64,000 nucleotides of DNA from Azospirillum thermophilum. GTDB taxonomy: Bacteria; Pseudomonadota; Alphaproteobacteria; Azospirillales; Azospirillaceae. The notes under the pieces were generated by a model, which ran no database searches, was not told where the DNA came from, and worked only from the letters and a program-made list of their open reading frames with translations. Below, piece by piece: positions 1-64,000 of the stretch. The position numbers were made by a program, and so were the translations under genes. The stretch's first letter is position 1; each line of letters begins with the position of its first letter. The DNA lies in assembly GCF_003130795.1 (NCBI RefSeq), contig NZ_CP029352.1:908001-972000 (forward strand). Direction: 5' to 3'.

Positions 1-143
1 AACACCGCTTCCGCAGGGTCCTTCGGCCCCAGCCCCAGGCTGCTGCAGCCGGCGAGCGCCAGGCCGGCGCTGCCGAGCAGGGCGAACGCCAGCAGGCTTT
101 TCCGGGCGGGGGTTCCTATATTACGGTCGCGGCGGCGGTCCAT
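1..143 (-). CDS. Lipoprotein, N-terminal fragment (runs off window)
   Basis: Only the first 47 residues are inside the window; the rest lies beyond the left edge. From an ATG at 143 the protein begins with an Arg-rich n-region (MDRRRDRN), then a hydrophobic stretch [17 protein letters not shown]. That ends in a good lipobox (LAGC), so this is a signal-peptidase II substrate anchored by lipid in the envelope. After the Cys it reads [14 protein letters not shown]. It is divergent from ispH, with about 137 bp between the two starts. Too little is visible to name a family. Confidence 0.6.
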
Positions 144-280
144 CGGTTCGGCCTGAACGGTTGATCGGGTTGATGCGCCGCAACTGTAGTCAAGCGGCCG
201 GGCCGGCACAAGGCCGCGCGGCCGTTCGGCGCATCGCTTCCCGTCCCGGCCAGGGACATGAACAAGGCACGGCACCCGGC

Positions 281-1255
281 ATGAGCAAGACGCCCCTGAC
301 CCTCCTCCTCGCCGCTCCGCGCGGGTTCTGCGCCGGTGTCGACCGCGCGATCCAGATCGTCGAGGTCGCGCTGGAGCGGTTCGGCCCGCCCGTCTATGTC
401 CGGCATGAGATCGTCCACAACCGCTTCGTGGTCGAAAGCCTGGAGGCCAAGGGCGCCGTCTTCGTCGACGAGCTGACCGAGGTGCCGGACGGCGTTCCCG
501 TGGTCTTCTCCGCCCATGGCGTGCCGAAGTCGGTGCCGGCGGCGGCGGAGCAGCGCGGCCTCTTCTACCTCGACGCCACCTGCCCGCTGGTCAGCAAGGT
601 CCATCGCGAGGCCGAGCGCCATCATGACGACGGGCGGCAGATCGTGCTGATCGGCCATGCCGGCCATCCGGAGGTGATCGGCACCATGGGCCAGCTTCCC
701 GAGAGGGCGGTGGTTCTGGTGGAGACGGTGGCCGACGTCGCGACGGTGCAGGTCGCCGATCCGGAGAATCTCGCCTACGCCACCCAGACCACCCTGTCGG
801 TGGACGAGACGGTGGAGATCGTCGCGGCGCTGAAGGCCCGTTTCCCGGCCATCGTCGGGCCGAAGAAGGAGGACATCTGCTATGCCACCACCAACCGGCA
901 GCAGGCGGTGAAGGCCATCGCACCGCAGGTGGACGCGCTGCTGGTGCTGGGCGCCCCCAACTCCTCCAACTCCAAGCGGCTGGTCGAGGTGGCGAAGACC
1001 CACGGCTGCCCGCGGGCCCAGCTCGTCCAGCGGGCGGCGGACATCGACTGGCCGGCGCTGGAGGGGGTCCGGCGGCTGGGCATCACCGCCGGCGCCTCGG
1101 CGCCCGAGGTGCTGGTGGAGGAGGTGATCGATGCCGCCCGCGCCCGCTTCGACGTCACGGTGGAGGAGCTGCGCACCGCCACCGAGAACATCACCTTCAA
1201 ACTGCCCAAGCCCCTGCTCGACCCGACGACGGAAGGCGCCGCTGCCGGCCGCTGA
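281..1255 (+). CDS. ispH: 4-hydroxy-3-methylbut-2-enyl diphosphate reductase IspH (LytB)
   Basis: Last enzyme of the MEP pathway: reduces HMBPP to IPP and DMAPP with a [4Fe-4S] cluster, in the cytoplasm. The 324-residue product starts [20 protein letters not shown], with the conserved [12 protein letters not shown] motif carrying the first cluster Cys. The second is in [11 protein letters not shown] and the third in [20 protein letters not shown] / [16 protein letters not shown] and the TQTTLS motif are also present. The reading frame extends to 161, but ATG 281 places the family N-terminus correctly. thrB follows after 67 bp on the same strand. Confidence 0.96.
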
Positions 1256-1322
1256 TCGGCTGCCCGTGTCGGTCACAAGTCAAGTTGACCGGCTGCGCGA
1301 AACCCGGTAAGGCGCAGGGACC

Positions 1323-2312
1323 ATGGCCGTCTATACCGAAGTCTCCGACGAGGATCTGAACGCGTTCGTCGCCCAGTACGATCTGGGCGCCGTCGTGTCG
1401 TGCAAGGGCATCGCCGAGGGGGTGGAGAATTCCAACTTCCTCCTGGTGACCGATCGCGGCCCCTACATCCTGACGCTCTACGAGAAGCGGACGCGGCGGG
1501 AGGATTTGCCCTTCTTCCTCGGGCTGATGGAGCATCTGGCGGCCAAGGGGATCGCCTGCCCCCTGCCGGTGGCCGGGCGCGACGGGCAGGCCCTGCGCGA
1601 GCTGTGCGGCCGGCCGGCGGTGATCGTCACCTTCCTGGCCGGCATGTGGCCGCGCCGCATCCTGCCGCAGCATTGCGCTCAGCTCGGCACGGCGCTCGCC
1701 CGGCTGCATCTGGCGGTGGCCGACTTCACGATGCGGCGGCCGAACGCCCTGTCGCTCGGCGGCTGGAAGGAGCTCTACGGCAAATGCGCCGCCCGTGCCG
1801 ACGAGGTGGCGCCGGGGCTGCGCGAGACGCTGGAGACCGAGCTCGCGGCGCTGGAGGCGCACTGGCCGGCCGGTTTGCCGTCCGGCGTCATCCACGCCGA
1901 CCTCTTCCCCGACAACGTCTTCTTCCGCGGGGAGGAGCTGTCGGGGCTGATCGACTTCTACTTCGCGTGCAACGACTTCCTCGTCTATGACGTGGCGATC
2001 TGCATCAACGCCTGGTGTTTCGAGATCGACGGGTCGTTCAACGCGACCAAGGCGCGCCTCCTGCTGGCCAGCTACCGCAAGGTCCGCCCGCTGTCCCGCG
2101 CCGAGCTGGTGTCCCTGCCCTGGCTGTGCCGCGGCAGCGCCGTGCGGTTCCTGCTGACCCGGCTCTACGACTGGCTGAACCACCCGCCGGGCGCCTTCGT
2201 GCGGCCCAAGGACCCGCTGGAGTATCTGCGCAAGCTGCGCTTCCACCAGACGGTCAGGGGACTCGGCGACTATTTCCTGGACGAGGACACTCCCTCGCCG
2301 GCGGGAAGCTGA
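1323..2312 (+). CDS. thrB: Homoserine kinase, APH-fold type
   Basis: Phosphorylates L-homoserine in threonine biosynthesis. The 329-residue protein belongs to the aminoglycoside-phosphotransferase-like homoserine kinase family found in proteobacteria, not the GHMP type. The N-lobe begins [20 protein letters not shown] and carries the substrate-site motif [10 protein letters not shown]. The catalytic loop is [13 protein letters not shown] (residues about 189-201), followed by the metal-binding GLIDFYFA. Length and motifs match the family. It ends 5 bp before rnhA, so the two are probably cotranscribed. Confidence 0.95.
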
Positions 2313-2317
2313 CGGCG

Positions 2318-2782
2318 ATGAGCGAGGAGCAGTCGCCGATGACGGTGGACATCTTCACGGACGGGGCCTGCAGCGGCAATCCCGGCCCCGGCGGCTGGGG
2401 CGCCATCCTGCGCTACGGTACGGTGGAGAAGGAGCTTTACGGGGGCGAGCCGCAGACCACCAACAATCGGATGGAGCTGATGGCCGCCATCCAGGCGCTG
2501 GAAGCATTGAAGCGTCCGGTGACGGTGCGGCTCTACACCGACAGCGAGTATGTGAAGAACGGCATCACCCAGTGGATCCATGGCTGGAAGGCCAAGGGCT
2601 GGAAAACGGCCGACAGGAAGCCGGTGAAGAACGTCGATCTCTGGCAGCGGCTCGACGCCGCCCGCCAGCAGCACCAGATCGAGTTCCACTGGGTCCGCGG
2701 CCATGCCGGGCACCCGGAGAACGAGCGCGCCGACGAGTTGGCACGTCGCGGCGTGGCGGAGGTCCGCGGCCAGGGCGGCTGA
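2318..2782 (+). CDS. rnhA: Ribonuclease HI
   Basis: Cleaves the RNA strand of RNA-DNA hybrids. The 154-residue product has the full DEDD active site: Asp in [16 protein letters not shown], Glu in [10 protein letters not shown], Asp in [12 protein letters not shown], and Asp in [18 protein letters not shown] 2318 is chosen because it follows the thrB stop by 5 bp and gives a normal-length enzyme ([16 protein letters not shown]); the open frame continues upstream inside thrB without meaning. The Trp-rich handle region [20 protein letters not shown] is intact. Confidence 0.96.
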
Positions 2783-2815
2783 GGCCGGCCATGGCCGCGG
2801 GATCCGGTCGGCCGC

Positions 2816-3022
2816 CTATTTGCCGATGATGACCTCGGACGCCTTGATGATGGCGACCACCGCGTCGCCCGCCTTCAGCCCCAGCTCCTCCACCGTCTCG
2901 GACGTCACGGTGGAGGTGATGACGTTGCCGCCGCCGATGTCGATCTTCACCTTCGCGGAGACCGGCCCGGTCTCCACCGACGTCACGGTGCCTTTCAACT
3001 GATTGCGCGCGCTGAGCTTCAT
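2816..3022 (-). CDS. Mop-type molybdenum-pterin-binding protein
   Basis: A 68-residue single TOBE/Mop domain: MKLSARNQLKGTVTSV, then VKIDIGGGNVITSTVTSETV and ending AIIKASEVIIGK. Proteins of this size form hexamers that hold molybdate in the cytoplasm (family knowledge from Clostridium MopII). It is closely similar to the two Mop repeats at the C-terminus of the ModE encoded next door, as ARNQLKGTVT versus ARNTLRGTVT and ARNRIEGVIA shows. The ATG at 3022 is preferred over longer frames because it begins exactly at the domain edge. It diverges from modE; the gene is convergent with rnhA. Confidence 0.9.
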   Translation of the reverse strand: MKLSARNQLKGTVTSVETGPVSAKVKIDIGGGNVITSTVTSETVEELGLKAGDAVVAIIKASEVIIGK

Positions 3023-3334
3023 GATGCTCTCCCGAAATGGAATGCGACGGAAGGGAACGCCACCACCCCGCCCGGTTTCTCGCCAATATAGATCCTGATT
3101 GGCCTGGGCCGTTTCCTCTCCTGCTTTTGGCTTGGGCAGATGCATGGAAAAGAGGCGGCATTACTTGGAACGAAAAATGTTCCGAGTCTTCGCAGAATGC
3201 CGGGAACCGCCTCCGGCCATTTGCACGGACACGCTTCCCAGCCCCTTTCCCACACAGAAAATACAGGATTTTCCTTCTCCGTCAACTGCGATATGTAGGT
3301 TGACTATATAACGCTTGTCCCGGAGGCTGCCGGC
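3023..3334. promoter_or_regulatory. Divergent mop / modE intergenic region
   Basis: A 312-bp spacer between the starts of mop and modE, clearly more AT-rich than the genes around it. It carries the ModE-like operator described separately near its modE end. No ORF in it looks coding. It should contain promoters for both mop and modE. Confidence 0.6.
3289..3313. promoter_or_regulatory. Probable ModE operator
   Basis: Imperfect inverted repeat CGATATGTA-N7-TATATAACG; 7 of 9 arm positions pair. It closely resembles the E. coli ModE box half-sites (CGnTATATA and TATATAACG). It lies about 20 bp before the modE ATG, so binding of molybdate-loaded ModE would repress modE-modABC (inference). Confidence 0.6.
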
Positions 3335-4126
3335 ATGACCGTCCGCGCCCAGTTGTCGCTTTCCGCTCCCAACGCCTCCCCGGTCGGCGGCGAGCGTATC
3401 CGCCTGCTGGAGGCGGTGGCGCGGGAGGGCAGCATCTCCGCCGCCGCGCGGGCGATGGGCATCAGCTACAAGGCGGCCTGGGACGCCGTCGACTCCCTGA
3501 ACAACCTGTTCGGCCGGCCGGTGGTGGATGCCCAGACCGGCGGACGGCGCGGCGGCGGGGCCGCCCTGACGCCGGAGGGATTGAAGCTGGTCGAGACCTT
3601 CCACCGGCTCGAGGCGGAACTGGCCCGCACGCTGCGCGCGCTGGAGCCGGAGATCGCCGGGACCGGCCTGTCCGCCACCGGCCTGATGTGGAGCTTCCTC
3701 ATGCGCACCAGTGCCCGCAATACCCTGCGCGGAACCGTCACGGCGATCACCGACGGGGCGGTGAATGCGGAGGTGGTGCTCGCCCTGTCGGACAGCACGA
3801 CGCTGACCGCCGTCATCACGCGCGACAGCGTGCGCGACCTCGGCCTGTTCCCGGGGCGGGAGGCGACGGCGCTGATCAAGACCTCCTTCGTCATCCTGGC
3901 TCCGGCGGGGGAGGCCAGGCGCACCTCCGCCCGCAACCGGATCGAAGGCGTCATCGCCCGCCGCGAGGACGGCGCCGTCAACAGCGAGATCACGCTCGAC
4001 ATCGGCGGCGGCAAGACGCTGACCGCCATCATCACGCTCCACAGCGCGGACGAGCTGGGATTCGCGGTCGGCCAGCCGGCCTGCGCCCTGATCGACGCGA
4101 CCCACGTCATCCTGGCCGTCGACTGA
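3335..4126 (+). CDS. modE: Molybdate-responsive transcriptional regulator ModE
   Basis: 263 residues. Residues about 20-130 form the LysR-like winged HTH typical of ModE (RLLEAVAREGSISAAARAMG, ISYKAAWDAVDSLNNLFGRP). Two tandem Mop/TOBE molybdate-binding domains follow, at about 125-193 (RTSARNTLRGTVTAI) and 197-262 (RTSARNRIEGVIA). ModE dimers bind molybdate through these domains and repress molybdate uptake genes. It lies directly upstream of modABC and downstream of a ModE-like operator, so autoregulation is likely. Full length for the family. Confidence 0.95.
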   Translation: MTVRAQLSLSAPNASPVGGERIRLLEAVAREGSISAAARAMGISYKAAWDAVDSLNNLFGRPVVDAQTGGRRGGGAALTPEGLKLVETFHRLEAELARTLRALEPEIAGTGLSATGLMWSFLMRTSARNTLRGTVTAITDGAVNAEVVLALSDSTTLTAVITRDSVRDLGLFPGREATALIKTSFVILAPAGEARRTSARNRIEGVIARREDGAVNSEITLDIGGGKTLTAIITLHSADELGFAVGQPACALIDATHVILAVD

Positions 4127-4164
4127 CGCGACCCGCCAGAATCCAGATGAGGAGTTCCCAAGGG

Positions 4165-4911
4165 ATGAAGACCCTGCTGCTCTCCGCCGTCCTGCTGCTG
4201 TCCGTCACGCCCGCGGCGCTGGCGGGTGAGACCAACGTCGCCGTCGCCGCCAACTTCACCGAGCCCGCCAAGGAGATCGCCAAGGCCTTCGAGGCGAAGA
4301 CCGGCCACAAGGCGGTGCTGAGCTTCGGCGCCACCGGCCAGTTCTACGCCCAGATCAGGCAGGAGGCGCCCTTCACCGTCTTCCTCGCCGCCGATGACGA
4401 GACGCCGAGGAAGGCGGTGGAGGCAGGGCTGGCCGTCGCCGACAGCCGCTTCACCTACGCCATCGGCCGGCTGGTCCTGTGGAGCAGGGAGGCCGGCGAG
4501 GTCGGCGGGGAGGATACGCTGCGCCAGGGCGGCTTCGAGAAGATCGCCATCGCCAACCCGGCACTTGCCCCCTACGGCGCCGCCGCGGTGCAGGCGATGA
4601 AGAAGATGGGGGTCTACGACGCGCTCCAGCCGAAGATCGTGCAGGGCAACACCATCGCCCAGACCTTCCAGTTCGTCGACACCGGCAATGCCGAGGTCGG
4701 CTTCGTCGCCCTGTCGCAGGTGATCGCCAAGAACCAGGGCAGCTACTGGCCGGTGCCGGACCTGCTGCACGATCCCATCCGCCAGGACGCCGTGCTGCTG
4801 AAGAAGGGGGCGGGGGACGAGGCGGCCAGGGCCTTCCTCGCCTTCCTCAAGGGACCGGAAGCCGCGGCGGTGATCGCGAAGTACGGCTACGGCGCCGCCG
4901 TCGCCAACTGA
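4165..4911 (+). CDS. modA: Molybdate ABC transporter periplasmic binding protein
   Basis: 248 residues. It begins with a signal peptide, [20 protein letters not shown], followed by the mature start [18 protein letters not shown]. Family hallmarks are [12 protein letters not shown], the [10 protein letters not shown] motif, and [21 protein letters not shown]. It captures molybdate (and tungstate) in the periplasm for ModBC. ATG 4165 is preceded by AAGGG and AGGAG-like sequence and is the only start giving a proper signal peptide. It lies 38 bp after modE, with modB 22 bp downstream. Confidence 0.96.
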
Positions 4912-4933
4912 GGACGAAGGTTCGATACCGGCC

Positions 4934-5605
4934 ATGACGATCTGGCAACCCGTCCTCCTGACGCTGGAGCTGGCCTCCCTGACCACGGCGATCCTGCTGC
5001 TGATCGGGACGCCCATCGCCTGGTGGCTCGCCCGCTCCGGCGCCTGGTGGAAGGAGGCGGTGGCGACGGTGGTCGCCCTGCCGCTGGTCCTGCCGCCGAC
5101 GGTGCTGGGCTTCTACCTGCTGATGCTGCTGGGACCGCAGGGGCCGGGCGGCTGGCTCGCCTCGCTGTGGGGAGCGCGGTCGCTCGCCTTCACCTTCGAG
5201 GGGCTGGTGATCGGCTCCGTCCTCTACTCCATGCCCTTCGTCGTCCAGCCCATCCGCAACGCCTTCGAGGCGACCGGTGACCGGCCGTGGGAGGCGGCGG
5301 CCACGCTCCGCGCCTCGCCGCTGGATGCCTTCTTCACGGTGGCGGTGCCGCTGGCGCGGCGCGGCTTCCTGACCGGCGCGGTGCTCGGCTTCGCCCACAC
5401 GATGGGGGAGTTCGGCGTCGTGCTGATGATCGGCGGCAACATCCCCGGCAAGACCAAGGTGCTGTCGGTCGCCATCTACGACTATGTCGAGACCCTGCAA
5501 TGGACCGAAGCGCATCTGCTGGCCGGCGGGATGCTGGTGTTCTCCTTCACCGTGATCCTGGCGATGATGATGCTGGAAAAGCGCATCGGACGGGATCGCA
5601 CATGA
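4934..5605 (+). CDS. modB: Molybdate ABC transporter permease
   Basis: 223 residues, with five predicted membrane segments (e.g. [17 protein letters not shown]). The EAA loop is [22 protein letters not shown], which contacts the ATPase Mod[22 protein letters not shown] is the conserved ModB C-terminal motif. It forms the inner-membrane channel of the ModABC molybdate importer. Its stop overlaps the modC start (ATGA), a mark of translational coupling. Confidence 0.96.
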
Positions 5606-6741
5606 CGGCGCCCGCCGCCTCCTCGACCGAAGCGCCGGCGGTCGAGGCCGCCTTCCGCGGCAGGCTCGGCACCTTCACGCTGGACGTCGCCTTCCGCGCG
5701 CCCGCTCGGGGAGTCACCGCCCTGTTCGGCCCCTCGGGCTGCGGCAAGACGACGGTGCTGCGCTGCGTCGCCGGCCTCCAGAGGCTCGACGGCCGCTTCG
5801 CCATCGATGGCGAGGTCTGGCAGGATGCCGGCAGCTTCCGCCCGACCCACAAGCGGCCCATCGGCTATGTCTTCCAGGAAGCGAACCTGTTCCCCCACCT
5901 GTCGGTGCGCGCCAACCTGCTGTACGGCCACCGCCGCACCGTCGGCCGCGGCCTGCCGGAAACCATCCGCGAGGCGGAGGTGGTGGAGCTTCTCGGCCTG
6001 TCCCGGCTGCTCGACCGCTCGCCGCGCAACCTGTCTGGCGGCGAACGGCAGCGGGTGGCGGTCGGCCGCGCGCTCCTCTCCCAACCCCGCCTGCTGCTGA
6101 TGGACGAGCCGCTGGCGGCGCTGGACCGCTTCAGCAAGGACGACATCCTGCCCTATCTGGAACGGCTGCACGACGTGCTGTCGGTACCCGTCCTGTACGT
6201 CAGCCACGACATCGCGGAGGTGGAGCGGCTGGCCGACCATCTGGTCCTGCTGCGCGAAGGGCGGCTGGTCGCCTCCGGGCCGCTGCAGGATCTCCAGTCC
6301 GACCCCGCCCTGCCCATCGCCCGCATGCCGGAAGCCGGGGTCACGCTGCCGGCCACGGTCGCCGGCCATGATCCGGCCTATGGCCTGACGGCATTGGATT
6401 TGGCCGGCGGCCGGCTGCAGGTGCCGGGCGACCTCGGCCCCGTGGGTGCCGCCCGCCGGGTGCGGATCGCCGCCTCCGACGTCAGCCTCGCCCGCCACCC
6501 GCCGGAGGGCAGCACCATCCTGAACGCCCTGCCCGCCCGCATCCTGGCCGCCGAACCGCAGGACCATGTCCAGGTGATGGCGGTGGTGGCGCTTGGCGAC
6601 GGTGCGGGCGGGACCGGCGCCCGCGTGCTCGCCCGCGTCACCCGCAAGTCGTGGGACGCCCTTGCCCTCGCCCCCGGCCAGCCGGTCTTCGTCCAGATCA
6701 AGGGCGTGGCGCTCGTCCATCAGGAGGTGGCGCCGGATTGA
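5602..6741 (+). CDS. modC: Molybdate ABC transporter ATP-binding protein
   Basis: 379 residues. Walker A is [11 protein letters not shown] (about residues 44-54), the Q-loop [12 protein letters not shown], the signature [16 protein letters not shown], Walker [13 protein letters not shown], and the H-loop [10 protein letters not shown]. The C-terminal part (from about residue 290) contains the extra TOBE/Mop-like domain of ModC, which binds molybdate and regulates transport. It energises ModAB at the inner membrane. ATG 5602 overlaps the modB stop. Confidence 0.95.
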
Positions 6742-6820
6742 CCCGCCGGTTCCGCTGGCGGTTGCCGCCCGTCTGCTGCTAACCCTTCGGGAGGTTGCAG
6801 CCAGCCACAGGGCGCTTGAG

Positions 6821-7645
6821 ATGGACGGTGCGGTACCGGAAAAGCAGGCAGAGCGGAGTCGGGCGGCCGCCTTCGGCGGCGGGGCGGTCATCGGGGCGCT
6901 CGGCGGGCTGATCGGGCTGGGCGGCGCGGAGTTCCGCCTGCCGCTGCTGATCGGCGCCTTCCGCTTCGCGGCGCTGGAGGCGGTGATCCTCAACAAGGCG
7001 ATGAGCCTGATCGTCGTCGCCTTCGCCCTTCCCTTCCGCATGGGATCGGTTCCCGTCGCGGCGGTGGCCGAGCATTGGCCGGTGGTTCTGAACCTGCTGG
7101 CCGGCAGCCTGCTCGGCGCCTGGGTCGGGGCGGGCTGGGCGATGCGGTTGCGCAGCGGCACGCTTTACCGGGTCATCGCCGTTCTTCTGGTGCTGATCGC
7201 GTTCGCCCTGCTGTCGGAAATGCTGCTGGCCGGGGCGGCAGCCGGCATCCCGTCACAGATAAGTCCGCTGAGGATGGTGGCGGGGATCGGCGCCGGGTTC
7301 GCAATCGGCATCGTCGCCTCCCTGCTCGGCGTTGCCGGTGGAGAACTGCTGATCCCCACCCTGATCCTGCTCTACACGGTGGACGTCAAGCTGGCGGGCA
7401 GCCTGTCGCTGGCGATCAGCCTGCCGACCATGGTTGTCGGATTCGCCCGCTACAGCCAGGACCGCAGCTTTGCCGTCCTGGGCCGCAACCGCGGATTCGT
7501 CCTGGTGATGGCGGCCGGCTCCATCCTTGGCGCCTTCGTCGGCGGGCAGTTGCTGGGGGTTGTCCCGGCCGTGGTGCTGCTTCCCCTGTTGGCGGGCATT
7601 CTGCTGCTTTCGGCCGCGAAAATCTGGCGTCATACAGTTGTATGA
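6821..7645 (+). CDS. TauE/SafE family sulfite/anion permease
   Basis: 274 residues with about eight hydrophobic segments. The repeated family pattern shows in GGGAVIGALGGLIGLGGAEFRLPLL near the N-terminus and AIGIVASLLGVAGGELLIPTL in the second half. Members export or import sulfite, sulfoacetate, taurine breakdown products or other organic anions. It starts 79 bp after modC on the same strand and may be cotranscribed, but the substrate cannot be read from the sequence. ATG 6821 gives the correct first membrane helix. Confidence 0.8.
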   Translation: MDGAVPEKQAERSRAAAFGGGAVIGALGGLIGLGGAEFRLPLLIGAFRFAALEAVILNKAMSLIVVAFALPFRMGSVPVAAVAEHWPVVLNLLAGSLLGAWVGAGWAMRLRSGTLYRVIAVLLVLIAFALLSEMLLAGAAAGIPSQISPLRMVAGIGAGFAIGIVASLLGVAGGELLIPTLILLYTVDVKLAGSLSLAISLPTMVVGFARYSQDRSFAVLGRNRGFVLVMAAGSILGAFVGGQLLGVVPAVVLLPLLAGILLLSAAKIWRHTVV

Positions 7646-7652
7646 CGCCAGA
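7623..7652. terminator. Perfect inverted repeat at the TauE/SafE gene end
   Basis: Arms TCTGGCGTCATACA and TGTATGACGCCAGA (14 bp, perfect) flank a 2-bp centre, and the TGA stop at 7643-7645 lies inside the right arm. No T run follows, so it could be a factor-assisted terminator or an operator used by the MarR gene that starts 108 bp downstream. Confidence 0.5.
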
Positions 7653-7759
7653 CTATTCCTTGCTGTGCGAGATCTCGCATTTCCCCTCAACTCCCCGTTG
7701 CCAGGGCGCAAGAAAGCTGCGAAACTCGAAACACTTTCTATGCGAATGACGAGAGTTCC

Positions 7760-8215
7760 ATGCCCGCAGCGGTGCGGACGAGCAAGCTTGCCGGGCTGTT
7801 CGAACATGCCGCCCGCCTGATTCATGGGGCGGGGCATGCCCATGGCCTGTACCCGGCGCAATGGACGGCCCTGCGCTATTTCTCGGAGACGGGCCGGGAC
7901 CGGGCGCCGACCGTCGCCGGCCTGATGCGCTTCCAGAACATGGCGATGAGCCCGGTCGCCCGCACCGTCCGCTCCATGGTGGAGAAGGGACTGCTGGAGC
8001 GCCGGCCCAACCCGCAGGACCGCCGGGCCGACCTGATCGACCTGACGGACGAAGGCCGCCGCCTGCTGGAACTCGATCCACGGCAGCGGCTCGAGGCGCT
8101 GCTCGACAAGGTTCCGGCAAGCCAGAAGGTGGTGGTGGCCGAGGCGTTGCAAATCCTGATCGACGGGCTGCTGGACGAGACCGACCGCTCCGCGCCGCCG
8201 CCGGACAGGTCATAG
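7760..8215 (+). CDS. MarR family transcriptional regulator
   Basis: 151 residues with the MarR winged-helix fold: YPAQWTALRYFSETG (helix 2), the recognition region FQNMAMSPVARTVRSMVEKGLLER, and the wing RRPNPQDRRADLIDLTDEGRRLL, containing the family DxR signature. It binds DNA as a dimer and usually responds to small phenolic ligands or oxidants. It converges on dnaE2, and no target operon is obvious. The perfect palindrome 108 bp upstream is a candidate site. Confidence 0.85.
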   Translation: MPAAVRTSKLAGLFEHAARLIHGAGHAHGLYPAQWTALRYFSETGRDRAPTVAGLMRFQNMAMSPVARTVRSMVEKGLLERRPNPQDRRADLIDLTDEGRRLLELDPRQRLEALLDKVPASQKVVVAEALQILIDGLLDETDRSAPPPDRS

Positions 8216-8233
8216 TCCCTGGGGCTTGCGGGG

Positions 8234-11200
8234 CTACCGGAAATCGCGGGAAGCCGGGAAGACCGGCCGGTCGATGGTCACCAGTTCGCCCAGCAGGGGC
8301 GACAGGTCGACCAGACGGTCGGCGACGAGGTGGATGACCTCCCCCTCCTTCTGCACACGTCCCTCGACCCCCATGATGGTGGCGCCCAGCACGACGCGGC
8401 GGAAACGGTCGAAGATCGCCGACCAGACGACGATGTTGGCGACCCGCGTCTCGTCCTCCAGCGTCACGAAGACCACGCCGCTGGCGGTCCCCGGCCGCTG
8501 GCGCACCAGGGTCAGGCCGGCGACCGCCAGCTTCCGCCCGTCCGCCGCCGCCTCGAGACCGCGCGCCGGGCTGTAGCCGAGGCCCCGCAGCCGCGGCCGC
8601 AGGAGCGAGAGCGGATGCGTCCGCAGGCTGAGCGAGACGGCACGATAATCCTCCACCACCGATTCGCCGAGCGGCATGGCGGGCAGAATCACCGCCGGCT
8701 CGTCGGCGTGCTCCACCGGCCCGCGGTTGTCGCCGGGCAGCAGCCTCGCATCGGCCACGGCGAAGAGGGGCAAAGGCTCCGCCCCCAGCGCGCGGACCTG
8801 CCACAGCGCCTCCCGCCGGCCGAGCCCGATGGATTGCCAGCCGTCCGCCTGGGCCAGCCGCTCCAGCGCCGCCGGTCCCAGCGCCGCCCTCCGCCAGACC
8901 TCCTGGACCGTGCGGTAGCCGTCGGCCCGCGCCTTCACCAGGGCGATCGCGTCCGCCTCGCGGAACCCCTTCACCAGCCGGAAGCCCAGCCGGACCGCCG
9001 GACCGCCACGCCCGGCCTCCAGCACGCAGTCCCATTCGGAATGGTTGACGTCCACCGCCCGCACCTCGACCCCATGCTCCCGCGCGTCGCGGACGATCTG
9101 GGCCGGGGCATAGAAGCCCATGGGCTGGGAGTTCAGCAGGGCCGCGCAGAAGATCGCAGGATGCCGGCACTTCAGCCAGGCCGACGCATAGGCCAGCAGG
9201 GCGAAGCTGTAGGCGTGACTTTCGGGAAAGCCGTAATTGCCGAACCCTTCGATCTGGCGGAAGCAGCGCTCGGCGAAGGCGGGATCGTAGCCGTTGCGCA
9301 CCATGCCGCCGACGAAGCGGTCGTGATACTCCTTGATGATCCCCATCCGGCGGAAGGTCGCCATGGCGCGGCGAAGCTGGTCGGCCTCCTCGCCCGAGAA
9401 GCCGGCGCAGACGATGGCGATGCGCATCGCCTGCTCCTGGAACAGCGGAACGCCCAGGGTCTTCTCCAGGACCTCCTTCAGCGCCGGGGTCGGCAGGTCC
9501 GGCTCCTCCAGACCCTTGCGGCGGCGGATGTAGGGGTGGACCATGTCACCCTGGATGGGGCCGGGGCGGACGATGGCGACCTCGATCACCAGATCGTAGA
9601 AGGTCTCCGGTCCCAGGCGCGGCAGCATCGCCATCTGGGCGCGCGATTCGATCTGGAAGACGCCGATCGTGTCGGCCTTGCGGATCATCGCATAGGTCTC
9701 CGGGTCCTCCGCCGGCACGTCGGTCAGGCCGAAGGGGCGGCCCTCGATGGCGGACAGCATGTCGAAACCCTTGCGCAGGCAGGTCAGCATGCCGAGCGCC
9801 AGGACGTCGATCTTCAGGATTCCCAGATGGTCCAGGTCGTCCTTGTCCCACTCGACGACGGTGCGGCCCTCCATCGCGGCCTTCTCGATCGGCACCACCT
9901 CGTCCAGCCGTCCGCGGGTGATGACGAAGCCGCCGGGATGCTGGCTGCGGTGACGGGGAAAGCCGATCAACTCGCGGGCGAGCCGGATCGCGGTGGCGAT
10001 GGTCGGCTCCTCGGGGTCGATGCCGGCCTGACGGATGCGGGAGTCGTCAGGTTCCTCCCGGCCCCAGGACCAGACAGTCTTCGACAGCGCCTCGATGGTG
10101 TCGGCCGACAGTCCCATCACCTTGCCGACCTCGCGCACCGCCATCTTGGAGCGGTAGGAGACGGTGATGGCCGTCAGCCCGGCGCGGTCGCGGCCGTATT
10201 TGCCGTAGATGTACTGGATCACCTCCTCCCGCCGCTCATGCTCGAAATCCACGTCGATGTCCGGCGGTTCGTTGCGGGCGGCGGAGATGAAGCGCTCGAA
10301 CAGCAGGTCGTTGCGCGCCGGATCCACCGCGGTGATCGACAGGGCGTAGCAGACGGCGGAGTTGGCGGCCGATCCGCGGCCCTGGCACAGGATGTCGCGA
10401 TCACGGGCGAAGCGCACGATGTCGTGGACGGACAGGAAGTAGGGGGCGTAGCCCAACTGCCCGATCAGCGTCAGCTCGCGCTCCAGCGTCGCCCGCACCG
10501 GCTCCGGAACGCCCTCCGGCCAGCGCGCCGCGGCGCCCTCCCAGGTGCGGCGGATCAGCTCCTCCTGCGGGGTGGAGCCCTCGGGCACCGGTTCGGCCGG
10601 GTACTCGTAGCGCAGTTCCTCCAGCGAGAAGCGGCAGCGGTCGGCGATCTCCAGCGTGCGGACGACCGCGTCGGGGCGGGCGGCGAACAGGGCGGCCATC
10701 GCCCCGGCCGGCTTCAGGTGCCGCTCGGCATTGGGGAACAGCCGGCGCCCGGCCCTGGCCAGGGTGGTCTTCTCGCGGATGCAGGTCAGCACGTCCTGCA
10801 GCGGCGCGCGGTGGGCGGCGTGATAATGCACGTCGTTCGTCGCCACCAGCGGCACCGCCAGCCGGTCCGCCAGGGCGCCCAGCCGGTCGAGCCGCCGCCG
10901 GTCGTCGGCAAGGTGGAGTTGCTGCACGGCGAGATAGGTCCGCCCGGGGAAGTCCGCCGCCACCTGCCGCAGATGCCGCCCGAACTCCTCCAGCCGCAGG
11001 GCGGTCAGCCGGCCGGCCGGCGGAAGCGCGATGACGAGCTGCCCCTCCCCGAACTCCAGCAGGTCGGCGTAGCGCAGCAGGCAGTCCCCCTTGTCGCCGC
11101 GCCGCCGCCCCAGGCTGATCAGCCGGCTGAGCCGGCCATAAGCCGCCCGGTCGGTCGGGTAGACCAGGGCGGGCGGGGCGTCCGTCATCTCCACCCGGCA

Positions 11201-11398
11201 GCCGACCAGGGCGCGGATGCCGTGCCTCTTCGCCCCGACATGCATCCGCACCACGCCGCCCAGCGTGTTGCGGTCGGCGATGCCGATGGCGCGGTGGCCG
11301 AGCGCGGCCGCCGTCAGCGCCATCTCGTCGGGGTGGGAGGCGCCATGGAGGAAGGACAGGTTGGTCGTCACCTGCAGCTCGACATAGCCGCCGGTCAT
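8234..11398 (-). CDS. dnaE2: Error-prone DNA polymerase DnaE2 (ImuC)
   Basis: 1054 residues; the translesion C-family polymerase that carries out SOS mutagenesis with ImuA and ImuB. An N-terminal PHP domain opens MTGGYVELQVTTNLSFLHGA. The palm carries the catalytic aspartates in PPDIDVDFEHERREEVIQ, with CQGRGSAANSAVCY before it. It ends with a helix-hairpin-helix region and an OB domain (VAGLTLVRQRPGTASGVVFV), which is DnaE2-like. Start ATG 11398 overlaps the imuB stop (ATGA); the longer upstream frame is inside imuB. Confidence 0.95.
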   Translation of the reverse strand: MTGGYVELQVTTNLSFLHGASHPDEMALTAAALGHRAIGIADRNTLGGVVRMHVGAKRHGIRALVGCRVEMTDAPPALVYPTDRAAYGRLSRLISLGRRRGDKGDCLLRYADLLEFGEGQLVIALPPAGRLTALRLEEFGRHLRQVAADFPGRTYLAVQQLHLADDRRRLDRLGALADRLAVPLVATNDVHYHAAHRAPLQDVLTCIREKTTLARAGRRLFPNAERHLKPAGAMAALFAARPDAVVRTLEIADRCRFSLEELRYEYPAEPVPEGSTPQEELIRRTWEGAAARWPEGVPEPVRATLERELTLIGQLGYAPYFLSVHDIVRFARDRDILCQGRGSAANSAVCYALSITAVDPARNDLLFERFISAARNEPPDIDVDFEHERREEVIQYIYGKYGRDRAGLTAITVSYRSKMAVREVGKVMGLSADTIEALSKTVWSWGREEPDDSRIRQAGIDPEEPTIATAIRLARELIGFPRHRSQHPGGFVITRGRLDEVVPIEKAAMEGRTVVEWDKDDLDHLGILKIDVLALGMLTCLRKGFDMLSAIEGRPFGLTDVPAEDPETYAMIRKADTIGVFQIESRAQMAMLPRLGPETFYDLVIEVAIVRPGPIQGDMVHPYIRRRKGLEEPDLPTPALKEVLEKTLGVPLFQEQAMRIAIVCAGFSGEEADQLRRAMATFRRMGIIKEYHDRFVGGMVRNGYDPAFAERCFRQIEGFGNYGFPESHAYSFALLAYASAWLKCRHPAIFCAALLNSQPMGFYAPAQIVRDAREHGVEVRAVDVNHSEWDCVLEAGRGGPAVRLGFRLVKGFREADAIALVKARADGYRTVQEVWRRAALGPAALERLAQADGWQSIGLGRREALWQVRALGAEPLPLFAVADARLLPGDNRGPVEHADEPAVILPAMPLGESVVEDYRAVSLSLRTHPLSLLRPRLRGLGYSPARGLEAAADGRKLAVAGLTLVRQRPGTASGVVFVTLEDETRVANIVVWSAIFDRFRRVVLGATIMGVEGRVQKEGEVIHLVADRLVDLSPLLGELVTIDRPVFPASRDFR

Positions 11399-12885
11399 GC
11401 GAACAGCCCGTGCAGGAACCAGCCGTCGAGCGCCGAGCCCCGCCGCCGGAAGATCCAGAACCGCCGGCCGCCGATCTCCTGCACCCGGTAATAGTCGCGC
11501 ACCGCGTCGCGGTCCCGCCACCATTCCGACCGGATGCGCTCCGGCCCCTCGACCAGCCCGACATGGTAGCGGCGGCCCCGCCAGTAGAAGGCCTCCGGCA
11601 CCGCCTCCCCGGTTCCATCACCCTGAATCGGCTCAGGCGGGGAGAGCAGCAGGACGGGCCGTTCCCCCTCCCCCCCGTCGTCTGGAAGCGTGCCGTCCTC
11701 CTCGTACGGTCGCAGGGCGACGCTGCGCTCCGGCACGTGGGTGTCGCAGACCGACAGCCGCAGGGCGGCCCTGCCGCCGGCCCGCGTGCGCAACCGGTCC
11801 ACCAGCTCGCAAAGGGCGGTATCCGCCCCGTCACCACCGGCCTCCGTCTGTTCCGGAGGCAGGAGATTGGTCTCGGTCGCCTCCAGGGTCAGGACCTCGA
11901 CGCCGAAGCCGGGCTCGATCCGGTCGAAGCGCTCGCGGAACAGGCGCAGCAGATGGCGCGGATCGCGCGATGGCCGCCCGGCGCCGATCTCCAGCACCTG
12001 CAGGCCGCCATCCACGCGGAACAGCGACAGGCGCAGCGACCGCGCGCCACGGCCGGCGGCGCGCAGGCTTTCCGCCAGATCCGCCAGCAGCCGCGATGCC
12101 GCCTCCTCGAAATCCTCGCGCCGGCTGATCGGTTCGGCCAGGGCGAGCCGGGCGCTCCAGCTCTCCGGCGCCTCCACCGGGGCCAACGGGTCGGCGGCGG
12201 CACCGGTCAGCCGGTCGAGCCGGTCGAGAAGCTCCCGGCCGAAACGGGCGGCCAGCGGCGCACGCGGCAGCCGCATCAGATCCTCGATCAGCCGCAGGCC
12301 GACCCGTCCCAGCGAGACCGCCATGCCCGGCGGCAGGCGCAGCGCATCGGTCGGCAGCCGGCCGAGCACCGTCATGGCCTCCTCTGGGCGGAGGACCGGA
12401 CTGCTGCGCGCCGGACGGTAGCGGGCCCAGCCCCAGGAGGCGGCCGGCGTGCCGGCAAGCCCCAGCCGGTGCCCGATGCCGGCCCGTCCCAGCCGGGCGG
12501 CGATCTCGGTCACGAGCCCTCCCTCCCCGCCGAACAGATGGTCGCAGCCGGTGATGTCGAGCAGCAGCCCGTCCTCCCCGTCCGCGGCGACGCGCGGGGT
12601 CCAGCGGCGGCACCACAGGGCGAGGCGCCGCAGGTCGGCGGCGTCGCCCAGCGGATCGGCATCGCCGACCAGCAGGGACGGCACCAGCGCCCGCGCCTCC
12701 GCGACCGTCAGGCCGGGCACCAGCCCTTCGGCCGCGGCCTCGGCGCTCACCGCGGTCAGCCGCACCCCGCCCTGCCCCGGAGCGGCCAGCGCCAGCGGCC
12801 GTTCCCCGGCCCGCCTATCCGAAGACCGCTTCAGCCAGCGGTCGGTCGGCCATGTCGTCAACCAGATCGAGACGAAGCGCCTCAT
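11395..12885 (-). CDS. imuB: ImuB, inactive Y-family polymerase-like mutasome protein
   Basis: 496 residues. The start MRRFVSIWLTTWPTDRW is typical of ImuB, followed by a Y-family polymerase fold (residues about 5-340) in which the catalytic acidic pair of DinB enzymes is not evident. The C-terminal 150 residues are the ImuB-specific tail ending RRFWIFRRRGSALDGWFLHGLFA. In known systems ImuB is the adaptor that links DnaE2 to the beta clamp and to ImuA. The 5' end overlaps the imuA 3' end by 71 bp in another frame, and the 3' end overlaps dnaE2. Confidence 0.93.
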   Translation of the reverse strand: MRRFVSIWLTTWPTDRWLKRSSDRRAGERPLALAAPGQGGVRLTAVSAEAAAEGLVPGLTVAEARALVPSLLVGDADPLGDAADLRRLALWCRRWTPRVAADGEDGLLLDITGCDHLFGGEGGLVTEIAARLGRAGIGHRLGLAGTPAASWGWARYRPARSSPVLRPEEAMTVLGRLPTDALRLPPGMAVSLGRVGLRLIEDLMRLPRAPLAARFGRELLDRLDRLTGAAADPLAPVEAPESWSARLALAEPISRREDFEEAASRLLADLAESLRAAGRGARSLRLSLFRVDGGLQVLEIGAGRPSRDPRHLLRLFRERFDRIEPGFGVEVLTLEATETNLLPPEQTEAGGDGADTALCELVDRLRTRAGGRAALRLSVCDTHVPERSVALRPYEEDGTLPDDGGEGERPVLLLSPPEPIQGDGTGEAVPEAFYWRGRRYHVGLVEGPERIRSEWWRDRDAVRDYYRVQEIGGRRFWIFRRRGSALDGWFLHGLFA

Positions 12886-13552
12886 CGTCCCACTCCAGCA
12901 CCCAATCCCCGGGAAGGCCGCCGCGGCACCGCAGCAGCGTGACGCGCCAGCGCGGCGGTCCGATCCAACCTCCTCCCCGTCCGCCGGCCCGCCCGCCGGG
13001 CAACGAGGCCACCCGCCAGCGGGTGACGGCCAGGGAGGGCGGCGGACGGGATTGCGGCGGCGGGAGGAGCAGAAGGCAGGTGCCCCCCGCCTCGGCGGCG
13101 AGTTGCAGGCGGCGGGCCTGCATCGGCGTCGGCGTCACGCCCTCTCCGACCACGGCGGCGAAGGCGCTGCAGCGGGCGGCCTCCTCCAGGATCCAGAGGC
13201 TTTCGGCCGGCTGGCCGGTCTGGTTGAGGAGAAGGCGCCGCGGATCGAGGCCGAAGCGGCACAGCCCAAGCCCGTTCAGGGCCGGCCCGCCGCCGGGCGG
13301 ATGCCCCCTCGACCAGAAGACGGGGCCGTCGGCGCGGCGGCCGAGCAGGACGGCGGCGAAGCCGATGCGGGCGGCGTCGGCCTCCTCGCCCAGCAGTTCA
13401 TGCACGCCGGGGCAGCGCAGTCCGCCGTCCGGCAGGTGCCCGTCCAGGGCCGGAACGCCCAGCGTCAACGGGGCATGGCCATCGTCCGGAACCGGGCCTT
13501 CCAGGGCCCGGATCCGGTCCCGAAGCGCTTGCACGGCAGCGGCTTGCCCCAT
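12815..13552 (-). CDS. imuA: ImuA, RecA-like mutasome protein
   Basis: 245 residues. It begins MGQAAAVQALRDRIRALEG and contains a weak RecA-like ATPase fold (GVPALDGHLPDGGLRCPGVHEL, LWILEEAARCSAFAAVVGEG). ImuA is the first member of the SOS-induced imuA-imuB-dnaE2 cassette and interacts with ImuB. ATG 13552 is chosen over a start at 13639 because the LexA box at 13596-13610 would otherwise lie inside the coding sequence. Confidence 0.9.
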   Translation of the reverse strand: MGQAAAVQALRDRIRALEGPVPDDGHAPLTLGVPALDGHLPDGGLRCPGVHELLGEEADAARIGFAAVLLGRRADGPVFWSRGHPPGGGPALNGLGLCRFGLDPRRLLLNQTGQPAESLWILEEAARCSAFAAVVGEGVTPTPMQARRLQLAAEAGGTCLLLLPPPQSRPPPSLAVTRWRVASLPGGRAGGRGGGWIGPPRWRVTLLRCRGGLPGDWVLEWDDEALRLDLVDDMADRPLAEAVFG

Positions 13553-13595
13553 CCTGTTCCCCCGTTTCCGTTGCCCCGGCCGCTTCCTCGCGGAA

Positions 13596-13610
13596 GTTCC
13601 TGTTTTGTTC
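13596..13610 (-). promoter_or_regulatory. LexA (SOS) box upstream of imuA
   Basis: Exact alphaproteobacterial LexA motif GTTC-N7-GTTC (GTTCCTGTTTTGTTC on the plus strand), 44 bp before the imuA start. It implies DNA-damage induction of imuA-imuB-dnaE2. Confidence 0.85.
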
Positions 13611-13708
13611 TGATATGCCCCGGAGCTCGGGCGTGTCAAGAATGTGGCAATTCAATCGAAAGTGGACGGGTGAGCTGGCGAAGGCCGGCGGCGGGAGCCG
13701 GCGCCGTG

Positions 13709-14716
13709 TCAGGCGCCGGGCGCCACCACGAAGCAGGCCATGCCCTGGCCGACCAGGCTGGCGCAGGTGTTGTTCGCCGCTTCCTGCGACAGGCCGGCGA
13801 GGCGGGCGCGGTAGAGCAGCCCGGTCTTGGTATCCACCGCCTGGACGACCTGCTGGGTTCTGCCCAGGACGCCCGGCAGGGTGCGGCGGGCGCGGTCGAT
13901 GACCCGGGCGCCATCGTCCGGCGACCGGAAGGCGCCGAGTTGCACCATCCAGACCGACGGGCCGCCGGCATAGCCGCCGCTGCCGTAGGAGGTGGCGGGA
14001 ACCGGCGCCGGGCGCGGGGCGGGAGCCGGGATCGGCGTCGGGGCGGGAACCGGTGCCGGGCTGTAGGACCGCCCCGGCGACTCGGAGACGGGCGGCAGTT
14101 CCTGCGCTACGACGCGCGGCCGCTCGCTGACCGCCGGCGTGGCGACCGGCGCGGAGTAGGAGGATTCGGCCGGGGCGCTCACCAGGACGATGTCGGAGTT
14201 CTCCGGTGCCGGGGCCGGCGCGCGGTTCAGCCGCGGCCCGACCGCAGCGATGTAGCGCACCGTCTCGTCCGGCAGGCGCCGCTTGCCCGCCAGATAATCG
14301 CCGTAGCAGCCGGGACCGCAGTTGTAGGCGCCGAGGAAGCCGGGTGCGCCGAACAGGTTGTACATCTCGCGCAGATAGGCGGTGCCGGCGATGATGTTGT
14401 CGTGCGGATCGAAGGGGTCGGAGCCCAGATTGTGCTTGCGCCGCATCTCCTCATAGGTCGCGGGCATCACCTGCATCAGCCCCATGGCGCCGGCCTTGCT
14501 GACGATCGGCTTGCCGTTCAGCATCGTCCGGCCGCCGCTTTCCTGGCGCATCACCTCGCGGATCCAGACCTCCGGCATGTCGAAGCGGCGCGACGCCTCG
14601 GTCACATGGGCGTCGATCTCCGCCTGGGAGGCGGTGCGCGACGAGGGGCCGCTGGCACACCCCGTGGCAAGGGCGGACAAAGCGACGCATGCCAACAGCG
14701 ATCTGACCCGACGCAC
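13709..14716 (-). CDS. Lytic transglycosylase lipoprotein with C-terminal SPOR domain
   Basis: 335 residues from a GTG at 14716, preceded by GGGGAAGG. The signal peptide ends in the lipobox LATGC. The SLT domain (residues about 45-170) has the catalytic Glu in REVMRQESGG, plus GLMQVMPATYEEM and GAYNCGPG. A Pro-rich spacer with PVPAPTPIPAPAPRPAP follows. The last 80 residues are a SPOR domain (VWMVQLGAFRSPDDGARVID) that binds denuded peptidoglycan. Probably an outer-membrane enzyme acting on septal or pore-associated murein. An insertion sequence starts 166 bp upstream of its start codon. Confidence 0.88.
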   Translation of the reverse strand: MRRVRSLLACVALSALATGCASGPSSRTASQAEIDAHVTEASRRFDMPEVWIREVMRQESGGRTMLNGKPIVSKAGAMGLMQVMPATYEEMRRKHNLGSDPFDPHDNIIAGTAYLREMYNLFGAPGFLGAYNCGPGCYGDYLAGKRRLPDETVRYIAAVGPRLNRAPAPAPENSDIVLVSAPAESSYSAPVATPAVSERPRVVAQELPPVSESPGRSYSPAPVPAPTPIPAPAPRPAPVPATSYGSGGYAGGPSVWMVQLGAFRSPDDGARVIDRARRTLPGVLGRTQQVVQAVDTKTGLLYRARLAGLSQEAANNTCASLVGQGMACFVVAPGA

Positions 14717-14882
14717 GATGCCGCCTTCCCCTGCTCCTGTTTGTCCGGTTCGTCCGGCGCGATGATCCAGCTTCGGCTTGGGCTGGCTTTTTTTGAGGAA
14801 GGACCATTGCACATCCGGACCGACTCGTAAACGGGGCGGGCTGTGACTTCGCATGCGCCCGCCGCCGACCGCCCCGGCGTGC

Positions 14883-14906
14883 CAGGGCTCCGAATCCAGG
14901 TTAACG
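14883..14906 (+). repeat. Left terminal inverted repeat of the IS
   Basis: 24 bp beginning CAGGGCTCCGAA and ending GGTTAACG. Pairs with 16190-16213 at 21 of 24 positions. Contains the transposase stop codon at 14901-14903. Confidence 0.9.
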
Positions 14907-16126
14907 GATTTTGGCGGCAAGGATGGCGTCGAGGTAATCGGTGTCCCATCCCGCCAGCTTTCGTCGGAGCTTGATGCTTGTCGCTTTGGGTTTGGCCGGT
15001 TTTTTGGTGGCGCGCCGCAGTCCCGAGCGCGGCCGGGCGGGTTCCTCGGCCTTGCGGACGAGATTGATGGCGAAATGGCGGACGACGGCCATGTTCTGAG
15101 CGCCATGTCCCTTGCGCAAGCGGGACTGGTCGTCGGTGAAGACGACGTCGAGAACCCAATGCAGCCGGTTCTCGATGCCCCAATGCCCCGAATGGCCTCA
15201 GCCGCTGCCTGGGCGCTCAGCGTGGCGGAAGAAACGTAGTAGCGGGTGTCGAAGCGGCAGCGGTCCTTCAACTCGGCTTTGCTGCCAACCCGAATGATCG
15301 AGGCGACGGCGGGCAGACGCACCTCGCCGGGGAAGCGGCGCTCGCCGGTCAGCCAATCGACCTCGCGGGCGACCGTGACCGTGCGCTGCTCGATCCGGCC
15401 ATGGCCCTTGTCGATGTCGGTGGCGTGCTCGAGGGCCACGTCCGGGGCCTCGGCGAAGTAAGTTTCGATCTCATCGCGCAGGGTCGGCTGGTTGGCCTTG
15501 ACCGCCAGCAGGTAGTCGGCCCCGGCGTCGCGGATGGCTTGGGCGATGGTGGCGTTGCAGGCGATGGCGTCGATGGTCACGATCGCTCCCGTGAGGCCGC
15601 CGTCGGCCGCTAGGCGCTCCAGAAGAACGGGAATGGCCGCGAGTTCGCCAGCCTTGTCTTCGACGGCTTCCTGCCCGAGCACCAGACGGCTGGTGGTGGC
15701 GAAGGCCGACACCAAGTGGAGAGGGGCTTGAGCGCGGCTGCGGTCATGGCTGCGCCGCGAGGTCTTGCCGTCGATGGCGACAAGCTCGGGGCGGTCGGGC
15801 CAAGCCTCGCGCACCCAGGCTGTGAAGCAGTCCTGGAACAGGCACGGGTTGATCCGGTTCATGAACACGGTCAGCCAGCGTCCGCTCGGCACCCCGTGAT
15901 GGTAGGGCTGAAACCGCCGCAGAAAATCGAGCCGGGCTTCGCCCCACGCTGCGATCGCCTCATAATCCTCACAATCGGCGATCGTCCCACAGACCGCCAG
16001 AAGCAGAATCTCCGGCAAGGGATAGGCCACCCGCCACGGATCGCGCGGATCGTCGATCAGCGAAAAATGATCCAGCAGCGCCTTCAGACGCGATTTCTGA
16101 CCAAATTCGGCTGCGATGGAACTCAT
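14901..16126 (-). pseudogene. ISAs1-family DDE transposase, frameshifted
   Basis: The N-terminal part starts MSSIAAEFGQKSRLKALLDH and holds the first two catalytic acids, in LVAIDGKTSRRSHD and IVTIDAIACNATIAQAI. At about 15185 one base is missing (GGCAT where GGCCAT is expected). This throws the frame just before the block that should read HWGIENRLHWVLD with the third catalytic Glu. The remaining C-terminus continues in another frame (MRKGHGAQNMAVVRHFAINL to the stop at 14901). As written the enzyme lacks its Glu and would be dead. A consensus sequencing error is the alternative. Confidence 0.88.
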
Positions 16127-16189
16127 GGCACGGCACCCCCGATCCGGTTCGGCCCCACCGAATCAGAAACCGTGCCGTTCGTAAACCAG

Positions 16190-16213
16190 CGTTAACCCGA
16201 CTTCGGAGCCCTG
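16190..16213 (-). repeat. Right terminal inverted repeat of the IS
   Basis: Reverse complement begins CAGGGCTCCGAA and ends GGTTAACG, the partner of 14883-14906. The 9-bp direct duplication CCGGCGTGC follows at 16214-16222. Confidence 0.9.
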
Positions 16214-16353
16214 CCGGCGTGCGAAACGGCTTGTGAAGACGGGTGTGCGCTTGTTAAGTGCGGCGGATTTTGCCGAGGCTCCCGCCTGCGGCTCGCTTCT
16301 GCAGGACGGCGCTCGCCCTGCAATCGGTTCCGTCCTGTGATAAGGTCCGCCGC

Positions 16354-17145
16354 ATGATCTGGCTGCGCTCCCTTGCCTTCAACATCGCGTTCCATCTGTG
16401 GACCGCGCTGATGTGCTTCGCCCTGCTGTGGATGCTGCTGCTTCCCCGGCCGCAGATGGTCGCCGTGGTGATGTGGTATCTGCGCACGGTCGGCTGGCTG
16501 GAGCGGACCATCGTCGGCATCCGGTACGAGGTGCGCGGGCGGGAGAATCTGCCGGAAGGCTCCTTCATCCTGGCTGCCAAGCACCAGTCGGCTTGGGAGA
16601 CGATGAAGCTCCACCTGCTGGTCAGGGATCCGGCGATCATCCTGAAGCGGGAGCTGATGTGGATCCCCATCTGGGGCTGGTACGCCTCCAAGGCGCGGAT
16701 GATCCCGGTGGACCGCGGGGCCGGCGGGGCGGCCATCCGCTCGCTGATCCGCAACTCCCGCCCGGTGCGGGACGAGGGGCGGCCCATCGTGATCTTCCCA
16801 CAGGGCACCCGCGTCGCTCCCGGCGATTACCGCCCCTACCGCGTCGGTGTGGGGGTGCTGTACGAGAGCCTGGACATCCCCATCGTGCCGATGGCGCTCA
16901 ACGCCGGACTCTACTGGCCGCGCCGCAGCTTCCTGAAGCGGCCCGGCACGGTGATCGTGGAGTTCCTGCCCGCCATCCCGCCCGGCCGTCCCCGCGCCGA
17001 GGTGATGCGCGAGCTGGAGACGGCCCTGGAATCGGCCAGCGACCGGCTGGTGATGGCCGCCGGCGGCCCGCCGACCAGCCGCCCCGCCCCCAGCGGCGGC
17101 ACCCCGGAACGGCAGGCGGGTCCCGTCGCGTCGCAGGCCTCCTGA
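16354..17145 (+). CDS. plsC: 1-acyl-sn-glycerol-3-phosphate acyltransferase
   Basis: 263 residues; acylates lysophosphatidic acid at sn-2 to make phosphatidic acid at the inner membrane. An N-terminal membrane helix (LAFNIAFHLWTALMCFALLW) precedes the acyltransferase block with KHQSAWET (an H-x4-E variant of the usual H-x4-D) and IVIFPQGTRVAPG. Substrate-site VPMALNAGLYWPR is also present. ATG 16354 is used because the frame upstream runs into the IS flank. The C-terminal 25 residues are low complexity. The IS right end is 140 bp upstream. Confidence 0.88.
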   Translation: MIWLRSLAFNIAFHLWTALMCFALLWMLLLPRPQMVAVVMWYLRTVGWLERTIVGIRYEVRGRENLPEGSFILAAKHQSAWETMKLHLLVRDPAIILKRELMWIPIWGWYASKARMIPVDRGAGGAAIRSLIRNSRPVRDEGRPIVIFPQGTRVAPGDYRPYRVGVGVLYESLDIPIVPMALNAGLYWPRRSFLKRPGTVIVEFLPAIPPGRPRAEVMRELETALESASDRLVMAAGGPPTSRPAPSGGTPERQAGPVASQAS

Positions 17146-17262
17146 CGCACCGGCCCTTTCACGGAACGGAAACGGAACTGCGGCGGGTTGACCGCGGCCC
17201 CGCCGCCGCCTAACCATGGAGGAAACCGCGCCCGCCCGCCGGGACGCGCCATGGGAGGGCAC

Positions 17263-20200
17263 ATGACGGGCATCGCCGCCATTTCCCAGCGTATCTGGGA
17301 CATGAAGTACCGGTTCAAGACCGCCGCCGGCGACCCCATCGACCATACGGTGGAGGAGACCTGGAACCGCGTCGCCACGGCGCTGGCCGCCCCGGAGGCC
17401 GATCCCGACCGCTGGATCCCCGCTTTCCGCGAGGTGCTGTCCGGCTTCGGCTTCCTGCCCGCCGGCCGCATCCTGGCCGGGGCCGGCACCGGCCGCACGG
17501 TCACCCTGTTCAACTGCTTCGTCATGGGGACGATCGGCGACGACCTCGGCTCGATCTTCGCCCACCTGCGCGAGGCGGCGCTGACGATGCAGCAGGGCGG
17601 CGGCATCGGCTACGACTTCTCCACCATCCGGCCCAAGGGGGCGCCGGTGCACGGCGTGGGGGCGGACGCTTCCGGCCCGCTCTCCTTCATGGACGTGTGG
17701 GACAGCATGTGCCGCACGATCATGTCGGCCGGGGCGCGCCGCGGTGCCATGATGGCGACCCTGCGCTGCGACCACCCGGACATCGAGGCCTTCATCGACG
17801 CCAAGCGCGAGCCGGGCCGGCTGCGCATGTTCAACCTGTCGGTCCTGGTCACCGACGCCTTCATGCAGGCGGTGGAGGCCGACTCCTCCTGGCCGCTGGT
17901 CTTCGAGGGCCGGACCTTCCGCGAACTCCGCGCCCGCGACCTGTGGGACCGCATCATGCAGGCGACCTACGCCTATGCGGAGCCCGGTGTCATCTTCATC
18001 GACCGGATCAACGAGACGAACAACCTCCGTTACGCGGAGTCGATCTCGGCGACCAATCCCTGCGTGACCGCAGACAGTTGGGTACAGACTGCCGACGGGC
18101 CGCGGCGGGTGGTCGAACTGGTCGGGCGCCCCTTCACCGCCATCGTGAACGGCCGGCCGCACGCCTCGGCCCCGGCAGGATTTTTCCATACGGGCACCAA
18201 GCCGGTGCTGCGCGTCACCACCCGTGACGGTTTCACGCTGCGTGCCACCGCAGAGCACCTCGTCAGCACCGTCACCAGCAGGACCCGCTATCGGATTGAA
18301 ACGGGCTGGACCGAGGTTGGCGCTTTGAAGCCGGGCGACCTTCTTGTCCTCAACGACCATGGGGGCGGTGACCAAGACGGAGCTCCCGATTGGCCCGGCC
18401 CATACGGCGAGGAAGAGGGGTACCTGATCGGGCTTCTGGTCGGCGACGGCACTCTGAAGGAGGACAAGGCCGTCCTGTCCGTCTGGCCGGGCGAGATGGC
18501 TGCCGATGGCGGGATACCGCGCCCCGGAGTCGCCGGCGTGATGGAGGCGGCATTGGCCGCTGCCCGCACTCTGCCGCATCGATCCGACTTTGCCGGCTGG
18601 ATCACCGTTCCCGGCCGCGGCGAACACAGGCTGGCGCTCGGCGCCGTCAAGCGGCTGGCCGGAGATCTCGGGATGACGCCGGGCGGCAAGTGCATAGCCC
18701 CGGCTCTCGAATGCACCTCCGCCGCCTTCCACCGCGGCTTCCTGCGCGGCCTGTTCGATGCCGATGGGACCGTTCTGGGCGATCAGAGCAAGGGCGTCAG
18801 TATCCGTCTGGCGCAAAGCGACCTGGATCGGCTGCGGGCCGTGCAGCGCATGCTGTTGCGGCTGGGGATCGTCGGCCGGATCTACGCCGACCGCCGGCCA
18901 GCCGGTCCACGGCTTCTGCCGGACGGCAAGGGCGGGCGCAAATCCTATGACTGCGCAGCCGGCCACGAGTTGATCATTGCAAACGACAACGTCCTGCGCT
19001 TTGCCGAGCAGATCGGCTTCCGCGACACCGGCAAGCAGGCCCTCCTGCAGAACACGCTCAGCGCCTACCGTCGCACGCCGAACCGCGAGCGCTTCCTGGC
19101 CGAAGTGGCGACAGTGGCGGGGGACGGCGTGGAGGATGTCTACGATGTCCAGATCCCCGGCGTGAATGCCTTCGACGCCAACGGGCTGCTGGTTCACAAC
19201 TGCGGCGAGCAGCCCCTGCCCCCTTATGGCGCCTGCCTGCTGGGCTCCATCAATCTGGCGGCCCTGGTGCTCGACCCGTTCGAGGAGACGGCGCGGCTGG
19301 ACGTCGACCGGCTGCGCGGCCTCGTCGCCACGGCCGTGCGGATGATGGACAATGTGGTGGACGTCTCGCGCTTCCCGCTGGACGCCCAGGCGCAGGAGGC
19401 GCAGGCCAAGCGGCGGATCGGGCTGGGGTCACCGGGCTGGCCGACGCGCTGATCCTGACGCGCATCCGCTACGGCAGCGATCGGGCGGTGGCGGCGACGG
19501 AGGACTGGCTGCGGCTGATCCGGGACGAGGCCTACCGCACCTCGGCCCTGCTGGCGGCGGAGAAGGGGGCCTTCCCGCTGTTCGACCGCGAGGCCTATAT
19601 GACCACCCCGATGGTGCGCTCCCTGCCGGAGGATGTCCGCGCCCTGATCGCGGAACATGGCATCCGCAATGCCCTTCTGACCTCCATCGCGCCGACCGGC
19701 ACAATCTCGCTGTTCGCCGACAACGTCTCCTCCGGCATCGAGCCGGTCTTCTCCTACACCTACGAGCGCACCGTGCTGCAGAGCGACGGCAGCCGGACGA
19801 CGGAGGAGGTCAGCGACCACGCCTATCGCCTGTTCCGCGCCCGGTTCGGCCCGGATACCGCCCTGCCCGACTATTTCGTCGATGCCCAGGGCCTCACCCC
19901 GTCGGAGCATGTGGTGATGCAGGCGGCGGCCCAGCGCTATGTCGACAGTTCCATCTCCAAGACCATCAACTGCCCGGAGGATCTGCCCTTCGACGCCTTC
20001 AAGGACGTCTACCGGCAGGCCTATGCGTTGGGCTGCAAGGGCTGCACGACCTACCGGCCGAACCCGGTAACCGGTGCCGTGCTCGCCGTGAAGAAGGAGG
20101 AACCGGAGAAGGCCGCCGCGGCGCCCGCCCAGCCGGCGGCCGACCATCCCTCCCGGCCGCCCGACCGGCCGGAGGCGCTGCCCGGCGAGACCTACAAGGT

Positions 20201-20654
20201 GCGCTGGCCCGACAGCGACCATGCCATGTACATCACGATCAACGACATCGTGGAGGACGGCCGCCGCCGCCCCTTCGAGGTGTTCATCAACTCCAAGAAC
20301 ATGGAGCATTACGCCTGGACGGTGGCGCTGACCCGCATGATCTCCGCCGTGTTCCGGCGCGGCGGCGACGTCGGGTTCGTGGTGGAGGAGTTGAAGGCGG
20401 TCTTCGACCCGCGCGGCGGTGCCTGGATGGACGGGCGCTACGTCCCTTCCCTGCTCGCCGCCATCGGCGGGGTGATCGAGCGGCACATGAAGGCGATCGG
20501 CATCCTGCCGGACGAGGACAGCCTGACGGCGGGCAAACCGACCGGCTCCCCCACCGCTCCCGGGCAGCAATGTCCGAAATGCGGCCAGCCGACCCTGATC
20601 CGGCAGGAGGGCTGCGACAGTTGTCTGAACTGCGGCTATTCCAAATGCTCGTAA
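17263..20654 (+). CDS. nrdJ: Adenosylcobalamin-dependent ribonucleotide reductase, intein-containing, with a frameshift
   Basis: Class II reductase that makes deoxyribonucleotides using B12 instead of a tyrosyl radical. From ATG 17263 (GGAGGG 5 bp before) it reads MTGIAAISQRIWDMKYRFK. Exteins: residues 1-266 and, after a 380-residue intein, the block CGEQPLPPYGACLLGSINL. The frame breaks in the G run 19425-19428: adding one G restores RRIGLGVTGLADALILTRI and leads into LIRDEAYRTSALLAAEKGAF to 20654. The C-terminus carries Cys pairs (CPKCGQP, CLNCGYSKC). Mature length without intein is about 750. A single missing G in a conserved essential-type gene suggests a sequence error, but real inactivation cannot be excluded. 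Confidence 0.88.
18061..19200 (+). mobile_element. Intein with LAGLIDADG homing endonuclease in NrdJ
   Basis: 380 residues inserted in frame between SATNP and CGEQPLPPYG. Block A begins with Cys1 (CVTADSWVQTADG), and block B has the TxxH motif (LRATAEHLV). Two endonuclease motifs are present: GYLIGLLVGDGTL and RGFLRGLFDADGTV. Block F is VYDVQIPGVNAFDANG, and block G ends LLVHN followed by Cys+1. All residues for self-splicing are there, so it should be active. It sits right at the Cys of NPCGEQ, thought to be the thiyl-radical cysteine of class II enzymes, so unspliced protein would be inactive. Confidence 0.92.
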
Positions 20655-20671
20655 CCACAGGGGAACAGGTC

Positions 20672-21049
20672 ATGGATCCGGTGCCGGAGATCGTGCAGCG
20701 CTACCTCGCGGCCTACAACGCCCAGGACGTGGAGGCCATGCTCGCCTGCCTGACCGACGATGTCCGGTTCGAGAATCTGTCGGACGGCACCGTCACGGCG
20801 GCGACCGCGGGCAAGGAGGCCTTTGCCCGGCTCGCCAGGCAGAGCGCCGGCCTCTTTTCCGAACGGGAACAGGTGGTGGAAGGTTGTATCGCCGCCGGTC
20901 CGCGGGTGGCGCTGCGGATTCGCTACAGCGCCACGGTCGCCGCCGACCTGCCCAACGGCTGGAAGGCCGGACAGCAGGTCGGGCTGCAGGGCGCCTCCTT
21001 CCTCACCCTGCGCGACGGGCTGATTGCCGAATTGATGGATATAAGCTGA
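20672..21049 (+). CDS. SnoaL/NTF2-like small protein
   Basis: 125 residues, MDPVPEIVQRYLAAYNAQDVEAMLACLTDDVRFENL. This is the start of an NTF2/SnoaL-like cone fold, with helix 1 and the typical AYNAQDVEAMLACLTDDV pattern. The later strands (RVALRIRYSATVAADLP, SFLTLRDGLIAELMDIS) fit too. Such proteins are small-molecule isomerases or ligand binders, and the substrate cannot be guessed. It starts 17 bp after nrdJ and may be cotranscribed. AGGGGAA precedes the ATG at 20672. Confidence 0.75.
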   Translation: MDPVPEIVQRYLAAYNAQDVEAMLACLTDDVRFENLSDGTVTAATAGKEAFARLARQSAGLFSEREQVVEGCIAAGPRVALRIRYSATVAADLPNGWKAGQQVGLQGASFLTLRDGLIAELMDIS

Positions 21050-21056
21050 GGCGCCC

Positions 21057-21380
21057 CTATGGCGCCTTCACCTCGACCGGTATCCCGCTGAAATAGGCGG
21101 CGAGGTCGTCGATGTCGGCGTCGCTCAGTGCCGGGGCGACGACCGACATCATCTCGTTCTTCCGCGCGCCGGTCTTGTAGTCCCTCAGCGCCTTGCGCAG
21201 ATAGCCCTCCTGCTGGCCGGCCAGGTTCGGCGCCTCGGGAATCTTGGCGACTCCGTCCAGGCCATGGCAGGTCTGGCACTGCAGGGCCTTCTGCCGCCCG
21301 GCCTTGGCATCCCCGGCCAGGACACCCGTTGGGTGCCCTGCCAGGGCGAGCAGCAGCACCGCACTCCACATCACGCGCAT
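21057..21380 (-). CDS. Periplasmic class I c-type cytochrome
   Basis: 107 residues. A signal peptide, MRVMWSAVLLLALAGHPTGVLA, precedes GDAKAGRQKALQCQTCHGLDG, which has one heme motif CQTCH. The likely axial Met is in ARKNEMMSVVAPALSDADID, which leads to the usual C-terminal helix DIDDLAAYFSGI. It carries one electron in the periplasm. Its start lies 28 bp after the stop of the dehydrogenase-like gene upstream, so the pair forms an operon and the cytochrome is probably its electron acceptor (inference). Confidence 0.87.
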   Translation of the reverse strand: MRVMWSAVLLLALAGHPTGVLAGDAKAGRQKALQCQTCHGLDGVAKIPEAPNLAGQQEGYLRKALRDYKTGARKNEMMSVVAPALSDADIDDLAAYFSGIPVEVKAP

Positions 21381-21408
21381 TCAGGCCCCTCCCCGCCCCG
21401 GCGGATCG

Positions 21409-22677
21409 TCACTGCTCGTAGGCGATGCGGTAGATGGCGCCGGCGAAATCGTCGGACACCAGAAGCGACCCGTCGGTCAGCACGGCCACATCGACCGGGC
21501 GCCCGAGATACTCGCCGTTCTGGGTCAGCCAGCCTTCGGCGAAGACCTCCGTCTTGTCGGCCGTTCCATCCGGCTTCAGGGAAGTGAACATGATCCGCGC
21601 GCCGACCGGCTTGGTGCGGTTCCATGACCCGTGCTGGGCGGAGAAGATGCCGCCGCGGTATTTCGCCGGAAACTGGCTGGCGTTGTAGAAGGTCATGCCG
21701 AGGTCGGCGGCATGGGCGTCCATCTCCACCTGCGGGAACACCACGTCGGCCGGCGCCTGCTGCTCCTTGTACTCGGCGGTGCGGATCTTGCCGCCGCCAT
21801 AATAGGGAAAACCGAAGGTCAGGCCGGGCTTTTCCGCACGATTGAGTTCCCCCGGCGGAATGTCGTCCCCCATCCCGTCCACCTGGTTGTCGGTGAACCA
21901 CAGGGACTTGTCCTTCGCATTGAAGTCCATCCCCACGGAATTGCGCACGCCCCAGGCATAGACCTCGCGGTTCTTGCCGTCGCGATCGATGCGGATGATG
22001 CCGCCGATCCCCGCGTTCCTGTAGAGGTCCATCTTCTCCGGGGCGAAGACGTTGAAGGGCTGGCCGAGCGTGATGTAGAGCTTGTCGTCCGGCCCCACCC
22101 GGCAGACCCGGGAGGTGTGGTTGTAGCTCTCCTCCTCCTTGGGGATCAGTTCGCCGCCCTTCACCACCTGGAAGGCCGCGACGTCCGCCCCCTCATAGAA
22201 GAACTCGGCGGCCGGGAAGGTCAGGACCCGGTTCTGCTCCGCGATGAACAGGAACCCGTCCTTCGAGAAGCAGACGCCGTTGGGGACCGAGAAGGCCAAG
22301 GTCGGGGCGAAGACCTTGACCTCGTCCGCCACCCGGTCCTTGTCGCGGTCGGTGACCGCATAGACCTTGGTCTTGCGCGTTCCGACGAACAGCGCCACGC
22401 CCTGCGGCCCGACCGCCATGTGCCGTGCGTCGGGCACGATGGCGTAGAGCGAGATCTTGAACCCGCGCGGCAGCTTGATGCGCGACAGGTTCTTCTTGAT
22501 GGCATCCGCCTTCGATCCCGCCTGCGGGACCGTGGGAATATCGGCGATCTCGCCGGTGGTCCGGAAGTTCTGCAGCTTCTCCAGATTGCCCGGCGGCTGC
22601 GGATAGTCCTGCCCCAGGGCAGGCAGCGCGATGCACAGGGCCGCGATGGAAATCGCGGCCGTCCTGACCGTCTTCAT
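21409..22677 (-). CDS. PQQ-type sorbosone/glucose dehydrogenase-like beta-propeller
   Basis: 422 residues with an export signal MKTVRTAAISIAALCIALPALG. The body is a six-bladed propeller of the soluble aldose / L-sorbosone dehydrogenase family: RIKLPRGFKISLYAIVPDAR, PNGVCFSKDGFLFIAEQNRV, GKNREVYAWGVRNSVGMDF, WFTDNQVDGMGDDIPPGELN, and FSAQHGSWNRTKPVG. These positions match cofactor- and Ca-binding loops of the family. It likely oxidises a sugar or aldehyde in the periplasm and hands electrons to the neighbouring cytochrome. The actual substrate is unknown. Confidence 0.82.
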   Translation of the reverse strand: MKTVRTAAISIAALCIALPALGQDYPQPPGNLEKLQNFRTTGEIADIPTVPQAGSKADAIKKNLSRIKLPRGFKISLYAIVPDARHMAVGPQGVALFVGTRKTKVYAVTDRDKDRVADEVKVFAPTLAFSVPNGVCFSKDGFLFIAEQNRVLTFPAAEFFYEGADVAAFQVVKGGELIPKEEESYNHTSRVCRVGPDDKLYITLGQPFNVFAPEKMDLYRNAGIGGIIRIDRDGKNREVYAWGVRNSVGMDFNAKDKSLWFTDNQVDGMGDDIPPGELNRAEKPGLTFGFPYYGGGKIRTAEYKEQQAPADVVFPQVEMDAHAADLGMTFYNASQFPAKYRGGIFSAQHGSWNRTKPVGARIMFTSLKPDGTADKTEVFAEGWLTQNGEYLGRPVDVAVLTDGSLLVSDDFAGAIYRIAYEQ

Positions 22678-22972
22678 GATGCCCCTCCCGATTGCCTCTC
22701 GTCCGGCCGCCGCAGGGGTTCTTCGCCCCTGTCGGTATCAGTGCCGGCCGACCGTCCATTGTTGAGGGTACTGACGGTTCCGCCGCACCGGCCATAGCCT
22801 CTTGGAGGTAAAGCGGAAAAATTCCGGATATCCGCTCCCACCCGCCAAGCTTCCGCTGCCGCTTTCTCCGTAACACGTCGAGTCCACGCGTCTCCTGCCT
22901 CCGCCACAAAAAAGAAAAGCCCGCGTAGGCCACCGCCTTCACGGGCTGTCTCGCCGGCCGCAGGAGGCCGGA

Positions 22973-23461
22973 TCAGTCGCGGAAGTTCACGTACTGCAGC
23001 GGCTGCTCGATATCCATCTTGCGGACCAGCGCGATCGCCTCCTGCAGGTCGTCGCGCTTCTTGCCCGTGACGCGCAGTTCGTCCCCCTGGATGGAGACCT
23101 GCACCTTCATCTTGCTGTCCTTGATCCCCTTGACGATGGTCTTTGCGAGATCCTGGGCGATGCCCTGCTTCACGGTCACGGTGTGGCGCAGCGCGTCGCC
23201 GCTCGCCCGCTCCGGCTTGGCGGAGAAATCCAGGGCCGCGGCATCCAGCTTGCGGCGGGTGACGTAGACGCGCAGCAGTTCCTGCATCTGCGCCAGCTTG
23301 GGCGCGTCGTCGGCCAGCAGGACGATATCGTTCTCGGTCCGCTCGACGGTGCACTTCGAGCCCTTGAAGTCGAAGCGGGTCTCGATCTCGCGGCGGACGC
23401 CGGCGATGGCGTTGTCGATCTCGTGGATGTCCGTCTTGGACACGATGTCGAACGACGGCAT
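22973..23461 (-). CDS. YajQ family nucleotide-binding protein
   Basis: 162 residues. The opening MPSFDIVSKTDIHEIDNAI and RFDFKGSKCTVERTENDI are diagnostic of YajQ. It ends VRKMDIEQPLQYVNFRD, as most members do. Some family members bind cyclic di-GMP and act as transcription co-regulators (Xanthomonas XC_3703); in others only nucleotide or RNA binding is known. No operon partner is evident. Length is exactly typical. Confidence 0.93.
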   Translation of the reverse strand: MPSFDIVSKTDIHEIDNAIAGVRREIETRFDFKGSKCTVERTENDIVLLADDAPKLAQMQELLRVYVTRRKLDAAALDFSAKPERASGDALRHTVTVKQGIAQDLAKTIVKGIKDSKMKVQVSIQGDELRVTGKKRDDLQEAIALVRKMDIEQPLQYVNFRD

Positions 23462-23613
23462 GGCGGCACCTCTCTCACGAATGACGGGTCTTCAGGAATG
23501 ACGGTGGGGCGCACCGTAAAGAACTGCGCGGGTCGGCACAACAGCCCTGCCGGCCCGGAACCTTCCATCCCCGCGGCGGTTGTCCAGGGACGTCGCCAGA
23601 AAGGGAACGGAAG

Positions 23614-23880
23614 ATGAACGAAAAACGGGACGGCCACCGCGATGACCGGCCCCACTCCGGCCAGGGGCACGACAGCCCGAAGACCGGGGAGGGCTTTTCC
23701 AACCGGGACAAGGATCCGGATGACTGGACCACCGGCGACGAGCCGATGACCGGGGCCCAGGCCTCCTACCTGAAGACGCTGAGCGAGGAAGCCGGCGAGA
23801 CCTTCGACGACTCCCTCACCAAGGCCGAGGCTTCCAAGCGCATCGATGCGCTGCAGGAGAAGACCGGGCGCGGGCAATAG
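23614..23880 (+). CDS. DUF3072 family small protein
   Basis: 88 residues, very hydrophilic. The first 45 are disordered and charged (MNEKRDGHRDDRPHSGQGHD). The second half is a SAP-like helix pair, EPMTGAQASYLKTLSEEAGE then DDSLTKAEASKRIDALQEKT, which matches DUF3072 as I know it. That domain is often found alone in alphaproteobacteria with unknown function. A GGAAG ribosome site precedes the ATG. Confidence 0.75.
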   Translation: MNEKRDGHRDDRPHSGQGHDSPKTGEGFSNRDKDPDDWTTGDEPMTGAQASYLKTLSEEAGETFDDSLTKAEASKRIDALQEKTGRGQ

Positions 23881-23898
23881 CGCCCGCTCCCGCCCGCC

Positions 23899-24912
23899 TC
23901 AGACCTCCATCTGCTCGGCGTAGTGGCAGGCGACCAGCCGTTCATCCACCGGGCGCAGGGCCGGCACCTCGGCCGAACAGCGCTCGGTGGCGTAGGGGCA
24001 GCGCTTGTGGAAGGGGCAGCCCGGCGGCGGGTTGAGGGGCGAGGGAAGCTCGCCCTTCGGGATCACCCGCTCCGTCCGCAGCGCCGGGTTCACCCGTGGG
24101 GTGGCGGCCAGCAGGATGCGGGTGTAGGGGTGACGCGGCCGGGTGAAGATCACCTCCTTCGGCCCATGCTCCACCGGCCGGCCGAGATACATCACCATGA
24201 TGCTGTCGGCGATGTGGCGGACGACGCTGAGGTCGTGGGAGATGAACAGGTAGGCGAGGTTCAGCTCTTCCTGCAGATCCATCATCAGGTTCAGCACCTG
24301 CGCCTGGATCGACACGTCGAGCGCCGACACCGGCTCGTCCGCGACCACCACCCGGGGATTGAGCATCAGCGCCCGCGCGATGGCGATGCGCTGGCGCTGG
24401 CCACCGGAGAACATGTGCGGGTAGCGGTCCACCTGATCGGGCCGCAGCCCGACCTTCGCCATCATGGCGACCGCCTTCTCCCGCCGCTCCGCCTTGCTCA
24501 GGTCGGTGTTGATCTCCAGCGGTTCGCCCAGGATCGTGCCCACCGTCTTGCGGGGGTTCAGCGAGCCGTAGGGATTCTGGAAGACCATCTGCACCGTACG
24601 GCGCAGTTCCTTCATCTCCGCCGCGCTGCGCCCGACGACGTCCCGGCCGTCATAGAACAGCGCGCCGGAGGTCGGCGGCTCGATCATCGTGACGGAGCGG
24701 GCGAGCGTGGACTTGCCGCAGCCGGATTCGCCGACCACCGCCAGCGTCCGCCCGGCCTCGAGCTGGAAGGACACGCCGTCCAGCGCCTTGACCGTCGCGG
24801 TCGGTTTGAACATGCCGCGCTTGATGGCGTAGTGCTTGCGCAGGTTCCGCGCCTCCAGCACCACGGGACCGCCGGCGGCGGCGACGGGGGTGTCGAGAGT
24901 GGTGTCGGTCAT
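23899..24912 (-). CDS. dppF: Dipeptide ABC transporter ATP-binding protein DppF
   Basis: 337 residues. N-terminal region VVLEARNLRKHYAIKRGMF, Walker A GESGCGKSTLARS, signature MFSGGQRQRIAIARALMLNP, and Walker B VVVADEPVSALDVSIQAQVL. The oligopeptide-transporter C-terminal domain has the metal-site cysteines (PPPGCPFHKRCPYATERC). Paired with DppD, it powers import of dipeptides, and often of haem or delta-aminolevulinate. Start ATG 24912 shares one base with the dppD stop (TGATG). Confidence 0.94.
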   Translation of the reverse strand: MTDTTLDTPVAAAGGPVVLEARNLRKHYAIKRGMFKPTATVKALDGVSFQLEAGRTLAVVGESGCGKSTLARSVTMIEPPTSGALFYDGRDVVGRSAAEMKELRRTVQMVFQNPYGSLNPRKTVGTILGEPLEINTDLSKAERREKAVAMMAKVGLRPDQVDRYPHMFSGGQRQRIAIARALMLNPRVVVADEPVSALDVSIQAQVLNLMMDLQEELNLAYLFISHDLSVVRHIADSIMVMYLGRPVEHGPKEVIFTRPRHPYTRILLAATPRVNPALRTERVIPKGELPSPLNPPPGCPFHKRCPYATERCSAEVPALRPVDERLVACHYAEQMEV

Positions 24913-25909
24913 CAGACGGCCCCCCCGGCGAGCTGGTCCACGGGTTCCCCGTCGGGCAGGGGATAGAAGCAGCGGGCCCGGCCGCCGTCGACCTCGAACA
25001 GGGCCGGACGCTCGATCCGGCAACGGTCGGTGGCGAAGCGACAGCGCGGGTTGAACAGGCAGCCGGCCGGCCGGTCGGCGATGCCCGGCACCATGCCGGG
25101 AATCGTCGGCAGACGGCGGCGGCCCAGCGCACGCTCGGGCAGCGCGTCGAGAAGCGCGCCGGTGTAGGGGTGGCGCGGACGGCTGAACAGGTCGGCCACC
25201 GGACGGGCCTCCGCCACCTGGCCGGCATACATCACCACCACGCGCTGCGCCGTCTCCGCCACGACGCCCATGTCGTGGGTGATCAGCACCAGCGCCATGC
25301 CGCGTTCCTTCTGCAGACGGACCAGCAGGTCCAGGATCTGCTTCTGGATGGTGACGTCCAGCGCGGTGGTCGGCTCGTCGGCGATCAGCAGGCGCGGGTT
25401 GCAGGCGATGGCCACCGCGATCATCACGCGCTGGTTCATGCCGCCGGAGAGCTGGTGCGGGAAGGCCGACAGGCGGCTTTCCGGCGCCGGGATGCCCACC
25501 TGGTCCAGCAGGTCGATGGCGCGGTTGCGCAGGGCCTTGCCGGACAGCCCTCATGCACGCGCAGCGTCTCCATGATCTGGAAACCCACGGTGAAGCAGGG
25601 GTTCAGGCTGGTCATCGGCTCCTGGAAGACCATCGCGACGTCCTTGCCGGTGATCTTGCGCCGTTGCGACGGGGACAGGCTGCGCAGGTCGGTGCCCGCG
25701 AAGCTCATGCGGTCGGCCACCACCTTGCCGTTGGAGCCGAGCAGCCCCATGACGGCGAGCGAGGTGACCGACTTGCCGGAGCCGGATTCGCCGACGATGC
25801 CGACGACCTCGCCCTCGTCCACGGTCAGGTCGATGCCGTCGACGGCGCGGAAGGTGCCGGCGCGCGTCGTGAACTCGACCGACAGGTTCTTGATGTCGAG
25901 AAGGGGCAT
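24912..25909 (-). CDS. dppD: Dipeptide ABC transporter ATP-binding protein DppD (frameshift)
   Basis: As written the reading is interrupted. The first part, [20 protein letters not shown], runs through Walker [16 protein letters not shown] and the Q-loop [18 protein letters not shown] to RVHEG. The second part resumes with [20 protein letters not shown], the signature [19 protein letters not shown], Walker [15 protein letters not shown], and the C-terminal Cys domain ([12 protein letters not shown]). The break is one missing base in the C run 25548-25550 (G run on the coding strand). Restoring it gives a normal DppD of about 332 residues. A consensus error is more likely than a dead transporter. 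Confidence 0.9.
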
Positions 25910-25913
25910 GGGA

Positions 25914-26825
25914 TCAGCGTTTCAGCTTGGGGTCCAGGGCGTCGCGCAGGCCGTCGCCCAGCAGGTTGAAGGCCAGCACGGTGACCAGGATGGCCACGCC
26001 GGGCCAGGTCACGACCCAGGGGGCGCGCTGCAGGAACTGGAGGGAGGAGGACAGCATGGTGCCCCATTCCGGAGTCGGCGGCTGCGCGCCGAGACCGAGG
26101 AAGCCCAGCGCCGCGGCGTCCAGGATGGCGGTGGAGAAGCCCAGCGTCGCCTGCACGATCAGCGGAGCCACGCAGTTCGGCAGCACCACGATCAGCATCA
26201 GCCGCAGCGGACCGGCGCCGGCCACGCGCGAGGCGACGACATAGTCCTTGGTCACCTCCGCCAGCACGGCGGCGCGGGTCAGGCGGGCATAGTGCGGGAT
26301 CACCACCACCGACACGGCCAGCATGGCGTTGAGCAGCCCCGGCCCGAGGATGGCGGCGACCACCACGGCCAGCAGAAGGCTGGGCAGCGCCAGCAGGATG
26401 TCCATCAGGCGCATGATCAGCACATCGACCGTGCCGCCGAAGAAGCCGGCGGTCATGCCCAGCGCGAGGCCGACGGCCAGCGACAGGGTGACGACGATCA
26501 GGCCGATCAGCATCGACAGCCGGGTGCCGTGGATCAGGCGGGACAGCATGTCGCGCCCGATGTCGTCGGTGCCCAGGATGAAGCGCCAGCTCCCGCCGTC
26601 CCACACCGGCGGCGTCAGGATGGCGTCGCGGTACTGGATGTTGGGATCGTGCGGCGTGATCACGTCGGCGAAGATGGCGACCAGCGCGATCAGCACGATC
26701 ACCACCAGACCGATCAGGGCGCCCTTGTTCTGCTTGAAATGGTACCAGAACTCGGTCAGCGGATGCGGCGGCTGCGCGGTCGGGACCGAGGCGGCGACAT
26801 CGGTCGCCTGGACTTCACTCGTCAT
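25914..26825 (-). CDS. dppC: Dipeptide ABC transporter permease DppC
   Basis: 303 residues. The N-terminal cytoplasmic tail is [20 protein letters not shown], followed by six membrane helices. The region [20 protein letters not shown] is typical of DppC periplasmic loops. [20 protein letters not shown] is the conserved DppC motif. The EAA coupling loop is near [19 protein letters not shown]. It ends with [16 protein letters not shown]. Forms the channel with DppB. It lies 4 bp before dppD. Confidence 0.95.
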
Positions 26826-26833
26826 GCTTCACC

Positions 26834-27844
26834 TCACCGCGCATGCCGGATGCGGGGATTGAGCACCCCGTACAGCAGATCCACCAGCAGGTTGACCGCG
26901 ATCACCGACGAGGCGATCAGCAGGACGCCGCCCTGCAGGGCCGGATAGTCGCGGCGGTTGATCGATTCGATCAGCCACTTGCCGACTCCGGGCCAGGAAA
27001 AGATCGTCTCCGTCAGGATGGCGCCGCCGAGCAGCGTGCCGACCTGCAGGCCGATGACCGTCACCACCGGGATCAGGGCGTTGCGCAGCGCATGCATGCC
27101 GATGACCCGGCTGCTCGACAGGCCCTTGGCCCGTGCCGTGCGGATGTAGTCCTCGCCCAGTACCTCCAGCATGGCCGAGCGCGTCATGCGCGCCACCACC
27201 GCCAGGGGGACGGTGCCCAGAACGACCATCGGCAGGATCAGGTGATGAATGGCCGACCAGAAGGCGTCGTATTCGCCGGCCATCAGCGTATCGATCAGCA
27301 TGAAGCCGGTCACCGGCTCGATGTAATAGAGCAGGTCGAGGCGCCCGGATACCGGGGTCCATCCCAGCCCGACCGAGAAGAACAGGATCAGCAGCAGGCC
27401 CCACCAGAAGATCGGCATCGAATAGCCGGTCAGGCTGATGCCCATCACGCCGTGGTCCAGCACCGACCCCCGCCGCACCGCGGCCAGGATGCCGGCGGGA
27501 AGCCCGACCACCACGGCGAACAGCATGGCGGCCAGCGCCAGTTCCAGCGTCGCCGGAAACAGCGACAGGAACTCGCTCAGCACCGAGTTGCGCGTCACCA
27601 GCGACATGCCGAGGTCGCCGGACAGCACCTGCCCGATATAGTCGAGGAACTGCTGCCACAGCGGCTGGTCGAGACCCATCTCGTGACGCAGCAGGGCAAG
27701 CCGCTCCGGCGAAATGCCGCGCTCGCCCACGCGCACCTCGATGGGGTCGCCCGGCACGAGCCGGATCAGGAAGAAGGTCAGCAGGGTGATGCCGAGGAAG
27801 GTCGGAATCACCAAGCTTACCCGTGTCAGGATGAAGCGCAGCAT
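26834..27844 (-). CDS. dppB: Dipeptide ABC transporter permease DppB
   Basis: 336 residues from ATG 27844 (MLRFILTRVSLVIPTFLGIT). An in-frame GTG at 27853 is the alternative; a GAGTGAG just upstream favours the ATG. The family features are FFLIRLVPGDPIEV, the EAA-like loop VARMTRSAMLEVLGEDYIRTARAKGLS (cut here), and the C-terminal VNLLVDLLYGVLNPRIRHAR. Six membrane spans. First gene after the dppA-dppB hairpin, and 8 bp before dppC. Confidence 0.95.
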   Translation of the reverse strand: MLRFILTRVSLVIPTFLGITLLTFFLIRLVPGDPIEVRVGERGISPERLALLRHEMGLDQPLWQQFLDYIGQVLSGDLGMSLVTRNSVLSEFLSLFPATLELALAAMLFAVVVGLPAGILAAVRRGSVLDHGVMGISLTGYSMPIFWWGLLLILFFSVGLGWTPVSGRLDLLYYIEPVTGFMLIDTLMAGEYDAFWSAIHHLILPMVVLGTVPLAVVARMTRSAMLEVLGEDYIRTARAKGLSSSRVIGMHALRNALIPVVTVIGLQVGTLLGGAILTETIFSWPGVGKWLIESINRRDYPALQGGVLLIASSVIAVNLLVDLLYGVLNPRIRHAR

Positions 27845-28031
27845 GAATCTCACTCACACCAGAACGAAGCGGCCCAACGCAAAACAGGCAAGACGGCGCT
27901 GGGCCACCCTGCCGGCACTTCGTCACGGAAAACAGCATCCCCTCTCCCCCGATGAGGGGGGCGGCACGAGGCTCGACGGCGGACGAGAGGAAGGCCCCGC
28001 ACGTTTTCCCTCGACGGCCCTCGCGGGCCGT

Positions 28032-28059
28032 CCCCTTCCCCGATCGGCCGGGGAAGGGG
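28032..28059. terminator. Hairpin between dppA and dppBCDF
   Basis: Perfect stem CCCCTTCCCC / GGGGAAGGGG with an 8-base loop, 15 bp after the dppA stop and about 190 bp before the dppB start. No T run follows on the minus strand. It fits a partial terminator or mRNA-stabilising stem that leaves the binding protein more abundant than the membrane parts (inference). Confidence 0.65.
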
Positions 28060-28074
28060 TCTGACCGTAACCGG

Positions 28075-29676
28075 TTACTGCTTCAGATCGACGCCATTGA
28101 AGCGATGGATGCCGAACGGATCCATCTTGTAGTCGACGACGTTCTTGTTCAGCACCATGTGCACCACCGAATGCGCGATGGTCATCCAGGGCGCCTCTTC
28201 CTTGAAGATCACCTGGGCCTGCTCGTACAGCTTGGTGCGGGCGGCGATGTCGTTGGTGCGCTTGGCCTGGACGACGAGGTCGTCATACTCCTTGTTGCAC
28301 CACTTCGACACGTTGTTGCCGCCCGGACGGGCCGACTCGCATCCCAGCAGCGTGTGCAGGAAGTTGTCCGGATCGCCGTTGTCGCCGGTCCAGCCGAAGG
28401 TGGCCATCTGATGGTCGCCCTGCTGCAGGCGCTTGCGGTACTCGCCCCACTCGTACTGGACGATCTTGGCCTTCACGCCGATCTTGGCGAGGTCGGCCTG
28501 CATCATCTCGGCCATGCGCTTGGCGTTCGGGTTGTAGGGACGCTGCACCGGCATCGCCCACAGATCCGTCTCGAAGCCGTTCGGGTAGCCGGCGTCGGCC
28601 AGCAGCTTCTTGGCCTTCTCGACGTCGAACGGGTAGTCCTGGATCGAGTCGTTGTAGCTCCACATGGTCGGCGGAATCGGGTTCTTCGCCGGCACGCCGG
28701 AGCTCTGGTAGACGGCGTCGACCACCGCCTTCTTGTCCACCGCCATGCTGACCGCGCGGCGCACGCGGGCGTCGTCGAACGGCTTCTTCTGGGTGTTGAA
28801 GGCGAGGTAGCCGATGTTCAGGCCTTCCTGCTCCTGCACGGCGATCGAGCTGTCCTTCTTCAGGGCCTCGATGTCGGCAGGGTTCGGATAGGGAACCACG
28901 TGGCACTCGCCGGCCTTCAGCTTGGCGACGCGCACCGCCGGATCCGGCGTGATCGCGAAGACCAGGTTGTCGAGCGGCGCCTTGCCGCCCCAGTACTGCT
29001 CGAAGGCCTTGTAGCGGATGACCGCATCCTTCTGGTACGCGACGAACTGGAACGGGCCGGTGCCGACCGGAACCTGATCCAGCTTGTCCGGCGTCCCCTT
29101 CTTCTGCAGGAACGCGGCGTACTCGGCCGACTGGATCGGCGCGAAGGGCATGGCGAGGTTGGCGAGGAACGGCGCTTCCACCTTGTTCAGGGTGAAGCGG
29201 ACGGTCAGGTCGTCCACCTTCTCAATCGACTTCAACAGGGCCGGCATGCCCATGTCGTTGAAGTAGTCATAGGCGCCGCCAGAGATCTTGTGGAACGGAT
29301 GGTCCGCCTTCCACTGGCGCTGGAACGAGAACAGCACGTCGTCGGCGTTGGCGTCGCGCGACGGCTTGAAGTCGCCGACGCTGTGCCACTTGGCGCCCGC
29401 GCGCAGCTTGAAGGTGTAGACCAGGCCATCCTCGGAGATCGTCCAGGACTCCGCCAGGCCGGGAATGACCTTGGTGCCGCCGCGTTCGAACTCGACGAGG
29501 TTGTTGTAGACCGGCAGGGAGACGTCGAAGCTCGTCCCCGTCGTGTTCACCATCGGATTGAAATTCTCGGGACTGCCTTCGGAGCAGTACACGAGGGTCT
29601 TGGCGGCCTGTGCCGGCGCGGCAAGCGCCAGCGCCGCAGCCACGCTGAGCCCGGCACCCAGCATGATGCGCTTCAT
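28075..29676 (-). CDS. dppA: Dipeptide ABC transporter periplasmic binding protein DppA
   Basis: 533 residues. Signal peptide MKRIMLGAGLSVAAALALAAPAQA, then KTLVYCSEGSPENFNPMVNT, which is close to E. coli DppA. Family blocks include GTKVIPGLAESWTISEDGLV, KWHSVGDFKPSRDANADDV, VGTGPFQFVAYQKDAVIRYK, and NPNAKRMAEMMQADLAKIGV. Cluster-5 binding protein for dipeptides; some homologues also deliver haem or ALA. It leads the dppABCDF operon on the minus strand. ATG 29676 gives the only good signal peptide. Confidence 0.95.
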   Translation of the reverse strand: MKRIMLGAGLSVAAALALAAPAQAAKTLVYCSEGSPENFNPMVNTTGTSFDVSLPVYNNLVEFERGGTKVIPGLAESWTISEDGLVYTFKLRAGAKWHSVGDFKPSRDANADDVLFSFQRQWKADHPFHKISGGAYDYFNDMGMPALLKSIEKVDDLTVRFTLNKVEAPFLANLAMPFAPIQSAEYAAFLQKKGTPDKLDQVPVGTGPFQFVAYQKDAVIRYKAFEQYWGGKAPLDNLVFAITPDPAVRVAKLKAGECHVVPYPNPADIEALKKDSSIAVQEQEGLNIGYLAFNTQKKPFDDARVRRAVSMAVDKKAVVDAVYQSSGVPAKNPIPPTMWSYNDSIQDYPFDVEKAKKLLADAGYPNGFETDLWAMPVQRPYNPNAKRMAEMMQADLAKIGVKAKIVQYEWGEYRKRLQQGDHQMATFGWTGDNGDPDNFLHTLLGCESARPGGNNVSKWCNKEYDDLVVQAKRTNDIAARTKLYEQAQVIFKEEAPWMTIAHSVVHMVLNKNVVDYKMDPFGIHRFNGVDLKQ

Positions 29677-30043
29677 TCTTCTAGCCTCCCAGTTCCGGTT
29701 GCAGCGACACAAAATTTGCCAAATCGAATTTGGGTTTCTGGTCCCATTTGGCTCATCATACGGCAAGATGTCAACACGCATCGGACCGTGCCGTCCAGTA
29801 CCGATCGCACCCTTCGGCGGACTTGCGACGGTTTGCAGCGCAACAGAAAACGCTGAATAAAGAACATGCGCGCAGGCGGCCGGACACGATCTTTTATTTT
29901 CACAATGCCCTTGGGACGGATGTGGTCGGCAGCCATGCGCACCCGCCATGCGGGTACCCCGGCAGCCCATGCTAAGGTCCGACGCGACGCGCTGCCGCAG
30001 TGCAGCACGGAGTCTCCAGAACGCCACGCCGGGAACGCGACCG
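29677..30043. promoter_or_regulatory. Divergent intergenic region dppA / DMT exporter
   Basis: 367 bp without a convincing gene, including an AT-rich block around 29710-29760. It holds the perfect inverted repeat CCAAAT-CGA-ATTTGG at 29719-29733, 43 bp before the dppA start. That repeat is a candidate operator for dpp. I see no clear sigma-70 boxes that I would commit to. Confidence 0.45.
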
Positions 30044-30976
30044 ATGTCCCAAGGCTCCCGCTCGGGATCCCTGACCGCCTATGCCCTCTACGCCGCCGGC
30101 ACCGCGCTGATGGCCGCCAATCCGCTGATCGGCCGCGCGGTCGCCCATACGGTGCCCCCGGTCGGAATGGCCTTCTGGCGCTGGCTTCTCGCCTTCCTGA
30201 TCGTCCTGCCCTTCGCGCTCGCCGGCCTCAAGACCCACCGCCACGCGATCCTCGGCCAGTGGAGGCGGTTCCTGCTGCTCGGCGTTCTGGGCCAGGGAAT
30301 ATCCGGCGCCGTCGTCTATATGGGGCTGGAACGGACGAGCGCCACCAACGCCAGCCTGATCTACGCCATGTCGCCGGTGATGATCCTGATCATCGCCGCG
30401 CTGTGGCTGAGGGAGCAGGTGGGCGCCCGGCAGCTTGCCGGAATCGGACTCGCCATCGTCGGGGTGGCCGCCATCCTCACCCGCGGGGAGCTGGAGGCCC
30501 TTCTCGCCCTGCGTTTCAACGTCGGCGACCTGCTGATCCTCGCGGGCGCCACCTCCTGGGCGGTCTACACCATCCTGCTGCGCGGGTCCCGGACGCCCCT
30601 GCCGGTGGTGACGGCCTTCGCGGCGAACGCCTTGGCCGGGGTCCTCGTCCTCGCTCCCTTCTACGTCTGGGAAACGCTGGCGGTCCGCCCGGTTCCGGCG
30701 ACCGCGACGACCCTGCTGTCGATCCTGGGCGTCGCGCTCTTCGCCTCCGTCCTCGCCTTCGTCGCCTACCAGAAGACGATCGCCATGATGGGGCCGGCGC
30801 GGGCGGGCACGGCGCTGTACGTCTCGCCGCTCTGGACCGCCCTGGCCGCGACGGTCCTGCTGGGCGAGCAGTTGCAGGCCTTCCATCTGCTGGGCGCCCT
30901 GCTGATCCTGCCGGGCGTGGCCATGGCGACCTGGCCGCAGAAGCCGGCAACGGCCCCCTGCCCCGCCGAGGCGTGA
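30044..30976 (+). CDS. EamA/DMT family transporter
   Basis: 310 residues with ten hydrophobic helices in two EamA repeats: LYAAGTALMAANPLIGRAVA through LAIVGVAAILTRG, and LLILAGATSWAVYTILLRGS through LHGALLILPGVAMATW-like sequence at the end. ALVYMGLERTSATNASLIY-like residues in repeat 1 (GAVVYMGLERTSATNASLI) and TALYVSPLWTALAATVLLGE in repeat 2 are typical. Such proteins export metabolites or amino acids; the substrate is unknown. ATG 30044 removes a non-membrane leader in the longer frame. Confidence 0.85.
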   Translation: MSQGSRSGSLTAYALYAAGTALMAANPLIGRAVAHTVPPVGMAFWRWLLAFLIVLPFALAGLKTHRHAILGQWRRFLLLGVLGQGISGAVVYMGLERTSATNASLIYAMSPVMILIIAALWLREQVGARQLAGIGLAIVGVAAILTRGELEALLALRFNVGDLLILAGATSWAVYTILLRGSRTPLPVVTAFAANALAGVLVLAPFYVWETLAVRPVPATATTLLSILGVALFASVLAFVAYQKTIAMMGPARAGTALYVSPLWTALAATVLLGEQLQAFHLLGALLILPGVAMATWPQKPATAPCPAEA

Positions 30977-31071
30977 CCCCTGCACCGGGGCATCGACGCC
31001 CCCATTGATCGGCATGGCGATCCGGTCCATCTGTGGGGCGCTTCTGCCGTTCCCCTGCCGCGGACCCCGCC

Positions 31072-31920
31072 ATGCCCCAGCCTGCCGACACCGTCCTGCT
31101 CTGCGCCGATGACTATGGGCTGTCGCCGGGGGTGAACCGGGCGATCTGCGACCTGATCGCCGCCGGGCGGCTGACGGCCACCTCGGTGATGTCGCTCTGC
31201 CCCCACTGGCCGTCCGGGGCGGAAGCGCTGAAGGCGCTGGCCGGCAAGGCGGACGTCGGACTGCATTTCACCCTGACCGACCAGCGGCCGCTCGGCGCCC
31301 TGCCGGGGCTGGCGCCGGACGGGAAGCTGCCGCCGCTCGGCCGGCTGATGAGGCTCGCCTACACCGGCGGCCTCGACGGGCGGGAGATCCGCGGTGAGCT
31401 GGCCCGCCAGATCGACGCCTTCACCGCCGCCTGGGGTGGCCCGCCCGCCTACATCGACGGGCACCAGCATGTCCACCAGCTTCCCACCGTGCGCGACGCG
31501 GTGGTCGAGGCGCTGGCCGGGCTGCCCGGCGCCTATGTCAGGGCGTGCGGCGAGCCGGCCGGCGCCGTGCTGCGCCGGGGAATCTCGGTTCCGAAGACCC
31601 TGCTGATCGGCGGCCTCGGAGGCGGACTGGCCCGGATGGTGCGGCGGCGTAGCATCCCGGCGAACGACCGCTTCGCCGGGGTCTACGACTTCTCGGGCCG
31701 CATCCCCTTCGGCGCGCTGATGGCCCGCTTCCTCGACGAGCCGCGCGGCCGGACGCTGGTCATGGTGCATCCCGGCATCCCCGACGAGGCGCTGCGGCAG
31801 GCCGACAGCCTCGTCGAGCAGCGCCGCGTCGAGTACGATTATCTGAGGGGGCCGGAGTTCGCCGCCCTGCTGGCGGAGCGGGGATTGCGGCTGGGCCGTT
31901 TTCGCGACCTTCCCGGCTGA
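31072..31920 (+). CDS. ChbG/HpnK family deacetylase
   Basis: 282 residues of the YdjC-like fold. The first block, VLLCADDYGLSPGVNRAICD, has the metal/catalytic DD pair. KADVGLHFTLTDQRPLG carries the metal His, and YIDGHQHVHQLPTVRDAVV a further His cluster. The C-terminal motif is TLVMVHPGIPDEALR. Members remove acetyl groups from chito-oligosaccharides (ChbG) or act in hopanoid synthesis (HpnK). No chitin or hopanoid genes are adjacent, so the exact role is open. Confidence 0.85.
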   Translation: MPQPADTVLLCADDYGLSPGVNRAICDLIAAGRLTATSVMSLCPHWPSGAEALKALAGKADVGLHFTLTDQRPLGALPGLAPDGKLPPLGRLMRLAYTGGLDGREIRGELARQIDAFTAAWGGPPAYIDGHQHVHQLPTVRDAVVEALAGLPGAYVRACGEPAGAVLRRGISVPKTLLIGGLGGGLARMVRRRSIPANDRFAGVYDFSGRIPFGALMARFLDEPRGRTLVMVHPGIPDEALRQADSLVEQRRVEYDYLRGPEFAALLAERGLRLGRFRDLPG

Positions 31921-31939
31921 GCGGAGCCGGCGGCGCCGC

Positions 31940-33586
31940 TCAGTCGTCCTCGCCCGGTTCGCCGTCGCCATGCTCCCAGGCGCGGCGGCGCAGCTTGAAC
32001 CGCTGCACCTTTCCCGTCTCGGTGCGCGGCAGGGCGTGCAGGAACTCCACCGACCGCGGGTACTTGTAGGGGGCGATGTGGTCCTTGACGAAGGACTGCA
32101 GCGCCTCCGCCAGCCGTTCATCCGGCTCAACCCCGTCGCGGATCACGACGAAGGCCTTGGGGATCGTCCCGCGCACCGGGTCGGGAGCGGCCACCACCGC
32201 GCATTCCTCGACCAGCTCGTGGTTGAGGAGGACGTTCTCGACCTCCAGGCCGGAGATCTTGTAGCCGGCGGAGACGATCAGGTCGTCCGTGCGGGCGTGG
32301 TACCAGAAGTACCCCTCCTCATCGATGTGGAAGGCGTCGCCGGTCAGGTTCCAGCCGTTCTGGACATAGGTCTCCTGCCGCGGATCGTCGAGATAGAGGC
32401 AGCCGGTCGGCCCGCGCACCGCAAGCCGCCCGACCTGGCCCGTCGGCACCGGGCGGAACTGGTCGTCCACCACCATGGCCTCATAGCCCGGAACCGGCTT
32501 GCCCGTGGCGCCCGGCCGCACCTGCCCCGGCACGGCGTGGATCACCGCGTTCAGCATCTCCGTCGTGCCGAGGCTGTCCAGGATCTCGATCCCCGTCGCG
32601 TCGCGCCATGCCTCGAAGGTCGACAGCGGCAGCGGCTCGCCCGCCGACACGCAGAGCCGCAGGGACGACAGGGCGGGCGCCACGCGGGCGTCGCTCTCGA
32701 TCACCGACAGCATGCCGCGATAGACGGTCGGCACGGTGAACATCACCGTCGCCTTGTGCCGGATGACGGCGTCCAGCAGACGCTCCGAGGTTCCCCGCTC
32801 CACCAGCACCACCGAGGCTCCGATGCGCAGCGGAAACAGCAGCATGCCGCCCAGCCCGTAGGCGAAGGCCATCGTCGGCGAGCCGCAGAACACGTCGTCC
32901 GCCGTGGTGCGCAGGATCGAGCGCGGCGAGAGGTCGGCGATGGCCAGCAGGTGCCGGTGCTGGTGCGCGGCCGCCTTCGGCGTACCCGTGGTGCCGGAGG
33001 TGAAGGCGACCACGGCGACGTCGTCGGCCGCCGTATCCGCCGGGGTGAAGCCGGCCGGCTTGCCGGCGATCCGCCGCTCCAGCTCGCCGCCGTGGAAGGA
33101 GGCGATGCGCATCGACGGTTCCGCCGCCTCTTCCAGGTCGGCCAGATAGCGGACGTCGCACAGCGCCATGGTGGCGGCGGCGCGGCGCATCACGTCGGCC
33201 AGTTCGCCGGCGCGCAGCAGCGGCATGGTCGGCACCAGCACCGCCCCGGCCTTGATCACCGCCAGCCAGCAAGCGGCCAGCATCGGCGTGTTCGGGCCGC
33301 GCAGAAGCACCCGGTTGCCGGGAACGACGCCGTAATCCTCGGTCAGCACGCGGGCGATGCGGTCGACCGTGTCGCGCAGCCGGCCATAGCTCCAGGTCTC
33401 GTCGGCGCCGATCAGGCAGGGGCGCTCGTCCCAGCCGCGCTCCCGCCAGCCGTCGATCAGGGAGGAGACCGCGTTCAGGCGATCGGGATAGGCCAGTTCC
33501 GGCCGGTCGAACAGAAAGGTCGGGCGCTGGGACGGCGGCGGCAGCCGGTCACGGGTGAAACTGTCGATATGCCCGGAAAAAGCCAT
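31940..33586 (-). CDS. Acyl-CoA synthetase, benzoate/2-aminobenzoate-CoA ligase-like
   Basis: 548 residues of the ANL superfamily. The P-loop is VVAFTSGTTGTPKAAAHQH, followed by CVSAGEPLPLSTFEAW, the adenylate motif LDSLGTTEMLNAVI, LTGDAFHIDEEGYFWYHART, and the C-terminal lysine region LPRTETGKVQRFKLRR. The SGYKISGLEVENVLLNH-type hinge is present (SAGYKISGLEVENVLL). Overall closest in memory to benzoate- or 2-aminobenzoate-CoA ligases, which activate aromatic acids to CoA esters. No aromatic-degradation genes are nearby. Start ATG 33586 follows AGGAAAGG. Confidence 0.8.
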   Translation of the reverse strand: MAFSGHIDSFTRDRLPPPSQRPTFLFDRPELAYPDRLNAVSSLIDGWRERGWDERPCLIGADETWSYGRLRDTVDRIARVLTEDYGVVPGNRVLLRGPNTPMLAACWLAVIKAGAVLVPTMPLLRAGELADVMRRAAATMALCDVRYLADLEEAAEPSMRIASFHGGELERRIAGKPAGFTPADTAADDVAVVAFTSGTTGTPKAAAHQHRHLLAIADLSPRSILRTTADDVFCGSPTMAFAYGLGGMLLFPLRIGASVVLVERGTSERLLDAVIRHKATVMFTVPTVYRGMLSVIESDARVAPALSSLRLCVSAGEPLPLSTFEAWRDATGIEILDSLGTTEMLNAVIHAVPGQVRPGATGKPVPGYEAMVVDDQFRPVPTGQVGRLAVRGPTGCLYLDDPRQETYVQNGWNLTGDAFHIDEEGYFWYHARTDDLIVSAGYKISGLEVENVLLNHELVEECAVVAAPDPVRGTIPKAFVVIRDGVEPDERLAEALQSFVKDHIAPYKYPRSVEFLHALPRTETGKVQRFKLRRRAWEHGDGEPGEDD

Positions 33587-33739
33587 GCGCCACCTTTCCT
33601 CCCCGACTGCCCGGCCCGACTGCCAGCATTGATGCTCGGCGGAGAACGGCCCCGGAGCGCGCGCGACGAGGCGGTGCGCGGTCCATGGCTGGTTCCGTCC
33701 TCCCTGGCGGTTCGCTCGCCGGCGCCGCCTTGTTTGTTT

Positions 33740-33780
33740 GCACTCGACTATAGTGCGGGGCTGCATGGCTGAGCCATGCA
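33740..33780. promoter_or_regulatory. Two palindromes upstream of the CoA ligase
   Basis: GCACT-N7-AGTGC at 33740-33756, and the perfect repeat TGCATGGCT-G-AGCCATGCA at 33762-33780. They lie 154-194 bp before the ligase start and just past the end of the upstream minus-strand gene. They may be regulator sites, or the second may end the upstream transcript. No regulator gene is adjacent. Confidence 0.45.
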
Positions 33781-33854
33781 AGGAGCGAATGGTGGCAGGG
33801 CCAGCAATCGCCATTTGCGGAGGGGATAACCGGCCGAGCCGCCGCTTGCCCCCC

Positions 33855-34388
33855 TTATTCGCTGCTCAAATAGAGGTCGATCTCGCCCTGCTCCATCACG
33901 TGCGCCGTGCCGTGGATGATCCCGTTGGCGACCTGGATGATGCGGTGGATCATCGCGACGGAGGACTGGCAGTCGAGGCGCAGCTTGTCCGGGTCGCCGC
34001 CGTCGATGTCGGCGCCGATGCGGTCCAGCGTGCGGGCGATGACCTGATGCGCCTGGACGATGGTGTCCTCGAAGGGCCGGCGGAACTTGGCCGGCACATG
34101 CTCGTACGCCTCGATGGCGAGGTCCTTGTCGGAGAAGCCGCTGTCGCGGAAATGCTCGGCATAGCTCTTGGGCTGCCAGATGCGGCATTCCTCCAGCATG
34201 TCCGGCATGTCGGGGATCATCTCGATCAGCATCACGATCTCGTTGAAGTGATTGAGATAATCCGTAGCGAGCAACGTCTTGTCGGAGATGTTGGTGCCCC
34301 GCACCCGGGCCCGCCATTCCTCGAAGTCCGCCAGCTCCTCCGGCGGGATGCCGTCGGTCACGGACAGGTCGATGTCTTGCTCTGCCAT
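33855..34388 (-). CDS. Conserved hypothetical protein
   Basis: 177 residues, acidic and mostly helical, with no signal peptide or membrane segment. It begins MAEQDIDLSVTDGIPPEELA, has a hydrophobic acidic helix EIVMLIEMIPDMPDMLEECR, and a His-containing C-terminal helix (SVAMIHRIIQVANGIIHGTA). I do not recognise a family. It sits in the stress-regulator neighbourhood, with a possible EcfG-type promoter about 240 bp upstream. Confidence 0.75.
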   Translation of the reverse strand: MAEQDIDLSVTDGIPPEELADFEEWRARVRGTNISDKTLLATDYLNHFNEIVMLIEMIPDMPDMLEECRIWQPKSYAEHFRDSGFSDKDLAIEAYEHVPAKFRRPFEDTIVQAHQVIARTLDRIGADIDGGDPDKLRLDCQSSVAMIHRIIQVANGIIHGTAHVMEQGEIDLYLSSE

Positions 34389-34626
34389 GCGCGGATCCGG
34401 CCCCGGGGTCCCTGCTCGATGCTGAGGCGAGGCAGCACGGCATACCAACCGTCCGTGCCGGCCCCTTGTGCGATGTCCTTAACGCCCTCTTAAAGCACAT
34501 GCAAGCGCCGCTGCGCACCCGTATTCGAAGAAAAAAAGATGCCGCCGTCGCGATCCGGAAGTCGGACGCGGCCGGCGGCCTTCAAGGGACTGGCGGTTCA
34601 GGGAGGAATCACACCATTGCATCGTC

Positions 34627-34651
34627 AACACCCTTCACCGCGCTTGGTTCC
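34627..34651 (-). promoter_or_regulatory. Candidate EcfG-type stress promoter
   Basis: On the minus strand the sequence is GGAAC-N16-TGTT, compared with the alphaproteobacterial general-stress consensus GGAAC-N16/17-CGTT (one mismatch). It points at the hypothetical gene starting at 34388. Short degenerate motif, so confidence is modest. Confidence 0.35.
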
Positions 34652-34676
34652 CGCGACCACCCGATATTTGTAGACA

Positions 34677-34770
34677 AAGAAAAACGCGCCGGCCTTGGGG
34701 GAATGCCGGCGCGTTGGAGGATCGGGAACACTCGCCTTGCCCTCTCGCGGCTTTCGCCTGAGGGCATTGT
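34677..34770 (-). ncRNA. Candidate small RNA with intrinsic terminator
   Basis: Read on the minus strand: a hairpin GCCCT..AGGGC (34765-34739) capped by GGC-GAAA-GCC, a GNRA tetraloop. An unpaired linker containing CCUCC, complementary to a Shine-Dalgarno sequence, follows. Then comes an 11-bp stem AACGCGCCGGC / GCCGGCGCGTT (34715-34683) running into UUUUUCUUU. This is a complete sRNA-like architecture with no protein gene on either strand. The 5' end is an estimate. Confidence 0.5.
34683..34715 (-). terminator. Rho-independent terminator of the candidate sRNA
   Basis: 11-bp perfect GC-rich stem with an 11-base loop, followed on the minus strand by TTTTTCTTT. No coding gene lies within 300 bp upstream of it on that strand, so it probably ends an RNA gene. 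Confidence 0.7.
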
Positions 34771-35064
34771 CAGAGTACACCGCTAAGTCTTTCCGATCGG
34801 TTAAGATGCTTACGCGCCTCGGGAAAAACCTGATGCCGGCAAAACAACCTCGAAATATCTACTCCCCTTTATGGGATAATTTTATCCCCGCTGGGTAATC
34901 CTATTACGGTATCTCGAATAATCCTTTCGGAATCACTCCCGATGTGCCGTGGACTGCGCCATATGAACGTCTCCTGAAAGGCGCGCCGAACAGCAATCTT
35001 TCAGCAGCGACGGGACGCGGCGTTGCCGGGGAACGGCACGCCGGAACACGGCACGGGGAGAATT

Positions 35065-35862
35065 ATGGAGCAGGACAGCCGCCACCTGATGGAGCATTTG
35101 CCCTATCTGCGTCGCTATGCCCGCGCTTTGACGGGGACGCCGGGCAAGGGCGATGCCCTGGTGACGCGGACGCTCGAATGGTTCCTGGAGTCCGACGCTT
35201 CGGCGGCCGGAACCGAGGCGACGCGTGGAGCGCTCTATCGCCATCTGAACGAACTGCAGGACGAGGCGGGCACTCCCGCCCTCCCCACGACACACCACCC
35301 GGTCGAAGCGGCGCTGAACGCCCTGGACGAGACGGACCGGCGGCTCTACCTGCTGGTCAGCCTCGAGGATCTGACGGTTGCCGACGCGGCAATGGTGCTG
35401 GGCCTGCCGACCGAGGCGGCGGTGGAGCGGCTGGCGAAGGCGCGGGAGCGCGTCCGTGCCCGCCTGACCGCCACCATCCTGATCGTCGAGGACGACGCCA
35501 TCATCGCCTTCGACCTGGCGGAGACGGTGCGCGGCATGGGCCACAAGGTCTGCGGCAACGCCGCCACGATGGACGAGGCGTTGACGCTGGCCGCCGAGTA
35601 TGTGCCGACGCTGGCGCTGATGGACATCCGGCTGGCCGAGGGCGACAACGGCATCGAGGTGGCGCGCGAACTGCGGCGCCAGCGATTCCTGCCGGTGATC
35701 TTCGTCACCGCCTTCCCGGACGAGCTGTCGAAACGGGGGCTGGACCATCTGGGTCCGGTCATCCCCAAACCCTTCACGCGCGACCAGATCGAGCAGGCGA
35801 TCACCCGCGCCGTCTTCATGCCGCAGCCGGAGGATGCCGCGGTCACCGCCCATCCGCATTGA
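35065..35862 (+). CDS. phyR: General stress response regulator PhyR
   Basis: 265 residues. Residues 1-130 form a sigma-factor-like domain (sigma-2-like HLPYLRRYARALTGTPGKGD, sigma-4-like LNALDETDRRLYLLVSLEDL). A receiver domain from about 135 follows, with TILIVEDDAIIAFDLAETV, the phospho-acceptor D187 in ALMDIRLAEG, and the switch Lys in GPVIPKPFTRDQ. In alphaproteobacteria phosphorylated PhyR captures the anti-sigma factor NepR and frees EcfG. No nepR or ecfG is in the window. A HisKA_2 kinase lies 1 kb away, beyond tlyA. Confidence 0.94.
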   Translation: MEQDSRHLMEHLPYLRRYARALTGTPGKGDALVTRTLEWFLESDASAAGTEATRGALYRHLNELQDEAGTPALPTTHHPVEAALNALDETDRRLYLLVSLEDLTVADAAMVLGLPTEAAVERLAKARERVRARLTATILIVEDDAIIAFDLAETVRGMGHKVCGNAATMDEALTLAAEYVPTLALMDIRLAEGDNGIEVARELRRQRFLPVIFVTAFPDELSKRGLDHLGPVIPKPFTRDQIEQAITRAVFMPQPEDAAVTAHPH

Positions 35863-35889
35863 GACGATCGGCGGCGGAAGCCGTCACCC

Positions 35890-36630
35890 TCAGCGGTCCT
35901 TCACCGCGCCGATCAGGAACTCCCTGTTTCCCTCCGGCCCGGTGATCGGGCTTTCGGTGATGTCCAGCACCCGCCAGCCGGGAAGCCCGTCCAGCCACGC
36001 CCGGATCCGGTCGCACACCTCCTGGTGCAGCGCCGGGTCGCGGACGACTCCGCCCTTGCCGACCCTGCCCTTGCCGACCTCGAACTGCGGCTTGATCAGC
36101 GCGACCAGCCGGCCGCCGGGGGCCGTCAGGTCGAGCGCGGCCGGCAGCACGACCTCCAGCCCGATGAAGCTGGCGTCGCACACGACGAGGTCGACCGGAT
36201 CGGGGATCCCGGCCCGGGTCAGGTGGCGCGCGTTGGTCTTCTCCATCACGACGACGCGCGGATCGTTGCGCAGCTTCCAGGCAAGCTGCCCGTGGCCGAC
36301 ATCCACGGCATAGACCTTCGCCGCCCCGCGGGTCAGCAGCACGTCGGTGAAGCCGCCGGTCGAGGCGCCGACATCGACGGCGGTCAGGCCGGCGGGGTCG
36401 ATGCCGAAGACGTCCAGCCCCTTGACCAGCTTCAGCCCGCCGCGCGACACCCAGGGATGGTCCTGCCCCTTGACCGACAGCGGCGCCTCCGCGGCCAGCA
36501 GGTCGCCCGCCTTGTCGATGCGCCGGGTGTCGGAATAGACCAGACCGGCTAGGATCAGCGCCTGCGCCTTGGCGCGGCTCTCGGCCAGTCCGCGCTCCAC
36601 CAGCGCCACGTCCGCGCGCACCCGTGCCAT
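35890..36630 (-). CDS. tlyA: TlyA family rRNA methyltransferase
   Basis: 246 residues. An N-terminal S4 RNA-binding domain (RADVALVERGLAESRAKAQALI) is followed by an FtsJ-like methyltransferase: SRGGLKLVKGLDVFGI, the SAM motif AVDVGASTGGFTDVLL, VYAVDVGHGQLAWKLR, VVCDASFIGLEVVLPA, and LIKPQFEVGKGRVGKGGVVR. Characterised homologues 2'-O-methylate 16S and/or 23S rRNA, and the old name is hemolysin. ATG 36630 begins at the S4 domain. It converges with phyR, with 27 bp between them. Confidence 0.92.
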   Translation of the reverse strand: MARVRADVALVERGLAESRAKAQALILAGLVYSDTRRIDKAGDLLAAEAPLSVKGQDHPWVSRGGLKLVKGLDVFGIDPAGLTAVDVGASTGGFTDVLLTRGAAKVYAVDVGHGQLAWKLRNDPRVVVMEKTNARHLTRAGIPDPVDLVVCDASFIGLEVVLPAALDLTAPGGRLVALIKPQFEVGKGRVGKGGVVRDPALHQEVCDRIRAWLDGLPGWRVLDITESPITGPEGNREFLIGAVKDR

Positions 36631-36725
36631 GCAATGCCCTCCAGCCCGCAACAGGAAAGCGGCCGCAGCCCGCGGCCGTCAGGGGCGCATCCATGACGCA
36701 GGAGACGGGCGCGACGCAAGCGCCC

Positions 36726-37784
36726 TCAGGCGGGAATGTCCAGGATCATGCGGGTGCCGGGCTCCGCCGGCTCCGCCCTCACCCGGCCCTTGAGCTGGCC
36801 GGCGAACGCACGCACCACCTTGAGGCCCAGCGTGGTGGCCCGCGCCACGTCCAGCCCGGGCGGCAGGCCGCGCCCCCGGTCGACGACGGTCAGCCGCAGC
36901 CCGTCGGGCCGATGCCGCAGGGTGACCTCCACCTCGCCCGGATCGCCCTCGACATAGGCGTGGCGCAGCGCGTTGCTGATCAGTTCGTACACGATCAGGG
37001 TCAGCGGAATGACCGAGTCCACCGGCAGGTCGACCGGCTCCGCCTCGACGCGGATGCGGCGCGGCTCCTGGCCGCCGAGCATGCCGCTCTCCAGCTCGGC
37101 GCACAGCTCGCGCAGATGTTCGGCGAAGTCCACATGGCTGCGGCGCAGCGCCTTGTGGGTGCGCTGGTGCGCCTGGGTCACCATGCCGATGCGTCCGCCG
37201 GCGCTCTGGAAGGCACGGCGGATCTCCGGCTCCCTGGTGCTGAGCGCCTGCAGGGTCAGCAGGCTGGAGACGAGCTGCAGCGTGTTCTTGACGCGATGGC
37301 TGACCTCGCGGAGCTGGGCGTCGTGCTCGGCCTGGGTGGGCGGCAGGTCCCTGAGCGTCACCAGCAGGGCGCGCACCGTGCCGGCCACCCCGAGAATCGG
37401 CGTCACCTGCACATCCCAGCGGCGGCCTTCGGCATCCGTGGTGCGGTCGCCCTGGCCCTGGCCGATCCGGCGTGCCGCCGCGAGGAGCCCGGCCGGCACC
37501 GCCGGAAACCGTTCGGGAAAGTCCGGCCCGGCCAGCCCGCCGATGGCGCGCAGGGCTGCGTTGGCGAAGAGGCAGGTGCGGCCGTCGGGATCGAGCACCG
37601 CGGTCGGGGCCGGCGACTGCTCCAGGATGCTGCGCAACAGGTCGGCCTCGCCCGCAGCGCCCTTGCCTGCGCAGTTCGGATCGTCGGGTCGGGCCGCTCC
37701 GCCTCCCGCCCGACGCTTGTCCTGGTCGTCCATAGCCTGGACGCCCATCTCCTGGACGGCCGCGACCGCAAGCACCTGTGGCAT
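36726..37784 (-). CDS. HisKA_2 sensor histidine kinase with PAS domain
   Basis: 352 residues, cytoplasmic. A PAS-like region is at about 48-150 (LLRSILEQSPAPTAVLDPDG). The HisKA_2 phosphoacceptor block is EVSHRVKNTLQLVSSLLTLQ (His163), and the ATPase has YELISNALRHAY, LTVVDRGRGLPPGL and TLGLKVVRAFAGQLKG. This kinase class often feeds PhyR in the general stress response, and phyR is about 0.9 kb away, which makes that pairing plausible but unproven. ATG 37784 is preceded by GAGGGG. A second ATG at 37733 is possible. Confidence 0.85.
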   Translation of the reverse strand: MPQVLAVAAVQEMGVQAMDDQDKRRAGGGAARPDDPNCAGKGAAGEADLLRSILEQSPAPTAVLDPDGRTCLFANAALRAIGGLAGPDFPERFPAVPAGLLAAARRIGQGQGDRTTDAEGRRWDVQVTPILGVAGTVRALLVTLRDLPPTQAEHDAQLREVSHRVKNTLQLVSSLLTLQALSTREPEIRRAFQSAGGRIGMVTQAHQRTHKALRRSHVDFAEHLRELCAELESGMLGGQEPRRIRVEAEPVDLPVDSVIPLTLIVYELISNALRHAYVEGDPGEVEVTLRHRPDGLRLTVVDRGRGLPPGLDVARATTLGLKVVRAFAGQLKGRVRAEPAEPGTRMILDIPA

Positions 37785-38046
37785 CAAATGCGCCCCTCAG
37801 CCCAACAGTTTGCCAGGTTCCTTCAGGCGTGAATTGTAGGCCGGCCGTTCCGGCCCGACCAGACGAACAACCCGGAAACCGGCTAGACAAATGTGGGTAG
37901 GACATTGGTGATGCGACAACCTCTCCTATGTCCGACCACAAAGTACCGGCCCTCCTTCCGGATTCACACCTCGGAACTGCTTGGGCCGGCGCCCTCAGTG
38001 CTTGTCCGGCACGGGCGAAGCTCCGGAATGCGGCCGTTTTCCTTCG

Positions 38047-38955
38047 TCACACCTCCTCGTTCAGGACCGGCAGGACGGACAGGCGGCGGGTGGCGTAATC
38101 GAGGAAGGCGCGCACGCGGGGCGGCATCAGCCGGGCGCTGGGAAAGACCAGATGGACCGGGCGGACCGCCGGATCGAAGGAGCGCAGCAGGCGGACCAGC
38201 CGGCCGGACGCCACATCCTCCGCCACCTGATAGGACAGCGCCGCGGTGATCCCCCGCCCCTCCCGCGCCGCCCACAGCGCCGCGTCCCCCTGGCTGACCG
38301 TCAGGCGGGGCGAGATGCGGACCGTCCGCTCCCCCTCCGGCGTGCGGAACCGCCACTCGCGCGGCTGCGGACGGCTGGCGAAATGGATGATGTCGTGGCC
38401 GGCGAGCTCCGCCGGGTCCCGCGGCGTGCCGCGACGCTCGAGATAGGCAGGGCTGGCCACCAGCACCCGGCGCACCTGCCCGATCCGCCGGGCGATCAGG
38501 CCGGATTCGGCCAGCGTTCCGATCCGCACCGCCACGTCCAGCCCCTCGTCGATCAGGTCGAGATTGCGGTCGGACAGCAGCAGGTCGACCTCCACCGCCG
38601 GATGCTCGTCGAGAAATCCGGTGACGCAGGGCAGCACATGCATGCGGCCGAACATCAGCGGCGCGGTGACCCGCAGCGTTCCGCGCGGCATCGCCATGTC
38701 GCCGGCGACGTCGCGCATCGCTTCCTCGAAGTCGCCGAGAAGACGGCGGGCATGATCGGCGAGGCGGCGCCCCGCATCGGTGGGAGCCAGCCGGCGCGTC
38801 GTCCGCTCCACCAGCCGGACGCCGATCTGCTCCTCCAGCCGCGCCAGCGTGCGCGTCACCGCGGGGGCGGAGCGCTGCAGCTTGCGCGCCGCCCCGGCCA
38901 GCGATCCCTCGTCCACGATCGCCAGGAAGACCTGCAGCTCGTCCAGACGGTCCAT
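38047..38955 (-). CDS. LysR family transcriptional regulator
   Basis: 302 residues. The N-terminal winged HTH is MDRLDELQVFLAIVDEGSLA, GAARKLQRSAPAVTRTLARL and LVERTTRRLAPTDAG. The remaining 210 residues form the inducer-binding domain (GTLRVTAPLMFGRMHVLPCV). It is divergent from the GST-PNPOx gene pair, the usual layout for a LysR regulator and its target. A palindrome in the 117-bp gap (39012-39026) is a probable binding site. Confidence 0.92.
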   Translation of the reverse strand: MDRLDELQVFLAIVDEGSLAGAARKLQRSAPAVTRTLARLEEQIGVRLVERTTRRLAPTDAGRRLADHARRLLGDFEEAMRDVAGDMAMPRGTLRVTAPLMFGRMHVLPCVTGFLDEHPAVEVDLLLSDRNLDLIDEGLDVAVRIGTLAESGLIARRIGQVRRVLVASPAYLERRGTPRDPAELAGHDIIHFASRPQPREWRFRTPEGERTVRISPRLTVSQGDAALWAAREGRGITAALSYQVAEDVASGRLVRLLRSFDPAVRPVHLVFPSARLMPPRVRAFLDYATRRLSVLPVLNEEV

Positions 38956-39011
38956 GGCGCCGCCCCATCCTTTCACTTGATGGAAGAGTGACTTGCCGAT
39001 CCTCCGGATTA

Positions 39012-39026
39012 TGCGCGTACCGCGCA
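39012..39026. promoter_or_regulatory. Palindrome between LysR gene and GST
   Basis: TGCGCG-TAC-CGCGCA, perfect 6-bp arms and T-N13-A in form, located 47 bp before the GST start and 57 bp before the LysR start. Good candidate operator for the LysR protein. Confidence 0.5.
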
Positions 39027-39072
39027 AGGCCTATCGTTCGCCAACCGCGACCATCAGGCAAAGGAGACGGCC

Positions 39073-39708
39073 ATGGCCGACCGCACGGACCAGCGCCCCC
39101 TGATCCTTCACTCCATCCCCCTTTCCGGCCACTGCCACCGGGTGGAGCTTCTGCTTCGCATGCTCGGGCTGCCCTTCGAGACGGTTCCCGCCGATGCCGA
39201 CGTGCGCAAGAGCGAGGCCTTCCGGACCAGGAATCCCTTCGGACAGATCCCGGTGCTGGAGGACGGCGACCTCGTGCTGGCCGATTCCAACGCCATCCTC
39301 GTCTATCTCGCCTTGCGCTACGACCCCGAGCGGCGCTGGCTGCCCGACGACCCGGTGAAGGCGGCGCGCGTGCAGCGCTGGCTGTCGGTGGCGGCGGGCG
39401 AGGTCGCCTTCGGGCCGGCGAGGGCCCGCCTGATCGTGCAGTTCAAGGCCGCCTTCGACCACGAGGCCGCCTGCCGCCTCGCGACCCGCCTGCTCGGGCT
39501 GATGGAGGAGCATCTGGGCCGCAGCCCCTTCCTCGCCGGCACGGAACCGACGATCGCCGACCTCGCCTGCTATTCCTACGTCGCCCACGCCCCGGAAGGC
39601 GGCATCCCGCTCGATCCCTACCCGGCGGTGCGCGCCTGGCTGGAGCGGGTGGAAGCCCTGCCGGGCTTCAAGGCGATGCCGCGCTCGCCGATCCCCCAGG
39701 CCGCGTGA
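39073..39708 (+). CDS. Glutathione S-transferase family protein
   Basis: 211 residues. The thioredoxin-like N-domain opens LILHSIPLSGHCHRVELLLR and contains the cis-Pro and glutathione-binding NPFGQIPVLEDGDLVLADSN. The all-helical C-domain begins near residue 90, with the N-capping motif GTEPTIADLACYSYV. Likely detoxification of electrophiles in the cytoplasm. First gene of a two-gene operon with the PNPOx-like gene 26 bp downstream. Probably under control of the adjacent LysR protein. Confidence 0.92.
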   Translation: MADRTDQRPLILHSIPLSGHCHRVELLLRMLGLPFETVPADADVRKSEAFRTRNPFGQIPVLEDGDLVLADSNAILVYLALRYDPERRWLPDDPVKAARVQRWLSVAAGEVAFGPARARLIVQFKAAFDHEAACRLATRLLGLMEEHLGRSPFLAGTEPTIADLACYSYVAHAPEGGIPLDPYPAVRAWLERVEALPGFKAMPRSPIPQAA

Positions 39709-39734
39709 GGCCGACACCATCGAGGAGACGGACA

Positions 39735-40721
39735 ATGCACGACGTACCCGCGGGACTCGCCGCGGGTCCGTTCCATACGGGCGAGCTGATCGCCCAGGAA
39801 CGGGCCGGCGTTCGGGATCGCATGGCCGGCCGCGCCGTCGTTCCCATCCGCGACCACATGCCGGACCAGCACCGCGAGTTCTTTGCGATGCTGCCTTTCC
39901 TGGCGGTCGGCGTGCTGGACGAGGGTGGGTGGCCGGCGGCCGGGATGCTGGTCGGGCCGCCCGGCTTCGCCACCAGTCCCGACGCGAGGACGCTGCGCAT
40001 CGCCCCGGCCGCACCGCCGGCGGGAATCGCCCCGGCCTCGCTGGCCGCCGGTGCTCGGATCGGGCTGCTCGGGCTGCAATTGTCGACGCGGCGGCGCAAC
40101 CGGGCGAACGGCCGGATCGCCGCCGTCGAGGACGGGGTGCTGACCGTGGCCGTGGAGCAGAGCTTCGGCAACTGCCCGCAGTACATCCAGCGCCGCGAAC
40201 ACCGCTTCGTCCGCGACCCTGCCGGACCGGCGGCCCCGGTCGAAGCGCTCGGCGGACTGGATGCCGCGGCACGGGCGGCCATCGTCGCCGCGGACACCGT
40301 CTTCGTCGCATCGGCAAGCCGCGGTGCCGGGGCCGTGCAGGAGCAGGGCATCGGCGTGGACGTGTCGCATCGCGGCGGCCGGCCGGGCTTCATCGCCCTT
40401 GACGGCGATACGCTGTGCATCCCGGATTATCGCGGCAACAACTACTTCAACACGCTCGGCAATTTCGCGGTGAACCCGCGGGCCGGACTGCTGGTGCCGG
40501 ATTTCGCGAGCGGCGACCTCCTTCACCTCAGCGGCACCGTCGCACTGGTCTGGGACGGGCCGGAGGCCCGCCGCGTCCCGGGTGCCGAGCGGATCTGGCG
40601 CCTGACGCCGACCGCCGTCTGGCGGGCGCGGGACGCCCTGCCCCTGCGCTGGTTCCTCCGCGACTATGCCCCGACCTCGCTGGCGGCCGGCATCTGGGGC
40701 GAGACGGCGGAGACGGCCTGA
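39735..40721 (+). CDS. Pyridoxamine 5'-phosphate oxidase-like flavin protein
   Basis: 328 residues, larger than a single PNPOx domain. It has a first split-barrel half (MLPFLAVGVLDEGGWPAAGM, then QSFGNCPQYIQRREH) and a second (DTVFVASASRGAGAVQEQGI, DVSHRGGRPGFIALDGDTL, YRGNNYFNTLGNFAVNPRAG). The GNCPQYIQRR motif is seen in two-half PNPOx-like proteins with FMN. Its partner is a GST, which suggests a role in stress or xenobiotic reduction. The reaction is unknown. Confidence 0.82.
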   Translation: MHDVPAGLAAGPFHTGELIAQERAGVRDRMAGRAVVPIRDHMPDQHREFFAMLPFLAVGVLDEGGWPAAGMLVGPPGFATSPDARTLRIAPAAPPAGIAPASLAAGARIGLLGLQLSTRRRNRANGRIAAVEDGVLTVAVEQSFGNCPQYIQRREHRFVRDPAGPAAPVEALGGLDAAARAAIVAADTVFVASASRGAGAVQEQGIGVDVSHRGGRPGFIALDGDTLCIPDYRGNNYFNTLGNFAVNPRAGLLVPDFASGDLLHLSGTVALVWDGPEARRVPGAERIWRLTPTAVWRARDALPLRWFLRDYAPTSLAAGIWGETAETA

Positions 40722-40795
40722 CGAGCGGCAAACTGCTCCTTTGATCGGACGGCGAAGCAAGCGTATATCGGCGTCCTCCGGCGGTGAGCCGCCCG

Positions 40796-42475
40796 ATGGA
40801 TGCTGCCCCGATGGATTCCCGCCCTTCCAGCCGCCGAACCTCGAGCCCGGGCCGCCACAGGCTCGGCAAGTACGAGGGGCTGGAGGAGATCGGGCGCCCT
40901 CCGGGCGGAGCGACCCTCTACAGTGCGGCCGATCCGGCCACCGGCCGCGCCGTGACCCTGGCCTGCGTCGCCCTGTCGGCCTTCGCCGGCCGCGACGCCG
41001 ACCTCGACCGGTTCCGGCGGGACGCCAGGGTGGCGAGCCGGCTGATCCACCCTGCCATCCTGCGCATCCATGCCTCCGGAGAGCATGGCGGGACGGCATT
41101 TCTCGCCTGCGACCCTGCGGCGGGCCGGACGCTCGCCCAGTTGCTGGCGGAGCAGGCCCCCCTTGCCGCCGGAGAGGCTGTCGCAATCACGGCCGCCATC
41201 CTGGAGGCCGTCGACCATGCCCACCGGGCCGGCTTGGTGCACGGCCTTATCGCCCCGGAGGCCGTCTGGATCGGAGAGGATCGGACGGTGCGGGTCGGCT
41301 GGTTCGGCCTTGCCGCCCTGGCGGCCCCTCGGGCAACCGTCGGGGACGATCTGAAGGCCGTCGGCGGGTTGCTCGACCGGATGCTTGCCGGCCGCAGCCT
41401 GACCGTCGAGCTGACGGGTATCCTGGCACAGGCGACGGCCCCCCGGCCGGAGGATCGGTTCGCCAGCGCCGCCGCCTTCCGGAGCGCCCTGCTCGACGCC
41501 GGCCCCTCGCCACCTGCCGGGCCGAAGACGCGCCGCCGGCTGCCCGTGCTGCTTCCGGGAGCGGCGCTCGCCCTGCTGGTGGCAGCCGGGCTGCTGATCC
41601 TGGACCGCCGTCCTGCCCCGCCGTCACCCCCGGCCGCCGCGGTCGTCGAGCCCCGGCCCGCGTCCGCACCTCCGGGTCCGCAACCGGCCGAACTGCAATC
41701 GCCCGCTGCGGAGTCCCCGCCCCCTTCCCCTCCGGCGCCCGTCCAGCCGGCGGAGGCACCTGCCGCCGTCCCGGTACCGCCGCCGCTTCCCGCCCGCCCT
41801 TCGCCGGAGGCGGTGCGGAACGCCTTGCGCGACGTGACCTGCGCCCTGCCGACGGTAGGGGAGCATGACGGCCGGCTGCTGATCGGAGGGACCGCCGCCG
41901 GAGAGGCGGCGCGCAGGGCGGTGCAGGACCTGACCGCGAGACTGGCGGGCGGCTGGCCCTATGGGATCGAGATCGCCACGGCCCCCGCCGAGCTGTGCGA
42001 TCCATTGACCGTGGCGGCGGCCCCGCTGGCGGCGAATGCCGCACTCGACCGGCCGCTCGCCCTGCGGCTGGTGACTGAGGCCGGCCCGCTGCGGGCGGAC
42101 GAGTCCCTGGTTCTGGAGGTGGAGACGCCGCCGGGCCGCCCGCTCCATCTGCAGGTCGATTACTTCACGGCCGACGGCACCGTCGTGCATCTGCTGCCCA
42201 ACCCCAGCGAGACGGGCAGCCTGACGGAACCTGCAGCGACGCGGCGTCTGGGAGAGAGGTCGGCCGGCGGGCGGTTCTGGACGATCGGCCCGCCCTTCGG
42301 CCAGGAGTTGCTGCTGGTACTCGCCTCTCCCGCTCCGCTGTCCGTGGGTGGGCGGCCGGAAGCGGAACCGGCATCGGCCTATCTGGCGGCCCTGCGCCGC
42401 GCCCTGCGGGAGTCCGGCAGCGTCGAGGGCGGGCATGTTCTGGCCGCGGCCCGCTTCATCGCCACGGCGCCCTGA
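40796..42475 (+). CDS. Pseudokinase-transmembrane-DUF4384 protein
   Basis: 559 residues. Residues about 25-235 have a Ser/Thr-kinase fold, but its catalytic residues are gone. The HRDLKPEN loop has become HGLIAPEAVW (149-158), the DFG site is GWFG (168-171), and there is no VAIK lysine. A membrane helix (LPVLLPGAALALLVAAGLLI, 249-268) and a long Pro-rich spacer follow. The last 120 residues look like DUF4384 (DESLVLEVETPPGRPLHLQV, DYFTADGTVVHLLPNP). It may be a signalling or scaffold protein linking cytoplasm and periplasm. It opens the flagellar region. ATG 40796 was chosen over GTG 40784. Confidence 0.8.
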   Translation: MDAAPMDSRPSSRRTSSPGRHRLGKYEGLEEIGRPPGGATLYSAADPATGRAVTLACVALSAFAGRDADLDRFRRDARVASRLIHPAILRIHASGEHGGTAFLACDPAAGRTLAQLLAEQAPLAAGEAVAITAAILEAVDHAHRAGLVHGLIAPEAVWIGEDRTVRVGWFGLAALAAPRATVGDDLKAVGGLLDRMLAGRSLTVELTGILAQATAPRPEDRFASAAAFRSALLDAGPSPPAGPKTRRRLPVLLPGAALALLVAAGLLILDRRPAPPSPPAAAVVEPRPASAPPGPQPAELQSPAAESPPPSPPAPVQPAEAPAAVPVPPPLPARPSPEAVRNALRDVTCALPTVGEHDGRLLIGGTAAGEAARRAVQDLTARLAGGWPYGIEIATAPAELCDPLTVAAAPLAANAALDRPLALRLVTEAGPLRADESLVLEVETPPGRPLHLQVDYFTADGTVVHLLPNPSETGSLTEPAATRRLGERSAGGRFWTIGPPFGQELLLVLASPAPLSVGGRPEAEPASAYLAALRRALRESGSVEGGHVLAAARFIATAP

Positions 42476-42523
42476 CCGGCAGGCCCGGTTACTTCGGAAG
42501 AGGACCGCTGAGGCGGGGATCGC

Positions 42524-42736
42524 TCAGACGACGATGTTGAGGTTCTGGCCGCGCGTCTCGGTGACATTGCCGCCACCGGGGCTACCGCCCGGACTGCCGC
42601 CCAGCAGGGTGGTGACGGCCGCCTGCTGCTGCTCGGCCGCCTGGTTCAGCGCCTTCACGCCGAAACTCATCTGGCCTTGTGCCTGACGCAGGGAAACCGC
42701 GGCGCCCGCGGTCGAGGAGGTGACGTCGAGAGACAT
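42524..42736 (-). CDS. YjfB-like putative motility protein
   Basis: 70 residues. The N-terminal half is a helix, SLRQAQGQMSFGVKALNQAA then EQQQAAVTTLL, which resembles the YjfB motility family. A Gly/Pro-rich tail follows (GGSPGGSPGGG). Family members occur near flagellar genes and are of unknown mechanism. It is followed on the same strand by nothing closer than the DUF4384 gene end (convergent). The FlaG-like gene is 77 bp upstream. Confidence 0.65.
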   Translation of the reverse strand: MSLDVTSSTAGAAVSLRQAQGQMSFGVKALNQAAEQQQAAVTTLLGGSPGGSPGGGNVTETRGQNLNIVV

Positions 42737-42813
42737 GGCTTGAGTACCCGTTCCGGACCGTTCAAAGCATCCTGCGGCGCTTCAGCGCATCCTGCGGCCG
42801 AACATCGACGCCG

Positions 42814-43395
42814 TCAGATGACGACATTCACCCGGGCGCTGCCGGTAGAACCGCCGGCACCCGCCGCAGCGCCGGCGACGGCAACCGCCGCCTGATGCGT
42901 CGTGGACACGGAGGATTGTGCCACGAATGGAGCACCACCGGAAGGGGGTGCGGCCGCGGTTGTCACAGCCGCCTTGCCGGCTGCGCCATTCGTCGCACTC
43001 CGGCTAGCGGAACTGCCGCCCGATCCGGCGCCGGAGGAACCGCCCTGGCCGCCATCGCCGGCCCCGCCGACGACCATCTTGAGCGCCGAGGCCCGCTCCG
43101 CCTCCTTCTCCTTCTGCTGCGCTTCCTTGTATTGCTTCAGCGCAGCCTCGGTCGGGATCTGGGAGACCGTCTTGCCGTCCGCCGGGTCACGGAACAGCAT
43201 GACCAGACGCGAAGCGTCGGTGTCGTAGGAGAAGGCGACGATGGGGTAGCGGTTGGTGAGGGGTTCCGCCGTGCCCGTCGCGATGCGAATCGGGGCGTCG
43301 GCCCCGGTTCCGGCGTCTTTCGCGCCGCGGGCCGTCATGGGATCGACCGGCCGAGAGGCCGTCGCAGTGGCGAGTGCCACATTCATGACCGGCAT
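42814..43395 (-). CDS. FlaG-like flagellar protein
   Basis: 193 residues. The central part matches the FlaG pattern: IVAFSYDTDASRLVMLFRDP, then DGKTVSQIPTEAALKQYKEA. A charged coiled helix (EAQQKEKEAERASALK) and a long Gly/Ala/Ser tail with low sequence complexity follow. FlaG proteins affect filament length and flagellin export in other bacteria. Start ATG 43395 is one of several close choices (GTG 43401, ATG 43386). The upstream 290 bp is AT-rich and likely a promoter. Confidence 0.65.
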   Translation of the reverse strand: MPVMNVALATATASRPVDPMTARGAKDAGTGADAPIRIATGTAEPLTNRYPIVAFSYDTDASRLVMLFRDPADGKTVSQIPTEAALKQYKEAQQKEKEAERASALKMVVGGAGDGGQGGSSGAGSGGSSASRSATNGAAGKAAVTTAAAPPSGGAPFVAQSSVSTTHQAAVAVAGAAAGAGGSTGSARVNVVI

Positions 43396-43685
43396 ACCCA
43401 CAAATCCTGGAATCGCAAGGATAAAAATACCTTGAAATTGCTCTAACGTAAAGGGTTTGTTTACGCTTATCAGGAATTGCGGGCCGCCTCGGGTCCCTCA
43501 CGCACAACGATAGGCCAAAAGGCTTATATGGTTGAAGTTTCAAGACTCTGGCTCCGCCATCCGGGGCACGCGAACCCTCTCCTCCGCCGTCCAGGCAGTG
43601 GTGCCGCTGCATCGGGATTATCCCTAAGGGGTGGAAAACAGGGGCATGCTTGCACCGTTCAGGGCATCCCCGTAAGCCTCTCGCC
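43396..43685. promoter_or_regulatory. Divergent region FlaG-like / TPR-GT gene
   Basis: 290 bp, AT-rich near 43405-43470. Contains the hairpin-like repeat CGTAAA-N7-TTTACG at 43447-43465 and a second, imperfect one near 43513-43530 (ATAGGCC/GGCTTAT). Neither is a known operator to me. Promoters for both neighbouring genes must lie here. Confidence 0.4.
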
Positions 43686-45209
43686 ATGCCGATGATCACC
43701 GAAGCGCTGACGCAGGCGCTGAGCCACCATCTCGCCGGCCGGCTGGACGAGGCGAAGGCGCTCTACACCCTGGTCCTGGACGCCGACCCGGAGCAGCCGG
43801 ACGCCCTGCATTTCCTCGGCGTCCTCGCCGGGCAGGTGGGGGAGGTGGCCGGCGGTCTGGCCCTGATCGGCCGCGCGCTGGCCCTGCGGCCGGAAGCGGC
43901 GGACATCCACGCCAACCGTGCCAACCTGCTGCGCTCCGCCGGCCGGTCGCCACAGGCCGAGGACGCCTATCGCGTCGCCCTGGCGCTCCAGCCCGATTTC
44001 GCCGAGGCCTGGACCGATCTGGCCGGCGTCTGCCGCGCCCGCGGCGAAACGGACCAGGCCATCGTGGCCCTGGAGCGGGGGCTCGCCGCCAACCCGGATC
44101 TGGCGGTGGCGGCGGAGCGCCTGTCCGCCCTCCTGCACGAGAGAGGGCGGCTGCTGGTCGATACCGGCCGTTTCCTGCCCGCCATCGATCCGCTGGCGCG
44201 GGCGGCGGCCCTGGCTCCGGCGGATGCCGACATCGCCTTCCTGCTGGGAAACGCCCTGTTCGCCGTCGGCCTGCGGGAAGAGGCGATCCAGGCCTATCGC
44301 CGGGCGGCGGCGCTGACGCCCGACTTCGTGTCGGCCGGTTTCAACCTCGGCGTGGCGCTCGGCCGCACCGGACGGCTCGAGGAAGCGGCCGACGTGCTGA
44401 CCCGCACCGCCCGCATCGATCCGTCGCAGGTGGAACTGCTCGACACGCTGGTCCTCTCGCTCGTCGCCACCGGCCGGGTGGGGGAGGCGGCCGACTGGGC
44501 CGGCCGGACCCTGGCTGCGAAGGATGCGGCGACGGTCGCCAACGCGCCGGCCCTGCCGGCGATGCCGCCCGCGCCGCGCGGATCCCGGGAGCGTCGCCGG
44601 GACGTCCTCGCCTACGGGCTGTGGGGAGCGGACGAGGCGATGATCCGCGGCGCCATCGGGAATGCGCGGCTCGCCCCGACTGTCCATCCCGGCTGGACCT
44701 GCCGCGTCTACCACGACGCGACGGTGCCCGCCGGCGCCCTGGCGGCGCTGGCCGAAGCCGGGGCGGAACTGGTCGCCCTGGACACCGGCACTGCGGCGCT
44801 GCCCGGTCCCTACTGGCGCTTCCTCGCCGCCGACGACCCGACGGTGCGCCGCTTCCTCTGCCGCGACTGCGACAGCCCCCTGACGATGAAGGAGCGGGCG
44901 GCCGTGAAGGCGTGGATGGCCTCGGGCCATCCCTTCCACATCATGCGCGACGACATCCTGCAGACGGAGCTGATCCCGCCCGGCCTGTGGGGCGGCCTGG
45001 CCGGGCTGCTGCCGGACCTGCGGCCCCTCGCCGAGCGCTTCGCGCGGGCGGAGGGAGCGCATCAGGAACACCGCTTCCTGCGCCGCTTCGTCTGGCCGCT
45101 GATCCGCGGGCGGGCGCTGATCCATGACGGCGTCCACCCCGGCCAGGGCCGGCCCTTCCCGGACGGTCCCTTCCTGGAGCAGGTGGGGGCGAAGCTCAGG
45201 CCGGCCTGA
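43686..45209 (+). CDS. TPR protein with C-terminal glycosyltransferase-like domain
   Basis: 507 residues. Residues 1-280 are about eight TPR repeats (HHLAGRLDEAKALYTLVLDA, NLGVALGRTGRLEEAADVLT). From about 305 a different domain begins: YGLWGADEAMIRGAIGNARL, then YWRFLAADDPTVRRFLCRDC with D394-C-D396 as a possible metal-binding DxD. SPLTMKERAAVKAWMASGHP and FHIMRDDILQTELIPPGLWG follow. I have seen this block next to glycosyltransferases but cannot name the fold. Its 3' end overlaps the convergent methyltransferase gene by 14 bp. Confidence 0.7.
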   Translation: MPMITEALTQALSHHLAGRLDEAKALYTLVLDADPEQPDALHFLGVLAGQVGEVAGGLALIGRALALRPEAADIHANRANLLRSAGRSPQAEDAYRVALALQPDFAEAWTDLAGVCRARGETDQAIVALERGLAANPDLAVAAERLSALLHERGRLLVDTGRFLPAIDPLARAAALAPADADIAFLLGNALFAVGLREEAIQAYRRAAALTPDFVSAGFNLGVALGRTGRLEEAADVLTRTARIDPSQVELLDTLVLSLVATGRVGEAADWAGRTLAAKDAATVANAPALPAMPPAPRGSRERRRDVLAYGLWGADEAMIRGAIGNARLAPTVHPGWTCRVYHDATVPAGALAALAEAGAELVALDTGTAALPGPYWRFLAADDPTVRRFLCRDCDSPLTMKERAAVKAWMASGHPFHIMRDDILQTELIPPGLWGGLAGLLPDLRPLAERFARAEGAHQEHRFLRRFVWPLIRGRALIHDGVHPGQGRPFPDGPFLEQVGAKLRPA

Positions 45210-46470
45210 CGGCGACCATCACCAGCCCGGCCACCGGCTCGCCGCTCTCCTGGCGCAGCGTGTCGTGGCCGGCCTGCCGGACCGACAGCCCGGCCCGCTC
45301 CAGCACGCCGCGCACATACTCCTCGCGATGAGCGTAGCGGCCGTGCGGAGCGATGCGGTAGGGCATGCCCGCCGCATCATCCAGCCGTTCCACCGTGAAG
45401 GCGAGCAGCCCGCCCGGCCGCAGGGCGGCGGCGGCGGCGGCGAGAACCTCATCCAGGACCCCGAAGTAACAGAGAACGTCGGCGGCGAGGATCAGGTCGA
45501 AGGCGGCGGGGTGATCGGCCAGGAAATGCCCGAGTTCCGCCTCCTCAAGCCGATCGTAGAGCTTGCGGGCGCGGGCGAGATCCAGCATGCCGGCCGACAG
45601 GTCGACGCCGGTCAGGGTCGCCGCGTAGGGGCGCAGGGCGGCCGCGCAGAGGCCGGTACCGCAACCGGCATCCAGCACGGCGAGCGTCCTGTCCGGCACC
45701 GGCCCCAGCCTGCCCAGCGCTTCGGCCAGCAGTGCGGGGGCACGGTAGCCGAGCTCGGCGAGCTTGCTGTCGAACTCCGCGGCGAACAGGTCGAAGGTCT
45801 GCCGGACATAGTCGTCCGAGGCCCGCGGCTCCGCCGCGTCGCCGGCGATCGCCGCGCCGATGTGGCGGGCCAGCGGATTGTCCGGGTGGTCCCGCCGCCA
45901 CAGCCGGGCCAGCCGCTCCGCCGCCGCGGTCTGCCCCTGCTCGTGCAGCAGGTAAAGCGCCCCCTGCAGGTTGTCGTGCGCATCCTCCCAGTCCGGCCGC
46001 AGGGTGACGGCACGGCGATAGCCGACGGCCGAGTCCTCCAGCCGTTCCAGGTCGCGCAGCAGGTTGGCGCGGTTGTTCCACGCCTCCGCATACTCCGGCT
46101 GGAGGGCGAGCGCCCGGCGGAAGGCCTGCTCCGCCTCGCTCATGCGGTCGAGATGACGGAGCGCCGACCCGAGATTGTAGTAGACCAGCGGGTGGTCGAG
46201 CCCGTTCGCCAGGGCGGCCCGGTAGCATTCCACCGCCTCCGCCACGCGGTCGAGCGTGCGCAGCGCGTTGCCCAGGTTGTTGTGGGCGCCGGCAAGCCGC
46301 GGATCGAGCGCCAGGGCGGCGCGGTAACCCCGCTCCGCCTCCCCGGTCCGTCCGGCGGCGGCCAGCGCATCGGCCTCGCGGCACAGGCGGACGGCATCCC
46401 CGGCGGAGGCGTCGGCGGACGGCGCCGCCTTGCGCAGGCGGGATCGCAGAGGACGTCGGGTTTCCAGCAA
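45196..46470 (-). CDS. TPR-SAM methyltransferase fusion
   Basis: 424 residues. TPRs cover about 28-190 (EAERGYRAALALDPRLAGAH, NNRANLLRDLERLEDSAVGY). Residues 215-424 are a class I methyltransferase: YVRQTFDLFAAEFDSKLAEL, motif I LAVLDAGCGTGLCAAAL (263-279), then VDLSAGMLDLAR and LILAADVLCYFGVL. It may add methyl groups to a sugar or protein, as methylated sugars are common on flagellin glycans (inference). Divergent from the giant TPR-GT gene, with a 125-bp gap. Confidence 0.8.
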   Translation of the reverse strand: MLETRRPLRSRLRKAAPSADASAGDAVRLCREADALAAAGRTGEAERGYRAALALDPRLAGAHNNLGNALRTLDRVAEAVECYRAALANGLDHPLVYYNLGSALRHLDRMSEAEQAFRRALALQPEYAEAWNNRANLLRDLERLEDSAVGYRRAVTLRPDWEDAHDNLQGALYLLHEQGQTAAAERLARLWRRDHPDNPLARHIGAAIAGDAAEPRASDDYVRQTFDLFAAEFDSKLAELGYRAPALLAEALGRLGPVPDRTLAVLDAGCGTGLCAAALRPYAATLTGVDLSAGMLDLARARKLYDRLEEAELGHFLADHPAAFDLILAADVLCYFGVLDEVLAAAAAALRPGGLLAFTVERLDDAAGMPYRIAPHGRYAHREEYVRGVLERAGLSVRQAGHDTLRQESGEPVAGLVMVAVRPA

Positions 46471-46530
46471 GATGGGGGCCTCCGGCGGCAGGGCGGCAAT
46501 AACCGCATCTTTACCTTGAACGCCGGATCA

Positions 46531-46546
46531 TGGCACTCCCTAAGCA
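46531..46546 (+). promoter_or_regulatory. Sigma-54-like promoter
   Basis: TGGCAC-TCCCT-AAGCA: the -24 element is perfect, with GG and GC exactly 10 bp apart. It lies 50 bp before the start of the TPR-GT gene at 46596 and directs transcription into it. This fits the flagellar regulon. Confidence 0.55.
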
Positions 46547-46595
46547 TGGCCCGCCGGCGGCGGGCGCCCCTGCGGCCGGCACGGCGGATCGGATC

Positions 46596-49500
46596 ATGAG
46601 CAGCAAGACTCTGGCACAGGGCGTTCTGACCCGGGCGGTCGCCCATCATCAGGCCGGACGCCTGCGCGAGGCGGCGGACGGCTATGTCACCGTCCTCCGC
46701 TCCGACCCCCGCCACCCGGACGCGCTGCACCTGCTGGGCGTGGTGGCTCTGCAGACCGGCCAGCCCGAAAAGGCGGAAACCCTGATCCGGCAGGCGATCG
46801 CGCAGACCGCCGGCGTGCCCGACTACTGGGACAATCTGGGCAGCGCGCTGATGGCGCTCGGCCGGCCGCAGGAAGCGGTCGACGCCCATGCCGAAGCGGT
46901 GAACCTCAACCCCGACTCCGCGCCGACCCGCCACAATCTCGGCAACGCCCTGCACGCCACGGGCATGCACGGCACGGCCATCGTCGCCTTCGTCTCGGCG
47001 CTGGTGCTGAAACCCGATTACGCCAAGGCCTGGTACAACATCGGAAACACCCTGCGCGCCCAGGGCCGGTTGCCGGATGCCATCGTCGCGCTGCGCCGGG
47101 CGGTACAGCTCCTCCCCGGCATGGTCGAGGCGCACAACAACCTGGGCGACGCCCTCGCCGCCGCCGGGCGGCTGGACGAGGCGCTGGCCGAACATCGCAT
47201 GGTGGCGGACCTGCGGCCCGAGGACGCCAAGGCGCATTACAATCTCGGCGCCATCCTGCAGCAGCGCGGCGCCTTCGAAAGCGCCGAGATCGCGTACCGC
47301 GAGGCGCTGCGCCGCCAGCCCCGCCACGCCGCGGCGCTGAACAATCTGGGCAGCGTTCTGAAACGGCTCGGCCGGCCCGCGCAGGCGGAGCAGTGCCACC
47401 GGCAGGCGCTGGAGATCCATCCGGACTTCGTCGAGGCCCGCTACAACCTCGGCAATGCGCTGCAGGCCCAGGGGCGGCTGGACGAGGCGGCGGCCTGCTA
47501 CGAACAGGCGCTGGAGCAGAATCCCAACCTCGCCACCGCCAGCTACAATCTGGCGCTGCTCGCGCTGCTGCATGGCGATCTCGGACGCGGCTGGGCCGGC
47601 TATGAGCGGCGCTTCGCCTCGGGCGAGGTGCTGCCCAACCGCCGCATTCCGCTGCCCCAGTGGAAGGGCGAGGTGCTGCGCGGCCGCCGGCTGCTGATCT
47701 GGCGGGAACAGGGGCTGGGCGACGAGATCCTCTTCGCCTCCTGCTATCCCGACGTCGTCGCCTGGGCCGGCGGCCCGGTCACCATCGAATGCGACCCGCG
47801 GCTGGTCACGCTGTTCCAGCGCTCTTTCCCCGCTGCCGCGGTGCGCGCGGAAAGCTGCACCCCGCAGGGCGACGAGACCATCCAGCCGCCCGACTGCGAC
47901 CTGCAGGTTCCCGCGGGCGGCCTGCCCCACCGGCTGCGCGAAACCCTGGGGGGTTCGACACGCCGGCTCCCTGGCTGGTGCCCGATCCGGCGCGCGTCGC
48001 CCGCTGGGCCGACCGGCTGGCGGCGCTCGGTCCCGGATTGAGGGTCGGCATCGGCTGGCGCAGCCAGTTGATCACCGCCGAGCGGCGCGGCGCCTATGTG
48101 GCGCTGGAGGCCCTTGCGCCGCTCTTCGCCGTGTCCGGCCTGACCTTCGTGAACCTGCAGTACGACGACTGCGAGGCGGAGCTGCGGGAGGCGGAGGATC
48201 GCTTCGGCGTTCGCATCCATCGCTGGGCCGACCTCGACCTGATGAACGACCTGGAAGAGGCGGCGGCGCTGACCGCCAACCTCGACCTCGTCATCTCCCC
48301 CGCCATGTCGGCGGGCGAACTGGCCGGGGCGCTCGGCGTGCCGGTCTGGCGATTCTGCGGCCCGGACTGGACGCAGCTCGGCACCGCGGTGCGCCCGTGG
48401 TTCCCCAGCATGCGCCTGTTCCAGCCGCAGCCCGGCGAGGCGCTGGAGGCGACCATCCCGCGCATGGCCCGCCTGCTGCGCGAAACCGCCGGCGTCGCCG
48501 CGCCGCCGCCCGCCGCCGCCCGGCAACCGCCGGCCCCGCCTCCCCCCTCCCCGCCCTCGCCGCCGGCCGACCCGGAGGCGCTGTTGAACGAGGCCGTCGC
48601 CCTGCATCGCCTGGGCCGGCTGGAGGAAGCGGAGGCCGCCTACGGCGCCGTGCTGCGCGCCGCCCCCGATCATGCCGACGCGCTGCACCTGCTGGGGCTG
48701 CTCGACCATCAGGCCGGCCGTCACGAGCAGGCCGCCGCGCGGATCACCGAGGCTCTGCGCCTGGCGCCCGACTTTCCCACGGCCTGGAACCATCTCGGGC
48801 TGGTGCGTCAGGCGCAGGAGCGCGGCGCGGAGGCCGAGGACTGCTTCAAGCGCGCGCTGGCGCTGCGCCCCGCCTTCCCGGAAGCCCTGACCCACCTCGG
48901 CCTGCGGCGCCACATGCCGGGACAGCTTGCGGAAGCGCTGGTCTGGCACCGCCGCTCGATCCTTCTGGCCCCGGATAACCAGGCGGCCCACACCAACATC
49001 GGCCATGCCTGCGAGATGCTCGGCCGCTTTCCCGAGGCAACAGCGCATTATCGACGGGCTCTGGCCCTGCGGCCGGACTCCCCCGACGCCCACAACAACC
49101 TCGCCACGCTGACCAACCTGGAGGGCCGTACGGAGGAGGTGCCGCGCCACCTGCGCCGCGCCCTGCGGATCGAGCCGGGATTCCCGCTCGCCGCCTGGAA
49201 CCTGGGGCTGATCGAGCTGGCGGAAGGCCGGATCGCCGAGGGTTGGGCCGGTTATGAGCGGCGCTTCTCCGCCCGGCAGTTGCAGCGGGCACGGACCATC
49301 CCCCGCCCGAAATGGCAGGGCGAGGCGCTGAACGGCCGCACCCTGCTCGTCTGGTCGGAACAGGGGGTGGGCGACGAAATCCTGTTCGCCTCCACCATCG
49401 GGGACCTTGCCGGGCTGGTCGACGGTCCCTCCGGCGGCCGGGTGATCGTCGAGTGCGACCGCCGGCTCGTCCCCCTGTTCCAGCGCGCCTTTCCCTGGGC

Positions 49501-50173
49501 GATGGTGCGGGCAGAGATGGTGGACGCCGGCGGCCGGGAAACCATGGTGCCGCCCGACTGCGACCTGCAGATCGCCGCCGGCTCGCTGCCCGCCCTGCTG
49601 CGTGACCGGCTCGACCGCTTCCCCGACCGCCCGGCCTACCTGTCGCCGGAGCCCGGCCGCCTTGCCCTGTGGCGGCAGCGGGTGGCGGCGCTGGGGCCGG
49701 GGCTGAAGGTCGGCATCGCCTGGCGCAGCCAGATCGTCACCGCCCGGCGCAAGAGCGCCTACACCAGCATCGCCGACTGGCTGCCGGTGATCGACCTGCC
49801 CGGCGTCGTGCCGGTGTCTCTGCAATACGGCGACTGCCGGGCGGAGCTGGCGTCGGTAGAGACGGGCGGCCGGCGCCTCCACCGCTGGGACGACCTGGAC
49901 CTGAAGGATGATTTCGAGGGCGTGGCCGCCCTCATCTCCTGCCTGGATCTGGTCATCGCACCGGCGACGGCGGTCGGCGAGCTTGCCGGCGCCCTGGGCG
50001 CGCCGACCTGGCGCCTCTGCACCATCGACTGGACCTGCCTCGGCAGCGCCGTGCGCCCCTGGTTCCCGACCATGCGGCCCTTCGCTCCCAGCCCGGCGGA
50101 GAGCATGGGCGATGTCGTCGCGCGCGTCGCCGCAGCACTCTCCCGTCTGGCCGGCTCGGCGGGGCCGCGCTGA
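46596..50173 (+). CDS. Two-module TPR-glycosyltransferase protein (frameshifted)
   Basis: About 1192 residues once repaired. Module 1: TPRs 1-325, then a GT9-like domain (WREQGLGDEILFASCYPDV, TIECDPRLVTLFQRSFPAAA). The frame then breaks in the G run 47948-47953, where one G is missing. Resuming frame: LRVGIGWRSQLITAERRGAY, LDLVISPAMSAGELAGALGV. A Pro-rich linker lies near 628-660. Module 2: TPRs 660-880, then WSEQGVGDEILFASTIGDLA and LVIAPATAVGELAGALGAP. The domains resemble heptosyltransferase-type GT-B folds; donor and acceptor are unknown. The last base of its stop overlaps the next gene's start. Confidence 0.78.
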
Positions 50174-52455
50174 TGGCGACCATCGCCGAGGCGTTGCAGA
50201 TCGCCTTCGAGTTCCACCAGACCGGCCGCTTCGACGAGGCGGAGGAGCTCTACGGCCGCATCCTTGAGGCCGATCCGGAGCAGCCCCACGCCCTGCACCT
50301 GTGCGGCCTGCTGGTGGCCCAGCTCGGCCGGCTGGAGGAGGCCGCGGACCTGCTGGCGCGGGCGGTCGCCGTCGATCCTCTGGCCGCCGATCCCCATGGC
50401 AACCGCGGCAAGGTCCTGCGGGCGCTCGGCCGCCCGGCCGAGGCCTCCCGCTGCTTCCGCGCCGCGGCGGCCCTCCGCCCGGAGCTGTGGGAGGCGTGGG
50501 AGGGGCTGGGCCACGCCGCACGGGAACTCGGCGATCCGGCGGCTTCCGCCCTCGGCTTCGGCCGGGCGGCCATCGGCGGCCAAGGAGCCGCCAACCACTA
50601 TCACTGGGCCCTGGCGCTGGAGGCCGCCGGCCGGCCGGACGCCGCCGTTCCAGCGTTGGAGCGCGCCGCCGCCCTCGATCCCGCCGCCGGTGCGGTGCCG
50701 GCGCGGCTCGGCGCGCTGCTGCACGGGCTGGGGCGCGAGCCGCAGGCCATGGGCTGGTACCGGCGGGCGCTGATGCTGCGGCCGGACCATGCCGACGTGC
50801 TGAACAACCTCGCGGCGCTGGAGCAGTCCGCCGGCAGGCTGGAAACGACGGTCCGCCTGCTCGGCCATGCCGCCGTCCTGCGGCCGGAGGATGGCGGGCT
50901 CCCTGCCCAGCGGGCCGACGCGCTGCTGGCGCTCGGTCGTGCCCGCTGCGCCGCCGGCCGGCAGGAGGAGGGGCTGGACCGGATCCGGCAGGCCGCCGCC
51001 CTCGACCCGTCCCGGCTGGAGATCGTCGAGGCGCTGGCCCTCCTGTTGTTCGAGACGGGACGCTTCGCCACGGCGGCAGCGGCCTATCGCCGGGTGGTGG
51101 CGCTCGACCCGGCCTCGCTCGCCGGCCACTACAACGGGGCGCTCTGCGCCAAGGCGCTGGGTGCCGTCGCGCCGGCCGTGGCCGGCCTGCGGCGCGCCCG
51201 TCATCTGAGCGGCGAGCCCTGGGTGCACAGCACGCTGCTGACCACGCTCCTGCTGCTGCCCGACCTCGACAACGCGACCCTGGCGGCGGAGGTTGAGAGC
51301 TGGCGCGACCGGTTCGGCCGGACGCGCCCCGATGCTCCGGCGCGCCCGCCTTTGCCGGGACCGGCCGCCCGGCCGCTGCGCGTCGGCTATGTGTCGGCCT
51401 ATCTGCACCCCGGCAACCGGCTGCTCGACCAGATGGGACCGCTCCTGCGCGCCCATGACCGCAGCCGGGTGCGTCCCTTCGTCTATGGCGACGCCCCCTA
51501 CGGCGATCCCCGGCAGGATCCCGTCCGCGGCTGGGCCGAGGGCTGGATCGACAGCCGCGGGATGGATGACGCGGAGCTTGCCGCCCGCATCCGGGCCGAC
51601 GGGATCGATGTCCTGGTCTGCCTGATCGGCCATACCCGCGGCGAACGCATGGGCCTGTTCACCCACCGTCCGGCCCGGCGACAATTCACCCTCTACGGCA
51701 TGCTGTCGAGCGGGGTGGAGGCGATGGACGGCTGGCTGACCGACGCGGCCGGTCATCCCCCCGACACGACCGAGCGCTTCACCGAGCGGCTGATCCGCCT
51801 GCCCAACCTCTTCCTGTTCGAACCGCCGCTGGACGCCCCGCCCGTCTCGCCGCCCCCGGTGCTGACGCGCGGCACCGTCACCTTCGGCTCCTTCAACCTG
51901 GACGCCAAGGTGAACGAGCGGGTCGTCGCGGTCTGGGCGCGGCTGCTGGCCGAGGTGCCGGGATCGCGCCTTCTGCTGAAGTCGCGCGGCACCGGTTTCG
52001 CCGATCCGGCGGGGCGGGATCGCATCACCGGCCTGTTCGCCCGCCACGGCATCGGACCGGACCGGTTGCAGCTCGCTCCGCCCGCCGTGGACCATGCCGC
52101 CCATCTGCGGCTCTACGGCATGGTGGACGTGGCGCTCGATACCTTCCCCTATGGCGGCTGCCTGACCAGCTTCGACGCGCTGAGCATGGGAGTGCCGGTG
52201 GTCACGCTGGCCGGCGATCGCTTCATCGGCCGCATGACTGCGTCACTGTTACGCAGCCTTGGCCGTACGGAATGGGTTGCGGCGAGCGAAGACGAGTACT
52301 TGGCAATAGCCAGGACTCTGGCAGTAAACATTAACTATCTTTCATCTACACGATTGGTTCTGCGCAATCAGATGATCCACTCTCCATTGTGCGATGCGGC
52401 ATCCTTCGCACGATCCTTGGAGGAGGTGTTTTGCTGCGGCTTTGTGGCGCCCTGA
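50173..52455 (+). CDS. TPR-GT41 (SPINDLY/OGT-like) glycosyltransferase
   Basis: 760 residues. TPRs 1-375 (FHQTGRFDEAEELYGRILEA, NNLAALEQSAGRLETTVRLL). From about 400 a GT41-like catalytic region follows: PLRVGYVSAYLHPGNRLLDQ, TFGSFNLDAKVNERVVAVWA, RLLLKSRGTGFADPAG, and ALDTFPYGGCLTSFDALSMG with VPVVTLAGDRFIGRM. Such enzymes O-glycosylate proteins, typically on Ser/Thr from UDP-GlcNAc. The C-terminal 70 residues (from about 52240) have markedly lower GC than the rest of the gene. Its ATG overlaps the preceding stop (TGATG). The protein acceptor is probably flagellin (inference). Confidence 0.85.
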   Translation: MATIAEALQIAFEFHQTGRFDEAEELYGRILEADPEQPHALHLCGLLVAQLGRLEEAADLLARAVAVDPLAADPHGNRGKVLRALGRPAEASRCFRAAAALRPELWEAWEGLGHAARELGDPAASALGFGRAAIGGQGAANHYHWALALEAAGRPDAAVPALERAAALDPAAGAVPARLGALLHGLGREPQAMGWYRRALMLRPDHADVLNNLAALEQSAGRLETTVRLLGHAAVLRPEDGGLPAQRADALLALGRARCAAGRQEEGLDRIRQAAALDPSRLEIVEALALLLFETGRFATAAAAYRRVVALDPASLAGHYNGALCAKALGAVAPAVAGLRRARHLSGEPWVHSTLLTTLLLLPDLDNATLAAEVESWRDRFGRTRPDAPARPPLPGPAARPLRVGYVSAYLHPGNRLLDQMGPLLRAHDRSRVRPFVYGDAPYGDPRQDPVRGWAEGWIDSRGMDDAELAARIRADGIDVLVCLIGHTRGERMGLFTHRPARRQFTLYGMLSSGVEAMDGWLTDAAGHPPDTTERFTERLIRLPNLFLFEPPLDAPPVSPPPVLTRGTVTFGSFNLDAKVNERVVAVWARLLAEVPGSRLLLKSRGTGFADPAGRDRITGLFARHGIGPDRLQLAPPAVDHAAHLRLYGMVDVALDTFPYGGCLTSFDALSMGVPVVTLAGDRFIGRMTASLLRSLGRTEWVAASEDEYLAIARTLAVNINYLSSTRLVLRNQMIHSPLCDAASFARSLEEVFCCGFVAP

Positions 52456-52573
52456 TGAAGATTATGGTTGTTCCAGATGGCAGATCGGTGAACACTCTTA
52501 GCACCGGCCCTTGAGGCCATGATCGAAGCAGGCTTCGACGGACGCCGGTCGTGGATCAGATGGAGAGCACAAC

Positions 52574-52753
52574 ATGCACACCGATGCTCGCCTTAGCTCC
52601 CTGCAAGAAAAGCACCTGCGCCTCGATCAGGCGATCGTGGACGAAGAAAAGCGGTCCTGGCCGGATGAGACGGCCGTGAAGCGAATGAAGCTCGAAAAGC
52701 TTCACGTCAAGGAAGAGATCGACCGCCTTTCCAGAATGGGCAGGGCGAACTGA
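52574..52753 (+). CDS. DUF465/YdcH family small protein
   Basis: 59 residues: MHTDARLSSLQEKHLRLDQA, then IVDEEKRSWPDETAVKRMKL, then EKLHVKEEIDRLSRMGRAN. It is a short helical hairpin matching the DUF465 (YdcH) pattern in length and in the KHLRLDQAI...LKLEKLHVKEEI style. Function unknown. GGAGAG precedes the ATG. It lies in a lower-GC patch together with the end of the GT41 gene and is followed by a strong terminator. Confidence 0.7.
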   Translation: MHTDARLSSLQEKHLRLDQAIVDEEKRSWPDETAVKRMKLEKLHVKEEIDRLSRMGRAN

Positions 52754-52787
52754 AAATCCCCCAAAGCATAGAATAGGACGGCCAAAG

Positions 52788-52822
52788 GCCAGGGGTGTGC
52801 AACCGCCGCCCCTGGCTTTTTT
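52788..52822 (+). terminator. Rho-independent terminator after the DUF465 gene
   Basis: Perfect 8-bp stem GCCAGGGG / CCCCTGGC with a 13-base loop, followed directly by TTTTTT. It ends the plus-strand transcript 35 bp after the DUF465 stop and just before the converging giant gene. Confidence 0.9.
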
Positions 52823-52837
52823 AATGCCCGACCATTA

Positions 52838-55800
52838 TCAGCGGCCCGATCCCAGGGAAGACAGCACGCGGGCGATCTCCGGCAGCAGGTCGGCCACCGT
52901 CTGGTCGGCCCGGGTCAGGAACAGCCGCATCGACGGGAACCAGGGCCGCACGGCGGTGCCGAGCGTCGTCCAGTCCCCCGCCCGTCCGAACCGCCAGACC
53001 GGCACCCCCAGCGCCCCCGCCAGTTCTCCGGTGGACACCGCCGGGGCGATGACCAGATCCAGCGCAGCGGTCAGCGCCGCGGCGCCCTCCAGGTCGTTGC
53101 GCAGATCCAGATCGTCCCAGACGGCCGGCGCCGTGCCGAAGCGGCGCCGCGCCGCCTCCAACTCGGCGGCGCAGTCGCCGTACTGCAGGGTCACGAAGTG
53201 AACTCCCGGTATGGCCAGCACCGGCCCCCAATCCTCCAGCCGGGTATAGTCGGGCATCCGCTCCGCCGTCAGCAGGCCGCTGCGCCATGCCACCCCGACC
53301 TTCAGGCCGGGCCCGAGCGCGGCCAGCCGGTCCCGCCACAACGCCACCCGCTGGGGGGCCGCCCTCAGGTAACCGGCCTCCCGCGACGGGAAAGCGGCAA
53401 GCGACCGGCGCAGCCGGCGCGGCAGGGACCCGATGGGGATGTGCAGATCCACCCCCTCCGCCGGTTCGTCCTGCCGGTCGGGAGCGGGCCGGATCGTCGC
53501 CTGCGGAAAGGACCGGCCGAACAGGGGAACGAAGCGCGGGTCGCACTCCACCACCACATGGCCGGCGCGGGCGATCAGGTCCGGCAGGCAGCCGGCGAAC
53601 ATCACCTCGTCACCGATCCCCTGTTCGCGGGAGACGAGGATGCGTCGACGGTCCAGCCGCTCGCCGCGCCACAGCGGCACGCCGGGCTGCCGGGCTCCCC
53701 CCGTCATCTCCGTTCCGTCGAAGCGGCGATCATAGCCGGCCCAGCCGTCCGACAGGGCGCCCCGGGTCAGGCAAAGCAGGCTCTTGTTGAAGAGCGCGGC
53801 CGGCTGTCCGGGATCGAGGCGCAGCGCGCGATCGCACCAGCGCTCCGCCCTGGCGAAGTGCCCCATCTCCCGCAGCAGGCGCCCCAGGTTCGCCATGGCC
53901 TCGGCAAGCGCGGGATCGAGGGCAAGCGCCCTTGCGACGGCCCGGCACGCCTCGTCGAGCCGGCCCTGCCTCCGCAGCGCGACGGACAGGTTCTGCCAAG
54001 CGGAGTCGAGGTCGGCGGCGAGAGCAAGGGCCTGCCGGTGCGCGGCAGCGGCCTCGCCGATCCGCCCCAGCCGCAGCAGCACCGTCCCGAGATTGTCGGC
54101 GGCCTGCGGCAGGGCCGGATCGGCCAGGGCGGCCCGGCGATGAGCGGAAGCCGCCTCCTCCAGCCGGCCGCTGCGGTCGAGCGCGTTGCCCAGGTTGGTC
54201 AGCAGAGCCGCATCGTCCGGCCGGAGCGCAAGCCCGGCGCGCAAGGCCCGGATCGCATCGCCCGGCCGGCCGAGCGCAAGCCGGACACTGCCCAGGCTGG
54301 CATGCGCAGCCGCGTAGCCGGGCTCGGCGGCGACGGCGGCAGCGATGGACGGTTCCGCGGCTGCGGAGTCACCCGTCTGATGCAGCAGCAGGCCCGACAG
54401 ATGAAGCGCCACCGGATCGCCCGGCCGCAGCCGTAGAACCCGCTCGTAAAGAGGGGCCGCGTCGCCGAGCCGGCCGGCGCGATGATGCTCCGCCGCCGCC
54501 GCCAGCAGACGATCCGGATCGTCGGGGGCGGAGGGCGTGGACGGGGGCAGCGTGGACGGGAGCGGCGTGGACGGGGGCGCAGGCTCCTCTCCCGTCCGGC
54601 GAAGCACTGCCGCCATCCGCCCCACCACCTCGGGCAGGGCCTCGCCGGGCTGCGGTTGGAACAGGCGCATGCTGGGGAACCACGGACGCACCGCGGTGCC
54701 GAGCTGCGTCCAGTCCGGACCGCAGAACCGCCAGACCGGCACGCCGAGCGCCCCGGCCAGCTCGCCCGCCGACACGGCAGGGGAGATGACGAGGTCGAGA
54801 TTGGCGGTCAGCGCCGCCGCCCCCTCGAAGTCATCCTTCAGGTTCAGGTCGGCCCAGCGGTGGATGCGCCGGCCGAAGCGATCCTCCGCGGCCTGCAACT
54901 CCGCCTCGCACTCTCCATACTGCAAATTCACGAAGGTCAGCCCGGGCACGGCGAAGAGCGGCGCGAAAGCCTCCAGCGTCGCGTAGGCGCCCCGCCGCTC
55001 GGCGGTGACCAACTGGCTGCGCCAGGCGATGCCGACCCGCAGTCCCGGGCCGAGAGCCGCCAGCCTCTCCCGCCATGCCTCGACCAGCGCCGGGTCCGGG
55101 ACCAGCCAGGACGGCCGGTCCGGGAAGCGCCGCAACTCCGGCCGCAGCAGTCTCGGCAGGCTTCCCGCCGCCACCTGCACGTCGATGTCCCGCGGGTCCA
55201 CGGTCTCCGCCCGTACCGTGGCGCCGGGAAAGGAGCGGGCGAACAGGCTGGCCAACCGGCGGTCGCACTCGATCACCAGATGACCGGCGCGGTTCAGAAG
55301 CTCGCCATAGCAGGAGGCGAACAGGATCTCGTCCCCCACCCCCTGCTCGCGCCAGACCAGCAGCCGGGACCGGGAGACGTTCTCCCCCTTCCAGGCGCGC
55401 GCGGCGGTGAAGCGGCGACGCTGGCCGAGGAACTGCGGCGTCGCGAACCGCCATTCATGCTCTGTCCAGCCGGCGCGAAGCTGTCCGTCCTCCAGCAGCA
55501 GGTGGGCAAGATTGTAGTGGGCCTGCGCGGAGCGGCCGTCCCGCGCGATCGCCTGACGGCAGGCCTCCGCCGCGTCCGTCGGGCGACCGGCGCGCCGCAG
55601 CAGAAGGCCGAGGTTGACGTGCGGCTCGGGCAGGTCGGGCCGCAGGTCCGCCGCCCTGCGGTGACAGGCTTCCGCCTCGGCGACGCGGCCCAGGGAGTCC
55701 AGCGCGTTGCCGCGGTTCGTCCAGGCTTCGGCGAAACCGGGATCGACGAGCGTCGCCCGGGTCAGCAGGCGCTCGGCCTCGACGAAGCGGTCGAGCCCGT

Positions 55801-58792
55801 ACAGCATGATGCCGAGGTTGCTGAGCGCGTCGGCACCGGCCGGGTCGAGCGCCAGGGCCCGGCGATGGCAGGCCGCCGCCTGGACGAGATCACCCGACAG
55901 ACTGTTCGCCAGGTTGCCGAGGTGGGTGTGGGCGAGCGGCAGGTCGGGCCGCAGCCGCAACGCACGAAGGATGCAGCATCGCGCCTCCTCCTCCCGCCCC
56001 AGGCGGATCAGCAGGACGGCCCGGTTCACCAGGACGCCCGCATTGTCGGGCTGCGCGGCGGCGGCATGGCGCAACGCCCGTTCCGCCGCCTCCATCCTGC
56101 CCAGCGCCTGCAGCGCATCAGCCAGCGCGGCATGGCCGGCGCCGTTGCCGGGATCGGCGGCGACCGCCCGCGCGAGCAGGCCGGCAGCCTCCGCCGCCTC
56201 CCCCCGCCGCAGGGTGATGAGCCCGGCGAGATGCAGGGCGACCGGCTGGTCCGGCACATCCGCCAGCAGGTCGCGGGCAAGCCGTTCGGCCGCCGCCGCA
56301 TCGCCCTCGCGATAGAGCGCGATGGCCCGGGAAAGCTCCGTCTCGACGTCGCGGGAGGGCGGCGATGCCTCCCCGGCCGGCATGCATGTCGCCTCGGCAA
56401 GAGTGTGGCGGAGCGTGCGGGCGATCCGCTCCAGCACGGCGGGCAACGTCTCGCCCGGCTGCGGCTGGAACAGGCGCATCGTCGGGAACCAGGGCCGCAC
56501 GCCGGTGCCGAGCTGCGTCCAGTCCATGCCGCAGAAGCGCCAGACCGGTACGCCGAGCGCCCCGGCCAGTTCCCCTACCGACATCGCGGGCGACAGGACC
56601 AGATCGAGACTGGCGGTCAGCGCCGCCGTCCCGTCGAAATCGTCCTTCAGGTTCAAGTCCGGCCAGCGATGGATGCGCACGCCGAACCTCTCCTCCGCCT
56701 GTCGCAGCTCGGCCTCGCAGTCGCCGTACTGCAGATTGACGAAGATGATGCCGGGAATGGCGAAGATCGCCCCCCAATCGGCGAGCGCGGTGTAGGCGGC
56801 GCGCCGTTCCGTGGTCATGACCTGGCTGCGCCAGCCGATGCCGACCCGCAGGCCCGGACCGAGCGCGTCCAGACGCTCCCGCCATCGATCCACCAGCATC
56901 GGGTCCGGGACCAGCCAGGGGGCCTGCTCCGCGTAGTCGGCCAAGCTGCGGCGCATCCGCTGCGGCAGGCTGCCCGCCGGCAGGTGGGCGTCACAGTCCG
57001 GCGGAACGATGGTTTCCCGCCCGTCCGTGCCGATGCTCTGCGACCGCACCGTCGCGGCGGGGAAGGAACGCTGGAACAGCGGCACCAGCCGCCGGTCGCA
57101 CTCGATCACCAGATGCCCGACGCGCCGGATCAGGTCCGGATAGCAGGAGGCGAAGAGGATCTCGTCGCCCACCCCCTGCTCGCGCCAGACCAGCAGGCGG
57201 CGGCCGGACAGCTCCTCTCCCCGCCACAGGGGGGCGGCGAGCGGCCGGTCCTCGTATCCCTTGGCGCGGAACCGCCATTCGTAATCGTCCCAGCCCGGCC
57301 CGATCTCCCCCAGGGCCAGCCGCACCATGCCGCGGTTGAGGTGCGCCGGACCGAGATCGGGGTCGAGCTCCAGCGCCCGATCCAGGCTGGCCCGCGCGGC
57401 CGGGGCATCGGCCGACGCCTGCCACAGCAGCATGCCCAGGTTGGCGTGCGCCTCGGCCAGCGTTTCCCTCAGCGCGATGGCCTTGCGGTGGGCCGCCTCC
57501 GCCGCGCCGGTCTGGCCGAGCAGCGACAGGACGAGGCCGCGGGCCGTATGGGCGTCGGCATTGTCGGGATCGATCCGCAGGGCGCGGCGCAGCGCGAGGT
57601 CCGCCTCCTGCAGCCGGTCGAGGTCCTGAAGCTGGCTGCCGAGGTTGGTGTAGGAGTCGGGATAGTCCGGCTGAGCGGCGATGGCCTTGCGGCGAAGCTC
57701 GACCGCCCTGGCGGGCAGGTGCCATGCCTTGTAGACGCCGCCCAGATTGTTGAGCGCCTTGCCGTAATCCGGCCGCAGCATCAGGGAGCGGCGATAGCAG
57801 GTCTCCGCCGCATCCAGCGCGTGCAGCCCGTCATGCGCGGTGCCGAGGTTGTTCAGTGCCACCGGGTCGTCCGGCTGCAGCGCCACGGCCGCCCGCAGGG
57901 CCGGCACCGCCCGTTCGTGCCGCTCCAGGTCGAGCAGCACGACACCGAGGTTGTTGAAGGCGCCGGGCAGCGCCCCCAACGCCAGGGCCTGCTCATAGCG
58001 GTCCGCCGCCGCCGCCAGCCGTCCGGTGGACTGGAGCACGGTGCCCAGCGTGAACAGGACGAGCTGGTCGGCGCCGGCCGTCGCGGCCGCGGTCTCCAGC
58101 ACGGCCAGGGCCTCGTCCGTCCGCCCCTGCTCGGCCAGAAGCCCGCCAAGCTCGCGGCCGAGTTCCGGATCGGCGGGAGCGTCGGCGAGCGCCCGGCGCA
58201 GGCAGGGCTCGGCGTCGGGATGGCGCAGGCCGCGCAGCGCAAGGGCCAGATGACGCCATGCCGGTACGTGACCGGGTGCGGTCCTCAGCAGCTCGTGAAA
58301 GCACCGGGCGGCGAGGTCGAGGCGTCCGGCATCGCGGTAGAGAAGGCCGAGATTCAACCGCGCCGCCGTCGAGCCGGGAGCCAGCTCCAGGGCACGGTCA
58401 TAGGCCTCCGCCGCCTCCTGCCGGCGGCCGAGCGCCTGCAGGACGGTACCGAGATTGCTGTGCGCCTCGGCATAGGCGGGATCCTGGTCGATGGCGGTCG
58501 CCAGGGAACGGGCCGCCGCCTCGTACCGGCCGAGGTCGGCCAGGACCGTGCCCAGGCTGTTGTGGGCGGCGGGAAACCTGGGGTTGACCGCAATGGCGGC
58601 CTGGATCCGCTCCAGGGCCAAGTCGGAGTTGCCGGACTGATGGGCGGCGACGCCCGACAGGTGCAGCGCGTCGGCATGGCGGGGGGCGGCGCGCAGGATG
58701 CGTCCATAGAGGTCTAGCGCCTCCTGCAGCCGGCCGGCGCGGTGGCGGTCGATGGCCTGGTCGAGCAGTGCAGCGGTTGACGTCACCGTCAC
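52838..58792 (-). CDS. 1984-residue three-module TPR-glycosyltransferase protein
   Basis: Unbroken open frame. Module 1: TPRs 1-500 (about twelve), GT 505-795 (LLVWREQGVGDEILFASCYP, IECDRRLVPLFQRSFPAATV, LVLSPAMSVGELAGALGVPV). Module 2: TPRs 815-1105, GT 1110-1400 (LLVWREQGVGDEILFASCYG, LVISPAVSAGELAGALG). Pro/Ser/Thr linker 1401-1425. Module 3: TPRs 1426-1685, GT 1690-1984 (ILVSREQGIGDEVMFAGCLP, LVIAPAVSTGELAGALG). The GT parts resemble GT9-type GT-B domains. Each copy keeps GxGDE, a W-R-S strand, and the GELAGALG motif, so all may be active. No signal peptide, so cytoplasmic. It sits 11 bp after flbT on the same strand, suggesting cotranscription with it. Confidence 0.85.
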   Translation of the reverse strand: MTVTSTAALLDQAIDRHRAGRLQEALDLYGRILRAAPRHADALHLSGVAAHQSGNSDLALERIQAAIAVNPRFPAAHNSLGTVLADLGRYEAAARSLATAIDQDPAYAEAHSNLGTVLQALGRRQEAAEAYDRALELAPGSTAARLNLGLLYRDAGRLDLAARCFHELLRTAPGHVPAWRHLALALRGLRHPDAEPCLRRALADAPADPELGRELGGLLAEQGRTDEALAVLETAAATAGADQLVLFTLGTVLQSTGRLAAAADRYEQALALGALPGAFNNLGVVLLDLERHERAVPALRAAVALQPDDPVALNNLGTAHDGLHALDAAETCYRRSLMLRPDYGKALNNLGGVYKAWHLPARAVELRRKAIAAQPDYPDSYTNLGSQLQDLDRLQEADLALRRALRIDPDNADAHTARGLVLSLLGQTGAAEAAHRKAIALRETLAEAHANLGMLLWQASADAPAARASLDRALELDPDLGPAHLNRGMVRLALGEIGPGWDDYEWRFRAKGYEDRPLAAPLWRGEELSGRRLLVWREQGVGDEILFASCYPDLIRRVGHLVIECDRRLVPLFQRSFPAATVRSQSIGTDGRETIVPPDCDAHLPAGSLPQRMRRSLADYAEQAPWLVPDPMLVDRWRERLDALGPGLRVGIGWRSQVMTTERRAAYTALADWGAIFAIPGIIFVNLQYGDCEAELRQAEERFGVRIHRWPDLNLKDDFDGTAALTASLDLVLSPAMSVGELAGALGVPVWRFCGMDWTQLGTGVRPWFPTMRLFQPQPGETLPAVLERIARTLRHTLAEATCMPAGEASPPSRDVETELSRAIALYREGDAAAAERLARDLLADVPDQPVALHLAGLITLRRGEAAEAAGLLARAVAADPGNGAGHAALADALQALGRMEAAERALRHAAAAQPDNAGVLVNRAVLLIRLGREEEARCCILRALRLRPDLPLAHTHLGNLANSLSGDLVQAAACHRRALALDPAGADALSNLGIMLYGLDRFVEAERLLTRATLVDPGFAEAWTNRGNALDSLGRVAEAEACHRRAADLRPDLPEPHVNLGLLLRRAGRPTDAAEACRQAIARDGRSAQAHYNLAHLLLEDGQLRAGWTEHEWRFATPQFLGQRRRFTAARAWKGENVSRSRLLVWREQGVGDEILFASCYGELLNRAGHLVIECDRRLASLFARSFPGATVRAETVDPRDIDVQVAAGSLPRLLRPELRRFPDRPSWLVPDPALVEAWRERLAALGPGLRVGIAWRSQLVTAERRGAYATLEAFAPLFAVPGLTFVNLQYGECEAELQAAEDRFGRRIHRWADLNLKDDFEGAAALTANLDLVISPAVSAGELAGALGVPVWRFCGPDWTQLGTAVRPWFPSMRLFQPQPGEALPEVVGRMAAVLRRTGEEPAPPSTPLPSTLPPSTPSAPDDPDRLLAAAAEHHRAGRLGDAAPLYERVLRLRPGDPVALHLSGLLLHQTGDSAAAEPSIAAAVAAEPGYAAAHASLGSVRLALGRPGDAIRALRAGLALRPDDAALLTNLGNALDRSGRLEEAASAHRRAALADPALPQAADNLGTVLLRLGRIGEAAAAHRQALALAADLDSAWQNLSVALRRQGRLDEACRAVARALALDPALAEAMANLGRLLREMGHFARAERWCDRALRLDPGQPAALFNKSLLCLTRGALSDGWAGYDRRFDGTEMTGGARQPGVPLWRGERLDRRRILVSREQGIGDEVMFAGCLPDLIARAGHVVVECDPRFVPLFGRSFPQATIRPAPDRQDEPAEGVDLHIPIGSLPRRLRRSLAAFPSREAGYLRAAPQRVALWRDRLAALGPGLKVGVAWRSGLLTAERMPDYTRLEDWGPVLAIPGVHFVTLQYGDCAAELEAARRRFGTAPAVWDDLDLRNDLEGAAALTAALDLVIAPAVSTGELAGALGVPVWRFGRAGDWTTLGTAVRPWFPSMRLFLTRADQTVADLLPEIARVLSSLGSGR
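54534..54578 (-). repeat. Three 15-bp tandem units in the module 2-3 linker
   Basis: Units GGCGTGGACGGGGGC, AGCGTGGACGGGAGC, GGCGTGGACGGGGGC in direct array. Read on the minus strand they encode the Pro-Ser-Thr linker (PPSTP, LPSTL, PPSTP units). Copy number may vary, changing linker length without breaking the frame. Confidence 0.8.
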
Positions 58793-58803
58793 CCTATCGA
58801 CCG

Positions 58804-59217
58804 TCAGATTCCGGCGGAGGGATCGTCATCCGCCTGCGGTTCGCCACCCTCTGCCGCGGTCCTGAACATCTTCCGGCAGAGCTTGAGGGCCCGGTAGTAG
58901 TTGCGCGCCTCCACCAGCCGTTCGATCTCATCCAGATCCTTCGCCCGGTCCGGCCGGGCCGCCCGCGTCTCCTCCAGGATGGAGGCGAAGCGCTGCAGGT
59001 TGAGCACCGCGTCTTCGGGAAAGATGTAGACGAGCTGGATGACGAAATAGAGCTTCTTCTCGATGCAGTCGATCTGCTCTTCCTTCAGAACCTCGCGCCC
59101 GCGCAGGAAATTGGCGGTGTTGTAGAGGAAGAAGGAGCCCGGCCGGTCTCCGGCGCCGATCACGGCACCGTTGATGATGACCTTCTCGTTGGGGCGCAGA
59201 ACGAACTTGAGCGGCAT
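58804..59217 (-). CDS. flbT: Flagellin synthesis regulator FlbT
   Basis: 137 residues. MPLKFVLRPNEKVIINGAVI and FFLYNTANFLRGREVLKEEQ are the standard FlbT opening, and LYFVIQLVYIFPEDAVLNLQ matches its helical middle. In Caulobacter FlbT binds the 5' leader of flagellin mRNA and lowers its stability; related alphas use it with FlaF. It lies 156 bp after flagellin and 11 bp before the giant TPR-GT gene. FlaF is not in the window. Confidence 0.93.
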   Translation of the reverse strand: MPLKFVLRPNEKVIINGAVIGAGDRPGSFFLYNTANFLRGREVLKEEQIDCIEKKLYFVIQLVYIFPEDAVLNLQRFASILEETRAARPDRAKDLDEIERLVEARNYYRALKLCRKMFRTAAEGGEPQADDDPSAGI

Positions 59218-59318
59218 GACGGGAACCCGGTGAGGCGGCATCGCCGGCCGCCGGCCGAAGCCGGCCGGGCACGGCCTGGAATAGGATGGCCATCCTGGGG
59301 ACGGCCCGAAAAGGAAAC

Positions 59319-59342
59319 GGGCGGCGGCTTGCGCCGCCGCCC
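59319..59342 (-). terminator. Terminator after flagellin
   Basis: Perfect 10-bp GC stem GGGCGGCGGC / GCCGCCGCCC, loop of 4, followed on the minus strand by GTTTCCTTTTC. It lies 32 bp after the flagellin stop and should terminate much of the abundant flagellin message before flbT. Confidence 0.75.
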
Positions 59343-59373
59343 GCCGGGCGTGATCCTACCCGAACTGCCAGGA

Positions 59374-61236
59374 TTAGAACAGACGCAGGATGGACTGCTG
59401 CGACTGGTTGGCGAGGCTGAGGGCGATGGTGCCGAGCTGCTGGCGGGTCTGCAGCATCAGCAGGTTCGCACCTTCCTCGTTCTGGTCGGCCAGCGTCAGC
59501 TTGCTGGCACCCTCGGTCAGCACGTCGCTGAACTCCTTGGTGAAGTTCTCGCGGGTCGTGATGATGTTCAGGTTGGTCGACAGGTTCTGCGAGGCGGAAC
59601 GGATGGTCTGCTTCGCGTAGTCGATGCCTTCCACCGCCTTGTCGATGTCCTTGCGGTCGGTCCAGTCGTTCTGGGCATAGTCCAGACGCAGGCCCTGGCC
59701 GCTCGTCGTCAGGTTGACGGCCGACACCTTGATGGCGTTGGTGTTGCGCTCGTTCAACTGCACCGTCAGGTCGTTGGCGCTGTTGGCATCCGCCACCTGC
59801 ACCGTCACCAGGTTCGCCGCCGAGTTGGCCGACGCCGCCTTCCTGATGGTGTTCTGGTCGACCTTGACGCGCACCGTGCCGGTGTCGAAGGCGAAGGACT
59901 GCTCGCCGTCCGACAGCTTGCCCTCGCCGCGGGCGGCGGTGCCGTCGCGGGTGACCTGCGAGCCGTTCAGGTTGGTGGCGGTGAGCTGGATGTTGACCTT
60001 CTTCTCGATGGTCGAGATGCCGTTGCCGCCGTTGGCCGCGGCCTCCAGCAGGGTCCGGTCCACCGTGAAGGACACCACGGTGCCCGACGCGAAGCTCTCG
60101 GAGATGCGCTTGGTCAGGGCGTTGGTCGTGGTCGCCGACACCGTCATCTCACGGGCGACGCCCGTGGTCTGCGCACCGGTCAGGGTCACCGTGCCGGCGC
60201 TGCCGACGGACACCGTGGCGACGTCCTTGCCGCTCAGCCGGCCGCCGGCGCCCAGGGCCGAGGAGATCGAGGCCTGGAGCTGGGTGGCGATGTTCTGCTT
60301 GGCCGTCTGGCCGACCGCGACGTCGGTGGAGGTGGCGGTGTAGCTGAAGGTCTGCCCCTCGACCGTGATCGAGAAGATGTCGCCAGCTTCGATGGTGCCG
60401 CCGACCGTCACCTTCGAGATCTGCGCGACGCCCGAGGTCGCGGCGCGCGTCAGGTTGGTGGAGATGCTCTGGTTGTTGTCGAAGTAGGAGATCGTGCGGC
60501 TTTCCTTGCCGTCCGACACGATGAAGGAGCGCTCGCGGCCGGTGGCGCCGCGCACCTCGATCTGCACGTCGGAGAAGCTGCCCGACGAGGTCGACATGGT
60601 GCCCGACAGCTTCAGGCCGGTCAGGCCGTGCGCCATCTCGGCGCCGTTGATGTCGGCCGCCGCACCGGTGATGGCGCCGTCGCCCTTGACGCGCAGCGTG
60701 TAGGTGTCGGTGGCGATGACGTTGGTGACGCGGGCGTTCTCGAGACCCTGGATCGTGTTGACCGCGGCGCGCGAGGTGTTGGTGGAGTCGAGCCGGAGGC
60801 CGTTGCCGGCGATCAGGTTCTTGCCGGCATAGCCGCTGTCGCCGGCCAGCTTGTCGATCTGCTCCTTGAGCTGGTTGAACTGGGTGGCCAGCGCCTTGCG
60901 GGTGGCGACCGAGCCGGCGTCCGTGCCGAGGGCGGCATAGGCGGCGGTGGTCAGGCCCTTGGCCTGGTCGATCATGGTGTCGATCGACGACAGGCCCTTG
61001 TCGGCGGCCTTGATGGTGCTGATCGACTGGCCCATCGCGTCCTTCAGCGACGACAGGTCGCTGGCGCGCTGGGTGAGGCCCTTGGCGGCGAAGAAGGCGG
61101 TCGGGCCGTCGAGGGCCGTGTTCACCTTGTTGCCGGTCGACAGGATGTTCTGCTTCTTCGCGATCTGATCCTGAACGTTCTGCAGCTGCAGAAGGTTCGT
61201 CCGCATCGATGCGGTCAGGGAGACTTCGTTCGCCAT
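59374..61236 (-). CDS. Flagellin, long variant
   Basis: 620 residues. The D0/D1 N-terminus is MANEVSLTASMRTNLLQLQN, QDQIAKKQNILSTGNKVNTA. The C-terminus is NLNIITTRENFTKEFSDVLT, then QTRQQLGTIALSLANQSQQS and the final LRLF. The 350-residue central region is rich in Ser/Thr (STSSGSFSD, TSTDVAVGQ) and would form the exposed D2/D3 domains, the usual place for O-glycans. Structural subunit of the filament. A strong AAAGGAG site precedes ATG 61236. A sigma-54-like promoter lies about 100 bp upstream. In composition it looks like the Azospirillum type. Confidence 0.95.
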   Translation of the reverse strand: MANEVSLTASMRTNLLQLQNVQDQIAKKQNILSTGNKVNTALDGPTAFFAAKGLTQRASDLSSLKDAMGQSISTIKAADKGLSSIDTMIDQAKGLTTAAYAALGTDAGSVATRKALATQFNQLKEQIDKLAGDSGYAGKNLIAGNGLRLDSTNTSRAAVNTIQGLENARVTNVIATDTYTLRVKGDGAITGAAADINGAEMAHGLTGLKLSGTMSTSSGSFSDVQIEVRGATGRERSFIVSDGKESRTISYFDNNQSISTNLTRAATSGVAQISKVTVGGTIEAGDIFSITVEGQTFSYTATSTDVAVGQTAKQNIATQLQASISSALGAGGRLSGKDVATVSVGSAGTVTLTGAQTTGVAREMTVSATTTNALTKRISESFASGTVVSFTVDRTLLEAAANGGNGISTIEKKVNIQLTATNLNGSQVTRDGTAARGEGKLSDGEQSFAFDTGTVRVKVDQNTIRKAASANSAANLVTVQVADANSANDLTVQLNERNTNAIKVSAVNLTTSGQGLRLDYAQNDWTDRKDIDKAVEGIDYAKQTIRSASQNLSTNLNIITTRENFTKEFSDVLTEGASKLTLADQNEEGANLLMLQTRQQLGTIALSLANQSQQSILRLF

Positions 61237-61333
61237 GGTCGTCACTCCTTTGGAGGATTCGATCCCGCCCGGCCGGGGTCATCCCCTTTGGCAGCGCGGA
61301 CGGAAGGGGACTAATTCCCCTGTGACCGTGGTA

Positions 61334-61349
61334 GGCAAGAAGTGGGCCA
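61334..61349 (-). promoter_or_regulatory. Sigma-54-like promoter of flagellin
   Basis: On the minus strand: TGGCCC-ACTTC-TTGCC. GG and GC are 10 bp apart and five of six bases match the -24 element. It would start transcription near 61323, leaving a leader of about 85 nt, which could be the target of FlbT. Confidence 0.6.
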
Positions 61350-61389
61350 CGGCAAAAACCACCCGGGGATCCAGGAAATCCGTGCCTCC

Positions 61390-61500
61390 CGGCAAAAAGG
61401 CACCCGGCAAGAACTGCCTAGCGCCCGGCAGTTTCTGCCGGATCCCCGGCACCGCTTGCCGGGTAGGCAGATTCTGCCGGGTATTTCCTGCCGGGCAACA
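61390..61500. repeat. Cluster of short palindromes upstream of flagellin
   Basis: About seven CCGGCA/TGCCGG motifs in 110 bp, arranged as GGCA-N5-TGCC dyads (e.g. GGCAGAATCTGCC, GGCAAGCGGTGCC, GGCAGAAACTGCC, GGCAGTTCTTGCC on the minus strand). The array also covers the last codons of the ketoacyl synthase gene. It could be an activator-binding array or a repeat element. Confidence 0.55.
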
Positions 61501-62500
61501 CAACCACCCCGCAGGCGGCGAGCGGGCCGGCCGCAAGCGCCACGCTGCCCCAGGACCAGCCGACCCCGAAGCCGGACAGCAGGAGACGCCGGCGTCCGGT
61601 GCTAAGCGCGTCGGCCAGTTCGGTGGCAAGCGCCAGGGGAATGGAGGCGGAGCTGGTATTGCCATAGGAGCCGAGCCCGATCACCGTCTGCCCGGGCGTT
61701 GCCCCGAGCTTCTGGGCCAGGTGGCGGATCATCTGGGCGTTGGCCTGATGCAGGACGAGATGGTCGATCTCCTCCATCGCCCAGCCGGCCCGGTCGAGCG
61801 CGGCGCGCACGCTGCCGGGAACTTCGCGCAGCGTGAAGGCGAAGACCTGCGTCCCGTCCATGGCGAGACGGGCGGGCTCCTCCGGACTGCGCATACCGCC
61901 GCCGGACACCGCGAGGTAGGGCGCCCCCGCCCCGTCGCTGCCGAGGTCGAAGGCCATGGCGGGCGCTCCCTCCTCCTGCTCCAGCGCGACCGCGGCGGCC
62001 GCGTCGCCGAACAGCGGCGCCACCGCCCGGTCGGCCGGATCGACCAGCCGCGACGTCGTGTCGCCGACCAGCAGCAGCGCCCGCCGCCCCGCCGCCTTCA
62101 GCATCCCGGCCGCGGTCCACAGCCCGTAGACGAAGCCGGAACAGCCGTGGGTGAGGTCGAGCACCGCCGCCCCCTTGCGCAGCCCGAGCCGGCGATGCAG
62201 CAGCGAAGCGGTTCCCGGCAGGATGTGGTCGTGGGTCTGCGTCACCAGGACCAGGAGGTCGACGCTGTCCGCCTGCCATCCCAGCCGGTCGAGCAGGCGG
62301 CGGGCGGCGAGGTCGGCGAGATCGGAGGTGCATTGGCCGGGAGCGACGACATGGCGGGACTCGATGCCCGTCGCCTTGGCGATCTTCTGCGCCGCCTCCT
62401 CGCCGAAACGGGCCGCGAGGTCGGCCTGCGTCTCCCGCCCCTCGGGGACGCAGGCGACCAGGCCGCGGATGGCGACGCCGTCGAGGGTGCTGGCGACCAT
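61418..62500 (-). CDS. 3-oxoacyl-ACP synthase III family protein
   Basis: 360 residues. The Cys-His-Asn triad is complete: C120 in LDLTHGCSGFVYG, H251 in LVLHQANAQMI, and N281 in SYGNTSSASIPLAL. FabH-like condensation of an acyl-CoA/ACP starter, or acyl transfer in specialised pathways. The last 25 residues (PGRKYPAESAYPASGAGDPA) are outside the fold and read through the palindrome cluster. It is third in an operon (acyl ligase, SDR, this gene) running toward flagellin. Similar genes occur in flagellin glycosylation islands such as that of Pseudomonas aeruginosa strain PAK. Confidence 0.85.
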   Translation of the reverse strand: MVASTLDGVAIRGLVACVPEGRETQADLAARFGEEAAQKIAKATGIESRHVVAPGQCTSDLADLAARRLLDRLGWQADSVDLLVLVTQTHDHILPGTASLLHRRLGLRKGAAVLDLTHGCSGFVYGLWTAAGMLKAAGRRALLLVGDTTSRLVDPADRAVAPLFGDAAAAVALEQEEGAPAMAFDLGSDGAGAPYLAVSGGGMRSPEEPARLAMDGTQVFAFTLREVPGSVRAALDRAGWAMEEIDHLVLHQANAQMIRHLAQKLGATPGQTVIGLGSYGNTSSASIPLALATELADALSTGRRRLLLSGFGVGWSWGSVALAAGPLAACGVVVLPGRKYPAESAYPASGAGDPAETAGR

Positions 62501-62525
62501 GGGGCGCTCCTTTCGGGAGGACGGC

Positions 62526-63278
62526 TCAGCAGGTGATGCCGCCGTCCACCGTGATGGTCTGGCCGGTGATGAAGGCGCCGCCCTCGCCCAGCAGGAAGCG
62601 GACCACCGGAACCACGTCCCCCACCCCGCCGAGCCGGCCGAGCGGCGTGCGGCGGATGATCTGGTCGCGCTGGCCCGCCGACAGCGTACCCGACATCTCG
62701 GTTTCCAGATAGCCGGGCGCCACCGAGTTCACCGTCACCTGCAACCGCCCGACCTCGCGCGCCAGCGCCCGCGTCAGCCCGTCGAGCCCCGCCTTGGAGG
62801 CGGAATAGGCGGCGAGCCCGACATAGCCCCGCTGCCCGATGATCGAGGAGATGTTGACAATCCGCCCCGGCCCGCGACGCAGCAGCTTGGCCCGCAGGAA
62901 GGCCCGCGCCACCTGGATGGCGCCGGTCAGGTTGGTCTGGACGACCTCCTCCACGTCCACCTCGGGAAAGGTGGCGAGCACCCCTTCGCGGGCGATGCCG
63001 GCATTGTTGACGAGCCCCCACAGCGGCGAGGGGCCGGCCCATTCCACCGCCGCCTCGACAAAGGCACGCACCTGTCCGCCGTCGCCGATCCGGCAGGCCT
63101 GCCAGAACAGGTCCGGCCCGGCCAGCCGTTCGAGTTCGGCGGCCGGGCCGCGGCTGCAGGTGGAGACGCGGTAGCCCTCGGCCAGGAGCGCCTCCACCAG
63201 CCCGAGGCCGAGGCCGCGGCTGCCGCCGGTGACGATGACGTGGCGCTTCGCGCGGCCGTTCTCGCCTGGATCTGTCAT
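62526..63278 (-). CDS. SDR family oxidoreductase, FabG-like
   Basis: 250 residues. NAD(P)-binding TGGSRGLGLGLVEALL, NNAGIAREG, and the Ser-Tyr-Lys active site (VNISSIIGQRGYVGLAAYSASKAGL). The C-terminal ITGQTITVDGGITC matches ketoacyl reductases. It probably reduces a beta-keto acyl intermediate made by the ketoacyl synthase encoded 25 bp downstream. Its start overlaps the ligase stop by 4 bp (ATGA). Confidence 0.9.
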   Translation of the reverse strand: MTDPGENGRAKRHVIVTGGSRGLGLGLVEALLAEGYRVSTCSRGPAAELERLAGPDLFWQACRIGDGGQVRAFVEAAVEWAGPSPLWGLVNNAGIAREGVLATFPEVDVEEVVQTNLTGAIQVARAFLRAKLLRRGPGRIVNISSIIGQRGYVGLAAYSASKAGLDGLTRALAREVGRLQVTVNSVAPGYLETEMSGTLSAGQRDQIIRRTPLGRLGGVGDVVPVVRFLLGEGGAFITGQTITVDGGITC

Positions 63279-64000
63279 GGCTCGGGCCTCCGGCTCTTCT
63301 TTCCCGCGGTGGACAGCGCGATGTGGTCGGCGAAGGTCAGCACCCGCGGACGGGCAGCCGGCGCCAGCGGCTCCAGCGCGACGCGGATCGCGGATCGCAG
63401 CGCGCTCTCCTCCACGCCGGGCTGCGGCACGACGGTGGCGGTCAGGATCCAGCCGGAGATCGGGTTCGCCCTCGGCTCCACCAGCGCGTCCAGCACGCCG
63501 GGAACCGCCAGCAGGGCCGTCTCCGCCGCCTCCGGCGAGACCTTCACCCCGCCGACATTGATCCGTCCGTCCAGCCGGCCGGCGAACAGCACCCGGCCGT
63601 CCCGCAGTTCCACAAGGTCACCGGTCGACAGCCAGTCCCCGGCGCCGTCCAGCATGGCGCGCGGGCTGCGCACCTCCAGCACGCCGCCGGCGATGCGGAG
63701 CCCGACCCCGTCCACTCCCGTCTCAAGCCACTCGGCCGGGAAGCCGGCGAGACCGTCGGCGACGGCGAACAGGGCGCCGGCCTCGGTGGAGGCGTAGATG
63801 TGCCGCAGCCGCGCCTGCGGAAAGCGCTCCGCGAGGCGGTCGAGCAGCGGCTGGTCGGCCGCCTCGCCGCCCAGCGTGATCGCGGCGAGTGGCGGGGCCT
63901 CCGCCCCCAGCGCCATCAGGAAGGCCCGCCAGAAGCTGGGCGTGCCGCTGACATGGGTGACGCCGTGGTGCACCGCCGCCCGTGCCAGTCCGCCGACCCC
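63275..64000 (-). CDS. AMP-dependent acyl synthetase, C-terminal part (runs off window)
   Basis: The visible 241 residues are the C-terminal half of an ANL-superfamily enzyme: THVSGTPSFWRAFLMALGAE, ITLGGEAADQPLLDRLAERF, RHIYASTEAGALFAV (adenylate motif), LSTGDLVELRDGRVLFAGRL, and INVGGVKVSPEAAETALLAV. The last block near the C-terminus is STAGKKSRRPEP, with the position of the catalytic Lys. It activates an acid as acyl-AMP for transfer to ACP or CoA. The N-terminal half lies beyond the right edge. Same operon as the SDR and ketoacyl synthase. Confidence 0.85.
   Translation of the reverse strand, partial: GVGGLARAAVHHGVTHVSGTPSFWRAFLMALGAEAPPLAAITLGGEAADQPLLDRLAERFPQARLRHIYASTEAGALFAVADGLAGFPAEWLETGVDGVGLRIAGGVLEVRSPRAMLDGAGDWLSTGDLVELRDGRVLFAGRLDGRINVGGVKVSPEAAETALLAVPGVLDALVEPRANPISGWILTATVVPQPGVEESALRSAIRVALEPLAPAARPRVLTFADHIALSTAGKKSRRPEP

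Follow-up and report, generated by a model that had tools for sequence, protein, structure and literature searches.

The window analysed here, a stretch of 64,000 nucleotides from Azospirillum thermophilum (contig NZ_CP029352.1, positions 908,001 to 972,000), carries a flagellin gene among genes for TPR-coupled glycosyltransferases (TPR-GT) and acyl-chain enzymes. The flagellin, of about 620 residues, is encoded on the minus strand (59374-61236); its start is the ATG at 61236, preceded by a Shine-Dalgarno-like stretch. Matches to Flagellin_N (PF00669, 1.2e-14) and Flagellin_C (PF00700, 5e-6), and of the neighbouring gene product to FlbT (58804-59241, minus; PF07378, 1.1e-29), bear out both names given in a preliminary description of this DNA. 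A gap of 11 nt separates flbT from the gene of a 1984-residue protein (52838-58792, minus) with three TPR-GT modules, whose GT parts lie at 56402-57310, 54602-55495 and 52841-53761.

Two further modules are found on the plus strand at 46530-50173, and all five resemble one another: in an alignment of the four complete ones, the first is 67, 55 and 55% identical to the other three. The count of five similar modules and the three-module gene had been described correctly; the supposed two-module gene is, in this genome, divided between two overlapping ORFs. The first (46530-48041, plus) encodes TPRs and the start of GT module 1, with GT homology at 47574-48029. The second (47660-50173, plus) encodes the rest of GT module 1 (47954-48493), TPRs and GT module 2 (49226-50158). 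GT homology switches ORF at about 47,950, within a run of six G (47949-47954, plus). A programmed frameshift or phase variation at this point is not supported, because the homologues are single-frame (20 of the 20 islands fetched from other Azospirillum) and the aligned relatives lack the six-G run. The split may be a genuine mutation or a fault of the assembly. Two other TPR-GT loci of the same genome also appear split.

In each window module, a GT domain homologous to that of FlmG comes after a TPR domain. By FlmG we mean the TPR-GT encoded beside flbT in named Caulobacter genomes, recognized from homology, from its length and from the adjacent flbT rather than through the CCNA_01524 record; the C. 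crescentus flmG is presumably the old flbA beside flbT. Identity between the complete window modules and these proteins is 34-41% over 295-326 aligned positions. FlmG has N-terminal TPRs and a C-terminal GT-B-like domain, the architecture repeated in the window, and its gene lies next to flbT and flagellins, as here: FlbT and flagellins occur within the fetched stretch in 6 of 7 Caulobacter genomes, and in the seventh a single small contig carries FlbT together with a part of the GT domain. FlmG itself is a published flagellin O-glycosyltransferase of C. crescentus, reported in excerpts of the paper to bind flagellins via its TPR part and to depend on pseudaminic acid (PMC7591256).

A GT9-like nature had been proposed for the modules, with a profile comparison against GT9 and GT41 as the check. 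With Pfam Glyco_transf_9, two window modules scanned singly gave E 0.19 in one case and no match in the other; with the best value above 0.01, GT9 membership of the window modules is rejected, though some relatives (P0058, P0062) pass the curated cut-off and 4 of 31 diverse modules match at E ≤ 0.01. PF13844 (GT41) finds none of the five modules. Against the PDB there were five sub-threshold matches (E 0.21-0.28), four of them to heptosyltransferases and the top one to a manganese-binding protein, and the A1 profile found no relative there. These low GT9 scores, together with the proximity of FlbT, described in literature excerpts as a translational regulator of flagellin, would agree with tandem proteins that are mainly TPR scaffolds, chaperones or flagellin regulators, their GT-like domains no longer transferring sugar. 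Such a loss of function is very improbable given the 59 alignment columns that do not vary among four modules of the window and three FlmG-type domains of Caulobacter, and given that the module positions are conserved throughout the genus. In a quick tree, with SH-aLRT as its sole support measure and the split module left out (its pieces are too short), each position groups with its counterparts in other Azospirillum; the NeuB label of L131 in this tree was carried over from L130, which belongs to the same genus. Four FlmG-type modules in one protein occur in another genus.

Three more TPR proteins are encoded nearby. The GT41-like enzyme of the preliminary description (50173-52455, plus) is confirmed as a TPR-GT41 of the OGT/SPINDLY kind, by PF13844 (1.3e-35; 123.1 bits, cut-off 25) and by solved structures (SPINDLY 7y4i, 6.8e-80; 5djs, 8.3e-73). 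It shares its architecture with OGT and SPINDLY; here it is a single accessory enzyme of the island, its catalytic part being present in 2 of the 20 fetched congener islands (L127, L128). The TPR-methyltransferase fusion (45196-46470, minus) was likewise recognized rightly (Methyltransf_23, PF13489, 1.1e-16, plus TPR). For the protein at 43650-45209 (plus), the TPRs match Pfam; the GT assignment suggested by a DxD motif is unconfirmed, the C-terminal 220 residues with the motif RDCDS matching no Pfam family. Its homologues number 95, and of those with a named source many are from Azospirillum. Further along, a small ORF (42814-43401, minus) weakly resembles FlaG (PF03646, E 0.0016, below its cut-off) and has a 67% identical ORF in the A. 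ramasamyi island.

On the other side of the flagellin, the operon of ketoacyl synthase, SDR and acyl ligase genes noticed earlier is indeed present, from 61418 to the window end and beyond. It comprises a beta-ketoacyl-ACP synthase III (KAS III; 61418-62500, minus; NF006829 261.9 bits, cut-off 249), an SDR resembling 3-oxoacyl-ACP reductases (62526-63278, minus; PF00106 1.3e-48; TIGR01830 187.7 bits, below the cut-off of 297.75) and an AMP-forming acyl ligase (63275-64000, minus, continuing to about 64441). The island extends at least 8 kb past the window, to PseG. This part encodes two acyl carrier proteins (ACPs) that score around the Pfam cut-off (20.4 and 21.7 against 20.8), an alpha/beta hydrolase, a cytidylyltransferase, the pseudaminic acid synthase PseI (479.2 bits, cut-off 340.25), a GT4, a distant sixth TPR-GT and PseG (183.3, cut-off 153.55). 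PseB (522.5, cut-off 407.75) and PseC (459.6, cut-off 423.5) adjoin each other on another contig, so that four enzymes of the nonulosonic acid pathway lie above their curated cut-offs. No PseH match was found among the scanned island proteins, and the island cytidylyltransferase did not match the PseF model at 1e-5.

ACP, 3-oxoacyl-ACP reductase and AMP ligase genes thus cluster with sugar genes and a flagellin, a combination with precedents, in the literature excerpts consulted, in Aeromonas, Pseudomonas and enterobacteria. The group II polar flagellum island of Aeromonas, as described in excerpts of PMC7874193, joins pse genes, an ACP, a 3-oxoacyl-ACP reductase, an AMP-dependent synthetase and glycosyltransferases; Maf and luxC/luxE are also described there, and the features of the Azospirillum island are its TPR-GT modules, its KAS III and a hydrolase of the alpha/beta type. 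The viosamine island of Pseudomonas syringae shares KAS III (VioS), 3-oxoacyl-ACP reductase (VioR) and ACP with ours, and there these genes are assigned to the N-3-hydroxybutyryl group of the flagellin glycan, but the sugar is dTDP-viosamine (excerpts of PMC3927599). Its VioT has 1,173 residues (PMC3927599), so long flagellin glycosyltransferases as such are not new.

The synteny survey proposed for Azospirillum gave a uniform picture: the layout is common to all 20 fetched congener islands, and each has the flagellin inside the cluster. These 20 were chosen by the coordinates available among the matches listed, and the remaining 20 congeners were judged only among those matches. Two A. ramasamyi islands (L015, L117) are one record, and L015 adds nothing to the count of 20; the FlbT profile of this survey includes one mistranslated row (L193). 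Among the matches listed, at least 34 of the 41 genomes of the genus have NeuB within 8 kb of flagellin, and in at least 30 of the 41 the best listed GT has a flagellin no more than 10 kb away, our own genome included in both counts. A sigma54-type promoter-like site, TGGCCY-N5-TTGC (61334-61349, minus), precedes the flagellin gene. The pattern scan alone is rejected as evidence, with 17 matches observed and 21.8 expected by chance; the site is retained because its place is conserved, its first base being 96-113 nt upstream of the flagellin ATG both in the window and in 20/20 congener islands. Maf was searched in 21 genomes: PF01973 matched 0/21, though only archaeal controls match, and PF20157 0/21, though no control matches.

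Beyond the genus, a module match was found in 114 of 289 genomes of the class, from which 40 loci with high-scoring modules, one per genome, were scored for flagellin and FlbT (some fetched stretches were shorter than 20 kb). Flagellin and/or FlbT were seen in 20 of these 40 loci and in 0 of 20 control loci, a difference by which an accidental neighbourhood with flagellin is rejected. One control stretch (L230) has a GT module and no flagellin. The survey and the Caulobacter relative beside flbT support the earlier proposal, drawn then from position, that flagellin would be the acceptor. The preliminary description had named as a refutation that the modules should mostly neighbour LPS or capsule genes in other genomes; the survey, scored for flagellin and FlbT, came out in favour of its proposal. 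Since the other 20 class-wide loci show neither flagellin nor FlbT, some module relatives may serve different acceptors. Five of these loci contain NeuB, and our own genome has two more NeuB genes with a TPR-GT on a contig (C8) away from flagellin matches, as one would expect if the pseudaminic acid, acyl and TPR-GT genes made a sugar of LPS or capsule and flagellin were a neighbour by accident. That is quite improbable: besides the class-wide counts and the constant place of flagellin within the congener clusters, in a genome from a different genus within this family (G185), flagellin and FlbT share one cluster with KAS, SDR, ligase, ACPs, cytidylyltransferase and NeuB.

We interpret the locus, with a probability of roughly 70%, as a cytoplasmic O-glycosylation island of FlmG type for the polar flagellin, with an acylated pseudaminic acid-type pathway. 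Pseudaminic acid, a sialic-acid-like sugar, would be made from UDP-GlcNAc via PseB and PseC, encoded on the other contig, and the island's PseG, PseI and cytidylyltransferase. The ligase, the two ACPs, KAS III, SDR and alpha/beta hydrolase would supply a short acyl group, probably 3-hydroxy-, placed on pseudaminic acid or on a later sugar. The TPR domains are predicted to bind flagellin before export, and the GT-B-like domains joined to them would add sugars to it; proteins with two or three modules could then perform several transfers, of different sugars or at different sites, while one flagellin stays bound. Further extension or decoration of the glycan may fall to GT4, GT41 and the TPR-methyltransferase. 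In a more speculative extension, less likely than not, one polypeptide would hold flagellin on a series of TPR arms, and each GT module, fixed in its position, would contribute its own sugar or attach the same acylated pseudaminic acid at its own site; the order of the modules would then determine the glycan structure or site pattern.

The polar flagellin of A. brasilense is glycosylated, according to literature excerpts that cite glycosylation of the Azospirillum polar flagellin to 1995. For strain Sp7, the excerpts of PMC3958885 and PMC8100600 describe a repeat of Rha, Fuc, Gal and GlcNAc that resembles an O-antigen and, in that description, name no pseudaminic acid. Such a glycan would suit an O-antigen-like chain, built on a lipid carrier, that decorates flagellin while the TPR-GT modules only prime it or have another target; this is unlikely, the FlmG precedent being cytoplasmic and OTase-independent (excerpts of PMC7591256). 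For FlmG-type transfer in Azospirillum, the island provides a short list of candidate genes, no transferase for the polar flagellin being named in the literature excerpts searched.

Both halves of the island have precedents, in FlmG and in the acyl genes of flagellin islands. The preliminary description knew of no island built on tandem TPR-GT fusions: as far as searched, what is new is the joining in tandem of two to four FlmG-type modules, with every position conserved in the genus, while the single-module principle is published (excerpts of PMC7591256). FlmG has one module, against two or three here and four in another genus; the pse genes here belong to the flagellin cluster, while the locus tags that the excerpts of PMC7591256 give for C. 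crescentus are spread over the genome; and the acyl operon is an addition. With the FlmG principle multiplied in this way and the positions conserved, the choice of sites and sugars becomes testable. Judging by gene content, one cluster of a plant-growth-promoting genus appears to combine the synthesis of pseudaminic acid with ACP-dependent acylation and with transfer by TPR-GT proteins.

At the edge of the region considered here lies a gene for a kinase-like/DUF4384 protein (40784-42475, plus; PF00069 1e-9, PF14326 8.9e-8), which is probably outside the glycan pathway. The A. ramasamyi island has a DUF4384 gene and a PP2C gene at the corresponding end.

The TPR-coupled, GT-B-like modules encoded beside flagellin in Azospirillum thermophilum resemble FlmG, the single-module flagellin O-glycosyltransferase of Caulobacter crescentus. 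Aligned over 295-326 positions, complete window modules and Caulobacter GT domains share 34-41% identity; four window and three Caulobacter sequences have 59 invariant columns in common. A profile search found the modules in 114 of 289 genomes of the class, and in all seven named Caulobacter genomes searched. In six of the seven fetched Caulobacter stretches a TPR-GT of 599-703 aa (stop to stop) lies beside FlbT and flagellins; in the seventh, fragmented genome one small contig carries FlbT and the beginning of a GT domain. Length, domain order and flbT neighbourhood, not the sequence of CCNA_01524 itself, identify these proteins as FlmG. FlmG is described as necessary for modifying the C. crescentus flagellins, and its TPR part as binding all three flagellins assayed by two-hybrid (PMC7591256). 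Further TPR-GT copies occur elsewhere in two of the seven Caulobacter genomes.

The window (G000:C1:908001-972000; G000 is the 6.78-Mb genome, C1 its contig) holds part of the island, whose genes were called by codon-position GC and then checked against Pfam and NCBIfam. From past the window end, the minus strand reads nucleotidyltransferase, PseG, a distant and split sixth TPR-GT, GT4, PseI (the NeuB match), cytidylyltransferase, ACP, alpha/beta hydrolase, ACP, AMP ligase, SDR, KAS III, flagellin, FlbT and a three-module TPR-GT. On the left side, the plus strand encodes a two-module TPR-GT, a TPR-GT41 and a TPR protein whose C-terminal domain has no assignment; on the minus strand are a TPR-methyltransferase and a gene that matches FlaG weakly. 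PseB adjoins PseC, both on contig C8. Neighbouring ORFs from SDR through PseI overlap by 4-11 bases, so these genes are likely co-transcribed. The flagellin-TPR-GT stretch has DNA matches to 17 plasmid records, 16 of them from Azospirillum, the source also of the nearest named proteins. The C-terminal domain of the TPR protein (window 43650-45209; about 220 aa, motif RDCDS) is TPR-fused in Azospirillum, has other partners elsewhere and matches no Pfam family.

All 20 fetched congener islands (L110-L129) contain NeuB, cytidylyltransferase, ACP, hydrolase, ACP, ligase, SDR, KAS, flagellin and FlbT, together with a multi-module TPR-GT and a two-module one in convergent orientation. In 19 of them the gene following flbT encodes three modules; in A. 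ramasamyi (L117) it encodes two. Among the matches listed for the 41 genus genomes, at least 34 genomes have NeuB no more than 8 kb from flagellin, and in at least 30 flagellin and the top listed GT are within 10 kb of each other; two genomes (G006, G039) have that GT far away on the same contig as flagellin, and in several others the two are on separate contigs or not among the matches listed. In the window and in 20/20 islands, a TGGCCY-N5-TTGC site starts 96-113 nt upstream of the ATG of flagellin; A. brasilense flagella are reported to need RpoN (PMC12826043).

The four complete window modules show 55-67% identity to the first, and the fifth is spread over two frames. Both modules of the two-module gene occupy a single open frame in 20/20 congener islands, its nearest homologues elsewhere in the genus mostly measure about 1,160-1,250 aa, and a G run at the split is missing from aligned relatives. 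The genome has twelve module profile matches, part of them halves of split genes. Two further TPR-GT loci of the genome (G000:C1:977265-979399, L007/L008; G000:C2:1525893-1526776) are seemingly frame-split in the same way, through genuine decay or leftover assembly errors.

A quick tree built from 97 modules, with SH-aLRT support, places the 14 modules of Azospirillum islands together (83, not starred) and joins each of the four complete window modules to the modules at the same position in two other Azospirillum islands (92 to 100). Module positions were thus set early in the genus and then retained, which argues against simple redundancy. With weak support, four-module proteins from another genus of the family stand next to this group, and FlmG falls in an adjacent clade whose modules are mostly linked to flagellin or NeuB. 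The four-module proteins span about 2,255 aa between stops (G185:C2:169452-176219, L130; G266:C29, L131).

Outside the genus, 40 loci, each around one high-scoring module per genome (stretches of at most 20 kb), were scored for flagellin, FlbT and NeuB; 20 control stretches came from the same contigs at a distance of about 100 kb. Flagellin and/or FlbT occurred in 20/40 test loci (both in 15) and in 0/20 controls (Fisher p 3.5e-5), whose matched test loci gave 10/20. Five more test loci had NeuB without flagellin in the stretch; in one, G185, flagellin, FlbT and the same acyl genes lie 16-18 kb from the four-module protein. The other 15 stretches had neither flagellin/FlbT nor NeuB; therefore the family at large need not be confined to flagellin. 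One 20-kb stretch (L147, G087:C32) carries a row of five complete single-module TPR-GT genes and one partial, with flagellin, FlbT and NeuB not found there.

PseB, PseC, PseG, PseI and the cytidylyltransferase would supply CMP-pseudaminic acid or a variant, the ligase, ACPs, KAS and SDR a short 3-hydroxyacyl group, by analogy, and the TPR-GT modules would perform transfer onto flagellin in the cytoplasm. Acyl precedents reported include VioS/VioR/ACP of P. syringae, Aeromonas group II and enterobacterial islands. Since the scanned island proteins gave no PseH match, the acyl operon may, as a guess, replace acetyl transfer by PseH. Near an extra TPR-GT of Caulobacter hibisci (L188) lie relatives of ACP (49%), KAS III (50%), SDR (35%) and cytidylyltransferase (48%), so that the acyl connection is found in a further family too. 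In A. brasilense Sp245, fabG mutants reportedly show flagellar defects, an observation that would agree with the island SDR if the two are taken as equivalent. A published reference list includes work on mmsB1/fabG1 mutants. The GT41 enzyme is similar to SPINDLY and OGT, and its catalytic domain is present in only 2/20 congener islands; the A. brasilense glycan is reported to contain fucose and GlcNAc.

The listed titles and abstract openings on flagellin glycosylation, FlmG, Azospirillum, pseudaminic and legionaminic acids, the viosamine island and multidomain TPR proteins, a coverage with subscription papers mostly outside it, contain no description of tandem FlmG-type modules. Other TPR-bearing flagellin glycosyltransferases were predicted in Clostridium in 2026 (PMC13317340), and TPR-GT fusions at flagellin are therefore a wider theme.

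Elsewhere in the A. thermophilum genome, a second flagellin (G000:C2:1097891-1098286, L009; 627-aa frame) closely resembles that of the island, with no TPR-GT found in its fetched flanks; two 65-kDa polar flagellins are reported as encoded in A. brasilense. On contig C8 (G000:C8:113000-153000; L203, L204) a TPR-GT accompanies two more NeuB genes, no flagellin being found there, and the group may be a separate locus for a surface glycan. At G000:C5:67462-73771 (L013), a gene that matches flagellin marginally (27.1 bits against a cut-off of 26.6) and a single-module TPR-GT lie about 5 kb apart.
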